From contig CP114117.1 in the NCBI GenBank assembly GCA_029959195.1, forward strand, positions 1,426,001-1,490,000: a stretch of DNA of 64,000 bases, given 5' to 3'. A program made the translations under genes and the position numbers. The number at the start of each line of letters is the position of its first letter. Within the stretch, counting starts at the first letter, position 1. The notes under the pieces are model-generated. The model worked only from the letters and a program-made list of their open reading frames with translations, was not told the origin of the DNA and made no database searches. This document shows positions 1-64,000 of this stretch, one piece after another. The stretch comes from Dictyophora rubrovolvata. Taxonomy: Eukaryota > Basidiomycota > Agaricomycetes > Phallales > Phallaceae.

Positions 1-2025
1 GGTGGCGCTGTGGAAAACTATCGTTCGAACTTGCTGTTGAGCATGATTGCCCGAGGTACTCACCACAGTATGCTGGCTGCCTCAGACTCTATCCCTAAAC
101 ATGGCTGGACCGCATCCATTACCGAGCAACAGATGATAATGAAGGAGATTTCCAAAGGTGCTACTGACGCCGAAGCTGATATTCAGGCCCTTGCAGGTAA
201 ACGTACCCTCCGTAAGCGCACATGAAGGTATAATAACTAACCCGTGTTCGCTTCAGAATTCCGGCAACCCTCCATGTACTATACTACCATTCCTGCTATT
301 TTGGACAAGCAGCAAACGAGAAATTGGGATGCCGCCAAATTGAGGGACTTGCGTAAAAAATTGGATTCTAGTTCTATGACCGCCGAAGAAATTGATGAAA
401 TTGCGAAAAACTATCTAGATGGTGAGCTTGTAGACCTGGCTTCAGATTGGCTGGGTAATACTGTGAGTATATACAACGTGTAATATTTTCATGTTCTCTA
501 AATTTGCTTCCCAGGTTGTGCAAAAATTATTTGAAAAAGCTTCCGACGGGCCGAGATTGAGTATGTTGGAACGTATCGCCCCCCACCTTGCCTCAATTGG
601 CATTCATAAAAACGGAACATGGGCTGCTCAAAAGGTTATTGATTGTGTTTCCACCCCCGAAGAAATTGCGGTGGTATCTCAACATCTTAGACCTTACACG
701 CCCCCCTTATTGTTGGATCAATTCGGTAATTATGTTGTACAGTACGTTATTTATATGTCTTTACTTCATTCGCGTTTGTGAACCATGTCACTAGATGCTG
801 CCTTCGTTTTGGAGCTCCCTTTAACGACTTTGTATTTGATGCTATGGTCGATCGACTTTGGGAAGTCGCTCAAGGAAGATTTGGAGCGAGAAGTATTAGG
901 ACTTGTTTGGAAAGCCAGTCGGTCACTCTTAGCCAACAGGTAGGATACATCCGTTGTTTTTCATGTAGAAGAAGGAATCTGAAATTTTTCCATCAGCGCC
1001 GTCTTGCAACGGCCGTAATCTTAAATTCTATACCCCTGGCGACCAACCCAAATGGCGCATTATTATTGACTTGGTTGCTTGATAACTCCGGGTTTCCTTC
1101 ACGTTATAGACTCCTTGCTCCCCGGTTTACACCTCATCTTTCTCATCTATGCACCCACAAGTTGGCATCCCTTACTGTTCTGAGGATCATTAATCAGAAG
1201 GTAGAACCTGAGGCTTCTAAAGAGATTGTTCAGTCTCTCTTCCACTCTCCAAATGATCATGTGTTGACGGATGTTTTGGGCGATCAAGTCAATGGTGTGG
1301 CAGTTGTTCATAAAGTCCTTACGAGCGCTTCTCTTGATCCAGCTGATAAACCGGCATTCCTCGAGGCAACTAAACGCGTTCTCATCGAGCTTAAGGTCAT
1401 TGCTACACAAGCTTACCGTCGTCTCATAGAGGAAGTTGGTTTGCCCATTCCTAGCTTCCAGTCGCAATATTCTACCAATATTCCTCAACCGAAACAAAAA
1501 ACTATGAATAGTTCTGCTACGACGGTGTCTCCCACTTCGCCCTACAACCTCGCCCCTGGATTCAACACCGCCGATCCTTCCTTGGCATCGATGATGGCTG
1601 CTTTGCAGTTACAGAGCCCTGGTGGTGTGATGTCTCCCATGCTTCCTCAAGGCGGTCCACCACCATTGCAGATTAATCCCAACTATCAAGCCGGGAATAG
1701 AATGAGGTCGGCAGCGCCTTCATCGGGAGCGTTTTCACCTTCTAGTGACCCTTTCAATCCTTTTGCACTGCGTTCTCCTGAGTTTGCAGGAGCTACGCTT
1801 CCTGGCGCCCGGAATGCACAACGTCGAACGGCGGTTAGCCCTAGCGTACCTTTCAGTGCTCAGTCCCCTAGTCTCGCTCAAGCTGGTACTGCTTTAGGCA
1901 TGAATCAAGGACAATACAATTTAACTCAAGGATCACTTTCTCCACAAGTTTACAATTCCTACATGTTCCAGATGTTTGGAAGTCAAAATACTCCCAATGT
2001 TGGGGCAGCGACGTTCCACAATTAA
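1..2025 (+). CDS. Pumilio/ARM-repeat RNA-binding protein (Jsn1/Puf2-like), 5' truncated by window edge
   Basis: This is the C-terminal part of a PUF-family protein, a class that binds mRNA 3' UTRs and controls their stability and translation. Readable exons are about 1-195, 256-461, 515-741, 795-939 and 997-2025. The last exon ends in TAA at 2023-2025. PUF-type repeats are visible, for example KNGTWAAQKVIDC, LLDQFGNYVVQCCLRFGAP and FGARSIRTCLESQ. A Pro/Ser/Gln-rich, apparently disordered tail of about 180 residues follows. The repeat arrangement with a long low-complexity tail resembles the Jsn1/Puf2 group rather than the canonical eight-repeat Pumilio, but the N-terminus (RRMs in that group) lies outside the window. 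The donor at 742 falls inside a Gln codon and is supported by restored repeat sequence across the junction. The family call is firm; the subgroup is an inference. Confidence 0.85.
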
Positions 2026-2506
2026 TTTAACGATATGATGACGAATGCAAATGCGACACTCTTTCGAACTGGGTCATATATTCAAATTTCCTTTTTTCCC
2101 CTGATATAACTATATATATAAACGATATATTTTTTTTTCCTCCTTTGTTATTGATTTAGCATATTCCCCCTCCACGTTCCTTCCTTAGAGTGGCCTTTAA
2201 ACATCACGTATCATCTGTTGGTCATCTGGGTGTCCAAGCATACGCGTTTATGCCTTATTTGTTAACGTTCTATTTTGCTATCGGTCGCAAAACATGTCGC
2301 CTTGCCATTCTTGTTTTCTATCTACCTTTTTTCTAGTATCTGTACTCTTTAGCGAATACACTTCCACTTGGCCTTCAATTACTCCGGAACTTCCTCCAGT
2401 GTGACGTTGTGTTATCTCGCCGCCGGATGCCGTCTGATGCCGTCTGACTCGCTTGGTCTGAATTAAATAAGTCCCTTTTCTCTTTAAAGCTCATATTTTA
2501 AGAGAC
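2026..2506. other. Intergenic, 481 bp
   Basis: This is the 3' flank of the PUF gene and the promoter of the next gene. It holds A/T-rich stretches just after the stop codon and two adjacent copies of GATGCCGTCT at 2426-2445. No coding or RNA gene is evident. Confidence 0.6.
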
Positions 2507-3253
2507 ATGGGAAGCTTTTACTCCAAGGTTAACCCTAAAATTGCAAGAACTTTACCCAAGTCTGTCCAACCTAGCATAGCTCCAAATCCGAATCATAATA
2601 CCGTGAGCCCTTGGAACCTACGGCCCGGTAAAGACTCCTCTGCCAAAGGACTGAAAGGGCAATGTAAGCGAAAATAACGTCCACTTTTTTAACGTTTTCT
2701 CAAAGCCTCGGATAATTGAACATAGATGACAATGACAAAGATCTTTCGCTCTTGGCCAATCTTCGACAAATTGGTCAAGTAAACGTTGAGGCACCAATGA
2801 CTATGCGCAAGACAGTAATGACGGGCATTTATGTCTTATTATTTATTTTATGTAGATGTGACCACCATTTCTAGGGAGAACAAATTCTGAATATGTACGC
2901 GGTCCGAAGGATATCCGAGCAACAAGCTGCCTCGTCCAGTCCGATACCGAACTGCTTGTCTGCGTCTTCACTGGCCAGTTTGTTAGATGGTCGGAAATTC
3001 ATGAATTCCCGGGTAGAGGCTGAGAAATTGGCGAATAGACATAACTTCGATCACTCATTATTGGAGAATCTCGCCATGTTTGTTACTACTCCCAGTATCG
3101 GAGAAGGAACCGTAACTCGAACGAAAAACACGAAAACAGGAGAGGAGAGGATGACCATGACAGTAAGCTGCTTTCACTTTTTTAAGAGACAACTAGTTTT
3201 TTGAGCTATGGCATTTGCAGGCTGCCTGGTCTGAGCCATTATTGAAACCCTGA
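2507..3253 (+). CDS. Small protein of unknown function, four exons
   Basis: I do not recognise this protein. The model is ATG at 2507 with exons 2507-2663, 2726-2814, 2875-3162 and 3221-3253, stop TGA. All joins keep phase, giving 188 residues. It begins MGSFYSKVNPKIARTLPKS, a basic, Pro/Ser-rich N-terminus that could be a mitochondrial presequence or a myristoylation-like MGxxxS start. It ends with AAWSEPLLKP. A segment near residues 80-150 (MYAVRRISEQQ, then VEAEKLANRHNFDHSLLENLA) looks helical. No enzymatic motif, signal peptide or membrane segment is seen. The consistent phase at three introns argues for a real gene. It lies head-to-tail after the PUF gene and converges with histone H1. 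Confidence 0.7.
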
Positions 3254-3441
3254 GTTGTGGTCGATCAGCTTCGGGCTCACTATTAATGCAGAATACTCCT
3301 CAATTGGCATCCGTGGACGTAACAACCTTATAGAATTTTTAACCCATGTACGTGTACATACAAACAGAAGTAATAACAGACAAGCTCAAGAATTAAACGA
3401 CACTGACAAGGCAGGCTACTGCACATTGTGAAGTAACAAAT

Positions 3442-3461
3442 CAAACAAACAAACAAACAAA
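3442..3461. repeat. (CAAA)n microsatellite
   Basis: About five tandem CAAA units lie in the 3' flank between the stop codons of two convergent genes. Confidence 0.8.
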
Positions 3462-3495
3462 TAATACAGCGAGAGAGGGAAAAAAACGGTATAAG

Positions 3496-4822
3496 TTAAG
3501 TGCGTCTGGCTGTTGCCTGAATAAAACAGTTAAATAATGAACCAAAAAAAAAAAACAGGACAGCAATATGTTGACAAACCTTTCGGGAGGCTTTCTTAGG
3601 CGCGGCTCTGGCCTTAGACACGGTAGCTTTTGCTGGTTTATTGCTGGACGTTCCAGTGAGAGTCTGGGAGCAATAGTTAGACACTTGTTGATGATGTAGG
3701 GTCCGCAACAAACCTTCTTGGCTGGCACACGTTTTGTGGTTGGTTTCTTCGCTGCAGTAGATGCTTTTGCGACGGGCTTTTTAACAGCCGGTGCTTTCTT
3801 TGTAGTGGGCTTTGCGGCAGGCTTGGCTGAGGGTTTAGCTACAGCTGCAGGCCTGGCGGACTAATATATCATTGTCAGTTCTATCCCAGCTTATCAAAGA
3901 TGTAGTTAATTCACCTTCTTCGCAGGCACTGTAGCAGCCTATTTTTTTTACAGTGAGCTAACGAGAAACTTCTTGAATAATGATCCTGACCTTTTTAGAA
4001 GGAGCCGGACGTTTGGTTGTTGCAGTGGTTGCACCGGTTTTTTTCGCGCGCGCGCTACTTGCGGCCACTGGTTTCTTCGATGGAGTAGGCTTCTTGGTGG
4101 TGGGAACAGGTTTCTTAGTGGGCTTGGGTTTAGCAACAGCAACAACGGTCGGTGCAGTGTTCTGAGCAGAAAGAGAAAACGATTGCTGATATTAGTATTT
4201 TAGAAAAACGCGGGTCCGTCCTTACCTCTTTCTCCTTGTCCGAGCGACCTTTTGCGAGTTTGACTTTTCCAGAGGGTCCTAAAGAAGATATAAGACGTAT
4301 GGAATAAGACGACAATGGCCGGGATTGCGATCACCTTTAGGGAGAGAGAACAGTCCTTTCTCGGCGCCATGGGCAATCGCTCGATTGATGTTTGTCACGG
4401 TGCTGGCTGATATGTTCAAGCCGTATTTGGTTTCGACGTATCTGACGTTGAACAGGTCGGTCAGAACCCAAAATAATAATAATAATATTAATCCATAACA
4501 AGCGGGACTGACTTCTTAATCGTGGGACGACTGACGCCGGTTCGAGATTCGTCGGGATGGGCGATGATACATTCCTGCAAGAGGAGTCAGCATGTTCCGT
4601 CCAATGGCCTCTATCTCGCGGAAAATATAAAAATGAATGCTGCCATCGATATCGCAGAAACAATAATCATGTTTTTGAAGGTGTTGGGACATGGGTTTTA
4701 AGAACAGGAGGGCGTAAATGCATGTGGTTCTGAATTATTACCTTGATCATTTCCGCGAATGAGGGATGTGTGGGTGCAGCTTGTTTCTTCTTGGATTGTG
4801 CGAGTTTCTTAGGGGACGACAT
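3496..4822 (-). CDS. Linker histone H1 (copy 1)
   Basis: This is a nuclear linker histone that binds nucleosome entry/exit DNA. ATG is at 4822 and there are nine exons: 4742-4822, 4513-4574, 4335-4441, 4226-4278, 3991-4161, 3915-3938, 3714-3860, 3580-3663 and 3496-3516. They sum to 750 nt (249 aa) with phase kept throughout. Residues about 17-100 form the winged-helix H15 globular domain: HPSFAEMIK, then VSRPTIKKYVETKYGL, NINRAIAHGAEKGLFSLPKG and PSGKVKLAK. The rest is a Lys/Ala/Pro tail with KPTPSKKP-like repeats, split by phase-0 introns that include a 24-nt exon. A second H1 gene lies 3 kb away on the other strand with matching early intron positions. A TATAAATA motif lies about 130 bp upstream. 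The call is secure. Confidence 0.95.
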
Positions 4823-5223
4823 GGCAGATATACCAAAAGAATGGATGAGTTGTGGATACGCGAAGAATGTGGCCGGAAAACTAGGTGTGCTGCAAGCTGG
4901 TGCTGGAGATGGGGAGTAACCGTGTAAGGGGGAAGTAAGCAGTCATCGACGCTATTTATAAAGGATTTCGACGAAACCTGTATCACGTGATGCATTTGTG
5001 GGACCTTGGACGCAACTCGACTTTGACAGTGCATGCATATATAGTTATTATATTATTGTCGCTGTTTTCAGCTCATTTTTTGGCTTTTTCTCGGTGACAA
5101 TGCAATAATCAGCTTACCAGTGTGATTGATAATTCACTGGCAGGTAGTACATAATACAGCGAAAGCCAACTCCGCCAGCGTCCGAGGCACACAGCGTTTA
5201 TTCAATCCAAATCCACTAAGACA
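4823..5223. other. Divergent promoter region between H1 copy 1 and the synthetase-like gene, 401 bp
   Basis: The region holds the H1 TATA motif (4953-4960), a CACGTG E-box at 4984-4989 within TATCACGTGA, and a TACGCGAAG (MBF/E2F-like core) near 4857. No coding sequence is seen. Confidence 0.5.
4953..4960 (-). promoter_or_regulatory. TATA box for histone H1 copy 1
   Basis: TATAAATA on the minus strand, 131 bp upstream of the H1 ATG. The position fits a core promoter element with a roughly 100-nt leader. Confidence 0.55.
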
Positions 5224-7529
5224 ATGGAGCTCCTCCAAACGGATGATTCCACTATTTATTGGTCATTATGCTTCGCTATGGCTTTTGCCTTGTCGAAGCT
5301 ACTCAAGCCTCAAAGGTAGAACCAGTTGTCCAATTTGTGTAGCACTCTCAGGCTCTAGACTCTGGCTGATCTGGTCAACTATGTAGTCTCGTTCATCCCC
5401 TCCTACTCGGTCGTCAAGCAGATGTGGCCCGCGTTCGAATGCCGTCAGAATCTCCAGTATATAGAAACTATACTACTGGTACCATTGGAAGAGTGTGTTT
5501 GGGTTTGCCAATTTACCTCGGCGACTTATCTAAGTCTCACTTGCTTGACAGTTGCCGGAGCGACCGAAACCTGAAGTAAGAAGTCTGTCCGACATTGTCT
5601 TGAATGGCAAGGGTAATTCTAAGCGTTTATGGTCTAAAGTCGTGAGTTTCTTCACGAAAGGGTATAGTAATCCGGCCCAATATACTAACAACCAAGTTTG
5701 CCAGATTACCAATGCCGAACTATTGGAACAAGCTGAAAGTCTAGGAATGGGTCTAGTCCAAATAGCTGGCTTGATTCCCAAAGAGTCTTCCGCGCTATTG
5801 CTCTTGAAGGATAGTCTAGGTATGTAATGACGTTGACAGTTGGAGAGGGTGTGCCTGATATTCCGCCAAGAATTTTTAATAACGGACTTGGCCCTTTCAA
5901 TGGTCTCAGTAGTGTCTTTTACATTATCCACACCCTCTTTACTTTCTAAAACTCTGGACCATCACACTCCATCAACCATATTCATCGATCATTCCCTACT
6001 CGAAACACTGATTGAGCACATTACGGATGTCCATCAATCAACCCACCACTCCATCATCGTATTCGGCGATGAAAAACAGATGTCGGTATCTCTTTCGCAG
6101 GAACTAGGCATCCGAATTTTACGGTGGGAAGATATCTTAGACAAAGGAAAGACAGTCCCGAAACCCACAATTCCTCCAATTGGTATGCTCCCTTTGTAGT
6201 ATGGTGCATTATTCTCCGTACTAGTCTCATCCCCCTGCATAGACTGCAAAGATGTGTTCTCTATATCTCTTCACGAAAATTCTGGAGGGGTCAGCTCTAC
6301 TTTCCTATTTATCCATCATTTTCTCATCTTGTCATAGGACTTGGAAGGAGCCCAATTATCCCATGTCGTATGTCAATCCCTTTGTAAATTCTGTTCACCC
6401 CGTCTTATCTTGAAAGAACGCGACTGCTGGCATAACTTCAGCTCGACTTCTTTTCCCTCTCAATGATGGAATATCCTCTATTGACACGCTTTTATCTACG
6501 TTTTCTTTGTCCACCGCACTTGGCCGAGCTTTACTGTACATGGCGCTGTATGAAGGTAACAAAGCAGCAGTAACTATTAACCTCGCTGTATTCTCACTTG
6601 ACTTGTGTATGTGTATTTAGGGGCTAGTTACAGCTCGTTAGCATCTTCCTCCGACGAAAGTAAGCTGATCTAACCTCTTCCGAAACAGCCATTTATGCTA
6701 TACTTAGACATATTGGAACCGACCTTGGACGAAATTCTCGGCTTCTGTAGGGAAAAGACAATCTTTCCGACTATAATGGCACTGTAGGTCGTCGCCGTCA
6801 TGATGACTAACGAGTATATTGATTGTCATATATAGTCACTTTTCCCAGGTGCAAGAACTAACGCGACGCGTGTCGAAGGTTGCTAAAAGCAATCCGTTGT
6901 ATCCATTAGGTTGGCGTCATAAATTAGCAGGACTCGTATCGGGCTTCCTTACAAAGACCTCATTCTGGGATAACCTTGTTTGGGGAAAAGCTCGGGCAAA
7001 AGAGCTAGATACGTTAGATTCGGGTCTAAGGGGAGTCATCATGTCAAATGGTAAAGTCGTTTATGTTTTTCACGCAAAATCGTCGTCGATGCATTATCGA
7101 CAGGTCAATTCGATTCAACGGATGTCGACGAGGCAAGGATATCCTTGTCTGTGCCCATTGTCTCCACATATAGTCATCCGCTTGTCTGTGGTCCAGTCCT
7201 CATGCTACATCCTTTGGACTTGCAATCTTTCCCTCATAGGAAGGGTACAGTTGCCCACATAGGTGGACCTGCGCCGAACGTAGAAGTGAAGCTCGGAGGC
7301 GTTGACGACAGTAGCGTTGAACAGGGGTTGGATCCTTTTGGCGAGGTATGGAATATTCACCTTGTTTTTGGGTTACGATTAATACGTTGAACAGCTTTTC
7401 TTCCGTGGGCCTTCGGTAGGAGTTCCGCTGTCCGGTGGACAGACGTCCCCAGAGGAATGGATATCAAGCGGAAAGAAGGCGCGTGTCCAGAAAAATGGCA
7501 CAATTGTTTTGTCTCCAAGTCAAGATTGA
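5224..7529 (+). CDS. Degenerate long-chain acyl-CoA synthetase-like protein (AMP-binding fold)
   Basis: ATG at 5224 and thirteen exons: 5224-5315, 5387-5492, 5552-5641, 5705-5819, 5871-6182, 6243-6289, 6338-6364 (27 nt), 6417-6555, 6621-6659, 6708-6783, 6836-7050, 7104-7345 and 7395-7529. They sum to 1635 nt (544 aa) in phase. The N-terminus has a likely membrane anchor (WSLCFAMAFALSKLL). This is followed by HPLLLGRQADVARVRMPSES, ITNAELLEQAESLGMGL and KESSALLLLKDSLEFLITDL, the layout of the fungal LACS family. The ATP-binding loop normally reads like TSGTTGxPKG. Here the matching stretch is HENSGGDLEGAQLSH, so key Gly/Thr/Lys residues are absent. The C-terminal third (GELFFRGPSVGV) is short compared with about 690-residue active enzymes. 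It is probably a catalytically dead homologue with a scaffolding or regulatory role (inference). Many frame breaks seen on first reading are explained by introns. Confidence 0.82.
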
Positions 7530-7588
7530 AAAGTTTAGTTGTACATATTTTTGGACGCAACTTGTCACGGTTTCTCCGTCCAAACGTC

Positions 7589-7594
7589 ACGCGT
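7589..7594. promoter_or_regulatory. MluI cell-cycle box (MCB) upstream of H1 copy 2
   Basis: ACGCGT within CACGCGTTTTGCGCG, 220 bp upstream of the H1 ATG at 7814. ACGCGT is the known binding site of fungal MBF (Swi6/Mbp1), which drives G1/S genes. Function here is inferred. Confidence 0.5.
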
Positions 7595-7649
7595 TTTGCG
7601 CGTAGTCACAATACAATTGGAAAAATAAGGTTTAGGTTTCAACAATTCA

Positions 7650-7670
7650 GGTCACGTGCCTCACGTGACC
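7650..7670. promoter_or_regulatory. Perfect inverted repeat carrying two CACGTG E-boxes
   Basis: GGTCACGTG, then a 3-nt spacer, then CACGTGACC, located 144 bp upstream of the H1 copy 2 start. CACGTG is the core of bHLH (Cbf1/Pho4-type) sites. The dyad suggests paired dimer binding or one larger operator. Confidence 0.6.
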
Positions 7671-7813
7671 ACGAGTATATTATGTGGTTGTCGCGTCTCG
7701 TGTTTCAAATTCCTCCTCCGCCAGAAGACCCACTTCCTCTCTTAGTGCACGTCTCTCAACTCCTCCCCGCCTTTTCTTATATACTTCTGTTGTATAACAG
7801 CTAACCATAAACA

Positions 7814-8859
7814 ATGTCTATTAGTGGCGATATTAAACTCAAGAAGAAAAATTCACCCGGGAAGTCGAAGACTTCCGCCACCAAAACGAAGCTAGCAACC
7901 AAAATTCCCTCTCATCCCCCTTTCGCAGAAATTATCAAGGTAGTAATATGTTTGATCATACCCCCCGTTCTTTCTTAATCTGTTTAGGAATGTATTGCTA
8001 ATACCAAAGATCGCTCTGGAGTCAGTAGACCTACTATCAAGAAATTTATCGAAGAGAGATACAACATGGAAGTTACCCCGACGGTTATCAGTAACATTAA
8101 TCGATGTATAGCTTCAGGAGCAGAAAAGGGTGTTTTTGTGCTCCCTAAGGGTGCGCCAGCTCTTTAAAGTCTAACTTAGTGTGTTGATTGACTAGTAATG
8201 CTTCATAAGGTCCGTCAGGAAAAGTACGTGTCATGTTTGATTAACCAAGTTGTTTTACCAATGTTCCAATTCTACTCAAGGTTAAGCTCGCTCCCAAGAA
8301 GACCTCGTCTGACGCAGCAAAAGAGGTTGGTGCCTTCTCTCTTGCTGGAAGTTGTCTCACTCCTTATAGAATACAAAGCCGACGAAGGTTAACGCGCCTA
8401 CAAAAGCAGAAAAGGTACGTTTCTAGACCTTTTTTATTACTTCTACGCACTAATTATCCTTGTTCTAGGCTACCAAACCAAAAGCGGCTGCTGTCAAACC
8501 TGCTCCTCTTAAAGCCAAGACTCCTGCTAAGACGAGCCTTCCTAAGGTCAAGAAAGCAACTTCGGCCGTGGCTAAGCCCCCTAAGAAAAAGTCCTCTAAG
8601 AACGCACCTAGTGCGAAAAAGGTGCCATCAAACTTTGCTTATTAGAATGAGTCTGAACGAGGTGTTTAGGTTTTGACAGGCGAGGCGAAAAACAAACCGC
8701 CGAAAGCAAAGGCGAATGCCAAGACACAGAAGGCTGCCTCTGCCGGAGGCAAGAGCAAGGTAAAGTATCTTTCTAGTGTTTAGTCATTTTCTTTTTTCAT
8801 CTTTTGCGATTCAGCCTGCCTCGCGAACAAGAAACACCAAGTCGGCCTCGGAGAAATGA
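7814..8859 (+). CDS. Linker histone H1 (copy 2)
   Basis: A second nuclear linker histone. ATG at 7814 and eight exons: 7814-7939, 7988-8150, 8210-8223 (14 nt), 8281-8325, 8370-8414, 8469-8621, 8670-8759 and 8815-8859. They sum to 681 nt (226 aa). The H15 domain covers residues about 28-110: HPPFAEIIK, VSRPTIKKFIEERYNM, NINRCIASGAEKGVFVLPKG and PSGKVKLAP. The Lys/Ala/Pro tail ends TRNTKSASEK. Introns after the IIK and LPKG motifs match copy 1. Copy 2 lacks the intron inside the TIKK motif and has gained one after PSGK. Up to the end of the fourth exon of copy 1, or the third of copy 2, both encode exactly 303 nt. It converges on the RFC gene with a 170-bp gap. Confidence 0.94.
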
Positions 8860-9029
8860 AAGGTTTCGCCATAGACATATTCTCTGTTCTGTTCTTTCTG
8901 TACGCATTCGCCTTGTTACTAGTAGTTTATTCCAGATTTCTGAGGCTATCCTGTGTACTATTACATTTTACTATACTTTATCTTCCGTGTTTACCGTATA
9001 CACGAATTATCATTGTTTTGTTTTCTAAA

Positions 9030-10458
9030 TTATGTGCAAACGGCCTTCCATATTCTCACAGCCACCTCAAGCAACCAAAGCTCCTCGTCTCCGCCATCGC
9101 CCAGGGCTTTATCGGCTTCAGCGAAAGCAAAAGCACACTTGCTTTTTTGTACTGAGGTTAAAGTCGGATGAAGTATTATCACATCGTGCAACTAGAAAAA
9201 AAAGGAAATGAGCAACATAAAACAAGTCTTGCAATGAATAACAATCTCAGTACTTGTAATAATAGTTGCCCAATCCCCCAAGCCTGCCTTATGAGGTTTC
9301 TCACCTCTGTTCTAACCTCCTCAAGCGACCTAGCAGGTCGCGAGTTATCCGTGTCCATTCCGGTCTCATTGACGGTGTCGACACCAAGCCGTTGAACAAA
9401 TGATTTAACAATGTCTTCAGGTACAGTTCCTGCTATTTCCTCAATATCGCGTGTCGTTATAGGAAGTGATGGCGAAGCCAACGAAAGACGATAAGTAGAC
9501 TGAAGATAGGTGATTGATTTTCGCAAATCACCACCGGACACCTGAATCAGAGTGGATATTACCTGGATATAAATTCAGAAAACACAACGTTCCAACATCA
9601 TCAGGGTTACTTACATCTGAAGTGATAGGGATAGATTCTTGAGAAGCAATATACTCTAACCGACTTCTAGTGGAGTCGTCGCTCAAGGGAGTAAATCGGA
9701 ATTTTGAACATCGAGACGCTAGAGGTTCAATGATCCTATTGAATAAGGAAACTTAGCGAGCATTAAATGCAATAACAATAATTGAAACCAACCTTGTGAC
9801 ATAATTGCAAACCAGACAAAAGCGAGTGATACGTACATAAGTTTCCATAATACGTCGTAGAGCGGCTTGAGCATCTTGAGTCATCGAGTCAGCCTCGTCT
9901 AATATAATAATCTTATAAGGAGGATATGGATAGCTTTGACCATCGGACGAGACCGTGATCGCTCGAGGGGTTTGTCTAGCGAAAGTTTTGATTTTCTCTC
10001 GAACAACTGCAATCCCACGTTCATCCGAGGCATTTAGTTCTAACACCCGACTTCTAAAGTTATCGGGTCTGTTTGTAGACGTTGGTTAGTATTTCTTATA
10101 GTCAGCGGAATTTGATTATGGCTTACCCATAAAGCTGTCTGGCCAAAGCAAGGATCGTAGATGTTTTTCCTGTTCCGGGAGGACCATAAAATAGCATGTG
10201 GGGGAGCTGCTCAGATGAATTGAAACTGGAGTTTTATTGTATCGATATGATACGTTTACATTACTCGAGGTTAGGGTTTTTCTCAAAACTGCGACAGTAT
10301 GTTCCTGTGAGGAAACATCGTCAATTGTTTTGGGTCGACTAAATCAATTCAGATAGAACAGGATAAAATAATTCTAGGAATTACTATTTTTCCACCCACG
10401 GCTGCGATTGAGGCTCGATTTGCACTTTGGATACTGTCTGAGGCTGTTTCAAAAACAT
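9030..10458 (-). CDS. RFC2: Replication factor C subunit (yeast Rfc2 / human RFC4 type)
   Basis: An AAA+ clamp-loader subunit that opens PCNA and loads it onto primed DNA in the nucleus. Seven exons run from ATG 10458 to TAA 9030. The start reads [13 protein letters not shown], then [12 protein letters not shown]. Walker A is [16 protein letters not shown] and Walker B is [18 protein letters not shown] boxes include [11 protein letters not shown] and [19 protein letters not shown], and the SRC arginine-finger motif is ASRCSKFRF. The C-terminal collar ends [17 protein letters not shown]. The LPHMLFY...TILAL and [20 protein letters not shown] stretches fit the Rfc2/RFC4 group rather than Rfc3, Rfc4 or Rfc5 of yeast. 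It is divergent from the CAF-1 gene with only 105 bp between starts and a shared ACGCGT box. Confidence 0.95.
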
Positions 10459-10487
10459 GGTGTGTTTGACCAGGTGTAGTTAAAGTA

Positions 10488-10493
10488 ACGCGT
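10488..10493. promoter_or_regulatory. MluI cell-cycle box in the RFC / CAF-1 bidirectional promoter
   Basis: The palindrome AACGCGTT contains ACGCGT, 30 bp from the RFC start and 71 bp from the CAF-1 start. Both genes act in S phase, so MBF control of both from one site is plausible (inference from known MBF biology). Confidence 0.6.
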
Positions 10494-10563
10494 TGTCACA
10501 CCGCGTCGTCTCTTTGCTGTAACTGTACCCGCCAGACAGTTAACTCACATATTGTATATCATT

Positions 10564-12995
10564 ATGACAGAAGTCTCTAAAACTTCCAACAAAGAGAATG
10601 CAAGCAGCATTGCCGAATTCAAGAAAGGAAAGATTGTGTTCAAGCAAAAGCCTTTGTCTTTTGAGTCGTTTTCCGAGACCATGCAAGGTACGCGTTTCTC
10701 CTCTGAAAAAGACGAAAGTTCACTAAACATTTCACTTCATAGAAATTGTGGAATTTCGAGCCTATACCCAAAGTCTTGATTCCCCTTTATTGGTTGTGCC
10801 GCAGGACTATTTCCCCCTGATTGCAAAATTAGTTCAAGAAAGGTATGACCAATGTCTTTACATGGTCAATGTTTCTAATTAGTTTAAGTGATAAATCTCT
10901 GCCAACGTTGACTAAATCTCTTCTATCCTTATTGTTTCCCCCTAATTCGACGTCTCGAACTCTGTCTGATATTGCAGTACTTACACAAGCCGTTGAGGAG
11001 GCCATCAAGAATGTTGCTGAACGTGTAAATTATGGCATTTCTTCCGAGCTGCAGAAACCACCTCCATCGTGCGCAGTCTGGAGATGGGAAGCAAACGATT
11101 TTGGATGGTTGCCGGAATCCATTCGAGAGACTGCACTGACCCGTTTGACAGAAAGACAACAGGTGTGGACGACTTCCTCTAACATTGACCCCCTGTATAA
11201 TGTTTTTTAGGCAAAGAAAGTTTTGCAGTTGTATTTTGATAACTTTTCTGAAGAAGAAAAAAGCACCATCTTGGGCAAGAAAACGGTTCAAGATGCATCA
11301 GTTACGGTAAAATCTTATTCTTCTGTAGTTGGAGATCCCCATCAAATTCTTTTAGATGAAGGAAAAGCCAGACAAAAAATCCTTGAAAGTTATCAAGGAA
11401 AAACGGGAAACAGAGGTTCGAATGGTTACTCTGAGTTTTCGTCAATTTTTACGCAGCCCCTAGTCGACAAAAAAATCCGCCGCCGCATTTGCAAACTACT
11501 TCCTCAAAGCAAAAGCAACACCGCAAAGAGATAGCTCGGAAGCCACTTCAGCAAAAATCCCTAATGATTTTGAAAACACTTTCAAACCGTTTTTAGTCAA
11601 GAAAAGCGTTCGCATATCACCAACCAATTGGTTCGCAATCAGTCGGAGAAACAGAGACTGTGACATTGTTGAGGAAGATGGTAACCTCGTTGAGGTTTGC
11701 AGGAACAGCGGCAAAAATGTGAGCAAGCATTGGCTTTCAGGTATATGGTCTTCAGATGAAGTGTCGATGTTTCAAATACGCTGACTTGAAAGCAGGATCT
11801 TTGAGCTCATATTTTCCCCCTGATACCCCAAGTTTGCATCCTGTAGGAAGAACACTCTCAGCCAGGAGACAGTTTCGGAAGGAAAATCAACACTCTGTTC
11901 AATCTATCGTTAATCAGTCAAATGAAGCGGAACTACAGGGTGACCAGAATAACGTCCGAAAATACTTAGCTATTTTAAAGAACAGAAAATTGATTCCCGT
12001 CAAAGTACTTGTCTTTTCTGAAAACACCAGACCAGGTTATTTGGGTCAGTCAACATATGTTTCATTCTTACTATTTTCCAATAGCTGCGCAATCTAGGTA
12101 CATGGACAAAAACTTCAATCACAATTGGACCACGGATGCCATATGCTCTCGACCCAAAAACTGTTGATTACGATTGCGATAGCGACGCCGAATGGGAAGT
12201 AGATGAAAGCGGGGAAGATGTGGATTCCGAAGAAGACTCGATAGAGGACGACTCCTCAAGCACCGCTTCTGATCTCGATCACTGGCTTGTAGAGAACGAT
12301 GAAATCATCGAAGACTCAGAAAAGTCTTTCAGCGTTGACGACAAGAAACGAAAAGCTGTTGATATGGACGAGGGAAAGTCCCATAATAAAAAGCGCAGAG
12401 TTGTTCCACTCGTTCCATTTACAAAGGGTCCGGTTTACGAAACATTCCTGGGGGTATGTGAATATGACCTTTTCAAACAGATGCGAATCCAGATGTTCAA
12501 TGGTGAGTACTTTTGTTCGATAATTATTGTTCTTTATTTCACCTCGGTTTATCAGACTCCCCTGTACCATTAAATCCATTTGGCTCTGTTCCAATAGAAA
12601 GAACTGAAGCATTGTCCCACAATATGACCAATCAACAATTCACGAATACATCCCAGTTGGCAAACAACAAGCAGAATACGGCTAACATCCCTAAAACCAG
12701 CTTTCCCGACGCGCATATAGAGGCTTTGCTACGCAAGGCTGTTACTATCAACACGAGCTCACTTGCGGTGCTGGTAGACGTTATATATCAAGATCTAAGA
12801 TCATTAGGTATAAAGAAGAACGCGCTCGAACTAAAAATACGGGAAGTGTTGGAGAAGCATAAGAAAACAAAGCTCTGGAAAGTGAAAGAATCAGCATGGG
12901 TATGTGTACTCGAGCATTTCATTTTTCTGCTCCTAATCACCGGTCACCCACAGATCCGCTATGGGCTCACAAAGCCTCAAGCCTCGATGACCTGA
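10564..12995 (+). CDS. RLF2: Chromatin assembly factor 1 large subunit (p150/Cac1/Rlf2)
   Basis: The histone H3-H4 chaperone subunit that binds PCNA and deposits nucleosomes behind replication forks. ATG at 10564 (MTEVSKTSNKENASS). Exons run 10564-10687, 10743-10842, 10883-11162, 11211-11306, 11356-11415, from 11464 to about 11670-11695, from about 11755 onward, and three more. The CAF-1 signature is clear: KSAAAFANYFLKAKAT then ENTFKPFLVKKSVRI, and LIPVKVLVFSENTRPGYLG joined to TWTKTSITIGPR. The acidic ED domain reads YDCDSDAEWEVDESGEDVDS. A C-terminal winged-helix-like region near LRSLGIKKNALELKIREVL follows. The K/E/R-rich KER helix, usually long, is represented only by MKEKPDKKSLKVIKEKRE. 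The last splice is uncertain: the stop is at 12995, or slightly downstream near 13020 if an alternative donor is used. Confidence 0.9.
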
Positions 12996-13175
12996 TAGAT
13001 GATACTATTACCCTACTTTAATCGCGCAACCGTGTTTGTTTATGTTTATATCGTGATAATTAAATTACTTCTTTTCCTATGACGTATGGCTACAAAAACC
13101 GCGATGGGTTGAAATACAAAGCGAGAAAGCAGAAAGAATACTGTAAGACGATAGCGTATTTAGGTGTCCGGCATT

Positions 13176-16100
13176 TTATGATTCCAGATCTTCGTCTTTA
13201 TCTTCTAATTGAGATGGCTTCAGCATGCCTGGGATTCTCATTGCTATTTCACGCTCTGCTTGGGCGCGTTGTTGAGCTTCCGTTTCGCGTTCCTCTAAGA
13301 AAAGTTCTGCATTATCGTCCCCAGAAAATTCTTTCAAGGTGATAAGGAAGTCGCGCATTGTGGACTTGAAGCGAGTAGAATCTTTGTGTTGTTCGATGAA
13401 TGCCTTTACAAAGTGCTCTATTTGGACACTACATCAAGTTAATTGACGTGCCCTTGCTAAATTTCAAGATAAAGACTCACGGCTGGAGATGAGGGAAAGC
13501 ATTCCTCAGGAGGTTTATACAGAATTCGCGCAGATAGGTGGGGTTAGTCATCCCAGCAGGAGTAACACTAGGATCGAACAATGGCTGTTGCACTTGACCT
13601 TCTTCAACCAACTGTATCAAGCGCGCAAGGACAATACATTGTAATTTAAAACCTGAGTGTATATTCAGCCTCCGCGTGATTAATCATAAAAGTTGCATAC
13701 CGCTTTTATGATCTGAATCGGATAACACAAATAAAATATCCTGTATTAACCCCAACAGATATTGTTGGTAAAAAGCATTGGATATCGCGACGTCTGACTC
13801 TGCGAAGTTGTTAATTAACTCTAGGCAAGCTGCAAAACAATTATAAATACAGTTAGAGATGAAGGTGGTATGATGACGTACTATACAAGCCCAGATCAGC
13901 GATGTCTCGCAATGTATGCTTGACTGCCCATGTTATGCTGTCCATGAAAAGCTTGAATTCTTGAGAAGGGATTGATAACATTGCTGCAAGAGAATTCAAG
14001 ACAAAATTCAAAATCGACAGAACAACAACAGACCAGGGAAGCAGAACTGATTGATGGCTCGTAACATTTTGTAAAAACCAACGCGATGCTCCGGATATTC
14101 GGTAAAGTCTTGTGTTATCATATTCAAAGTGACTTCGAAAACAGCATCCAATATGGCCGGCACTTGTTGGATAAGGAGTTCCTAAAGAGAACTCGGTCAG
14201 ACCTCATGAAACGTGATTATACATGCTTAAGACAACCTTCTGCCTCATAGTGATGGTGGTCATAACATTGAGAACTTCGGCGTCCCTAGCCGGGGGAACG
14301 TTTCTATTATAATCACCCAGGATGGCATCCAACAATTGAGGAATGAAACTATTGTTCATTCCTTCAGCATCTTCAGATCGTTTGATATATGTATCCATGA
14401 GTTTCAATATTTCTTTCTTGATGGTACGCAAGCCTCGTACTTTCGGCGTTTTTGTGGCAATGACTCCTTGTTGAGCAACCGTTTCGCTGATTATCCCACT
14501 AACAGCCTTGTACAATCCCAACATATCCAGAAATAAACGTCCAATTTGTGGTAAGTAAAAGGCGCCAATGGAGTTACAAGCCGACACATTGGTTTTTAAG
14601 ATATTAGCCAGAATTTTCACGTTCTCCGGTTGACTTAGAACATCGACGTTAGAAGAAGCTTGGGCCATTAGTGCATCCCACTGTAAACTCGGTTGAGTAT
14701 ATATTCAAATCACGATCATATCTGATATCCTTACAGCTGAGTTCGGAAGTTCCATTAATTTAGCAATTAATTTTTCCTGGGTAGTTCGGTTCGGTTGGGC
14801 AGCAATCATATAGCCGACGGCTTCGTAAAATGTATGCACCTGCAAAGATATGAAATCAACGCACAGAAAAAGCACACAACCACATACCTGTTGTGGAGAT
14901 AGATCAACTGTAATATGCTGTGTTGTACGTAATATTTCATCTACAAATGGTTCGCTTTCGCCGGACTGCTGAATCACGAAATGACGCCGGCACTTCTGTG
15001 CAATCTTAATGAATGTATCACATGCCATGTCTTGCACCCCTAAATTGCCATTTAAAACTGATATGTGGAAATTCAACTATGTCATACATACCTTCATGGG
15101 TTTCGTGCATAAATTCAAATAACTTATTTACCACAGTCTTGAGAAATTTCCAGTGGGCCTTCAGGAATCTGGGATATTGGCCGACAATGTACATAATGTT
15201 TGATGCCACCACAGCTTTGTTATCTTTCCCTCGTTTCGCCTCTGTCAAGCCAAGGAGTTCCCTAATGACGGTAACCAAGAATCGTTTCTCGGTTTCTTCA
15301 TTCATGGCACCAGAAATAGAGCCGATGGCCCAGCATAGTGTGTTAAGGTTATTCCATGACCATTCCGATCCGTCGACTTGCTTTTGTAACTTTTCTGTAA
15401 GAATACTCTCGGTGTCTTGGACGTCCAAATGCGTGAGGTAAACAAGAAGTTCGCGCATCGATTTGTACAATACGATGGTATCACTTTCCTTCATAAACTC
15501 CCGAACTATTTCACCTTCGTCATTTTCAACAATAAGAACCTGTAGCGAAATTAGATAGGTAAACTCGAGATAACGGTTTTACCGACCTCTTCGGGTTTAA
15601 CCATGCGTTCAACCACTACCAGACGAAGATTAGAGAGAACTTCTTTATAAATGTTCTTGCGCAAGTTGATACCGGGGAGCATTCCTGAGTTGCCGCCTAG
15701 ATTCAATCCCATAAGGAGCCCACTTTCACCAATGGGTAAAGTCAATTGTTCGTCATATAAAGGCGCTACAAGTTTCAACCAATATTCGAGACAAATTTTG
15801 AAAATTTCTCGTTCATCTACTTGGCTGATCTTGACCATATAAAGATGCGCGTTCAACAGGACGTCTTTAGATCCGGGGGTTTCCACAGCTCGAAGATGGT
15901 TTGAGAGGAAGTTAAATAAAAAGAGCGCAAGGTTTAGTACTAGTTCCTGGTCATCGTCATTCGACGCTTCGTAGGCGCGAGCAATGTCTATTTTTACTGT
16001 CAAGGACATCTGAGATAGAATAACAAGAAAAACGTACTTGTATTTGGAGGTATCATTCGATTAATAGAGGTCATAACCATAGCGAATAACACCACAAATT

Positions 16101-17246
16101 TGGGATCATATTCTGGCCCTACTGTTAAGCCTGCTATTTCGGATAGACATTTCAAAGTAACATTCCGAAATTCAGGCGTTTCGAGAAACTTGAGGCGATT
16201 AGGGGACGACTATTAAAAAACGAAAAGATACCATGGTGATAGACTTACTCGATTCAAAAGCATATCTATTAATGTAGTTTCGAAAATATAACCTAAGGGG
16301 ATCCAGTTCAAAAATCGAAGCAAGGTCTCCAGAGTTGCTTTGATAAGTGACGGCTTTTGCGCCTTTTCTAGGACTTCGGAGCAGAGCTGAAATATTTCTG
16401 AAAACTCGCCGCACATTTGATATTTGAGGTTCTTGATCTTAGTTTGCGTCATTTGTTCCGCTGAGTAGTCGAATATTTCTTCGCTTAAGAGTTTTAGAAT
16501 CACCATGTTGTTCTCACAAAGCACTAAATTTGTTTTTGATGATTGTACCAGTTCTGGAATGAAGGCCGGCCAGTGATGTGGCCATTCTTGTTTTAAGATC
16601 TGTTACGATCAGGACACGAACTAAACGTCACCGCGATATAAAACTCACCTGTACTAATATCAAATTTAGTTTGTTCATGTAAGTCTTCTCTTTTCGGACT
16701 GCCACCTCATCCGAAGCAACGTTCATAATTACGCCAACAATGAAATTTCGTATTCCTGATAAGGGGATTTGCACTCTGATCATGCAACTAATTGTCATGC
16801 GTACCTTGCCGCTGAGAGTCAGGCAGCGTCTTCCAACGCGTCTGAATAAGTTTCTCAAGTATTTGCAATCCAAGATACTGTCCATAAACATCAAAAAATG
16901 GAACCGCGTTGGATGAAAACACGAACCTTTGATTGGGGATGAGAAGAACTCTCTAGAACTTGGGGTACCCGCTGCCACGCATCAACATTTTCCTGAAACT
17001 GGGTAAGAACTTGTTGCGCTTTTTGTTGCTATTGAAAAGAAATATTCTTAGAAAAGGCTGAAGTCAACGATCTTTGTGAACATACTTCTGGACCTTGTCC
17101 CGAATAAAAGGAAGTCACGACGCGATCAAACAAACCCACATCCAGATCGACTGAAAAGTCAAGGATATTCTGTTTAGCGAATCAATATCAAATGCGTAGT
17201 CGAAAGAGTAGATGTGTACGGATCTACGTACCTCCATAGCTTGCAT
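13176..17246 (-). CDS. CRM1: Exportin-1 / CRM1 (copy 1)
   Basis: The nuclear export receptor for leucine-rich NES cargo, a HEAT-repeat karyopherin beta that works with RanGTP at the nuclear pore. ATG at 17246 gives MQAME, then a phase-0 intron, then [18 protein letters not shown]. At least fifteen exons follow, ending [16 protein letters not shown] at 13176. The CRIME region ([40 protein letters not shown]) and the NES-groove block are intact. The groove block contains [17 protein letters not shown], including the Cys that leptomycin B alkylates in sensitive species. [18 protein letters not shown] is also present. It is the more conserved of two copies in this window. It is divergent from TBP across 509 bp holding a perfect 20-bp palindrome, and convergent with CAF-1. 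Confidence 0.95.
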
Positions 17247-17315
17247 TTGGTCTAGGAAGAGGTCCAGTTGGGCGGCAAGAGACGCTTAGTCAGTTGTCAG
17301 TAGCAGGGAAAGGGT

Positions 17316-17335
17316 GTGACACAATATTGTGTCAC
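17316..17335. promoter_or_regulatory. Perfect 20-bp palindrome upstream of CRM1 copy 1
   Basis: GTGACACAAT followed at once by its exact reverse complement ATTGTGTCAC, 70 bp upstream of the CRM1 ATG. It is a candidate operator for a homodimeric regulator; no specific factor is assigned. Confidence 0.6.
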
Positions 17336-17684
17336 TGCCACCAGGGAGCTGAAATTTGTTGACAGGATTGGCTATCAGAAAAAGGTACGAAAGTCCCAAC
17401 CGGACGGACATTGACTCTGGACATGCTTGTATTGTCCGTTTACTCGGTCTTCTTTACATAACTATTAATATTCACTATTCGATCGAATATAACAAACAAA
17501 ACACTCAGATGCACACTGTATTTGTGAGCTACCAAAAAAATCTTAATGATTAAGCATCAATGATTTCGCAAGAAGCTGGACATTTGTTTTCAGATATACC
17601 CAGGGAGTTTTTAATCTTCAATGGACGTTTTCGGGCGTTTCCGAGATGCTTAGTCATGTGTCGGCTTTCCTCAGTGCGTCGGAG

Positions 17685-17690
17685 TATAAA
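17685..17690 (+). promoter_or_regulatory. TATA box of the TBP gene
   Basis: TATAAA within GGAGTATAAATGGGCG, 66-71 bp upstream of the TBP start codon. Confidence 0.6.
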
Positions 17691-17755
17691 TGGGCGCTTA
17701 GCCACTCTTCCAGCAACCACAACCGCGGCTTGCTTGACTTGAACAGTTATTAGCT

Positions 17756-18846
17756 ATGTCGTCCATGCTTCCCGCCCGTCCTATTGTATTTCCATCGTCT
17801 AGGGCGTATAATCAAGGCACAAATCAGTCCCAAAGCAATCAGTCTGCAACCTCTCAGCCGACGCAACAATCTATACCTCAACCAAGTCAGCAACACTCAT
17901 CCTTACCCCCTCCGTCCATTCCCCATTCTTTAAATCCACCAGTTCCATATCTACCGCCGCCGAATGGACTAGGTTCCTCTCAAATGTTGAATTTATCGGC
18001 TGAGAAGCCTGTGGCTTCTACTTCATCTGTCGTGCCGGGGACGCCACAGCCTTTGACCTTAGAACAACAACATATTACGGCAGTAGATGGAATGGTACCA
18101 ACCCTTCAGTTCGTACCCATGAATAATTTCATCCTTCTCCAGCGTGACAGTAACATTTATATTTGTGTAGAAACATTGTAGCAACTGTCAATCTTGATTG
18201 CAGACTAGATTTAAAAACGATCGCCCTGCATGCTCGCAACGCAGAATACAACCCAAAGGTATATGGTTGCTTGATATGTGTGTGAACTAGGAAACTTCAT
18301 TTTTATTATGTTTCCAGCGTTTCGCTGCTGTCATTATGCGTATTCGCGATCCCAAAACCACCGCATTGATCTTTGCCTCAGGCAAAATGGTGGTTACGGG
18401 AGCAAAGTCGGAGGATGATTCCCGACTGGCTTCCCGAAAATATGCCCGTATCGTTCAAAAGTTGGGATTTGACGCGAAATTCTCAGAGTTCAAGATACAA
18501 AATATTGTTGGCAGCTGTGACGTGAAGTTTCCTATCAGACTGGAGGGACTGGCATACAGTCATGGACAGTTCTCGAGCTACGAACCGGAAGTAAGTTATG
18601 ATTGGGTCTAATGGACAAAGTCTTTTCACCCCAGTACAGCTTTTTCCTGGTTTGATTTACCGCATGATTAAACCCAAAGTTGTCCTTCTCATTTTCGTAT
18701 CGGGAAAGATCGTCTTAACGGGTGCCAAAGTGAGTACTTTACCATGTATGTGGACGTTGATTTACATTTTGTGCTAGGTAAGGGAGGAAATTTATACTGC
18801 CTTTAATACCATATACACGGTGTTATGTGAATTTCGCAAGCCTTGA
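17756..18846 (+). CDS. SPT15: TATA-box-binding protein (TBP)
   Basis: A general transcription factor that nucleates initiation by all three RNA polymerases. Five exons run from ATG 17756 to TGA 18846. Residues 1 to about 118 are a Ser/Gln/Pro-rich, poorly conserved N-terminal arm. After the first intron comes the saddle: [57 protein letters not shown] and [19 protein letters not shown] form the first repeat and the junction. [20 protein letters not shown] then [16 protein letters not shown] form the second repeat, which ends CEFRKP. Both direct repeats of the DNA-binding fold are complete, and all introns keep phase. The gene carries its own TATA element. Confidence 0.97.
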
Positions 18847-18987
18847 AGACGCGTTCAACACCTGAGTGGTCGCAGGTGGTAATTATTGCTAGTGACACTT
18901 TACATACATACTTGTATTATAATGATAATATAGAAAAATGCATTCACTAAACCGTTCTTGAGAATCCCCTCGGTTGACCAACCCGAG

Positions 18988-19659
18988 TCACAGTTCCTTG
19001 CTTTGCTTTGCCTGACACACCTGCAGGCGGATGCTAACACCCGCCTTTCCCCGGGACTTCAGTTCGATATCTTCTTCCTCGTCATCTGGTACCAACTCAT
19101 CCATCACTTCGACAGTACCGGTGCGAATTTCCATTCGGATGTCAGATTGCGCGTATGGAAGGATATCGGGCAATGCCACTGTTAACATCATCAAATGAGG
19201 TATAGCGGCACCCATGGCATGCAGATATAGACTGTCGTTGCTATTACTAGGATATTAGTGTATCCAGATTTCACCGTAGACGATGATGTACCCTTCTTCT
19301 GTTAATATCTTTTTGCACCTGCTTAGATAGGAACCTAATGAGGTTTTCCGAGAAACACAAATAACGGTCTTGTCTTGTTCACCGGACGACTTCTGACCGG
19401 TAGTAGATACGGCAGTGAGAGGTTTCGCAGGGGCTAATTTGCGCACTTTTCCCTTGAAAGATGGTTGTTTCTTTGTTGCTTTCGGCTTGACAGACGAGGC
19501 GTGTTTTTCAGGAGGAGTTGTCGTGTCATCAGTCGAATTTTGTGAAATAAACTCTGATTTATTTGCTGGAGCACCGGGCAACAATTTAATTCGTTTCGAG
19601 GATCCCGTCTGAACGTCCTGCGGGTCCGACTCGTCCGAGCTCTTGCGCTTTGGTGCCAT
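18988..19659 (-). CDS. POP7: RNase P/MRP subunit Pop7/Rpp20 (Alba-type)
   Basis: A likely protein subunit of nuclear RNase P and RNase MRP, which process tRNA leaders and rRNA. Two exons (19292-19659 and 18988-19246) total 627 nt, 208 aa. Residues 1 to about 95 are a basic, disordered arm (MAPKRKSSDESDPQ). The Alba-like core follows with SYLSRCKKILTEEG. After the intron it reads HAMGAAIPHLMMLTVALPDIL and then DIRMEIRTGTVEVMDEL, with an acidic stretch PDDEEEDIE. The last strand region reads AGVSIRLQV. The pattern KxxLTEEG...HxxGAAIPxxxxLAVAL is typical of Rpp20/Pop7. The insertion between strands and the long N-terminal arm are longer than in yeast Pop7. It is divergent from eRF1 with 112 bp between starts. 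Confidence 0.82.
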
Positions 19660-19771
19660 TGACTCAGAGACTGGTGAAAACTATCGGAGTTTGAATAACC
19701 GTTAGCTCGAAAATTTGTCTTCCGTCCCTCTCTCCTGAAGTCGAAGAGCTAAGGCTAGCTACAAAGCAATT

Positions 19772-21469
19772 ATGAGTCAAGATGTGGCTGAACAGAACAT
19801 TCAAATGTGGAAGGTTAAGAAATTGATCAAGAGTCTAGATTCTGCAAGAGGGTTTGTTTATCAATTCGCGATTCCATCGATCATACATCATACGCTAACT
19901 TTGAAGGCTTATAGTGCCGGCACATCGATGATCAGCCTTATTATACCTCCCAGAGTATGACTGTTTTTATCTTCCGAGAAGGCTCTTTCCTCATGAATAT
20001 CGAATTATCAGGATCAGATCTCCCGTGTATCGGCCATGTTAACTCAAGAGTTTGGAACCGCTTCAAACATCAAATCGCGGGTCAACAGATTATCTGTGTT
20101 GGCTGCAATTACCAGTACCCAACAGCGATTGAAATTATACAATCGTGTGCCGCCTAACGGGTTAGTTTTGTTTGTCGGAACCATTCTCACCGATGAAGGC
20201 AAAGAGAAAAAAGTTTCTTTCGATTTCGAACCTCACAAACCTATCAACACGTATGTCATTCTTTTTCCCTACTTTTCTTTTGTGAATATTCATTTAATAA
20301 AACTTAGCTCCCTCTATCTTTGCGATAACAAATTCCATACGGAGGCTCTTTCCGAATTGCTCGAATCCGATTCAAAGTTTGGCTTCATTGTGATGGACGG
20401 CAACGGCACACTCTTTGGTGCCTTGGCAGGAAACACCAGGGAAATTACCCAGAAGATTACTGTCGACCTTCCCAAGAAACATGGCCGTGGTGGGCAATCT
20501 GCCCTTCGTTTTTCTCGTCTACGAGAAGAAAAGCGTCACAATTATGTCCGCAAAGTCGCCGAATTAGCTGTTCAACATTTTATCACTAATGATAAAGTCA
20601 ATGTATCGGGATTGGTTCTTGCCGGTAGTGCAGACTTTAAGACCGAGCTCAGTCAAAGCGACATGTTTGACCCAAGATTGGTTGCCAAAATCATCAAAGT
20701 CGTCGATGTCAGCTATGGAGGTGAAAATGGTTTTAATCAGGTACACACAATTCCTAATTCGACATCGTGGATACTTACCCCGGTTCTTAGGCAATTGAGC
20801 TTGCTGGGGAAGCCCTAGCCAATGTCAAATTTGTTCAAGAAAAAAAATTGATCCAACGTTATTTCGATGAAATCAGTCAAGACACTGGAAAATATTGCTT
20901 TGGAATTGATGACACTTTGAAAGCCTTGGACCTTGGCGCAGTCGAGACATTGATCGTCTGGGAAAATTTGGATATCATTAGACATACTCTCCGTAACGCA
21001 GCTGGAGGTGAGTCGTATTTGTTCTTTCTTTCTTGTTTGTATATCTTACCTATGTGCAGAGGAAATTGTTGTTCACGTCAACAAGGAGCAAGACAAGGAC
21101 AAAGAGAAGTTCACCGATAAATCTACTGGAACAGAAATGGAGCAAGCTGTAGAGCCCCAAAGTTTACTTGAATGGTTTGCCGAGAAGTACAAAGACTTCG
21201 GTGCCAATTTGGAGGTATTTATTCAGTTCGCAAACTGGGAGAGCGCATTTAAACATTATAATAGTTTGTCACGAATAAATCTCAAGAGGGAGGTTGGTAC
21301 ATCAGCTTGACCCCGTGTTGGGTTGTATCCTAATCACGATGTTCTAGCTCAATTCGTGAAAGGCTTCGGTGGCATTGGCGGCTTACTTCGTTATAAAGTT
21401 GACTTCACTAATCTCGCCAGCGTCGATGACGATGAAGAAGAGTTCTACACAGATGACGAAGCTCTCTGA
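19772..21469 (+). CDS. SUP45: Eukaryotic peptide chain release factor eRF1
   Basis: A cytosolic translation terminator that reads all three stop codons and triggers peptidyl-tRNA hydrolysis with eRF3. ATG at 19772, about eight exons, stop TGA 21469. Domain 1 carries the stop-codon reading motifs: the TASNIKS motif ([17 protein letters not shown]) and YxCxxxF (LYLCDNKF). Domain 2 carries the catalytic GGQ loop in [20 protein letters not shown]. Domain 3, which binds eRF3, ends with [18 protein letters not shown] and an acidic tail [16 protein letters not shown]. The intron phases restore [14 protein letters not shown] across the last junction. No variant is seen in the stop-recognition motifs, so standard decoding is expected. 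Confidence 0.97.
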
Positions 21470-21824
21470 CGGTTTTGTTGGCTCCTTCAAAGGAGCCTCG
21501 ATTGGGATGCTGAGCGCTCCCGGACGGGGCTCGCGGGGGTTGTGGGGTGCAGGTAAAGGGAATTTCCAGATATTTGGTTGATTGATAATAACCTTGGAAG
21601 CTGCAGTGTGCGGTTAAGTCTTTTTATTGCGAGTTATGCTTGGAAGACGTCTGAACATTACAACTGTATTTTCTCGGTACGTGGTTTTATCGTTACGAAT
21701 ACGACACGACTAAATGAGTATGAAAGGCTTATTGAGATAAGGTCCAAGCAGCCGAGTTGTAAACCAATGATGGTGTTCTCTACCAGTTCATCTTCTTTGT
21801 TTTAAATACATTGGTTATTGTACA
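21470..21824. other. Convergent 3' flanks of eRF1 and PLP2, 355 bp
   Basis: Only 3' flanking sequence is seen between the two stop codons. A short G-rich run lies near 21520-21560. No gene is supported. Confidence 0.6.
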
Positions 21825-22744
21825 TCATAAATCAAAGTCGGAATCGGAATCTTCTTTTGCTGTTCGATTTAGCTGTTTTGAGGAATGCCTCGGAGCGTCT
21901 TCTTCTAAATCTGAGTGACTCGACGGGTTCAATCCTCTTGGTTCGCGAGGCGACGTTATGGCCAACGATAATATTAATAAGGCTTCTAACTCTAAGGATA
22001 AGGTTTCTTTGAGTTGGCATTAGCTGGTTGAACACAACTTTGCTGACATACCCGCCATGGATCGCTCTTTGTCCGTTCCCCATGATAATGTTTGCCGCGT
22101 TACTTCTCCTGCACGATACACAAGTATTGTGGGACAATGGTTATCGGCATAATTGGGGACGCATTTATCACCAACGATGGAGATAAACTTAGTAAAAGGA
22201 TACTGCTTTGCCAGGATATTTGCTTGATCTAACAAGCGGATACTAGCAGGTTGACTCTCGAATGTCTCAAATTAGTCTTCATCAGGACAGTTCAATATGA
22301 CTGCTCACCCTTCTTTGTATAAGATGCAAACTACGCCGGTCCCTTTTATTTGATGCTCTGCAGATACATCGACTTTACTGGCCTCCGTTACTTCTCTGGT
22401 ATAATCTTCACGACCGATAGGGTAAACGCAACCGAATTTGGCAGTAAGCTCAATCTGCTTTAGTTCTGCAAGTCTTTGACGGCGGTAAGCAGTAATAGCT
22501 CTCTCGGTTTCGGAATCAGCAGCTTCATCCTCCAGCTGTTGAAGTTCAGATGCTGATGTCTGTTCTAGAATATTCTTTAGCTTTGGACTAGAAGGAGGAG
22601 ATGGTGTCGGAGGGGTTTGCTCTCGTGGTGGCAAGATACCATGTTTCCGAAGAGCATCATTGCTACGTAAAGCAATAAGTCGTCAATGATGGAGCATAGT
22701 TAACAGACATACAATTCTGTATCTTCATAAGCATTCGCTGCCAT
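21825..22744 (-). CDS. PLP2: Phosducin-like protein, PLP2/PDCL3 family
   Basis: A thioredoxin-fold co-chaperone that helps CCT/TRiC fold actin and tubulin. ATG at 22744 gives MAANAYEDTEFNDALRKHG (first intron after EDTE), matching the family's DTEWNDILRxxGILPP start. Next come ILPPREQTPPTPSP and the helical segment ETERAITAYRRQRLAELK. GCVYPIGREDYTREVTEAS and VVCILYKEG lead into the thioredoxin domain, with NILAKQYPFTKFISIVGDKC and VPNYADNHCPTILVY. A final intron joins the SMA motif to ELEALLILSLAI. The protein ends with the acidic EDSDSDFDL, as in other members. The stop is at 21825. It is divergent from MRP10 with 104 bp between starts. Confidence 0.92.
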
Positions 22745-22848
22745 TTTGTATTTGTGCAACTTATCGAGTCCGAGTCAAAGATCTTAGTCAGCAGCTGGAA
22801 GACGCTTTTGCCAGCCATCGTTTGACAGTGTCTCTATTGGTATTCTAG

Positions 22849-23202
22849 ATGACTATAAAAAAGCTGAAAGTTCGACCGAAAAAAAGTAAGTTGATGTTTT
22901 CCTTTAATAATTTCTAAAGAATCGAATGTACCCTCCTAGTTCCACCGCCGAATCCCTGTTCCGTGGAACTTGCTAGCATGCTTGGATGTTGGGCGAGCAC
23001 CGGGGACATTCTAGGTCGCGACACAAAATGTGCGGAAGCGGCCAATGCACTTCATGATTGTATGAGAAAAGCGGTGATCATAAATAATCTTCATTTTCAT
23101 GGCGGTCTTTAACTGATTATTGCCAATTAGCCGTTACAACGTCGTGGTCAAGCTCCAACCATTAATTATCACCTTTCACGCCTGAGCAAACTTACAAAAT
23201 GA
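22849..23202 (+). CDS. MRP10: Mitochondrial small-subunit ribosomal protein Mrp10 (mS37), twin CX9C
   Basis: A CHCH-domain protein of the mitoribosome small subunit, imported by the Mia40 route. Three exons (22849-22885, 22940-23073 and 23131-23202) give 80 aa. The start is MTIKKLKVRPKK. Two CX9C motifs are exact: CSVELASMLGC and CAEAANALHDC, the latter followed by MRKA. The C-terminus is PLQRRGQAPTINYHLSRLSK. Length and motif spacing match the family. All introns are in phase. Confidence 0.95.
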
Positions 23203-23277
23203 AAGATGGGCAGCGAACCCGTGCTTGGTATACCACCAACTGGTGCAAGATATTAACTTTAATTATATACATCAACG

Positions 23278-26220
23278 TTACGTATGGCTCTTTGCCGCGA
23301 TTTTTGCCCCCACTTCGGTAATAATGGAACGTATCTCCAATACGTGAGACGAAATGTCTTCGTTTGCAAAGGCCTCTATTTTCGTCGTGCACTCTGCATG
23401 TTTAGTTGTTACCATGTCGCGTTCGGTTATCATACCCAATGTGTTGTAAACTGATGCCAAAAAATATAATACATCCTGCTGGCATCGAACCATTTCTAAT
23501 GCACGATAGTCTTGCTCCGCTACCTCCAGGAACGGAATGGCTTCTCGAATAACATTCTCTAAAAATTCCTATCAGATTAATCAAGTTGATATCTTGCTTA
23601 TGACTTTCCCAACCTTGTTTTTCAGACGAAGCAATGATACAACGACTGAGAATATAACATGCAAAAGCCCGTATTTCAAAGTCATCGCCTGGTAAAATCT
23701 ATTACAGTAAGGTTATAAAAGTAGCAAGCGCAAGCCTAATTGATTATTGTAAAGACACACCTGTGGCATGATTTCATCTAATATTCGTCGGCCATATTTC
23801 GGCATGCCCAAATCGATGGCTGAATCCGCTAAAAGTATGATTCCAATCCGATACAATACCCAATGTCCGCGAAATTCTGCAGCAAACAAGCCTCGAAGCA
23901 GGGGTGTCATCGTTGACAGGATATTGTGGAATTTCTAGGTCTAAAAGGTTAATGAAAAGTCCGAGGTATATCCGACACATACATAATGGTATTTAGCATG
24001 CATAATTGCATCACGATCTAGCAGGGAAGAAAGGTAATGACTTTTGGTGGGAGGGAGAGATCGGGGGAATATTTCGTATGTGTCGAGACGGAGGTCTTGT
24101 ATGTAATCTTTGAAAAATTCGTGACACTGTTTTATCTGACCTCTGTGGACAAAATGAGCAGCATCCTTAAAAAAACGACGGACATCTAGTCACCGGCGAA
24201 CGGCTCTCGTAACTAAAGCACGCCAGATAAAACGAGCCCATTCCTCGTATTGCATTAGATCAAAACCTGACCAACAAGCAGGATCTAAGAGCAATGTCAG
24301 TGCCTCGTTAACCCAGCCCTGCCTCGTCAGCTAAAGAAATGGCACAGTATATTGATGTTAATGCAGTAAACAAACTTTTAGACATACCCGATCTGCTTTG
24401 GAAAGGAAGGTACTCCAACGGGCTTCATTGGAGCTGATGCGGGGTGTGAAAGCAAGTACGATGTCGCCTTCAACTTCAGAAAGAGAATCCTGACCTGCCA
24501 TCAACCATGAAATGTCCCGACATGCAACTAATGCAAATCCCCCTTACCAGCTATCTTCCAAAGGAAGGCCTGAACAGCGTGAATACACCATTGATCTCCG
24601 GCCGGTGGGGGAGCCACTTTAGGACCACGATAATTGTCGTAACAGCCCCAGGCTTGCATTATCCGAGAGAATGATGATATCAACGGTTCTTTCTGATGTG
24701 GGAAGGTCAGTCGATATGAACACAGATACAAAATAAATATAGTTGTACGGTCGCTACAATTAATTTAATTATATCCGTGGCGACATATAAAGCAGATATA
24801 TGGGGATGAATATCCGTCAGCGATATCGTATTGGAACCCTCATGCGGTGTAAAGCGTCGTAACAAACTATCAACACCATGTATAATCAATATATGCATTG
24901 TAAAAATAATCAATACCTCATGCAATGTTGCAGCGCAACGCGATCATTACTATTTCTCGCAACACTAATTGCCTCCATTAAAAACTAAAAAAAATAAGTC
25001 AATCACCACAAAAGCTGACGACTACTGTCAATACCTTCCTAGAGGTCGGGAACTCGCGTTGCTTATAGTGGAACAGAGCTAAATTTAACAAGGCATGCTG
25101 ACGAACGCCCCTTCATTGGGTCAGCAGGATATTATTTAGACATATTGGATGAGCACCTACGAGTCACTAGCATCAGTAAAATGCTGATCGAAAAATTTTC
25201 GTAGGTGAGAAACAGCTTCGGCAGAGTCTTCTTCTGCGGCAGCTGAATTAAAACTAATTAATGTCGCACATGCATTAAAATTTCGTGCAAAGGATGGTGC
25301 GATTGGAATATCTCACTTTTCCAGATCGGAGGCGGTACCATAATCTTTTGCGTCAGTCAAAGCCGGGAAGATGAATTGACCTTAAGAAAGCGAATTTTAG
25401 TATTAATAATTAATGCTCAAGTCATCATACCGTTGCCATTCCGCTGGGTTTCTTGAATATCATACCCCCGCTGATTATCGCCTTTGGCCCATTCAATAAA
25501 ATCTTGCTGCAAACGTAGGACACCAACTAAAGATAGTTTGTGATATGAAACACAACATCGTCGGACGAAAAAACCGAAATAAGATCGACGATCCTAACAA
25601 GTCACTTTTGTTTTGAACGCAGAAATCGAGGTGGAATCTTACAAACACAGCGTTTAGAACATTGATCTACAGTAAGGCTTAGTTCAGTAAACGAAATAAC
25701 TTGTTCCATTTACCTCCTCCTCTTTATCAACAACCAGGTTCTGAACATCTGCAAGCGCTCCAGATCCCACTTGATATCAAAGACATATAGACTCACCTGC
25801 CATAAAGCTATGAAAACCGTCCAAAGAACCGATGTATTCCGGCTTTCAAAAGACTGAATAAAGAGTTCGGCCAATTTCTGAAGACAACTCACAAGTCCTG
25901 CGACAGATTTCCCAAAATCTAAAACATCGACAGTGGAAGAAAACGCGGCTGTAAGTCGGTGGACCAAGTCTCCGAAAGGCCGTGGAACAGACAACTTTTA
26001 CAAGACTTAAAACAAAGACAGACTTGACATGACCTCCATACGAACACACCTCAGCAGTTTCTTCTATTAAAACCCTTTGTATATGTAAAAGAAATTCAGG
26101 AGCCGGCGGGGTGACTCTTCGGTAAGCAAACAGCATTATGCCTAATAAACCAATGTGGTGTGGTCGTAAAACATGATTCGGCGAGGTGTATTGACCATTT
26201 GGGTCAAAGTTGAATCTCAT
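23278..26220 (-). CDS. APC5: Anaphase-promoting complex subunit 5 (APC5)
   Basis: A TPR-rich scaffold subunit of the APC/C ubiquitin ligase. ATG at 26220 (MRFNFDPNGQY) leads to VLRPHHIGLLGIMLFAYR, the conserved APC5 N-terminal helical block. The Anapc5 TPR motif is clear after splicing: RQHALLNLALFHYKQREF and LMEAISVARNSNDRVALQHC, close to the animal and fungal consensus. Downstream pieces include DPACWSGFDLMQYEEWARFI and IMQAWGCYDNYRGPKVAPPP. The C-terminal TPRs read RCQQDVLYFLASVYNTLG and ITERDMVTTKHAECTTKIEA. The stop is at 23278. The gene is split by at least twelve introns. I did not resolve every border, especially around 25100-25700. It is divergent from NOC3 by 146 bp. Confidence 0.85.
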
Positions 26221-26366
26221 GTCGGCAAGCAGCTGCAGGAAACACCCAAAATTCAATGAGCCTCAAAGCTATTATGTGAGCGCGGAAGGCATAAGCAGTC
26301 AAAACTCAGCCGCCACTGGCAGAAACTCGGCTGAAGGTCCACCAACTGTTACATAACAGTTTCATT

Positions 26367-29026
26367 ATGCCTTCAAAACTTGCTAACACGAAAAAGATGT
26401 CTATCAAAAGACGCAAATCCACACATGAATATGTACGTCCAACCAATTCTTCTATCAATTGGTCGCTAAACACATTTTAGAATCCGTCAAAAAAAAGAAA
26501 ACTACAGCCTGGATCTCAGTCTAATGCGAAAGGGAAACAGCGTGCATACGAAAGAGATATAATACCTATACCTAATGAACCTCAAAGCGATCAGGAATTC
26601 CCTATATCCGAGGAAGACATGGATTTTTTCCGAGAAGATATACCAGGTTTTTTAACCAACCTTGACACAATGGCCATCTCCAGGTGACTTACATTATCTA
26701 TCATCTATAAAGTTAGCATAGCTGAATTCAGACAGGAGTAAAAAAGAGATTGCACGTCTTCATAAAATGTCTAAACCCAAAATTCCTGCCAAGCGGGAGT
26801 CGTCTTTTTCAGGAGAAGATGACTCCGACTTCAGCTCTCTGAGCGAATCAGAGCAATCTGACACCAACACCGCCTCCCAAAGCGAAGATGATCTTGAGCA
26901 AACTTATGAATCCAGGTCTCGACCAACAATTGTCTCTGAGCAACGAGACACAGTAGCAAGGCTTCCAATTAAAATGTCCGATGGACGAATAATCAAAACC
27001 GGGCACCGTTTGGTCCCTGATGAAAACAGGAACGGCGAACATATACCAGAATCATCGGATACAGAGAATTTTTCTCCTGAACAACTAAAAACAGAAGACG
27101 CTGTTACCTTGGCCTCGGTGACGACGGTCTTGAACGTCCCAAGGCAATTGCGAATACAAACAGCTAAAGAAGAGATAGCTCAAATTTGCCAGGGTATTCT
27201 TGCTGATCCAGAAAATAGTGTTTGTTTCTCTATTAATCTCTACACTTTCGTACGCCTGATGAAAGAAAGCAGCTCAGCTTATTGCGTCGACTTCACGTGT
27301 TTACACTCCCTCGTATTTCGTCCATCAACCAAACTGAGACGACGGAGAACGACCCTCTAATACGGCAGCTAGCAATTATTTCTGAGCTTGCCGTTCTCAA
27401 AGATACAATTCCAGGCTATCGTATACGACCTTTGACGGACGCTGAAAAAAATGAGAAAGTGAGCCAAGCAATCTTACGAACCAGAGAATGGGAACAAGGG
27501 CTTGTCTCTGTATATCAAACGTACCTCCGCACTTTGGAGACGGAATTAAAAAGTAAGTTTACTCCTCCGTTCACAATGACGCTAATCCGAATTTCCTTTC
27601 AGATAAAACCGGTTTTGCCGACTTAGCACTCAAATCAATGTGCACCCTTTTGACGGAAGTCACACACTTCAATTTCCGCTCTAATATTATCAATGCGATT
27701 GTTTCTACCCTGAGTAAAAAGAGATGGAATAATGTCAGTCGTTTCTTCTTATGGGAAAGCTACGAATAAACCGTGCCTGCAGAGATCAGAAATATGCTCG
27801 CGGACCCTTATATCTGTTTTCAAAACGGATAAAAATGGCACCCCTACCTTAGAAATAATTCAAATGCTGAGCCGCATGATAAAAGAGAGGCATTTTATGG
27901 TTCATCCTAACGTCTTCTCCTGCTTGCTTCATCTCAGACTCGGGTCACACCTCCCCACGGTTAGAGCATCCGAAACCAAAATTGAAAGGGAAAATAACCA
28001 AAAAATGAGTTCAGGCAAAGTTGATAGGAAACGAGCGAAGGGGAAAAAAGTTGATCAGCCTTATTTGACCAAAAAGGCTAAGAAGGTCCTCAAAGAGAGA
28101 AAGGAAATAGAGAAACAGTTGCAAGCAGCAGATGCGGAAGTGGATCAAGAAGAAAGGACGAAGATGGTATGGCGTTTTATTCACAATCCCGCGCTGTGTT
28201 TCATAAATTATTTATTGTAGCAAAGCGAAACCTTGAAATTACTGTTTGGTTTGTATTTCAGGATTTTAAAATTGCCCCGATGGTCGCCCTTATTAACACC
28301 CGCCCTGGAGGGTATTTCACGACATGCTCATATGGTTAACATCGACTTCTTCAAAGATTTGATGAATGTCCTCAAAAATATTATTTCACGTCCATCGCAA
28401 ACTTCTTCAGAAGACTTACCAAAAGATTCATCGAAAGGATTAATCCTTCGATACAAGTTATCATGCATCGTCACAGCCTTTGAGCTTCTCAGCGGCCAAG
28501 GTAATAATTACTTTACTTCTGCTGCGCAAAGAGGAATAATCCCTCTTTTCTTTTCTGTATAGGGGATGCCTTAAATGTCGACCTGAAGGATTTTTATTTT
28601 CATCTCTACAATCTCATAATTCCAGCTTCGTTAGAAGCATCTCAGGAGATGATGCATTCAACGACCGGCATTCTATTTCAAGGACTTTCACTTGCGTTCC
28701 CCGCCCATCGTGGAAGTGTGAGATCACCGATCCGTACTGCTGCCTTCGCTAAACGGCTACTTTCCGCATTTTTTCTTTTTCCCGCCTCTGTGGCGATAAA
28801 GGTTCTCAATTTTGTCGAAGAGCTTATATCAAACGAGCCAAAGCTACTCGCGCTTTTATCAACGGAAGATCGGAGTATCAACGGGCTATACAGGCCTGAT
28901 ATTGACGAACCAGAGCTTTGTAACCCGTACGCAACATCTTTGTGGGAGATGGCGTATTTGGCCGGTGCACACCAGGATCAGAACATTAGACATAAAGCAC
29001 GGATGATTTTGAATTTAAGCGTATAG
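26367..29026 (+). CDS. NOC3: Nucleolar complex-associated protein 3 (Noc3)
   Basis: A ribosome-biogenesis factor of the large-subunit Noc2-Noc3 complex, also linked to replication licensing in yeast. ATG at 26367 (MPSKLANTKKMSIKRRKS). Exons include 26367-26432 and 26481-26683, then one beginning at 26736. Family features are EEDMDFFREDIPGFLTNLD, LSLLRRLHVFTLPRI, and RQLAIISELAVLKDTIPGYR with IRPLTDAEKNEKVSQ. The HPNVFSCLLHLRL block is followed by a basic stretch KKAKKVLKERKEIEKQL. The C-terminal CBF domain has LKLLFGLYFRILKLPRWSPL, FFKDLMNVLKNII and ATSLWEMAYLAGAHQDQNIR. The stop is at 29026. All joins I checked keep phase. It converges with V-ATPase a by about 50 bp. Confidence 0.93.
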
Positions 29027-29077
29027 AAATGTCCTTAATATGACTTTACGAAACCTGTGAAACTTTTGGTATATGTT

Positions 29078-32055
29078 CTAAGCATCAGTTTCGGCAAATG
29101 TTAATGGTCGGAAAGGCTGAATGGTCTTAAGTCCTGATAGCAAGAAATGTAGTGACGAACTTACATATCCTCCGGCCTCATAATGTTTCCCGTTGGCTTC
29201 GACCCAATGCAAACGTAAGGCATGCAGGAAAGCAGACAGTCCCTAGGAGATATTGCTCGTTATGATTGTGCTGCGTGATATATGAACCTTAACGAACCTC
29301 CATTAAGCATAGGACACCGACGGTCGCTGAAGCCCAAAGGCAAAAAATCGCTGCAAGGAAAACATAATCAAGTATTCCCGCAGGCGCCAAGAATGACCCA
29401 ATTGTCATACTCCATAAAACCGAGGACAGTTGAGCGTGAGCAAGAGATAGTGCCCACAAACGCAAATACGATGCGGTATTAGAAATACAACCAAGACAAA
29501 ACTCAATAGTATGTATGATTTGGTGAACCATTACTTCGCTGAAATCATGCTAGAAATGAAAGATGAGATCAAAAGACGGAAAGAAAAATTATATAAACCT
29601 CGCCATCGTCATCGGCAGCTGTGGCAGATACAGCCGCCTCACCTTCTTCTTCATTTTGCAAGTCGGTATCGTCCCTTACACCAATTTGGCTATACCCTGC
29701 TTTGTGGGCCTTTATTTCTTTCCAGACGAAATATGGCTTAGCGCAGAGCATCCACGGAACACATATAGCAGCGACCAAGATCAGCGCAATCTGAACGAAC
29801 ACTTGTCCGCTGAAAAGCTGCTCTCCAGGCCTTACAGTGCCAGGGGATAGAAACATGTATATCAGCATATTCAACAAACTAGGAGGTTGAGTTGTTGCTG
29901 TAGACCAATCTGTTGACCATTTCATGATGATGCAAACCACAAGATAACCAAATATGGATTGCAAAAAGAGCAACTGAGGAACGAATTCCGCATAAATATT
30001 GGAACTTCGTCCGAAATGCAAATGGTTTGGCACTTGCAAACAAAGCGCAAAAGTCATCTAATTGAATCTAAGTTCCATGGCGTTGAATTTGAACAGAGAA
30101 AAGCATACATGGATTACTCCAATGATGATGGAAAGTTTCATTTTATAAGAGTTCGTGAATGTTAATCCATTCTCAGCGCCATGCCAACCAGGGTCGAGCC
30201 CGAACGGATAAACAGTCCCACTGGCAACGCCTTCTTTCCTTCCGGGTAGAAAGCTCCAGCCAGAGGGCCACAGGTGTAACACTCGAGAAAATATGTCATT
30301 ATACAACAATCCGGTGTATATAGAAAATAGTCCCATCAGAAGGATGATATAACGGCCACTATAGCTCCAGGTTAGCTCGAGAATAAGAATATTGGATATA
30401 ACTCATACTAGAAGAATATTTCGAATATCTACGAATTCTGTTAGCGAAGAAAATAAATTTGAGGGTCAAACATACCTCGCCATTTTTAGCCCTCATGAGC
30501 TTACGTTCATTGTAAATCATGTACAACGCTGACATCAAAACGATAAAACCGTGTCCAATATCGCCAAACATCACGGCGAATAAAAACGGGAACGTGATGA
30601 CAGTAAATAAACCAGGATTGACTTCTTGGTAAGTAGCAATGCCGTAACTATCGATGAGGGTTTGAAAGCCCTCCGTGACTTTATTGGTGCGATGGAATGT
30701 AGGAGGTTTCATCCTGGTGGGCAAGACTTGCAGTATTGGAGGCACGCTTGCGTTAGACTCCTCCTTCAAGCATATTAGTAATTAGTTCCCGAGAAGAAAA
30801 TTTCTGCTTACCGTAGCATGTCTCAAAGCCAACTGGATCATAACAATGTCTCTGGTGGGACACCAACCCTCTGCTATAAGGGTTTTTCGTCGCGCATCAT
30901 AATTAAATAAGTTAAGCGTTTCATATATAAGCTTCTCTCGTCTAATAAAGTCCTGCCAGCTGGAGATATTCTCTTCTACGCGGACAAGCTCTTCTCTTCT
31001 AGTAGTCCCAGTACTGTAAAGTACCAACTGAAGATCTTCCAAGCGTGTATTAAGCTCCTTAAGAGCCTCGGAGCGACGGTCAGCATCGGCATCAATTCCA
31101 TACAGCGTAGCACTCATAGAATCGGCGACCTTACGAACTTTAGTTAAGAGATATTCGCCGTGGACGAAGATAATGAACACAGATTTTCGATATTCGGTTT
31201 GGGTAATAGGGTCTTTAAATGGCTCGGGTATGTTGATATAGTTCATATAAAGATTACCTCTGAGGACTCGCCATAATATACGCTCAAATATGGCCAAACG
31301 AGCACTATCGACCGTCCCGGCAATAAACCTGAATTTCAAGTAAAACAAAAGAGCCGGACAATGTAATATAAGTACTCACTCCAAGTCCAGAGATGTAGCT
31401 CCTGAAAGAACTTGGGTTTCATGCTCGTCATGTGCCAGTAAAGGCTGAGAGCTATCATCGATAGAAGTACGAATGTCTCGTTCATGGTCTTGGGCTTTAT
31501 TGAAAAAGGTCGCTGTTTCTCGAAGGACATGTCTGGCTTCAATAAGCTCGCGAGTACGATCACTCAGGGTTTGGTAGCTTTCATTCATTTGAATCATCCT
31601 CTGTTCACGTTCTTTAAGGTTCGCTTCCAAGGAATCCATAGCTTGAGGTAAGCCAGGTCCAACAGTGACAAGAGGAACAGATTCTGTTGAAGATCTGATT
31701 GAAATCTTGTCCACTTCTTTCTCGATTTGATCACGGAGAAAGCGTCCACGACGTGCCATCTCGTCGAGTCGACGAATCTCCCCAACAAAAGAGCGCTGAA
31801 ATGGGGTTATATCTGGATTAAGCTAAAAATCATCTGAGTCAGTAAGCACATATACAAGGACCAGGGATACAAACGTCTTTGAACTGGACATTGCCAAGTT
31901 CACCTAACTCAGAGACTGCGTCATGAGCTGCCTCAACTGGAATAATGAGGCGCACCAGGCTCATCTCCTCTGAGCCTATAAAGAATTAGCACTATAAAAG
32001 ATCATCCATCAATCACGCGAAACCCACGATATAGGCTTGGATATTCCTCCCCCAT
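29078..32055 (-). CDS. VPH1: V-type proton ATPase subunit a (Vph1/Stv1)
   Basis: The membrane subunit of the vacuolar H+-ATPase Vo sector that forms the proton half-channels. ATG at 32055 gives MGEEYPSLY, then a phase-1 intron, then [20 protein letters not shown] and [17 protein letters not shown]. The cytosolic half includes [20 protein letters not shown] and coiled-coil helices. The membrane half has [25 protein letters not shown] and further hydrophobic helices. The essential Arg helix is present as [16 protein letters not shown] (equivalent to yeast Arg735). It ends [16 protein letters not shown], then a last exon ending [10 protein letters not shown]. The stop is at 29078. Only one a-subunit gene is seen here, so Vph1 versus Stv1 sorting cannot be told. 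Its start lies 95 bp from the divergent TIP/ITFG1 gene. Confidence 0.95.
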
Positions 32056-32150
32056 GGTTTTGTGGTAGAGGTCAAGGTCAAAGGCGTAATCGGAGGTCCT
32101 AAACTTGGCACTCCTGGGCGCTTAAGTACTACTGGAGTTCTGAAGCGGCG

Positions 32151-34737
32151 ATGTATCCGCTACGTACTCATTTATGTGTTATTTTCTTCGCTTCGGGACT
32201 ATCAAGTGCATTATGGCCGTTCGGTTCAAGAAGATTTACTAGCAATTCTCTCATTAACGCAGGCTCCCTGGGACTTGATTCCACCAGTAGGGTAATAGCT
32301 TTTGGCGATTTCAACGGGGACCAGTCGTGGGTTGCATCACTTTCCTGGTTAATATTAATGCTCATAGACATAAGACTAGATATTTTGACACTTGACGTGG
32401 AACAAAAAACAATAACCGTGTGTATCTGGAACCATGGTAATTCTGGGATAGATCCAGTTGTATCTGGACTGATTACATAGTGCATCATAGAGAAATTCAC
32501 TTTTCAGCCCTCAATTACTCTTCGTCATCAACAGCTCATAAAAAACGCTGTTCCAGGAGATTTTAATAATGATGGTCGGCTTGATCTTTTGGTTATGAAT
32601 GACGGTGCAAAGGGCGAAAATACAATGTCTCTTTACTTTTCAAGTTTGGTTCATGGTTTTAGTGCGTTCTTTTATGCCTGCTATGTTCAGAATGTTTATA
32701 TCCGAAGCAATAGACGCGGCAATAGAGGTCCCTTCGTCCACATCAGCCCAGCCTTTTCTTATTGATTCAAATGGTGACATGAAAATTGACCTTCTCGGTA
32801 CATCGCCTTTAAGCGATCAACCAATTGTGCTCTGGAAGAACATATGGAACGAGACTAGTGGAAGTAGTGAAATTTTTCGTTTGTAAAAAGCATTATACCT
32901 GATTTGTGGCTGGCGCATGACTACGCTTCCAGGACAGACCCACTTTTTCAAGGAGGTGTGCCATGTAATGTTCCCGACCCTCACAGTAACGCCTTCGTCG
33001 ACTTGGATGGAGATTGCTTAGCAGGTGTGATCTTCCTAAAAACTCTTAACTTCAGCTTACACATTATTAGATATTTTTCTTGTATGCCAGAAACGAAACT
33101 CTCGGGAAAAAACCTTCCAGATCTGGCTCAATTCTCCCGAACGAAATGGCTTTCACATCGGATTGTCTGGTCAACTACCAGATGGAGCAGGCTCCATTAC
33201 ATTTGCAGACATGGGTGAGTGCATTGCTCAACAAGTTGGATCTTCTCGAAGTACTTTCAGATCGCGACGGAACAATTGACATGATTTTTCCCACATGTAA
33301 ATCAATCGACTCTGGCCTTGGAATTGGTCGCAGTTGTTACCTAAACATTGTCTACAATAAACAATGCCCTTTGTGTAAATCCTCATCCGACTTTCAAAAA
33401 AAAAGTGATTGTCGACTTCCGGGAAATTTATGCACGAAGGATCCCGATTTTCACTTCGATTTTTCCGAAGATAACAACGACGTGAGCATCCTGGATTTAT
33501 AAATGCCATGAGTTTGAAAATATTTCCAATAGGGATTCGTCCGCATTGATCTAGGCTCTTTTTTCCCTTTCAACGCTCTCTTAATGAGTGATATTACTCA
33601 TAACCCCCCGCTCCCCGTTGCCTTTAGAGTCGGTGACTTGAACCTGGATGGCTATCCAGATATTATTGCCATCGGAGTATCTGAATCCGGTAACAGAACA
33701 CCCTACATTTTGAACTCTGTTCAATGTTCTCACAACATAGCGGGTTGCGGGCCCGGGACGAAAGGCCGTCGCGGCTTCCAAATTGCCACCAAGGGAACAG
33801 AAATCATGAAACATGTAATTGATGCAAGAGGAGTTGCCGTAATGGATTTGGACGAAGACGTAAGCTTTAATATTTGGAAAATCTTCAACTATTAAAGGCG
33901 CTTTTGCCAGGGAACTTTGGACATATTAATACAAAGAACAGGGTCACAAGGCGAAGGCACAATCGCCTTTATACACAACAACTTTTTCTTTGATGCCTTT
34001 TTTCTAAAAGCAATGGGTTCGTGTCATGTGCCTTTCCATCTCTTTGTTAACTCGATATTCTCATTAACAGTGATGAATCGTCCCTGTGACGGGATTCACT
34101 GCGGAACGCACAATAGTTCAATTTACGATGTATGTGTCCGCCTTGTCCTAGTTATGGATACCTTTATTAATAAGTATTGTTAGTCATACGGGGTAAGCTA
34201 TCCAGGGGCGACTTACAAGTATACGGTTCAAGATACTTCTGGTAGACGAACCGCCGCCCAAGGTTTGTGCTTACCAATACTCCACGTATTGTACCATCAC
34301 TCAAAAGGTGGACCTAGTCCCACAATTGCCGCAAACTTCTTATCATTCATTGCATACCCCGTATTCCTTTTTTGGTCTTGGACGAACAAACAATTATATC
34401 GAAAACTTGTTTGTTGGGTCGACCAAAAGACAAGACACTTTCATTAATATGGAAGGCGTTATTCCCAATTCCAAAGTAATCATAACCCCTTCTTCCCCAG
34501 ATGGGAGCTTTGGGTGGAAAAAGGAGTTATTTCTCAGACCCGGTGCTTGGATTCCATGGGTAACGCTAACGCTTGTTGTGTCAACGATTGTTTTAGCCAT
34601 CATTGTATTGTTCTTGCATTTCAACGAAAAGGTTTGTTTTAAAGTTAATATGTACCTAAATTTCTGATCATTTTTTAGAGAGAGGATGAATTAGAACGAC
34701 GCCGGGCATCCCATCATATAAATTTCGATGCGCTATG
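32151..34737 (+). CDS. T-cell immunomodulatory protein (TIP/ITFG1, Linkin) homologue with FG-GAP repeats
   Basis: A type I membrane protein with a beta-propeller of integrin-like FG-GAP repeats. ATG at 32151 opens with a signal peptide (LRTHLCVIFFASGLSSA). Ca-binding-like loops follow: IAFGDFNGDQLDILTLD, VPGDFNNDGRLDLLVMND, LIDSNGDMKIDLLG, ITFADMDRDGTIDMIFP, RVGDLNLDGYPDIIAIG and VMDLDEDGTLDILIQR. A Cys-rich insertion lies near NKQCPLCKSSSD. A luminal beta domain precedes one membrane span (WVTLTLVVSTIVLAIIVLFL) and a short tail EDELERRRASHHINFDAL. The stop is at 34737. About a dozen introns are present. In animals the family is linked to adhesion and tubulin/RUVBL binding. Its role in fungi is not established. 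Confidence 0.9.
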
Positions 34738-34743
34738 AAAAGT

Positions 34744-35857
34744 CTAAGCCACTCCTGCATATTTATTCGTCAATACCCATCTCCCATCAGCTTTCTGATC
34801 GTCTAAACATAGTACAACTTGGTTTTTTTCCAGTTTTAATAAATGTAGGTACAAACTACCAGCCGCTGGATCCCACAATGATTTCGGGTAATCGGCGTAG
34901 ATCTTCGATACTAGCTCTCTGATAGTCCAAATATAAGTCCCATTAGGTGACAAGGACGTCAGATGTTGTAGGATTTGATTTTCACGTTCAATGCGATGAT
35001 CGATATATTCTTTTATCAGTTTTGGACCATCGCTTACAACAGATCCGTGTCCAGGATATAGTTTCTGGAAAGCTTGTTCATCATTGAAGTGAAGCAAACT
35101 TTGCAGGCTCTGCATGTACACGAAAAGATCCTCAAAAACTGCAGTGCCATGGCCCAAGACAGTATCCGCAGCGAAAAGGGCCTTTTCTTCTGCTAAATAT
35201 AGGCATATAGAGTCTGTGGTATGACCTGGTGTATGGAGCACCTGCAGAGTACAGCCGGGTGATGTTAAAAGCTGCGCTTGTTGTAAGAGATGGAAGCCAG
35301 GACCGAAGCCAGAGGCCTTAATATAAGCATCAGAGGGTGCCTTCTCTAACAAACCCAGGATGTTTTCGTCACCCTGAAGAATGGGGTATTTGTGAATTCG
35401 AGGAGGGGGATTAGTTTTAAAGTTATGCAACCGCAGAAGATTAAGCACGGAGGGCAATCCATCTGTATGATCATGGTGACGGTGCGTCAAAATGACATCG
35501 GAGACGAGTTGTCTAGAAGGATCGCCATGTTGATTTAAAGCCAGTTCTAGTTCTTTAATATATTCTTCTTTTCCTTCTCCCGTATCTATGAGGATAAAAG
35601 GGTTTGTTGTACCGACCAGGTAGGTATTTGTTCCTACATTATTTTAGATGACCTGGTGTCGGAAAACTTCAGCACAAGATTTATCTACCTTGCAGCGTGA
35701 ATTTTCCAGGATTCTATACGTTGAATTAGTGCTCCTTATGAACAACTATATGAGGTATATTAGCCGACCTGGCCAAGTATTCGAATAACCCTCGAGTTTA
35801 ACTAGATGAAGCTATATGTCAGCTCAACACCGGGACGCAGATCGTAATCAATGACAT
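34744..35857 (-). CDS. Metallo-beta-lactamase-fold protein, LACTB2 family
   Basis: A zinc hydrolase of the LACTB2 type; the human member is a mitochondrial single-strand endoribonuclease. The large exon carries the metal ligands THRHHDHTDG, then LHTPGHTTDSIC, FAADTVLGHG and LYPGHGSVV, all intact. The winged C-terminal part reads RELVSKIYADYP with LYLHLLKLEKNQVV. Upstream exons give SRVIRILGQ, NPGKFTLQ and GTNTYLVGTTNPFILIDTGE, joined in phase and matching the family N-terminus. The start at about 35857 (MSLITICVP) is tentative because the first exon is short. The stop lies 6 bp past the end of the convergent TIP gene, so the 3' UTRs must overlap. Confidence 0.85.
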
Positions 35858-35976
35858 CCTTACACGAGCTATTGATGGTAGAGGCTCTAGAGTAGGCATA
35901 TAAATCAGCGGTTGCTTCGAATAGCTAAAGAGTTTGACGAGAACTTCCTGATCTTGAGGTTAAGTCCTTCTACGTC

Positions 35977-35989
35977 ACGCGTCACGCGT
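35977..35989. promoter_or_regulatory. Tandem MluI cell-cycle boxes upstream of CRM1 copy 2
   Basis: Two ACGCGT motifs, at 35977-35982 and 35984-35989, are separated by one base in the 231-bp gap between LACTB2 and CRM1 copy 2, about 100 bp from the CRM1 start. A double MCB is a typical MBF target arrangement; function is inferred. Confidence 0.55.
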
Positions 35990-36088
35990 CAGTGCCGTTG
36001 TGTACGCCGAATGATCGCTGTCAGTATTTCAGCCTATGCAGCGTTGAACGTTCGTGTAAAGACTTCCCGCAATTCTGCGCCCCATCTC

Positions 36089-39000
36089 ATGGAGGTAAAT
36101 CATGTGATGAACTCTCGCTAGTAGTTCGTAATTACAAGCCATCTCCCTGAGAAACAGGCTATTTTGAATTCTTCAGGCGATCTTGATACTCGTCTATTCG
36201 ATAACGTGGTCAAGACGTTTTACACAGGGACTGGATATGAAGTATGCACCGGCGGTCGCATTTTTAATGTCTATTCATTGTTATGCATCAGCGAGAGGTT
36301 GCTCAACAAATATTGACGCGGTTTCAAAATCATGCGGACTCATGGCAACGTGTTCCAAAAATTTTAGAGGAATCTTCAGTTCCAGAAACCAAAGTGAGCT
36401 CATAATATGGCAGTATATTCATTGCTCTCACAGTGTATTGGTAGTACCTTGGTTTACAAATATTAGAAAGACTTATTCAAAGCAGATGGAAATCTATTCC
36501 TGAAAGCCAACGAATAGGAAGGTTTTTCCTTGCTACTACCAATCATTGATATATTCTTATTAACTAGATCTCACGTATGCAAACAGGAATTCGACATTTC
36601 GTCATGGGAATAATTACCAAAGCAACTGCTGAAGGACCGGGAATGCGAAAAGACAGGCCTTTTGTGAATAAACTAAACTTAATTCTAGTTCAAGTATTGT
36701 GCCCCGTACTTCCAGGTGTCTCATTTACTGATGAGTTATAGATCCTGAAACGTGAATGGCCTCACACTTGGCCTACATTCATCTCCGAGCTTGTGCAATC
36801 TTCAAAAATAAACGCGACAATATGTGAAAATAACATGGCCATCTTGAAATTGCTTAGTGAAGAGATCTTTGATTTTTCCGCGGATCAATTAGTTCAAGCT
36901 AAAATCAATGAATTGAAGAATTCCATGTGCGGAGAATTTTCTCAGATCTTTCAATTATGCTTGGATGTCCTCGAAAAAGAGCAGAAAATCTCCTTAATCC
37001 AAATAACATTAGAAACATTGCTACAGTTTCTGAATTGGATTCCTCTTACTTATATATTCGAAACTTCTCTCATCGACATGCTATTGACACGGGTTAGTAT
37101 CAGATTCTTTGGTGAAGTTAAGCTGACGCCACTTTAGTTCTTGGAAACTTCGGAATTTCGTAATCCGACCTTAAGATGTCTTTCCGAAATTGCTGCTTTC
37201 AACATTGGTTCAGAGTATGACCCGAAGTTCGTTATACTATTTGCTATGGTCATGGCCGCGGTAAATCGCATGCTTCCACCTAATACTGGTGCGTAATACC
37301 TAATCATGATGCACAATCGCTCAATAATTGAAAATACCTTCATAATCTCTAGACATCGCAGAAGTCTACAAGGATTCTCGAAATGATGATCAAGACTTCA
37401 TTTTGAATCTTTCCTTGTTCCTGACAAATTTTCTTTCCAACCATCTCCGAATACTTGAAACTTCCCGGTCTAAGGACGTGCTTCTCAATGCTCATCTCTA
37501 TCTTATCAAGATTTCTCAGGTGGAGGAACAAGAAATTTTCAAGATTAATCTTGAATATTGGGTTAATTTTGTAGCAGAAATGCATGGCGAGATGCAGAAT
37601 GCTTCCGTAGGTTGGGAATTCATCTATCAATAGTTCAAGAATCAGACTGAACTCCATTTTCGCAAGATGCTGCTGTTCGACGAGACATATATGTTGATGT
37701 CCTGTCGAACGTCCGGCTTGTAATTATTGAGAGGATGGTGAGGCCGGAAGAAGTATGTATCACTGATACTTCACAACTTTTTGCTGAGTTAACTAGGTGC
37801 TCATATTTGAAAATGAAGAAGGCGAAATGGTTCGAGAATCTTTGAAAGACGGTGATACCGCGACTCTGTATAAATCCATGCGGGAAGTCTTGGTTTATCT
37901 TACTCATTTGGATGTCGATGACACAGAGGATATTTTAACGGAGAAAATGCTGCAACAAGTGGATGGATCAGAGTGGTCGTGGAATAAACTGAATACCTTA
38001 TGTTGGGCTATTGGATCTATCTCAGGCGCAATGAGTTGGAATATGCTGTTATTTGTCTCTTCCATTTACTTACAATAAACTTTAGGTGAAGAAACTGAAG
38101 GACGGTTTTTGATAGCCGTGATTAAGGATCTCCTGGGTTTGTGCGAAACAAAACAAGGTCAAGACGACAAGGCTGCTATAGCGTCAAACATCATGTACAT
38201 CGTCGGGCAATATCCGCGGTTTCTCAGAGCTCATTGGAGGTTCCTCAAGGTTGTGGTGAATAAATTGTTTGAATTTATGCATGAGCCTCATAAAGGTATG
38301 GCAAATACGTTTGCATTGGCACCCTTTTTAAACGATGTCGTCGCTTTATACAGGAGTGCAAGATATGGCCTGTGATACTTTCATTAAAATCGCTCAAAAA
38401 TGCAAACGACAATTTATCATTCAACAATCGGAGGAGAGTGAACCGTTCGTGGGGCATATCATAAGCTCTTTGGGTGAAATAACTGTAGATCTTGCCCCAA
38501 AACAGGTAAGGTATACTTTGATGCCAAACAATATCTAAAACGTTCTTACATTGAAAGTAGGTTCACGCTGTCTATGAAGCGATAGGTTATATGTTATCCA
38601 TGCAAACAGATAAATCAACTAAAGAGAAACTGATTGCCCATTTGATGGAACATCCAAATCGTGCTTGGGACACTTTAATAGCACAAGCTGGAAGTGTTGA
38701 TATACTTGACAGCATCAACGATTTGGAGGCCATTAGTAATATTCTGAAGACGAATACTGCTGTCTGTACCTCAACAGGAAGTTCTTATATCTCCCAGCTT
38801 GGCCGGATTTATCTCGATATGCTTGGCTTATATCGAGCGTGCGGTGGTATCATAAACCAACCACCATGGCGAGCGGGGTTGTCTGCAGCCAGGACACCAC
38901 AATTTCGTCTTTTACAGACCATACGAGACGAAGTCCTCAAGCTCGTAGACGTATTTATCAAAAAGGCCGATGATCTTGATGCCATCAGTGATAGTTTAGT

Positions 39001-40218
39001 TCCACCTCTGCTCGATTCGGTACTAGGGGACTATGCCAGCAATTCGGGAGCGTCTGAGCCGCGTGTTCTGGATCTATTGATTACTCTTATTAGTATTCTG
39101 GAGGTGACGTTTAGCACATTTTCAAATAATTCTACCACGGGAGTTGATCGAAACATACAGAGTCGATTTAGCCCTCATATTGGAGCGATAATGGACTCGA
39201 TCATTGAGACGACGTTGTGCATGATCAATAATAATTTTACAGAATTCCCTGAGCAGCGCGCTAGCTTTTACAGGTTGTTACGAGCGATTAATCTTCACTG
39301 TTCCAATGGTATGCCATCTAGAGGCAGCCTCGAATTCCAAATACCTATTTATGTTATTATAGCACTTCCTTCTTTCCAGTCTAAACAGTTGAAACTGGTC
39401 ATGGACAGTATATTATGGGGCATGAAGCACAGCCTACGGGACATATCAGATTTGGCTCTGACAAGTAAGACTATTGTATTAGCTGCGACGCTGACTTCCA
39501 CGCTTCTAACGTGTTGCCTAGTTTGTTACGAGGTCATTGAAAATCTCTCTAATCAAGATCCAGCCGTAGCGAGAGAATTCTATGGAAGATTTTTATTACA
39601 AATCCTGCGAGATACGTTTGGAGTAATCACGGATGCTAACCACAAAAGCGGTACGGCGAGATTACTTCAACGGTTACGCGTTACGCAGTATACTCACACA
39701 CTTGGCAGGTTTTCGATTGCAGAGCCAACTACTTGCCAAGGTTTTTGAGCTAGTACAAACTGGACGTGTTTCTATTCCTCTTTTTGATCCGGTGCTGGTA
39801 CCGGATCCTAATATAACGAATCTGGAGTTTCTGGATGACTACTGCCTCAATCTTATTCAAAATGCTTTCCCTGATTTACAAACGTATGCCTTGCCCTTGC
39901 CCTTGCCCTTGGTTTAACAGTGTTTTAACTCAAATATCTATTTTTAACGATAGACATCAAACGAGGACATTGCTCACGACCCTATTCCAATATTACAACG
40001 ATCTTCCGCGCTTCAAGTCGGCCCTGCGAGACTTCCTTGTTCAATTAAGGGAATTTTCTGGAGATAATGCCGACCTTTATCTGGAAGAAAGAGAGAAAGA
40101 ATCCCAGAAAGGCGCGCAGGAAAGGCTTGAAGTAGCAATGTGGATACCGGGGATGGTTAAACCGAACCAATTGGAAGATAACGAGGACCATCATGATATA
40201 TATGTCTCAGGATCATGA
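36089..40218 (+). CDS. Exportin-1 / CRM1 paralogue (copy 2), diverged but intact
   Basis: A second full-length exportin-1-type HEAT karyopherin. ATG at 36089 sits in a 6-nt first coding exon (ATGGAG). The next exon gives [20 protein letters not shown], with the intron at the same place as in copy 1. Conserved blocks are [54 protein letters not shown] (leptomycin-site Cys kept), [19 protein letters not shown] and [16 protein letters not shown]. The C-terminal block is [20 protein letters not shown], and the tail ends [11 protein letters not shown]. Apparent stops, for instance near 37633 and 39747, fall inside introns that restore phase. It lacks about 18-20 residues of a loop present in copy 1 ([16 protein letters not shown] region). 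By eye it is about two-thirds identical to copy 1 over well-aligned stretches. It looks like a functional, subfunctionalised copy rather than a pseudogene. Confidence 0.9.
39888..39911 (+). repeat. CCTTGC hexamer repeat inside a CRM1 copy 2 intron
   Basis: About four tandem CCTTGC units directly follow the donor site of the penultimate intron. Confidence 0.75.
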
Positions 40219-40856
40219 CTCAATATTAATTTGATTACTGTCCGTGACCGTGGTTTGTGTGCGTTAGTTGTTGTTATTGTTATCGCTGTTTGATTCTGCT
40301 TCTCTTTTGATCGGTACCTCAATAGACATCAGTTCCGAGTCGAACATGAATTTACAAACCTCTTGACTATCTAACTATCTGTCAGACTGTCAGATGCCGT
40401 CTAAGTAGTGCCGAGGCTGGCACATGCTATGGGAACAAAAACCACGGCCGCCAGCTCGACAATAGTAACTCAACCCTATTTGTTGAAAGGGTTAACGAAT
40501 CGCTGTGGGAAACGCATTAGTAGGATAGACTGTGGGCATTGAGTAGTACATGTCACGGTACTACTGCGCCACTGGACATTGATATTTGGATATGTACTGT
40601 CCTTGATATTTTGTAGTATCCGATGTAATTTTGTCATTTAAATTCTGCTCAATGATCAGCCATACTGGTGTAACGGGCAACGTGTAACTTATTCCATGGC
40701 CAATCCATGGCAGGCAACACGCATTCTAGTTACGTAAAATTTGATAGTGCGACCCGTGCCAGTGAGGCCTGCCAGATGCCTTGAGGCTTCCGAGTCAAGC
40801 TTCAACTGTTGAGTAGCACCAATTAAATCCAATCTGGTCCATTAATTCCATTTAAA
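40219..40856. other. Intergenic, 638 bp, with short inverted repeats
   Basis: Lies between CRM1 copy 2 and the SRR1-like gene. It holds an exact inverted repeat, AGTAGTAC (40542-40549) and GTACTACT (40558-40565). It also has a GTGCC...GGCAC hairpin near 40411, two nearby CCATGG sites and a copy of GATGCCGTCT (40393-40402). No gene is supported. It may contain an eroded small repeat. Confidence 0.45.
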
Positions 40857-41948
40857 ATGGAAAAACGAGACCAGGATGCACAAGGCTTCGTTACAGTTTT
40901 ACCCCGAAAGAGACAAAAGAAACGTCGCACCCCGAAGACACTTGAAGAGGCCCTGTCATTTGTCGATCGAATGAACCTGACAATCGCGAATATTGAAGGG
41001 TCGGATTGGATTCGAGAATGCTACGGTTTGCTTTAATGTGCCGGAATGTTGTACGAATTTCCTCTAAAGAATAAAATAGATATTATTCGAAGCTGCTTTG
41101 AGTCTTTGACTTGGGGTCCGTCTGAGATGTGCATATTCTGTCTTGGTTTGGGCAGTCCAACTGAGTTTAAGAACTCTCTCGCACAGTTGGCGTTCATTAC
41201 GTTAGTTTGCGATGAGTTCCATATCGTATGAATGTTGCTTTCCAAGCTGCTTTTTTCCTCGCATCTCACATTGTTCGACGGGCAGGATCGCAATAAAGTC
41301 TCCTTTTATGACCCCTATTTTTCCGAAGGGGACGTCAAAGGCCTATTACAGATGGGATATGCAGTTTCCCCAGAAAACAAGGTACTATGTACTATTCATT
41401 CTTTATCCTATAAGCGATGTTCTCGACCGCCGTCGGAAGTTGACTCCTTTTTTTCCCATAAACAGCGCGGCAGATACACATTCGAACAGAAGACCCTGCT
41501 TTTCATGCCACATTGCAGTGTCAAGCTTTATGAAAACGCCCTGCGATATAATTGGAATGCTGAGTCCCTTCGGAAAATCTTAATTCTTGGAAATACCCTT
41601 GGAGATTATATTACCAAGTATTATTATTACCTCGTTGCAGCCTTGAAGGGCGCTGATAGCAGAAATCCTATTCAGTACGCCAGAATGGAAACTGAAAACC
41701 ACGTTACCGTGCTTACATCGTATAGGTTAGTAGGAATAAAAAAAGGCCACTCATATTACTTCTGATATGCACATCTATCTCCAGGCAATTATCTCACTTG
41801 CGATCCTCTTCCTGAATCAGAAGCCTATTATTCTGCTTTCAATGACACGGCCTTACAGCATGTTGATTGCCAATCTTGCGCATTTTTTGATGAAGCGATG
41901 TGGCAATTGCCGGAGGAAATTGAAGATGATGACACCGAAGTAGTATGA
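40857..41948 (+). CDS. SRR1-domain protein (SRR1-like / SRRD)
   Basis: Homologue of plant SRR1 (light and clock signalling) and animal SRRD (heme/clock-linked), a conserved protein whose biochemical activity is not established. ATG at 40857 (MEKRDQDAQGF) has a basic stretch PRKRQKKRRTPKT. After the first intron comes DIIRSCFESLTWGPSEMCIF, then CLGLGSPTEFKNSLAQLAF, the hallmark LGxGS...R/K.ALAQLAF motif. Further motifs are VSFYDPYFSEGDVKGLL, GRYTFEQKTLLFMPHCSVKL and LYENALRYNWNAESL, then KILILGNTLGDYI. The final exon reads AYYSAFNDTALQHVD and ends EEIEDDDTEVV. The stop is at 41948. Borders around 41600-41790 are not fully resolved. Confidence 0.85.
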
Positions 41949-42125
41949 TCCTTTAATTTATTGATTTTTGCCTTTCAAAGTCATGCCATGGCCGTGTATG
42001 CCATCGTCTTCAATTATGCATACATAATAAACAGGCACGTCATGTAAAGTATTCACATTAATGTTAATCTGACATATACTACATCACAAAAAATATCTCG
42101 AAATCAAAAATAATGAACAGTGCAC

Positions 42126-42926
42126 TCAACACTGTGGTAGATAAGACGGAGGAGCAAATAAATCAATCTCAGACCCGTGTAAAAAATAGGAGTCGCCATA
42201 GACCTCAGGCTCAAACACCGTCCGTGCCCGCAAAGAAGCTTGAGAACCGCCATACGGTGTAGCAGGACCATCGTCTTCATCCTCTGATTCGGCCTCAGAA
42301 CTGGCGTCAGACAGGGGCAAATCGTAGTCGGCTTCGGGATAGCGAATTTCAACAGGGGAAGATGGATCGTAAGAGGGTGGGGGTGTGTTATGAGGATGGA
42401 AAAATGCGTGTAGAGAGGGATTAGATTGCATAGATGGTAGTACAGAAGCATTTAAGAAAATATCAGAGGGAAAAGCAAAAGGGAGGGGATCGTCTGAATC
42501 CAATTCTTCATAAGGGGACACCCACGAGTGCAGAGAACTTTCCAAGTCCGAATCTAAAAACGTTACGTCTGCTTCAGTGGGAGAGACCTTAGCTTCAATA
42601 TCGTCAAAGTCATCAGCTAGAGTCTCAAGGACACTATCTAGCCACTTCTCTTCTGCGTCATCACGTGATGACGGCGAGTCGGAGTTGAGCAACATGGAAA
42701 CAGACGTGCCGAGTATTGAGGCATTATTCACATTGGGCGACGAACTTGGTTCAGCAAGATGAGGATATTCTGGAGGTGAAGATGTGAGCTCGGCTTGTGT
42801 AAGCGAATTTTTGAGGAGGACGATGCGGTGGAGGCTGAGGTTATCCCGGGAACCGACATGTGCCGATGCGGCTAGGCGCAATTTTCTGCGGGACAAGTCT
42901 GAAAACCAAGAAGAAATACTGTTCAT
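42126..42926 (-). CDS. Intronless protein of unknown function, acidic and Ser/Pro-rich
   Basis: I do not recognise this gene. A single open frame of 266 residues runs from ATG 42926 (MNSISSWFSDLSRRKLRLAA) to TGA at 42126. The frame stays open further upstream but without another ATG. The N-terminal 30 residues are basic. The rest is acidic and probably disordered, with TLADDFDDIEAKVS, DASSEAESEDEDDGPATPYG and YGDSYFLHGSEIDLFAPPSY. No domain, signal peptide or membrane span is seen. It is intronless among intron-rich neighbours and has a strong TATAAAAG element upstream, which hints at an inducible gene (inference). It lies tail-to-tail with SRR1-like. Confidence 0.65.
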   Translation of the reverse strand: MNSISSWFSDLSRRKLRLAASAHVGSRDNLSLHRIVLLKNSLTQAELTSSPPEYPHLAEPSSSPNVNNASILGTSVSMLLNSDSPSSRDDAEEKWLDSVLETLADDFDDIEAKVSPTEADVTFLDSDLESSLHSWVSPYEELDSDDPLPFAFPSDIFLNASVLPSMQSNPSLHAFFHPHNTPPPSYDPSSPVEIRYPEADYDLPLSDASSEAESEDEDDGPATPYGGSQASLRARTVFEPEVYGDSYFLHGSEIDLFAPPSYLPQC

Positions 42927-43430
42927 ATGGATTGGGACGCGTAACCGGGGTTTAAAGGCAAATTGAGCAGAGAAAGCAGACCAAGCAGACAGTGCTATTT
43001 TTCTGCTAAATGAACAAATGCATGAGAACAATAGAGTGCGACAGGAAGACGTTGGGCAACTGACGCGACAACTAAAGGGTTCAAGATATTCGGTAAGCTT
43101 CGGTGAATGGATTGAAAAGCGAAATGGCGCAGTGCACGTTAACCATGCTGGGGTGGACTGAGAAGACCCGAGATTTGGTGTGCAGGCAGACTAGTGTTTA
43201 TACGAAGAACAAATGGCTATTGCATGGCGGGGACTCTGGAATTGGGAGAGGCGGAGTTATTGGTTGGGTGGGGAGGGGAATGACGACAAGATGGCGGATG
43301 AATGGTCTCTTTTATAGCAGGGGGCGGACTTTTTTTGTCTGACTCATGGTGTCACAAGCGGAGACATATAATAGATCGCCAGGCGAGTATCCTATTCAGA
43401 TACACAGGTATTACATAATACAGAGTATCC
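42927..43430. other. Upstream region of the intronless gene, 504 bp
   Basis: Holds the TATAAAAG element at 43309-43316 (minus strand), which would give a leader of roughly 350 nt. It borders the CDC27 stop codon. No further gene is supported. Confidence 0.5.
43309..43316 (-). promoter_or_regulatory. TATA box for the intronless unknown gene
   Basis: TATAAAAG on the minus strand, the canonical strong TATA form, 383 bp upstream of the predicted ATG. Confidence 0.5.
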
Positions 43431-46186
43431 TCACATGCTGCCGCCACCATCAGTGCCATCATTTTCGATGGCTGCTTCGTCTTTTTTCAAATCCATTAGC
43501 TTTTTAAGTTTGTTCATATCTTTCGGTGCGATGTCTCGCGCCACGAGCAGGAGATGTTGAGCCTCTGGCGCCTGTCCCCTCAGTCGATAAACGCGCGCTA
43601 GCTGGAAAACAACGTTCGCCTCCTCGGGTACAGTATTCCGAAGTCTCTTGAGATCGTCAATAGCCGCCTAGCAATCCGTGGTCGTGTGAGTCAACAAACT
43701 TTTTGCCGAGATATAGAGATATCAAAAGAAGGCGACTTACATTGTAACGTCGCATCCCTATCAGTAGTTTCGCGCGGCGATAACGAACCAACACGTTATC
43801 TGGTGAAATTTGCACTGCCTTATCAAACAAGCCGTATGCTTCCTCGGGCCTTCCACACTTTTCTAAGACCTATCATTCGACCAGGGTTAGAACGCCCCTA
43901 CCTCGAGTGCATATAATACTCACCATCCCAACACAGCCCAACAAAACTGCGTTGTCAGGTGATATCTCGATCGCCTTCCGAAAGTGAAATTCTGCCAGAC
44001 GTAGTTTGCTCATTCGTAAATAACATGTACCCAAACCATACCTGGTAATCAAAAGTTTATTTCAGTCCCAAATCATCCCGTCGTAATAAATAGCCACTTA
44101 CCATGCATTGTAATGTCGCGAGTCTGCCCGGAGGGCGGATTGGAAAAAACTGACGGCTTTTTCCACATCCTCATCGATACACTCATGACCACTAAGAGTG
44201 TAGGCGTAAGTGCATTGAGGATCCAGCTGGGTTGCCCGACGAAAACACGTTAGTGCCTGTGTACGCTCCTTCTGCAATGAAAAGCAGTTCCCAACAGCTA
44301 TCCACGCTTGTGGCGAACGTGAATCAATGCTAATAAGTTCTTGAGCTAAGAATGTCAGTTTAACTGTCCGCTGCAAGTGCCATAGCAAAGATGAATATAT
44401 TTCCATATCCCATATTCGATACGGGTCTCGCTTTCGTATTTCGTCGAATACTCTTTCCGCCTTTCGGAGAAAAAATAAATCAGCCTAACCAGATTATCAA
44501 TTCGCGAATTCTGCCAACCTTTTGATACTCGTTTAGCTCGTATTGCGCTTTCCCCACCAAGACCATCACAAATGGCGATTTTTGCTGTTCAGAAGGCAAT
44601 CGATCTAGCTCCTCGATGGCCGCTCGGCACTCATATCGAGCTAATTTTTGGACCGCCCTCGCAAAGATTTTCATAAGCTCGTATATATAATTGTCTGCCG
44701 CTTCGAATTCGACCGTTTCCTGTGCCATCTGTTCTTGGCCAGCTGTTGCATTGCTCGGTGCCGGTGAGGTATCCGATCGGGGAGACTGTGCCAAAGAGGA
44801 TACTGAAGCAGATTTAGGGGATTCCGCGACCATATCATCATCCATCTCCGATCCCCCGGAATTCGATCTAGCTCTATGATAAGGTTTCTTCCGTTGGGGT
44901 GGCGGATGCTAAATACAATTGTCAGTATAAGTGAATTGATGCAAAGAGAAATCACTTGCCTTAACTGAGTGTGCCTGTTTATTGCCTGCAGCAGTATTCA
45001 GTAATCGAGTAGAACGGCGAAGACCAGTCTGTACGAATGCGTCAGATTTTCATCATCTATAGAATCCCACAACAGTGACCTTGACTGGATTATTGCTTTG
45101 CGGGGGAAGTGTAGGATCCTTCCAGTTGAAAGCCTCTAACTTTGCAGCCCGAGCTTTTTTCATGATTGGACCCCCCTCGTCTAGATATTTCCCATTTGAC
45201 GGTATCAAGCTTACTGTTTTTGTGGGAAGAGATAATGCTCTAACATGAGTTGTGGCGTACCCAAGCATAGAATTATCAGCAGTAATGAGCAATGACTCGT
45301 TCGTTCCCCTAAAGAACCTATGAATTAACACAAGTAAAGGAGTTGTGGTTGACTTACACTGAATCCCTTGTGCTCGAGTCCATTCGAAACGGTTGGGTTA
45401 CCCAAGCTCGACTACCACCCGGGGCCATATGCATTTCAGGAGTGAAGAAACCCATTCCTGTACTTGCGGGACCAGTTTTACGATCGTACCAATAGGCCAT
45501 AGAGATATCATCAGGTCTGCTTTGCTTCGTCCGAGGAGGAAATAGTTCGTCAAGATCCGGAAATTGACCTGTATATATAATTGGCATACATGTAAAGTAA
45601 ATATTTATATAGCCAACCTGACGAGCATAAGCCTTCAAAAGCCTCCCATAACAATGGATTTAAGTCAAGACTGCGTAAAAAGTGAGCAGCAGCTTTTTCT
45701 CGAAGGTTGGTTTTCAGAGCTAGAGCACCTGCGCGACATCGAAGAACAGCTTCATCCGCAACAACAGTCGATTCTCTGGACAATGGTATTGCTGTTCAAA
45801 GCAGGAGGTTTGAGTCATTCAAACCGAAATGAAATGAAACATTTAACTATACCCAGGTCTGGGGGGCCGCCGGTACTTAAACACGACTCTAGCGCCTCGC
45901 GTCCTTGCCTATACCGCCCCAGTTTGTTGCAACACTGAACATACAGTTCCACACAAACACTACACCTAACTTCCCGCGGTAGATCGACGAGATACAAAGC
46001 AGACTGAGTTTGACCGCTTCGAAAAAGTGATGTTGCATAAAGATGACGCGCTTCATGATTGTCTTGATCCACGTAAAAGTACCGCTCGGCGAAGAAGGTG
46101 GCAGTCTTCACGAGATCAAAGTCTAAGTACCACCAAACGAGAGTCCGAAATCGCTGAGATAGGTAAGGATTTGAAATCGAAGCCAT
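43431..46186 (-). CDS. CDC27: Anaphase-promoting complex subunit 3 (CDC27/APC3)
   Basis: A TPR subunit of the APC/C that contacts the IR tails of Cdc20, Cdh1 and Apc10. The ATG chosen at 46186 gives MASISNPYLSQRFRTLVWWY. The frame is open a few codons upstream but lacks an ATG. N-terminal TPRs read TATFFAERYFYVDQDNHEAR and HLYATSLFRSGQTQSALYLV. A disordered Ser/Pro linker follows (SPKSASVSSLAQSPRSD). Then comes the long C-terminal TPR array: RIWDMEIYSSLLWHLQR, SPQAWIAVGNCFSLQKERTQ, ALTCFRRATQLDPQCTYAYT, HYNAWYGLGTCYLRM and ISPDNAVLLGCVGMVLEKCG. The stop is at 43431. The order matches Cdc27 rather than Cdc16 or Cdc23. At least ten introns. Divergent from the MIT-domain gene, with CACGTG at 46301-46306 and a 12-bp palindrome between them. 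Confidence 0.93.
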
Positions 46187-46267
46187 GCTAAACGGAAAGT
46201 CGTGCAAAAAGTCCTCTGCTAACCTGTGAAGTGGAAGTCAATGAGTGTGTAGTTGCTGGTCCACTGT

Positions 46268-46279
46268 CCACTGCAGTGG
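46268..46279. promoter_or_regulatory. 12-bp perfect palindrome in the CDC27 / MIT-gene promoter
   Basis: CCACTGCAGTGG, 82 bp upstream of the CDC27 start. A CACGTG E-box lies 21 bp further on at 46301-46306. Candidate regulatory sites only. Confidence 0.4.
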
Positions 46280-46395
46280 TTCTGGAGAACAAGGAAGTAT
46301 CACGTGTTTATGATGCGAGCTTACGTAAATCACTCATCATCTGCCACGAACCGGTGGATGTCGAGATTACCTTTAGTTCTAATCGATAATCGTTC

Positions 46396-48007
46396 ATGTC
46401 TTCTGAAGCATCTCTCGGTCAAGTTAGTTGCAGTATTAGTATATTTTTTTAATCGCTTGAATGCAATGCTTTAGGCTCATCGACATGCAACCAATGCAGA
46501 GGAGTATACCAAGGAAGGTCTTTTAGCATTAGGTGATTATTTTTGAAATTTTGTCATGTATCAAGGCATCTTATTATCCTTAAGCTGCTGAGGAACATCT
46601 CAGAAGCGCAGAAGCTTTTCAACGATGTGCCGAGCAATCCAGCGATGAGGGCGTTCGTTGCTTTTTCTCCTATGCTCGCACAATTCACGCAACCGTCATT
46701 AGACTAAAAGGACCCTCAAAATGTTATATGATGAGCATGTAAAATTAGAGAAGGACCTCCAGCGACGAATCTCTAAGTTACGAGAGAATGGACAAGACCC
46801 TACTCACCGACATCTACCCCACCCAGCTCTACCTCAGAATAGGCATGTAGGCTTTAGGTCGACTTCACCCTATGATAATGCTCGGCGACCGCCTTATTAT
46901 CCAGCGCCTGCTCACAGTGGTTATTCTAGTCCCCAAATCGAGGAATCTTATATGGTCCTTGGTAATCAGGTATGTGTACACCTTGAGTAAAGCTTGATTC
47001 TTGTGTTTGTAATGGCCCTTTTTTTACGCAGTCCGAGTCACATGAAACTTTTGACAGATTCTGGAAAAGCTTGGAAGGAATGCTAGATAAGCTTTCTCAG
47101 CCAGTGGCGTTTGCTACGGCGCCACTGGCACAACAGACTTCTCTGCCGGAAAATCAGTCAGTAGGCAACAAGAAGTCGCTGCAGAATCGAAATAAGCATG
47201 TCTATATTATGACATGAATCGACAGATAATTGACATCGATATTTAGACGGGCACACAGATATAATAAGAACGTCGCGGAATCGTTTTATGAGATAGAGGA
47301 CATTTCAGACGACGAGGATGGTAATATTCCCCTTTTTTTCTATAAATGTTTTGTTTGCTAAATAGATATATTTGTAGAAGATTCTTTTTTTATCGTTTCT
47401 TCGCTCAGTGACTCAAGTCCTTCGAGTAAGGAAAATGAAGCTCTCAAAGTTCGGATATCTGAATTAGAAACATTGCTTCAAAATTCGGAGAAAATGCGAC
47501 TTGATCAGGAGGAGCAGTTACGTGAACGTGTGGAGGCTGCACGCCGAGAAGTAACATGAATCTCCCACTATCGAAATTGTTGATGCAACAATTATTTGTT
47601 AGGCTCATCGCGTAAAATCATCTGGCATCCTTCCGCAAAGACCGCCCCCTTTACCTCCTCTGCCTTTGGATTTAGGTCCTCTGAACATGGCGCTCTCTGG
47701 CTTGTCAACACCTTCACAAAATAAGGAGGCGCAGTTTAATCGCAGAATAAAGGAACTGGAGGACGAGCTTAAAGCGGTGAAATTGGAGAATGAAAAACAA
47801 GTCCGTTCATTGTTCAATTACCCAGCCAGTAGTAGTCTCTGATGGGACTTTAAGAAAGCCACAATCTTAAAATTTAAGGAACGCTGGGAAAAGCTAAAAG
47901 ACTCAGCAAAGAAGAAACGACAAGCGAAGTTAAATACTGGGGAAAGTAATCTCGCTGAACAACGCATTGACGAGGATCCGGAAGCCGAAGCTGTTTTGGA
48001 ATCGTGA
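46396..48007 (+). CDS. MIT-domain coiled-coil protein, Atg38/NRBF2-like
   Basis: ATG at 46396 (exon 46396-46422), then 46475 onward, about nine exons, stop TGA 48007. The N-terminal three-helix MIT-like unit reads AHRHATNAEEYTKEGLLALA, AEEHLRSAEAFQRCAEQSSD, then TKRTLKMLYDEHVKLEKDLQ. A Pro/Tyr-rich linker with SYMVLGNQSESHETFDRFWK follows. C-terminal coiled coils include LKVRISELETLLQNSEKMRL, QFNRRIKELEDELKAVKLEN and FKERWEKLKDSAKKKRQAK. An N-terminal MIT followed by coiled coils is the plan of Atg38/NRBF2, which regulates the autophagy PI3-kinase complex I. Sequence similarity is modest, so the assignment is an inference. An ESCRT-linked MIT protein is the main alternative. Confidence 0.6.
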
Positions 48008-48117
48008 TAGTACACCTTACCATTGCATGGATCTTTCAGGAATGTAATGTGATATTCCTGACGGCTATATTACATCAATTATAATTGGCCATCTTGTTCT
48101 CTGAAGTATACAGTCTA

Positions 48118-48767
48118 TCAAGCAAACAGGTCAAAGTTGCGGACTGAGAATGAAGACACGGCATTTGAAAAAATTAGAGAAGCTCTACTTAGTTCCGATT
48201 GTCCCTTAGCTGGGGTGTTAACACTCATCACAATATCAACATTTTTGAAGCCTATGCGAAAGAGAGCAAGTGATATTGAAACCTTATCTGTCGTTGAGCT
48301 GTTAAATTTCGACACGTCTTGTTCGCCTCGAAGAATGATTGGTTTTGAAATGCCACTTGTATGTTGCTTCTGGACTGATGATTCATTTTGGGGTAAGATC
48401 TCGAATATACGAGAAGAGGACGCGGAATTATCGTCCGCTAAAACATTAAAATGAAATCTGTCAGACTCGTCTCAATGAATGTAATGGGAGAAGCAACAAT
48501 TGATCTCACTCGATGGCTTCTTTATCATCCTCTTTCTCGACTCGTTGTAATATTTCTATCACAAAACTCAAATCCGATTCAGGATCTATGAGGACTTCCT
48601 GGTTGTCCGGTACCTGGCGGATATCGCTAGATTGTACTCGTTTCAGAGTGGGGCGAATAGAGACGTATACTATGTGTTGCCTACGAGACATCCACAAAAT
48701 TCTCAGGAATATTGACAATAATTGCCCCACCAAATATAGGGCTTGATTTGAACTGAATTTCAGTCAT
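48118..48767 (-). CDS. MOG1: Ran-binding protein Mog1
   Basis: A small nuclear factor that binds RanGTP/Gsp1 and promotes nucleotide release during nuclear import. ATG at 48767 (MTEIQFKSSPIFGGAIIVNI) leads to PENFVDVS. A short intron joins to DIRQVPDNQEVLIDPESDLS, the family signature (SDxRQVPDNQEVF). FVIEILQRVEKEDDKEAIE then splices to FHFNVLADDNSASSSRIFE. The C-terminal strand region reads VSISLALFRIGFKNVDIVMS and ends SFSVRNFDLFA. The stop is at 48118. Three exons in phase. It is divergent from NDC80 by 129 bp. Confidence 0.92.
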
Positions 48768-48820
48768 CGGGGTGAGGATCCTCGACTGTGGAGTTTCGAT
48801 GATTAATAATTAACATATTT

Positions 48821-48826
48821 CACGTG
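48821..48826. promoter_or_regulatory. CACGTG E-box in the MOG1 / NDC80 promoter
   Basis: TTTCACGTGATCGCGCACGCG. The E-box is followed by CG-rich cores resembling MBF/E2F sites, about 70 bp upstream of NDC80. Confidence 0.4.
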
Positions 48827-48896
48827 ATCGCGCACGCGAAGTCACATGGTCACAGTTGACTCTTCCGCGTTAAACGTTTCCCTCACATAAGATCCA

Positions 48897-51166
48897 ATGG
48901 ACCGACGTCAGACACTACATCCTCTCGCTGACTTCGGAAATTTGAAGTCTAGTATTCCACTCCCTGCGTCAACAGTTAAGGTTGGTTCCACAATGCGTCC
49001 GCCTCCATCGGCTGCGTCGCGAGTGTCGATGCTACCATCTCAGCAGAACATCTTTCAGCCCCGTTTGTCTATGATGAAGACTGGCTTACAAAATATCGAT
49101 CCGATGTTAGCGAGTGTTAGAAAACACGCAGACATGGCATTTGGACGTACCCCAATGAGCGCGAAACTGTGCGTAACATATTACTACTGTAATGCTATTG
49201 CCTTAACCTTTTCTTTTGATAGTTCACGTCGAGGGATTAATGGGCGACAATCTACTGCTCCCGCATCCTTGCTAAGTACTTCGGCCCAACCCGTTAAAGA
49301 CATCCGACCGATCCGCGATAAACAGTTTCAGCTGTCGGAGCAAAAGCAGATCCTAAAGTTTATAACAGAAGGTCAATTCCCAGGAAACGTCACCATGAAA
49401 ACACTACAATCTCCTACAAATAAAGATTTTCAAACTATCTTTCGTTGGTTATTTGAAATCTTGGATCCATGTTACGTCATGTGCAAAGGCAACAAGAAGT
49501 TCGAAGATGAGATTATCCCAACCCTCAAATATCATCGATATCCAGCAGCTGATCAGATAAATGTCAAATGGTTGCAAGCTGTCGGCAGTATGCATGCGTG
49601 GCCCTCCCTCCTGGCTGTACTCCATTGGATGACTTTACTTGGTCTTGTAGGTCCTGCTTCTCGCTTAGAAAGATGAGTTATGACCCATAGACTGTAGGTA
49701 AAAACTTCATACGCGTCCAGTGATGATCCTACTGTACAAAATAAGGCCCTTGTTCCGGAAGACTTCGGGGAAGAACATAACAATACGTTAGCTTTCGATT
49801 ATTACGTAGAGGCTTATTACGTCTTTCTGCAAGGAAACGATGACTTCACAGAACAAGATCAGGAATTCGAAGAGCGTTATGGTATGTATTTCAAGATGTA
49901 TGAATTGGGCATAAGTTTATACAATCATTAACTATGTCTAGCCCGTCGGAATCAAGTTATTTTCGAAGAGCGGGATCGTCTCAAAAGCGAACTAGAAGAG
50001 CTGAAGAAAGAATTCAACACATTGACTGCAACACCTGTATTGTCATCGAATTTATTTGCCTCTCTACCTTTATCTGAAGCTTTTCTAGCCCCCCATTTTC
50101 AAACTTCAGGAAGACAATGCCAGTCTTAAACGTGATCAAATGAAGTTCACAAGTGTCATTGTTCATAATAGAGCGAAAGTAGAAAAATACAAGGAAGCTG
50201 TGAAGACACTAATGGCAGAAATAGCTGCTCAAGGTGACTTTTGTTGGCTTTTATTGACTGACCAAACTCAACTAACCTGACACAGAATCAAATCTCCGGA
50301 AATTGAGAGATGAATATCAACAGCTTTCGTTTACGGTCAAAGAGCAGAACCTTTCCCCTCAAGAAGTGGCTCGAATGAATACTGAACATGACAATCTATA
50401 TCGCACCCTCGGAGAATTGAAACGTAAAGTTGCCGAGACACAACAATCGTACCATAATTCAGAAGTGGCTTTGGCAAATCGGACTGCAGATGTGGAAAAG
50501 GCTGTGGATGAATATATGGGGTACCTTTGGCGACTAGAATTACATCCGCAGCCTCCGTCGCCTTTTGAAACCATCAGATTCGACATCAACTTCGATGCTG
50601 CGAAGGAAGATCCCAAGCAAATGATACTCGGAGAAGATCTAAAGGGAACTATTGCACCAATACTTACCCAACTTGCTCATGGGAAACGGAAGCAGCGAGG
50701 TGACGCTGAAGACGAGGTCATTCAAGTTGATTTCACAACGGAGAAAATATTGGTAGAATGCGAAAATCTTGAGGAGACCATAAATAACATTGAAGTCCGG
50801 ACCAATGTTCTTATGGAGCAGGCCGATGCACTCCGGAAAGCTACGCAAGATGATGCATTCATCAGCAACACTGAAGTTGCGCGACTAGAGAGGGAACTGG
50901 CTCAGGCTAGGGCGGCCGCCAAGTCTAACGGATTGGGAGCAAAGCTTAAAGTACAAGCACTGCAGATTGCGTGAGTTGACTTACTTATTCGTGAAGTATA
51001 TTCCCATAACCACCACCGCAGTTATCAAGAGCAAGTTGAAAAGATGGATCGTTTGAGGGAGGAAACCATTAGGGCCATTGTCAAAACCACCAATGATATG
51101 GTTAATTTCAAAGAAAAGCTTTCTGAGAATTTGAGCCATTTGCGTCAATTCGCAGAGGAGAATTGA
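48897..51166 (+). CDS. NDC80: Kinetochore protein Ndc80/Hec1
   Basis: The microtubule-binding subunit of the outer kinetochore Ndc80 complex. ATG at 48897 (MDRRQTLHPLADFGNLKSSI) starts a basic disordered tail with Ser residues of Aurora-B type. After the first intron comes RGINGRQSTAPASLLST, then DIRPIRDKQFQLSEQKQILK. The calponin-homology domain follows (FITEGQFPGNVTMKTLQSPT, KDFQTIFRWLFEILDPCY, WPSLLAVLHWMTLLGL). Long coiled coils then continue to VNFKEKLSENLSHLRQFAEE and the stop at 51166. About eight exons. The conserved loop break lies near LWRLELHPQPPSPFE. Length and order match the family. Confidence 0.95.
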
Positions 51167-51269
51167 CCGAAGGATTGTGTTTGTTCGTCTTTGTATTATT
51201 ATCTTTTTTGTTTTGTTTTACAAGTTAGTTGTGCTGAACGTTGTAGTTATTGCATTTTTGTATCCTACA

Positions 51270-52643
51270 CTACCTGACATTGTTATCCGAAAAAGACAAT
51301 TGAGGTGTATCCACCGCCAAGCTTTTGGGGAAGTAAGCCTCGACAATTTGTCCCAGTTCAGGACCCATCCAATACCACTTCCTGTTAGGTGATATCTTTA
51401 AGTTAGGTGTAAGCTTTACGCCCCGTCGGGCTAGCTCTATCAAGATTCGGGAGATGTTCCGTGTATCCTAAGAAAATTAGTGGGAAAATCTGATTTGGAA
51501 GGAAAGACGAACATCGATTCCGCAGTGTTGCCGACCTAGGTGTCAGAGTTCAGCAGGGCTAAGACGACACAACGAAGGTGTAGAACTCATACCTTCGAAC
51601 GGTGGAAGCGACAGAACAGATAATTGCCGGGAGAGGTTCAATGTCATATTCTAGTTTTGTAATATTTCACTGTTTAATGATGGGAATATGGGTGTAGGAC
51701 CAACCTCTCTTCTTCCGTTTTTACGATAACCAAGGAGATCATAAACGTATCTTCGGGAGTCTAATACATCGCCTCGAACCCAGTCAGGCATCTTTATCTA
51801 GGTGAAAGAGACAGTTCAGCCATTTCAAAAAGAGAAAATAATTAAGTCAAGAAATGACTTTACTTTCGAAATAAAGCACTGTTTTACAACGAAATCGCGG
51901 ATATCATAAGGTCCATCAGTTACCCAGACGTAGTTATGGAGTCGGTCACCCGTTTTAGGGCATATCAAACCATTTCGAATCAAGAATTTCCGACAATTTT
52001 CAAGAACAGTGGGGAAAGTTGGAGCTGCGTCGACGTCTAAGAAAAATGACAGAGAAAAAAATTAAAAAAAATTATTGCATGGGGTCAGAAAGATCGAGCA
52101 CCTTTTTGAGAAATGCCAGTGAGAGACATGCAAAACTCTGTGAGAGTCGGTCTCCATGTAGGGCGTACCTAAGAATAATAGAATAACAAAGGCAAGGAAC
52201 TATGAAAGAACGATGGACACACATATGAACGAAATTCGTCGACGACTTTCAATTTAGAGGCAAATCCTTGTTCATTCATGTCCTCCCATGTCAAAAGAAC
52301 CACCGGCCACTCCTAAAAGAACACATCGATGAAAAATGGATGGCAGAAATGAATAGCAGAGGCATAGCTGTACAATGATCTCGTTCGGCCAAGTAAAGTC
52401 GGTACCTGGAACACAGGTTGCTTCTACGTCGAGGACCAGAAAGTATCGCCGGTCTTGTCTAGCTGGCTTAAAAGATGTCGGGATCGGTGCTGGAGTCGGG
52501 ATTAGCTTTGGAGATGGTGTTGAAGAGTCGATTTGTTGGGGATGTTTTAATGTGGATGTCCGAGTGGACAATGTCCTTCTTCTGTAAAACACGACACCGA
52601 CGATTAAAGTACAGATGCAAAATAAACCGATAGACGACCACAT
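51270..52643 (-). CDS. ERI1-type DEDDh 3'-5' exonuclease with N-terminal membrane anchor
   Basis: ATG at 52643 opens with a hydrophobic helix (SIGLFCICTLIVGVVFYRRR) that looks like a signal anchor. A Pro/Thr linker then leads to the exonuclease core: YFLVLDVEATCVPGTDFTWP (DxE), NEIIEWPVVLLTWEDMNEQG, DEFRSYVRPTWRPTLTEFC, MSLTGISQKDVDAAPTFPTV, YVWVTDGPYDIRDFV (third Asp), then HCGIDDTRNISRILIELARR (His and fourth Asp). All DEDDh residues are present. It ends KWYWMGPELGQIVEAYFPKS and then a short tail; stop TAG 51270. ERI1 relatives trim histone mRNA 3' ends, 5.8S rRNA and siRNAs. A membrane anchor is unusual for them. About nine exons. It is divergent from CMS1 and 5 kb from Dicer. Confidence 0.87.
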
Positions 52644-52851
52644 GTAATGTAATATCGCAGAGCCTGGAGAAGGCCGAAATAGATGATGATTTATGACTTA
52701 AAACAAGAAATAAATGACCGTCCCGCGACTAGTGAAAGAAGCCAAGTCAATAATACATAACGTTCAACTCATTCAATGGAGCCGCAATCAATGGGCGTTT
52801 GCGGAACCTTAAAAAATCAGCCAGGGAAGAACATTCGCTATTGTCAATGTC

Positions 52852-53944
52852 ATGGCTGGTGGGGACGATTTTGAAGACGACTATGTTGCGGATGATGACG
52901 TTCCTATCCTGTCCGACCAAGAAGAAGTTGAGGAATTGGAGCTCGTCAAGGTAGATCAGTCGGACGCTGCAACAGCCTCGCTCTCGAAAAAACGTAAACG
53001 AAGGGAGAAAGAAAAGGAAAAACGGCAGGTACAAAACTTTCAATTTTGTACTTTCAAGAGGATATAGAATGTTTTACAGAGGCGCAAACTAGTTGTCGAC
53101 TCTCACCGCGACCCGACCGAGGATAGCGAACCACTTTCTGCCCAGCTTTCATCTCCTGAAGCTGCAGCTACTTATCTATTCTCTCACCAAAAGAACGTAT
53201 TTAACAAGCTTTCACATTTGGAATTAGAAGATTTAAAAGTCCCAGGTATGTGAGAGCCAAGTTTTAGCTGCACGGGTCATATTATCTCTTATTATTCACT
53301 TTGCAGAGGAATGCATTCTCGACACGACTTTATACACAGGACCTCGTGCATTAGATAACCTGGGTGAATTCATCGATCAGGGTATGTATGATATATATAA
53401 CTGTTTTGGCAACAACATTTGATCTGAATAACTATTCAGCGGTCCCCAAACTGATGACAAGATTGAAACAACAGCCCAAGTTCAACGGCGCACCTACTCT
53501 AATATTCGTAGCTGGTGCAGCTCTTCGTGTGGCTGATGTTACTCGGGTGTTACGAGGATTCAGAGGCGAGAAAGGTGGAGATGTTGCGAAATTGTTTGCG
53601 AAGCATATGAAGCTTCAAGATCAAATCACTTATCTACGACGCACAAAGGTCGGAGTCGCTGCGGGAACACCAGGGAGACTTAGTCAACTATTAGAAGCAG
53701 GTGTGGAATTTCTGTAGTCATTTTGTCCACTATTACTGATGCGTTGTGGTACAATTATAATTCAGAGGCATTGGCGCTGCCCGCCTTGACGCATGTATTC
53801 CTCGATGTATCAGCACGAGATACCAAGAAACGGTCCCTTTTTGATATTCCAGAAATAAGAGAAGATGTGTTTCGCGGAATACTGAGTCGAGAGGGTATTT
53901 TAACAGGACTGAGAAGCGGGAAAATAAAAGTGGTCCTGTTCTGA
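52852..53944 (+). CDS. CMS1: U3/90S pre-ribosome-associated protein Cms1 (CMSS1)
   Basis: A nucleolar protein of the small-subunit processome with a degenerate DEAD-helicase-like fold. ATG at 52852 starts an acidic arm ([20 protein letters not shown]) and a basic run [12 protein letters not shown]. Then come [47 protein letters not shown], and the core [20 protein letters not shown] with [18 protein letters not shown]. The core continues [20 protein letters not shown] and ends [12 protein letters not shown]. The stop is at 53944. No Walker motifs are seen, as expected for the family. Its stop is 10 bp from the convergent MRPL31 stop. Confidence 0.9.
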
Positions 53945-53954
53945 TTTGTACGCT

Positions 53955-54429
53955 CTAGAAGCCACGGGGGTTTGTCCTCTGAGTTATCTGACATTATATT
54001 AATAATAAAATATGGATAAAGGGAGAAAGACAATAATACCCTTGTCCATTTGGGAACTTTGTGAATTCCTTTGCGGTACCCAACAGCCTTCGCACTGAAG
54101 ACTGTATATTTATCGCGGGGCGGCATTTCATGCTCTTTGGGTAGTTTCAATGCCTCGTCCTAATGCAACAATGGGCCTCATATAGCAAACCGAAATTTAA
54201 AGCACACACAAGAGCATGGCAGTGTACGCCACTTTCCCTGACAGTTTCAATTACATTATCCACTCGCTTTAGCCGTTTGCGTTGATTCGCTTTTCGAGTA
54301 GTGGACAGTTTCCACGGTGTTTTCCTTAGAAAAAAATCAATGACAAATAACAAATCAAGTTCTCAGCCACCGCCCTTACCAAAGTAAACCACCAAAATTG
54401 ACAGCAGTAGGACGAAATGGCCCAAGCAT
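53955..54429 (-). CDS. MRPL31: Mitochondrial large-subunit ribosomal protein MrpL31 (mL60)
   Basis: A small basic protein of the mitoribosome large subunit. ATG at 54429 gives [17 protein letters not shown], split by an intron in the Trp codon. [20 protein letters not shown] and [18 protein letters not shown] follow. The next exon gives [20 protein letters not shown] and [20 protein letters not shown], the diagnostic [15 protein letters not shown] motif. A last short exon ([10 protein letters not shown]) ends at 53955. Four exons, all in phase. It is divergent from SF3A1 with 120 bp between starts. Confidence 0.94.
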
Positions 54430-54549
54430 GGTGTGCAGCGAAAGACGGGGCGCGTCGGAGTTTAAACCTGAATCTCACGGCGTCTGTCTCTCGTGGTTGA
54501 ATGGAATCTCTTTTCAATCCGAATCTGTTTCTCCCTCCGACTACCACCA

Positions 54550-57101
54550 ATGACGCAGGTACTCGCAGTTTCGCCGTCTCCTGTCGCACTCGACGCAGGT
54601 TCAGACGAAATACAAAAACCCACTACTACCACTTTGAAATTTGCCACTGGATTGATTCTGCCACCACCCGAAATAAAATGTCAGCATTAGCCTCTTCCTA
54701 CATTGTCCTTTTTTTTTCGTATATGCTAATGATTCGACCGCTTAGCTGTAATTGATAGAACCGCTGGATTTGTAGCTAAATCGGCAAATCCTCCGCAGTT
54801 CGAAGAAAAGATTCGAGAAAATCAACGCAATGACCCCAAGTTTTCATTCCTCAATATTGCCGATCCTTACCATGCCTATTACAGACACAAGTTAAACAAG
54901 ATATTCGAGGGTGAAATCGACACTCAGGAGGTCTCAAAATCCCAGACACCTGTACATGTAGCCGAACCCGTCATTAAGCCAAAATTAATTGGTAAAGAAC
55001 CCCCAAAGGCAGAGTTTATGTTGGATTTGCCCAACATAAGTGCCGCTGATTTGTAAGTTCGACTTACACCGTCTTCCTAATAATTACTTTGACCACGTTG
55101 TAAAGGGATGTTATGAAATTGACCGCTCTTTTTACGGCTCGAAGAGGACGGTCCTTTTTAGCAGCATTGTCTCATCGCGAAGGGAAAAACCACCAGTTTG
55201 AATTCTTACGTCCTACGCATTCTTTGTTTGGATACTTCAATCAACTGGTTGAGCAATATAGCAAGGTTCTTCTACCTCCTCCTGAGCTTCTTCAAAAGGT
55301 AAACTCCGCTGCTAGTGAAGAGGGAAAATGGAAGATCCTTGACGAAGCCAGGGAGCATGCCGACTGGGAGCGGCATCGAAGAGAACGAGAACAACAGAAG
55401 GAGGATGAGAAAGAGGCAGAGCGGAGTGCGTGATTTTTCTACTATCAGATTCGACTATTACGAATAACAGTCACTAGCTGCTTTCGCCGAGATTGATTGG
55501 CACGATTATGCGATTGTACAAACAATAGAATTCACAACGGCGGATGTGAATGCAGATTTACCACTCCCGATGAGCATACAAGAGATGGAAAATATGACCT
55601 TGTCACAAAAACGGATGGCTGCGATGATAATGGAGAATACTGCGGAAGACATTGAGGCCCATAAAGCTAAGCAAGCTGCTGACCATGACGTTGCTGTCGC
55701 AAATGGTAAACTTGAAGAAGCCGACGCTGATGAAAGAGACGAACGTATACGACGGGAAGAGGCTGAGAGATTGAAAGAGCTGGAGCGAGCTAAAGCGATG
55801 CAGTCCTCCCTGGGTGCAGGTCCAATGAAAATTCGTACTGACTATGTTCCAAAGAGTAAGCACCCTGTATTACCTTTTCTCATTGATGATATGAAACATT
55901 ATTGCAGTCGGTGCAAAGGGCGCTAATGTGGCTATGACAACTTGTCCCGTGTGTGGACAACAAGTACCGGTCGATGAACTGCAAGAACATATGCGTATCG
56001 AGCTATTGGATCCTCGATGGAAATCCCAACGTGATGCTCTTGAAGCTCGCAAAGCTCAAGCTTCAGAGTTGCAACAAGGTGCTAATGTAGTCTCATCTTT
56101 GAAATATTTGGCTCGTACCCGTGTGGATATCTTTGGCGCTGAAACTGACGAGGAAAAACGGAAACAAGAAGAAGGGGAAGAAGTGGCCAGACGAAAAGAG
56201 CGAGAAAGACTTGTTTGGGATGGTCATACCGCTACTAAAGCCGGTACATTAGATAAGTTCCAAACAAATGTGAATCTGGATGAGCAAATAGCGGCTATTC
56301 ATAAAAGTAAAGGCTTAGCTCCGTAAGTCTCGGTGTCTCATTCTTCCTGCCCTTTTTTCTTTCTGGGCTAATGTATACGCTTCTATCAGAGTTGATAATG
56401 CTGGTATCGGACCAGGAATTGGACCATCGGTTGGTGCAACAAGTTTGCCGCCTCCTCCACCATCACTACCTCCAATGCCTCCTCAGATGTCAAACCAGAT
56501 GCCAAACCAGATGTCAAACATTCAGGCAGGCATGATGCCACCACAACCTGGAATGTTCGCGCAACCATTGATGCTTCCGCCTCTGCACTACCAACCAAAT
56601 ACAGTGCCGCCTTATGGCTTCCAGCCTGGGCGGCCAATGAATGTTCCAATGAATGCTTATGCGACTCCTCCTCCTCCTCCTCCTCCGACTGGTGTTATAC
56701 GTTCAGCTGATGAAATGACCAGTGGTGATGACCAGGACGCTCCTCCCGCGAAACGACAGCGCGTGGCCAAGTTGCCTGGGGGGCACTTGTATCCCGAACA
56801 GGATTGGATCAATACGCACCCCGTGCCTATCTCCATCGTAGTACAGTTGCCCAAGATACCTGAAACCCCAGAATGGAAAATGGACGGCAGTAGCATCACA
56901 ATTCCAGATTTGCCGGTCACTTTGTTAATATCGACCCTTCGAGAAAGAATTGTCCGTCATATAGATTCACCATTAGCACCGGGAAAGGTGAAAATGTCTT
57001 ACTCGGGAAAGCCATTGTCGAATCAGCAAACTATGGCATTGTATAACCTAGAGGACGGGGATACGTTGGTCATGGACGTTCAGAGGGTCAAGAAGAAGTG
57101 A
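54550..57101 (+). CDS. PRP21: Splicing factor 3A subunit 1 (SF3A1/Prp21)
   Basis: A U2 snRNP component of SF3a needed for the pre-spliceosome. ATG at 54550 (MTQVLAVSPSPVALDAGSDE), stop TGA 57101, about seven exons. SURP1: IDRTAGFVAKSANPPQFEEK, then DPKFSFLNIADPYHAYYRH. SURP2: LTALFTARRGRSFLAALSHR, then FLRPTHSLFGYFNQLVEQYS. The central SF3A1 region includes WHDYAIVQTIEFTTAD, charged helices and a CPVCGQQVP motif, then DPRWKSQRDALEARKAQASE. A Pro/Met-rich linker precedes the C-terminal ubiquitin-like domain (ISIVVQLPKIPETPEWK, LRERIVRHIDSPLAPGKVKM, YNLEDGDTLVMDVQRVKKK). All expected domains are present. Confidence 0.96.
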
Positions 57102-57270
57102 AGATTGTCATAAAAGTTATTGTAGTACATACTATGTGCTGATTTCTGTATACATGTTCAGAACAGCTGTCCTTATTACAACAGAATCTTTTTCTTAATT
57201 TGCTGTATCAATAGTACTTTCGAAAATTCGGAATTAAAAACATTACGCTTCTAAATTTGTGAAACACGAT

Positions 57271-60200
57271 TCATAACTCCATAGTATCTATGAGATCTTC
57301 AACTTCATGCTCATCGGCTTCGTCCGTGTCCGAGTCTTCGGATGTAGCATGAATTTGAAGGCTTACGGACCCCTCGGCGCTATGCAATTCCCGTGCTGCA
57401 CGAATAGCAAACCCTTCTTCTTTTTCATCATCAAGATCGTCATTATCCCTATCAATAATATCTTCGATCTTCAATGGGACTTTGTTCGAGCGACAGTCAC
57501 ATATATCGACCACAGAAAAGTCTTTTTTCAGTTGTTCAAGAATGTTGTGGGCCAATAAAGGTTTGACTTTATTCAGTCCTCGGTTTCCCGCGTGGAAAGG
57601 TTCTCCTACGGCAATTTCATGAACCTTGAATCGGAGTGCATTATTATGTTTAGTTGTCGAATCCACGTCTTGACTGCAAAACTTCCTGGTAGACAATGAG
57701 TAAAAACATCATGACGTCAGGTAGAAAAACTCAGGCCTGAGAACGAACTCGAATTTAGCCTTTTGGCAACCTCGTTTAGCCATGTATATGTATAGGTCCG
57801 AAGTGGGATCTCGAGGGAGCTTGGGCTCAAGAACTTGCAGTAACGGGTCCATTATCTGCAGAATGACGAGTTTCACGCGGTCGTAATCGTACTGCGAGTC
57901 GACGAACATGGCACCACAAAGGCTTTCCATTACATCAGATAGAGCCTTGGGTGGATCGTACCGCCAGCCTTCCACCACAACATGAAAGTAATTCATATCT
58001 TCATGCTCCGAAACAGCTCTGGTGATAGCCCGTTCTAAATCAACATTACTCCTTAAAAGGTACTTCTGTAAAGAAAGCCTTCGAACTGCTAAAGTTGTCA
58101 AAGCGGGTGCCCACACGGCTCTGGATTTAGCCCAAGTAAGCTGTCCAGACGTAGCTTCAGGAAACTTATTATAAAGATATTCAAGAACAACAAGATCAAG
58201 AAGAGCTGTTGATATGTCGTCGGTACATGCGTTTTTTCCATTACATGATTAATAACTACATACCATCTCCCAAGAATTCCAGGCGTTGATAACTTGGAGT
58301 GTCAGCGGCCGAAGATGGATGAGTAAAAGCTTCGCAAAGGAGACTACCGCTTTGAAACTGATATCCTAATGCTATCTGTAAAGAATTAAACAGAGATGGC
58401 ACGGGATCGGTAGGTCTCGATGGATATCTGGTGTTCCAAGGTTCGGAACCACCAAAGCACAACTGCAATGCTGCCCCCATTTTCAAAGATGCATCAAGAC
58501 CACCAGACAGAAAGCTAGCACCCAACAGAGATTCCATACAATCTTGAAGACCTCGACGGCCGAACTTCCGTTCCACGTTCCATTGTCCGTCTTGAAAATT
58601 TCCGCCCTCAATGGTGGGTCGCCACTTTTTCACGGAGGATGGCTCGCAAGATAGAAATCTTCCTAAACGGATTTTACTCGCCCATGCTACAAGGGCACGA
58701 TTGCTCACGGAGTTTTTCCTCAGACAGTCCAATTGGCCTTGTGGGGAAAAATAATGAGTTTAGTAAGAAGCCTGAGAGTAATCGTCCAATTACACACCTT
58801 CATGACGGTAAGGAAATTTATTGTAAACATATGTCACAACACATATCTTGAGTACTGAATCTCCCAATGTCTCCAGCCGTTGGTTGTTGAAGCTAATGTT
58901 AGTACTGGGTAACGTCAGAGCTTCAACTATAAGATCTTCATGAATACAAGGTAAGCCCAGATTTTTGATAGCTTCACGAGCTCGATAAATATCAGTAATT
59001 CGGCGAATAATTTGAGGGAAGACGGCGAAAGCCTCTATTTGAGCACGAGAGAAAGTAAAAACACCGCAAGCTGCCATTGGAACCCATGTGAGCCTCTTGG
59101 GTTGCTGCTCAATTCCTAGTCCGGACTTGGATTTACTAGCCGGATGTTGATATTCTGATGTAAAATGTCGCCTGAACTTTTCGACCTTTGAGAAACCAAA
59201 AAAAGGAAATGTTGGTGTACAAGATCCAGTTACTAAATAGAAAAACGTACACGTAACAAAGGGCCTTCACGAGGAATAAATACAGTATAGCGCCGACTCG
59301 CATAAATGGATTCAAAATATTCCAAATAAGTGGAAAACCGGCCGACGAGTTCATTGCTGTCTTCGGGGGTCGGTTCGGAGAGAGGGGTAAGATCCTCTCG
59401 TAGCTCGCGCAATAACAACGGACTTCCCTGTCGATAACGTACTTGTAATAATAAATAATCTTCGTCTGTATGCTTGATGTCCGTGCCTTTGATCAAGGGG
59501 TTTTGAATTGTATCCTGCATTTTCTCAAGATCAGGATTACCATACGAATCCAGAGGAATCATAAAACAGGTGAGCTGTTCCATCGTTTTTGAGGTATTAC
59601 ACCATTTTATGCCCAACGCTGTAAAATCGTGCAGAATTTGCCACGTGTTGTAAGATAGATTTACAGATATTGAAGTAGTGAAATATAATCGACCGTCGTT
59701 GATAGTCAGCTCCGGTAAGGGCATTGTCAAAGGACCAGCCGTAACTAAAGCCATGATCGCACGGTCTTGTCCAGGAAATACAAGAGGATGGATCCAAGCT
59801 GTAAACACTGTTTGATTGTCTTGAATATTCCAAGGTAACCATGGGTCATAAACAAGAACATCCATCAATTGATCGATGCGCTCCAAGTCAGGTATTAATC
59901 GGTCGTCGGCGTCCTTGACTTCATACCCTGAAGTCTTCCTGACAGGAAGAAAATGCTGGTCAAAAACATTCAAGGGATCGAACAAGGCTTTGCACGCGAC
60001 GAAGGCTGCGGCCGCCTTCGCTTCTCGTTTGGTATTGCGTAGACCGCCTTCATATGTAAGTTTATCGCGAGGTATAGGTAGCACCGAGGGAAGAGTGACG
60101 GTAACCTGAAATTCACCCTCGTATATCGGCTGAATAGCCTTGGTGAATCTGTCTCGAGGAATCAAGGCGCAAAGATGGTTCAAAAGGCTGACGGCAGATC

Positions 60201-62273
60201 CGAACGTAAGCACAGCACCGGTGGCTGGTATGATAAACTGTTCGCGGATAGCAATATCAACCGGATCTTCTTCCTCTTCTTCGTCATTTTTCAGAAATAC
60301 CCTTTGCATGTGGCGTCGTTGATACAAGTTACGAATGGAAGGTTCTGCAACCTTTAGTCTTTCGTATATGCTTCGTCCCGGATTATTATAATCATCTGAA
60401 GGTACCATTACGAGATAGGTCGAATCAAATCGACGTGCTCTTCCACGAGATTGCAGATACCCAACCAAATGCTGTAGTTCATTAAACCGCACGACCAGAT
60501 CACAAGCCTAAGATCAAAAAGTAAGCAAAAACAATGACCAGTTGAGAAGAAGTCACACGGACTTGAAAGTCTAGACCTTCTTCGCCCACGGAGGTAGAAA
60601 CGAGCAAGTTATAAACGCCAGTTCTGAAGGAATTGATGGTTTGTTTCTGTTTCTTATCAACCATCCCTTGCGTCGAGCTTAAACGGGCGGTTCCGTGACC
60701 AACGATTGCCCCCGGAAAGATCCACGATTTTAGCTCAGATATTTTGGATAGTATCCAAGCCAGAGTGACGGCAATTTGGCGTTGTTCTACAAAAATCATG
60801 CCTTGAAAAGAATTATGGCGCCTGGCACATAACTCTTTTACAAGGATACGAAGCTTTGGGGACAACCACTCATTCGGTACCACGAACGATTCTTGTTTGA
60901 AATCGTGGCTAACGAATTCATCCACTAGCTTCTTGATTGTCAACATGTCTTGTGCAATTTGTAAAGTCTCGGTAGGTGAATCGGAAGGAAGCTCCCGATA
61001 GGCCAGGGTGCTGAAAGAAGACATATACTCGTGTTCCATGGGACCACTATGCAGATTGCTCAAAGTAAAGTGTGATAAAATTGTGTTAAGGTACGTTGCT
61101 AAGTAGATGTCCGCGGCAAATGGACCCAGTTCGTTTAAAGTGACCATGTATCGAGTTTCGATTTTATCTGTAAACAAAATTGGATTGTCATGCAGGCCGT
61201 AATCCCCAAGTTTTTTCCAGAGTGTATGGGTATAAGTAGGATAACTGGCTGTTGCAACGTACTGCACAATGGTCTGTGATTGTTCTCTTAGTTTAGTTTG
61301 GAAGGAATGGGGTGTGGAAAAGTATTACCTCGCTGGGACGAGGGGAGTTTTCAGTGAGTTCATCTAGGTTTTGACGCACACCTATGACCTTCGATAGCAT
61401 ATTGAATTCCAGATCTTGTAAAGACTGCAGAGGATTGTTGATATTCCATATAGGGGAGGCGGTCATACCAAATACTTTAGGACGGTGACGTGGGGGAAGG
61501 GTATGATAAAATTCCATCATAATCTGATTATATGGATTGTTTTTCCTAGTATGGTGAGCTGAATAGATAGATTATGAGCATCAATAGAAGGAAAAGAGAA
61601 TATTAGGAATGGAAGGACCCTCATCAAATACTAGCAGTGCAACCTTGTTTAAAGAGCGTGAACATGAATGTGTGATTTGTCTCGGATGAACTGAGAGAAT
61701 TATTCACTTGTGTCATAGACCAATGTGCATGCAACATGGCATCCAAAAACACCTGAGGGGTCATAACCATAACATCGCATTCTTCAAATTCCTTCTTCCA
61801 TTTCCCGGGATCATGTTGCCACTGAAAGAGTTTCAGTTATTTCCATAAACTGGCATGTGTTGATCATATCGTCTCACAGGGTCAACAAGGGCACCATAGT
61901 AACCTCTAACTGTCAAAGGCAGCTGAGTAGAGAGAAAAGTAGTTTGCTGTTCGACAAGAGGAACGCGAGGTACAATAAAAGCGCAGATTTTGTGATCTCC
62001 TGGAGGACGGCTTGCTATCCATCGGATGATGAGCACGGCGATGAGGGTCTTTCCGCTACCACTATAAGAAGAAGAGGAAATGTTATAGCGTATAGTATGA
62101 CTGGCATTCGTGCCACTGACGTATCCAAAGCAGCAATAACATTTTCATGTTTGGCTTGTTCGAATATTTCCTCCTATCAAATCCCACGAGAAGGAGTTAC
62201 CTAAGTTACTTGAAAGTTGGAACTCGTCAGATTAAAGACAGACCTGATATTTACGAGGGATTAGTGTTGACAT
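57271..62273 (-). CDS. DCL: Dicer-like ribonuclease III
   Basis: The RNA-silencing enzyme that cuts double-stranded RNA into small RNAs. ATG at 62273 gives MSTLIPRKYQ, then EEIFEQAKHENVIAALDTGS and GKT (motif I). Helicase motifs continue: IVPRVPLVEQQ, VFDEAHHTRKNNP (motif II, DEAH), VFGMTASP (III), VSTSVGEEGLDFQ (V) and YLQSRGRARRFDSTY (VI). The dimerisation fold reads LLNHLCALIPRDRFTK and NTKREAKAAAAFVACKALF. RNase IIIa: NNQRLETLGDSVLKICV with DCMESLLGASFLSGG. RNase IIIb: YQRLEFLGDGM with LSDVMESLCGAMFVDSQ. Both keep the ExxxD...DxxxE metal ligands. A C-terminal dsRBD-like segment (GCQKAKFEF, then GLNKVKPLLAHNILEQLKKD) and an acidic tail end at 57271. I saw no clear PAZ motif. Roughly 1430 aa and more than ten introns. 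Confidence 0.95.
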
Positions 62274-63850
62274 GGAGTGAAAGGATTTGAGAGGCTCGAT
62301 TCAGAACATGAAGATGTACTAATTTTCAAGTCATGGCATGTAGATCATCGATCTATGATTAGCTAATGGAATGTGAGTCATAGTAAACATGATGCACGAT
62401 CACTCGCAATGACTTGTATTAGTACTCCCATCACCGAATATATACCCCCTCCCCCCTACTCAAAACCTCTTCGCAGCCCTCCTCCCACCAACTCAATCAC
62501 CCTCTTAAATCCAACGCCCGCCACCTCTGAATCCGTTGATAGGTCGTTTATGTTATGTTTACAATAATCAGAGGTCTTAATGAAGATGAAACATTTCTGG
62601 ATGTTTTCTTCCGCCGTGCCAGCCCACTGAATGCCAAAATCCCAATAAAAGTGAAACAATTCCCACGTGTCAAGAAACTAAAAAATCTGACTAAGCTTCC
62701 CCTCCTGGATAATAGGTGTGTTCTACTATGTGCTGGACCTTGTCCAATTTAATACTACAGTCACTAAATTGGCGTGTCCAGATCCAGTATCCATAGGACC
62801 AAGTCTGTCCAAGGCGGGAACGTGCTTACGTAACATAATCTGCTTAATAATCCGTACCCGTATTTACGCACGTAAAATGCGGTTTTGGTACGGTCCGTAT
62901 TTTGGCCTCTCAGAATCATTGACGGATACGGGTCTAATCCTGTCTAATCTCTCGGACCTTTTTACGGTACGTGCACGGTCCCTAAACACAGTTACGGTGC
63001 CGAGCCCTAGTCCCTACTGACGAAGGCCCCCTAACCGTGGGAAAGTAGTGCCGGCTCGAGTCTACTATTCCCGTGACGTTATAGATGTGCGAGTACGTCT
63101 TTTCCTCCAACCCAAGCACCTAATGCTAGTAAATAGTTGAATGAAGCAACGGCAAAGCGGCTAAGAGAGGTATACCTAACACGAATTGTTGTTTTACATA
63201 GTATGAATTTGAAGAGTCCATTGTGCCGGCGAATCATCGAGCTGAATCATCGAGTTGAAGCGAGTGTGATTAGCGGGTACTATTGCGAACGGTCTAATGC
63301 ACAGCTGTCCAGTCTTGCTTTTTATAGACTTGAGATAGAGGAACCGTAAATATCTTCTTTACAGACTTTGAGATAAAAATGTTGTGGCACACATGCTCAA
63401 CACACGCTGTTAACTCAGTTCCACTGCTTGATTAAACTGCATTCATCAAGTAGAATGATGAATCCTGGGTTGATTGGTTTAACTTTAATCAGAAAAGCTG
63501 TTATGTTCTCATAACAACACTTTTTGCGTGTTTTGTTCTTCGCGTCCATCGCGGCCAACGTCGCTCGGCTCCGCAGCTTTGCCTTTGCCGAAGGGTCCTG
63601 CCGCTTTGAATTGACTTGAGTGCCAGGCTGCCGGGGTTGACGGTGGCGCCTGAAATGGGGCCGACTCGATTGGTCCCGTGTGAGCCTATCAATGACTAAT
63701 AATAGCTTTGACTCTGTAATTATGCGCAGCAGTAAAAAAGTCTTCCCTTTCCCGACCGATCCTTAAATACGAAAAAAATGACCGCACATTGCCCCAGCGA
63801 CTTGTTCATTCCCATCTACTCAGAGATTACCCAGAGATAGTTTCATCGCC
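62274..63850. other. Intergenic stretch, 1577 bp, the longest in the window
   Basis: Upstream of both Dicer and the b561-like gene. It contains an inverted repeat CCAATTTA (62746-62753) / TAAATTGG (62767-62774). From 62820 to 63010 it is enriched in TACGG/CCGTA words on both strands. Short open frames (62555-62752, 62718-63020, 63137-63349 and 63501-63692 minus) show no family features and no consistent splicing. An eroded repeat is possible. Confidence 0.5.
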
Positions 63851-64000
63851 ATGTCGTATGATGTAGTTGCGTTTAATCATGAGGTGCGTCGAACCTTCGA
63901 CTTCGAAAACTTGTTTTTATGCTTGACTGTAACTCTAATAGGTCAGAGTGCATGCGACTCTAGCTTCCATAGGCGTAGTCATCCTACTACCAATTGGAAT
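63851..64000 (+). CDS. Cytochrome b561-like membrane protein, 3' truncated by window edge
   Basis: ATG at 63851 with a first exon of 33 nt (MSYDVVAFNHE, 63851-63883), then an intron to 63941. The second exon begins VRVHATLASIGVVILLPIG and runs off the window. A His (HATLASIG) at the start of a hydrophobic helix ending LLPIG resembles helix 1 of cytochrome b561 / DOMON-b561 ferric-reductase-type proteins (HxxLMxxAFxxLxPLG). Only about 30 residues are visible, so the family call is tentative. Confidence 0.5.
   Translation, partial: MSYDVVAFNHEVRRTFDFENLFLCLTVTLIGQSACDSSFHRRSHPTTNWN

What the first reader, a model, noticed from the sequence alone, without database searches (positions are those of the whole stretch)
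13176..40218. Two intact exportin-1 (CRM1) genes 19 kb apart in inverted orientation
Both 13176-17246 (-) and 36089-40218 (+) encode full-length CRM1-type proteins. They share the first-intron position and the NES-groove [12 protein letters not shown] motif. CRM1 is an essential, usually single-copy gene in fungi (established knowledge). Retention of a diverged copy with all splice phases intact suggests subfunctionalisation, such as separate cargo sets or stages, rather than decay.
Basis: partly seen in the sequence, partly recalled or inferred. Interest (0 to 1): 0.8.

Follow-up and report, generated by a model that had tools for sequence, protein, structure and literature searches.

The report
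Ancient second exportin-1 gene, possibly failing
This genome carries two very old copies of the usually single gene for the main nuclear export receptor; the second copy changed its cargo-binding groove and evolves faster, and in this sequence one of its splice signals looks broken, so it may be on the way to being lost.

Summary
Both genes are real and lie exactly at the stated coordinates. Copy 1 (17246-13176, minus, 17 exons, 1078 aa) is an ordinary, consistent CRM1/exportin-1 gene. Copy 2 (36089-40218, plus, 18 exons, about 1059 residues) has the same Pfam parts. They share 15 intron positions and phases, but only 59.7% of residues, and fourfold sites are saturated. A four-sequence ML tree pairs them in 200 of 200 bootstraps, with the duplication about half way back to the split from the fungal outgroup; copy 2 evolves about 3.4 times faster, yet omega is far below 1. 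Copy 2 lost conserved basic residues beside the NES groove (human R532, K534) and has Cys at the leptomycin-B position 528, where copy 1 has Thr. 'All splice phases intact' fails at one place: the position homologous to copy 1's intron-4 donor reads GA (36518-36519), and the nearest GT (36522) shifts the frame. I found no stop or other frameshift. Copy 2 was therefore selected for most of a long history and is now a recent loss, an atypically spliced gene, or a gene with a one-base consensus error. No fungal relatives or RNA were available to decide.

The parts
13176..17246 (-). Copy 1: CRM1/exportin-1 gene, 17 exons, 1078 aa; Thr at the leptomycin position
   Evidence: Spliced model, 16 of 16 introns GT-AG and in phase; PDB exportin-1 matches; six Pfam CRM1 parts
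36089..40218 (+). Copy 2: diverged CRM1/exportin-1 paralogue, 18 exons, about 1059 residues if intron 4 is joined at the homologous place
   Evidence: Exon-by-exon reading in two open blocks of 88 and 970 residues; PDB matches; Pfam
36518..36586 (+). Copy 2 intron 4 as defined by homology (phase 1, as in copy 1); begins GA, not GT. Nearest GT (36522) changes the frame; retention meets a stop at 36547-36549
   Evidence: same alignment column and phase as copy 1 intron 4 when exon 4 is taken to end at 36517
38142..38171 (+). Copy 2 groove segment [10 protein letters not shown]: Cys at human position 528, Q at 532, Q at 534, D at 536
15216..15245 (-). Copy 1 groove segment [10 protein letters not shown]: Thr at human position 528; R532, K534, N536 kept
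37611..37666 (+). Copy 2 intron 8, no counterpart in copy 1
   Evidence: 15 shared, 1 copy-1-only, 2 copy-2-only
38035..38085 (+). Copy 2 intron 10, no counterpart in copy 1; weakest donor of those scored
14681..14734 (-). Copy 1 intron 11, no counterpart in copy 2

Best explanation
Copy 1 is the working, housekeeping CRM1. Copy 2 is an ancient duplicate of one gene (not of a segment) that was kept for a very long time as a second RanGTP-dependent NES receptor. It kept the groove positions checked (I521, L525, A541, M545, F561, V565, K568, F572) but lost conserved positive charges beside the leptomycin position, which should weaken or re-select the NESs it binds (inference). In this assembly a mismatch at the donor of its intron 4 leaves no good in-frame way to make the full-length protein, so the sequenced allele is most likely recently disabled or much reduced. 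Shown: gene structure, divergence, rate difference, groove substitutions, donor mismatch. Inferred: export activity, altered cargo choice, recent loss.
For: Two gene models at the given coordinates; 15 shared intron positions and phases. The copies pair in 200 of 200 bootstraps; the duplication lies at 52% (39-64%) of copy 1's path back to the node shared with the two outgroups. Fourfold sites 53 of 218 identical against 25.7% expected at random. Pairwise omega about 0.03; omega = 1 gives lnL -7535 against -7164. Of 955 shared columns 77 are changed only in copy 2 and 25 only in copy 1, p = 2e-7; ML rate ratio 3.4 (2.5-5.3). R532, K534 and N536 are the same in human, Chaetomium, copy 1 and yeast, but Q, Q, D in copy 2. 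In the human snRNA export complex R532 and K534 contact PHAX M139, E140 and T142, at the end of its NES (PMC12350170, passages). The donor position reads GA; the GT four bases on shifts the frame. No stop in 1058 codons; the other 16 introns are GT-AG. A copy free of selection for more than about 0.015 substitutions per site should already show a second stop or splice-dinucleotide lesion (95%).
Against: The mismatch rests on one base of one assembly; a consensus error would make copy 2 intact. Six in-frame GT-AG joins exist in the stretch examined; the mildest (36522 to 36656) drops 22 residues and makes a 135-base intron, where the other introns of both genes are 44-70 bases. The age assumes that copy 1 kept an even rate. 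The tree has four sequences, and the raw site patterns favour the pairing only modestly (33 against 18 and 11; p = 0.049 for 33 against 18). No relative was found that shows copy 2 in another species, so its age is not confirmed independently.
Confidence: 0.55

Rival explanations
1. Copy 2 is a fully working second exportin-1 and the GA donor is a one-base consensus error in the assembly (or one haplotype of the culture).
For: No stop or other frameshift in the rest of the gene; strong long-term constraint; without the +2 base the site at 36518 scores 5.88, inside the range of the 32 other introns (-2.26 to 9.30).
Against: Nothing in the sequence points to an error; reads are not available.
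Confidence: 0.25
2. Copy 2 works and intron 4 is spliced from a non-canonical GA-AG site, perhaps inefficiently, so that splicing throttles the amount of the second exportin.
For: Position, phase and acceptor agree with copy 1's intron 4; the rest of the gene is open.
Against: GA-AG introns are very rare in general (recalled, not tested). The full score at 36518 is 1.6 and that of the nearby GT is 4.7; with 32 introns and pseudocounts the model understates the cost of losing the GT.
Confidence: 0.1
3. Copy 2 is a plain decaying pseudogene that was never of long-term use.
For: Faster evolution, the donor mismatch, and weaker donors on average than copy 1 (5.8 against 7.1).
Against: Omega far below 1 at saturated synonymous divergence. 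About 129 stops are expected per neutral substitution per site, so even 0.02-0.05 would leave about 3 to 6; none is seen.
Confidence: 0.04
4. The two loci are an assembly or haplotype artefact.
For: None found.
Against: They differ in 40% of residues, lie on one contig with different neighbours, and the Xpo1 search shows no third CRM1-like copy.
Confidence: 0.01

Closest known systems
CRM1 / exportin-1 / XPO1 (solved human, yeast and Chaetomium chains; organism names recalled, the listings say only exportin-1 or CRM1)
   Same: Length, six Pfam parts, and the groove positions I521, L525, A541, M545, F561, V565, K568, F572 in both copies
   Different: Copy 2 has Q532, Q534, D536, R560, V564 and S444, is 19 residues shorter than copy 1 in one loop upstream of human about 405, and has the intron-4 donor mismatch
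Arabidopsis XPO1A / XPO1B
   Same: Two exportin-1 genes in one genome; single mutants look normal, double mutants were not recovered, and XPO1A has its own role under heat stress (PMC3980095, passages)
   Different: The plant pair is 86% identical (same source); this pair is 59.7%
Fungal CRM1 made leptomycin-sensitive (A. nidulans kapK1 allele, PMC4488483, passages; yeast T539C, recalled)
   Same: Copy 2 carries Cys at that position by nature; copy 1 has Thr like yeast and Chaetomium
   Different: Copy 2 lacks the neighbouring basic R532. Nearby basic residues hydrolyse the bound lactone (PMC4588050, passages); that R532 (yeast R543) is one of them is recalled

Membership tests
CRM1/exportin-1 | IBN_N, Xpo1, CRM1 repeats and CRM1_C in order | tested here: met
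   Copy 1 in one protein; copy 2 across its two blocks on either side of intron 4
CRM1/exportin-1 | Closer to CRM1 than to other exportins over full length | tested here: met
   Best PDB matches are exportin-1 for both (1397 and 1033 bits); exportin-5 reaches 42 and 26 bits
CRM1/exportin-1 | NES-groove core positions and the K568 filter | tested here: met
   I521, L525, A541, I544, M545, F561, V565, K568, F572 the same in both copies; T564 is V in copy 2. A541, K568, F572 as groove residues: PMC11674046, passages; the other labels recalled
CRM1/exportin-1 | Basic residues R532 and K534 beside the groove | tested here: not met
   Met in copy 1, not in copy 2 (Q, Q). I treat this as a feature of specificity, not as a defining feature of the family
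CRM1/exportin-1 | Complete, spliceable coding sequence | tested here: inconclusive
   Met in copy 1; copy 2 fails at the intron-4 donor under canonical rules
CRM1/exportin-1 | RanGTP-dependent NES export | not testable with these tools
   Needs biochemistry

The most novel reading that the evidence does not exclude
Copy 2 is a live, ancient second NES receptor of this fungal lineage, with a de-charged groove edge that exports its own class of cargoes, natural leptomycin sensitivity beside an insensitive main copy, and output throttled through a GA-AG intron.
Probability: 0.12. Interest if true: 0.7.

Novelty: new variant of a known kind. Interest (0 to 1): 0.45.

Why it matters
CRM1 carries hundreds of cargoes through one groove that is described as seemingly invariant (PMC5358978, passages). 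An old natural paralogue with a changed groove edge would show which positions can be retuned. With Thr in one copy and Cys in the other, leptomycin B might block the copy-2 route alone (inference). If copy 2 is being lost now, it is a view of the end of a long-kept duplicate of an essential gene.

Tried and rejected
Relatives: pattern scans of viral contigs and prokaryote genome contigs with six short peptides of copy 1 found no encoded relative (0 of 4 and 0 of 19 pattern-matched stretches). Such scans reach only close relatives, and neither collection is of fungi. No fungal genome collection was available, so no fungal CRM1 tree, no branch-specific dN/dS and no RNA test.

Naming the species: one rDNA locus was read (L006), but there was nothing to compare it with; part of it is masked and was left alone. 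It is not a tool result.

Segmental duplication: 369 window frames of 60 aa or more were compared with each other; of 15 pairs listed at E 1e-4, 14 join the two CRM1 loci (two of them in the wrong frame or strand) and one is local, at 18291-18774. The script printed each pair in one direction only, and shorter exons were not compared. Gene conversion: no sign; longest identical coding run 14 bases. Drug self-resistance by duplication: not favoured, since the extra copy has the sensitive Cys and the main copy has Thr; 12 of 20 frames scanned with Pfam (of 51 of 130 aa or more) matched, none suggesting a toxin-type cluster. NG86 dS was infinite and the ML dS (about 10) is beyond use.

Papers: four searches for a doubled fungal CRM1 listed 2, 2, 0 and 1 papers, none about it by title and abstract start (listings only); most subscription papers are not in the library. 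Sun et al. 2013 is not held. PMC4596688 had none of the terms sought. PMC4752587 was seen in passages and adds only that leptomycin B acts on CRM1 through a cysteine.
Full report
Observation. The window lies on contig 1 of a 28.2-Mb, 11-contig assembly. I built both genes by hand. Copy 1 runs from 17246 to 13176 on the minus strand in 17 exons and encodes 1078 aa; its 16 introns are GT-AG, 47-62 bases long, and keep the frame. Copy 2 runs from 36089 to 40218 on the plus strand in 18 exons. The genes are transcribed toward each other from 5' ends 18.8 kb apart on the inner side of the pair, that is, divergently: each reads away from the stretch between them. A Pfam Xpo1 search of the assembly gives five matches: these two (130 and 118 bits) and three weaker ones (37, 28, 25 bits) at two other loci, presumably other exportins.

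Identity. Both proteins match solved exportin-1 chains (copy 1: 1397 bits over residues 16-1073 to 4fgv; the 970-aa part of copy 2 after intron 4: 1033 bits in two stretches). The listings name the molecules but not the organisms; that 4fgv is from Chaetomium thermophilum, 3gb8/11rm human and 3vyc yeast is recalled. The Pfam parts of CRM1 are found in both, in copy 2 across the two blocks. The genes share 15 intron positions with the same phase; copy 1 has one of its own, copy 2 two (taking copy 2's exon 4 to end at the homologous place).

The broken point. In copy 1 exon 4 ends in phase 1 at a GT donor. In copy 2 the same alignment position (36518) reads GA followed by AGGT; the only GTs between 36445 and 36546 are at 36452 and 36522. 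Using 36522 with the normal acceptor shifts the frame and ends after about 104 residues; retention meets a stop after about 98. I listed in-frame joins for GT, GC and AT donors at 36450-36546 with acceptors up to 36700. Six are GT-AG. Five start at 36452, inside the conserved YLGLQ sequence, and remove nearly all of exon 4 or more; the sixth, 36522 to 36656, removes 22 residues of the N-terminal region, which in CRM1 binds Ran (the CRIME domain, PMC4588050, section 7). Two GC sites (36482, 36506) and two AT sites (36542, 36545) would also join in frame with the normal acceptor while losing or gaining several residues. So a shortened or altered product is possible, but 'all splice phases intact' is not correct. 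The other 16 introns of copy 2 are GT-AG, and the two reading blocks (88 and 970 residues) hold no stop. One of those 16, the copy-2-only intron at 38035, has the weakest donor of the 32 scored.

Age and selection. The copies are 59.7% identical (628 of 1052 columns). Copy 1 is 60.0% identical to Chaetomium and 56.2% to human; copy 2 49.6% and 49.1% (the two outgroup sequences lack their ends). On 955 columns shared by the four, an ML tree (LG+F+G4) pairs the copies in 200 of 200 bootstraps, with branches of 0.153 (copy 1), 0.535 (copy 2) and 0.147 before the duplication. If the copy-1 lineage was even in rate, the duplication is about half as old as the split from the Chaetomium lineage (39-64%); that is an inference. 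Raw site patterns agree modestly: 33 columns for the pairing, 18 and 11 for the alternatives, p = 0.049 for 33 against 18. Fourfold sites are saturated (53 of 218 identical; 25.7% expected at random). Pairwise codon ML gives omega 0.03; its dS is beyond use, but omega = 1 is worse by 371 log-likelihood units. This is an average over both copies. Copy 2 alone has changed 77 columns that the other three share and copy 1 alone 25 (p = 2e-7). The excess is strongest at human 801-900 (15 of 41 columns otherwise the same) and weakest at 121-230 (3 of 53). With about 129 expected stops per neutral substitution per site, a copy freed from selection for more than about 0.015 substitutions per site should show a second stop or splice-dinucleotide lesion. 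So copy 2 was under selection until very recently, or still is.

What changed in the groove. The cysteine that leptomycin B modifies is human Cys528 (PMC4588050, passages). It aligns to Thr in copy 1 and Chaetomium and in yeast, and to Cys in copy 2. Close by, copy 2 has Q for R532, Q for K534 and D for N536, and further on R for K560 and V for T564; human, Chaetomium and copy 1 agree at all five. Yeast has R, K and N at the first three. K568 and the groove positions listed in the membership table are unchanged. In the human snRNA export complex R532 and K534 contact PHAX M139, E140 and T142 and strengthen the NES interface (PMC12350170, passages); K568 is a selectivity filter (PMC5358978, passages). 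The acidic loop, whose docking near HEAT 11 and 12 is thought to drive cargo release (PMC4588050, section 7), lies by recall at human about 423-448, and there copy 2 has its own changes at 433, 436 and 444. My reading is that copy 2 keeps the general way of binding NESs with weaker electrostatic help, and so would favour another, probably narrower, set. Nothing was measured.

Surroundings. The neighbours that matched Pfam are ordinary genes: chromatin assembly factor 1 subunit A beside copy 1; an eRF1-family gene, a CBF/Mak21-family gene, a V-ATPase subunit, an ITFG1-like gene and a metallo-beta-lactamase-fold gene between the copies; an SRR1-domain gene after copy 2. The frame comparison found no other doubled gene (with the limits given under Tried and rejected).

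Verdict. A real, ancient, faster-evolving second CRM1 with a changed NES groove, probably specialised for most of its history, whose present state is uncertain because one splice donor is non-canonical. Doubled exportin-1 is known in plants (PMC3980095, passages). For fungi four searches listed no paper on it, which is weak evidence given the library's limits.

Noticed in passing
57712-61324 (-): Frames with RNase III, Dicer dimerisation and helicase C domains: a Dicer-like gene, so RNA silencing is probably present.
   Followed up: no
730-2022 (+) and 42129-43190 (-): The longest of 8 of the 20 scanned frames without a Pfam match at E 0.001 (431 and 354 aa).
   Followed up: no
18291-18774 (+): Two neighbouring frames resemble each other (42% over 43 residues), a possible small internal repeat.
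   Followed up: no
48891-49673 (+): Ndc80/HEC kinetochore domain downstream of copy 2.
   Followed up: no
38035 (copy 2, intron 10): Very weak donor (TGA|GTTGGA, lowest of the 32 scored); copy 2 donors score lower on average than copy 1's (5.8 against 7.1).
   Followed up: partly
genome G000: C8:1797427, C8:1807952, C2:2622909: Three 5.8S rRNA matches on two contigs; the C2 one scores lower (151.5 against 157.7 bits; 39 of 989 candidates scored, so a lower bound).
   Followed up: no
genome G000: C10:270933-271281 and C8:1648634-1648777: Ran_BP1 domain matches at only two loci, so the RanBP1 partner does not look doubled along with CRM1.
   Followed up: partly
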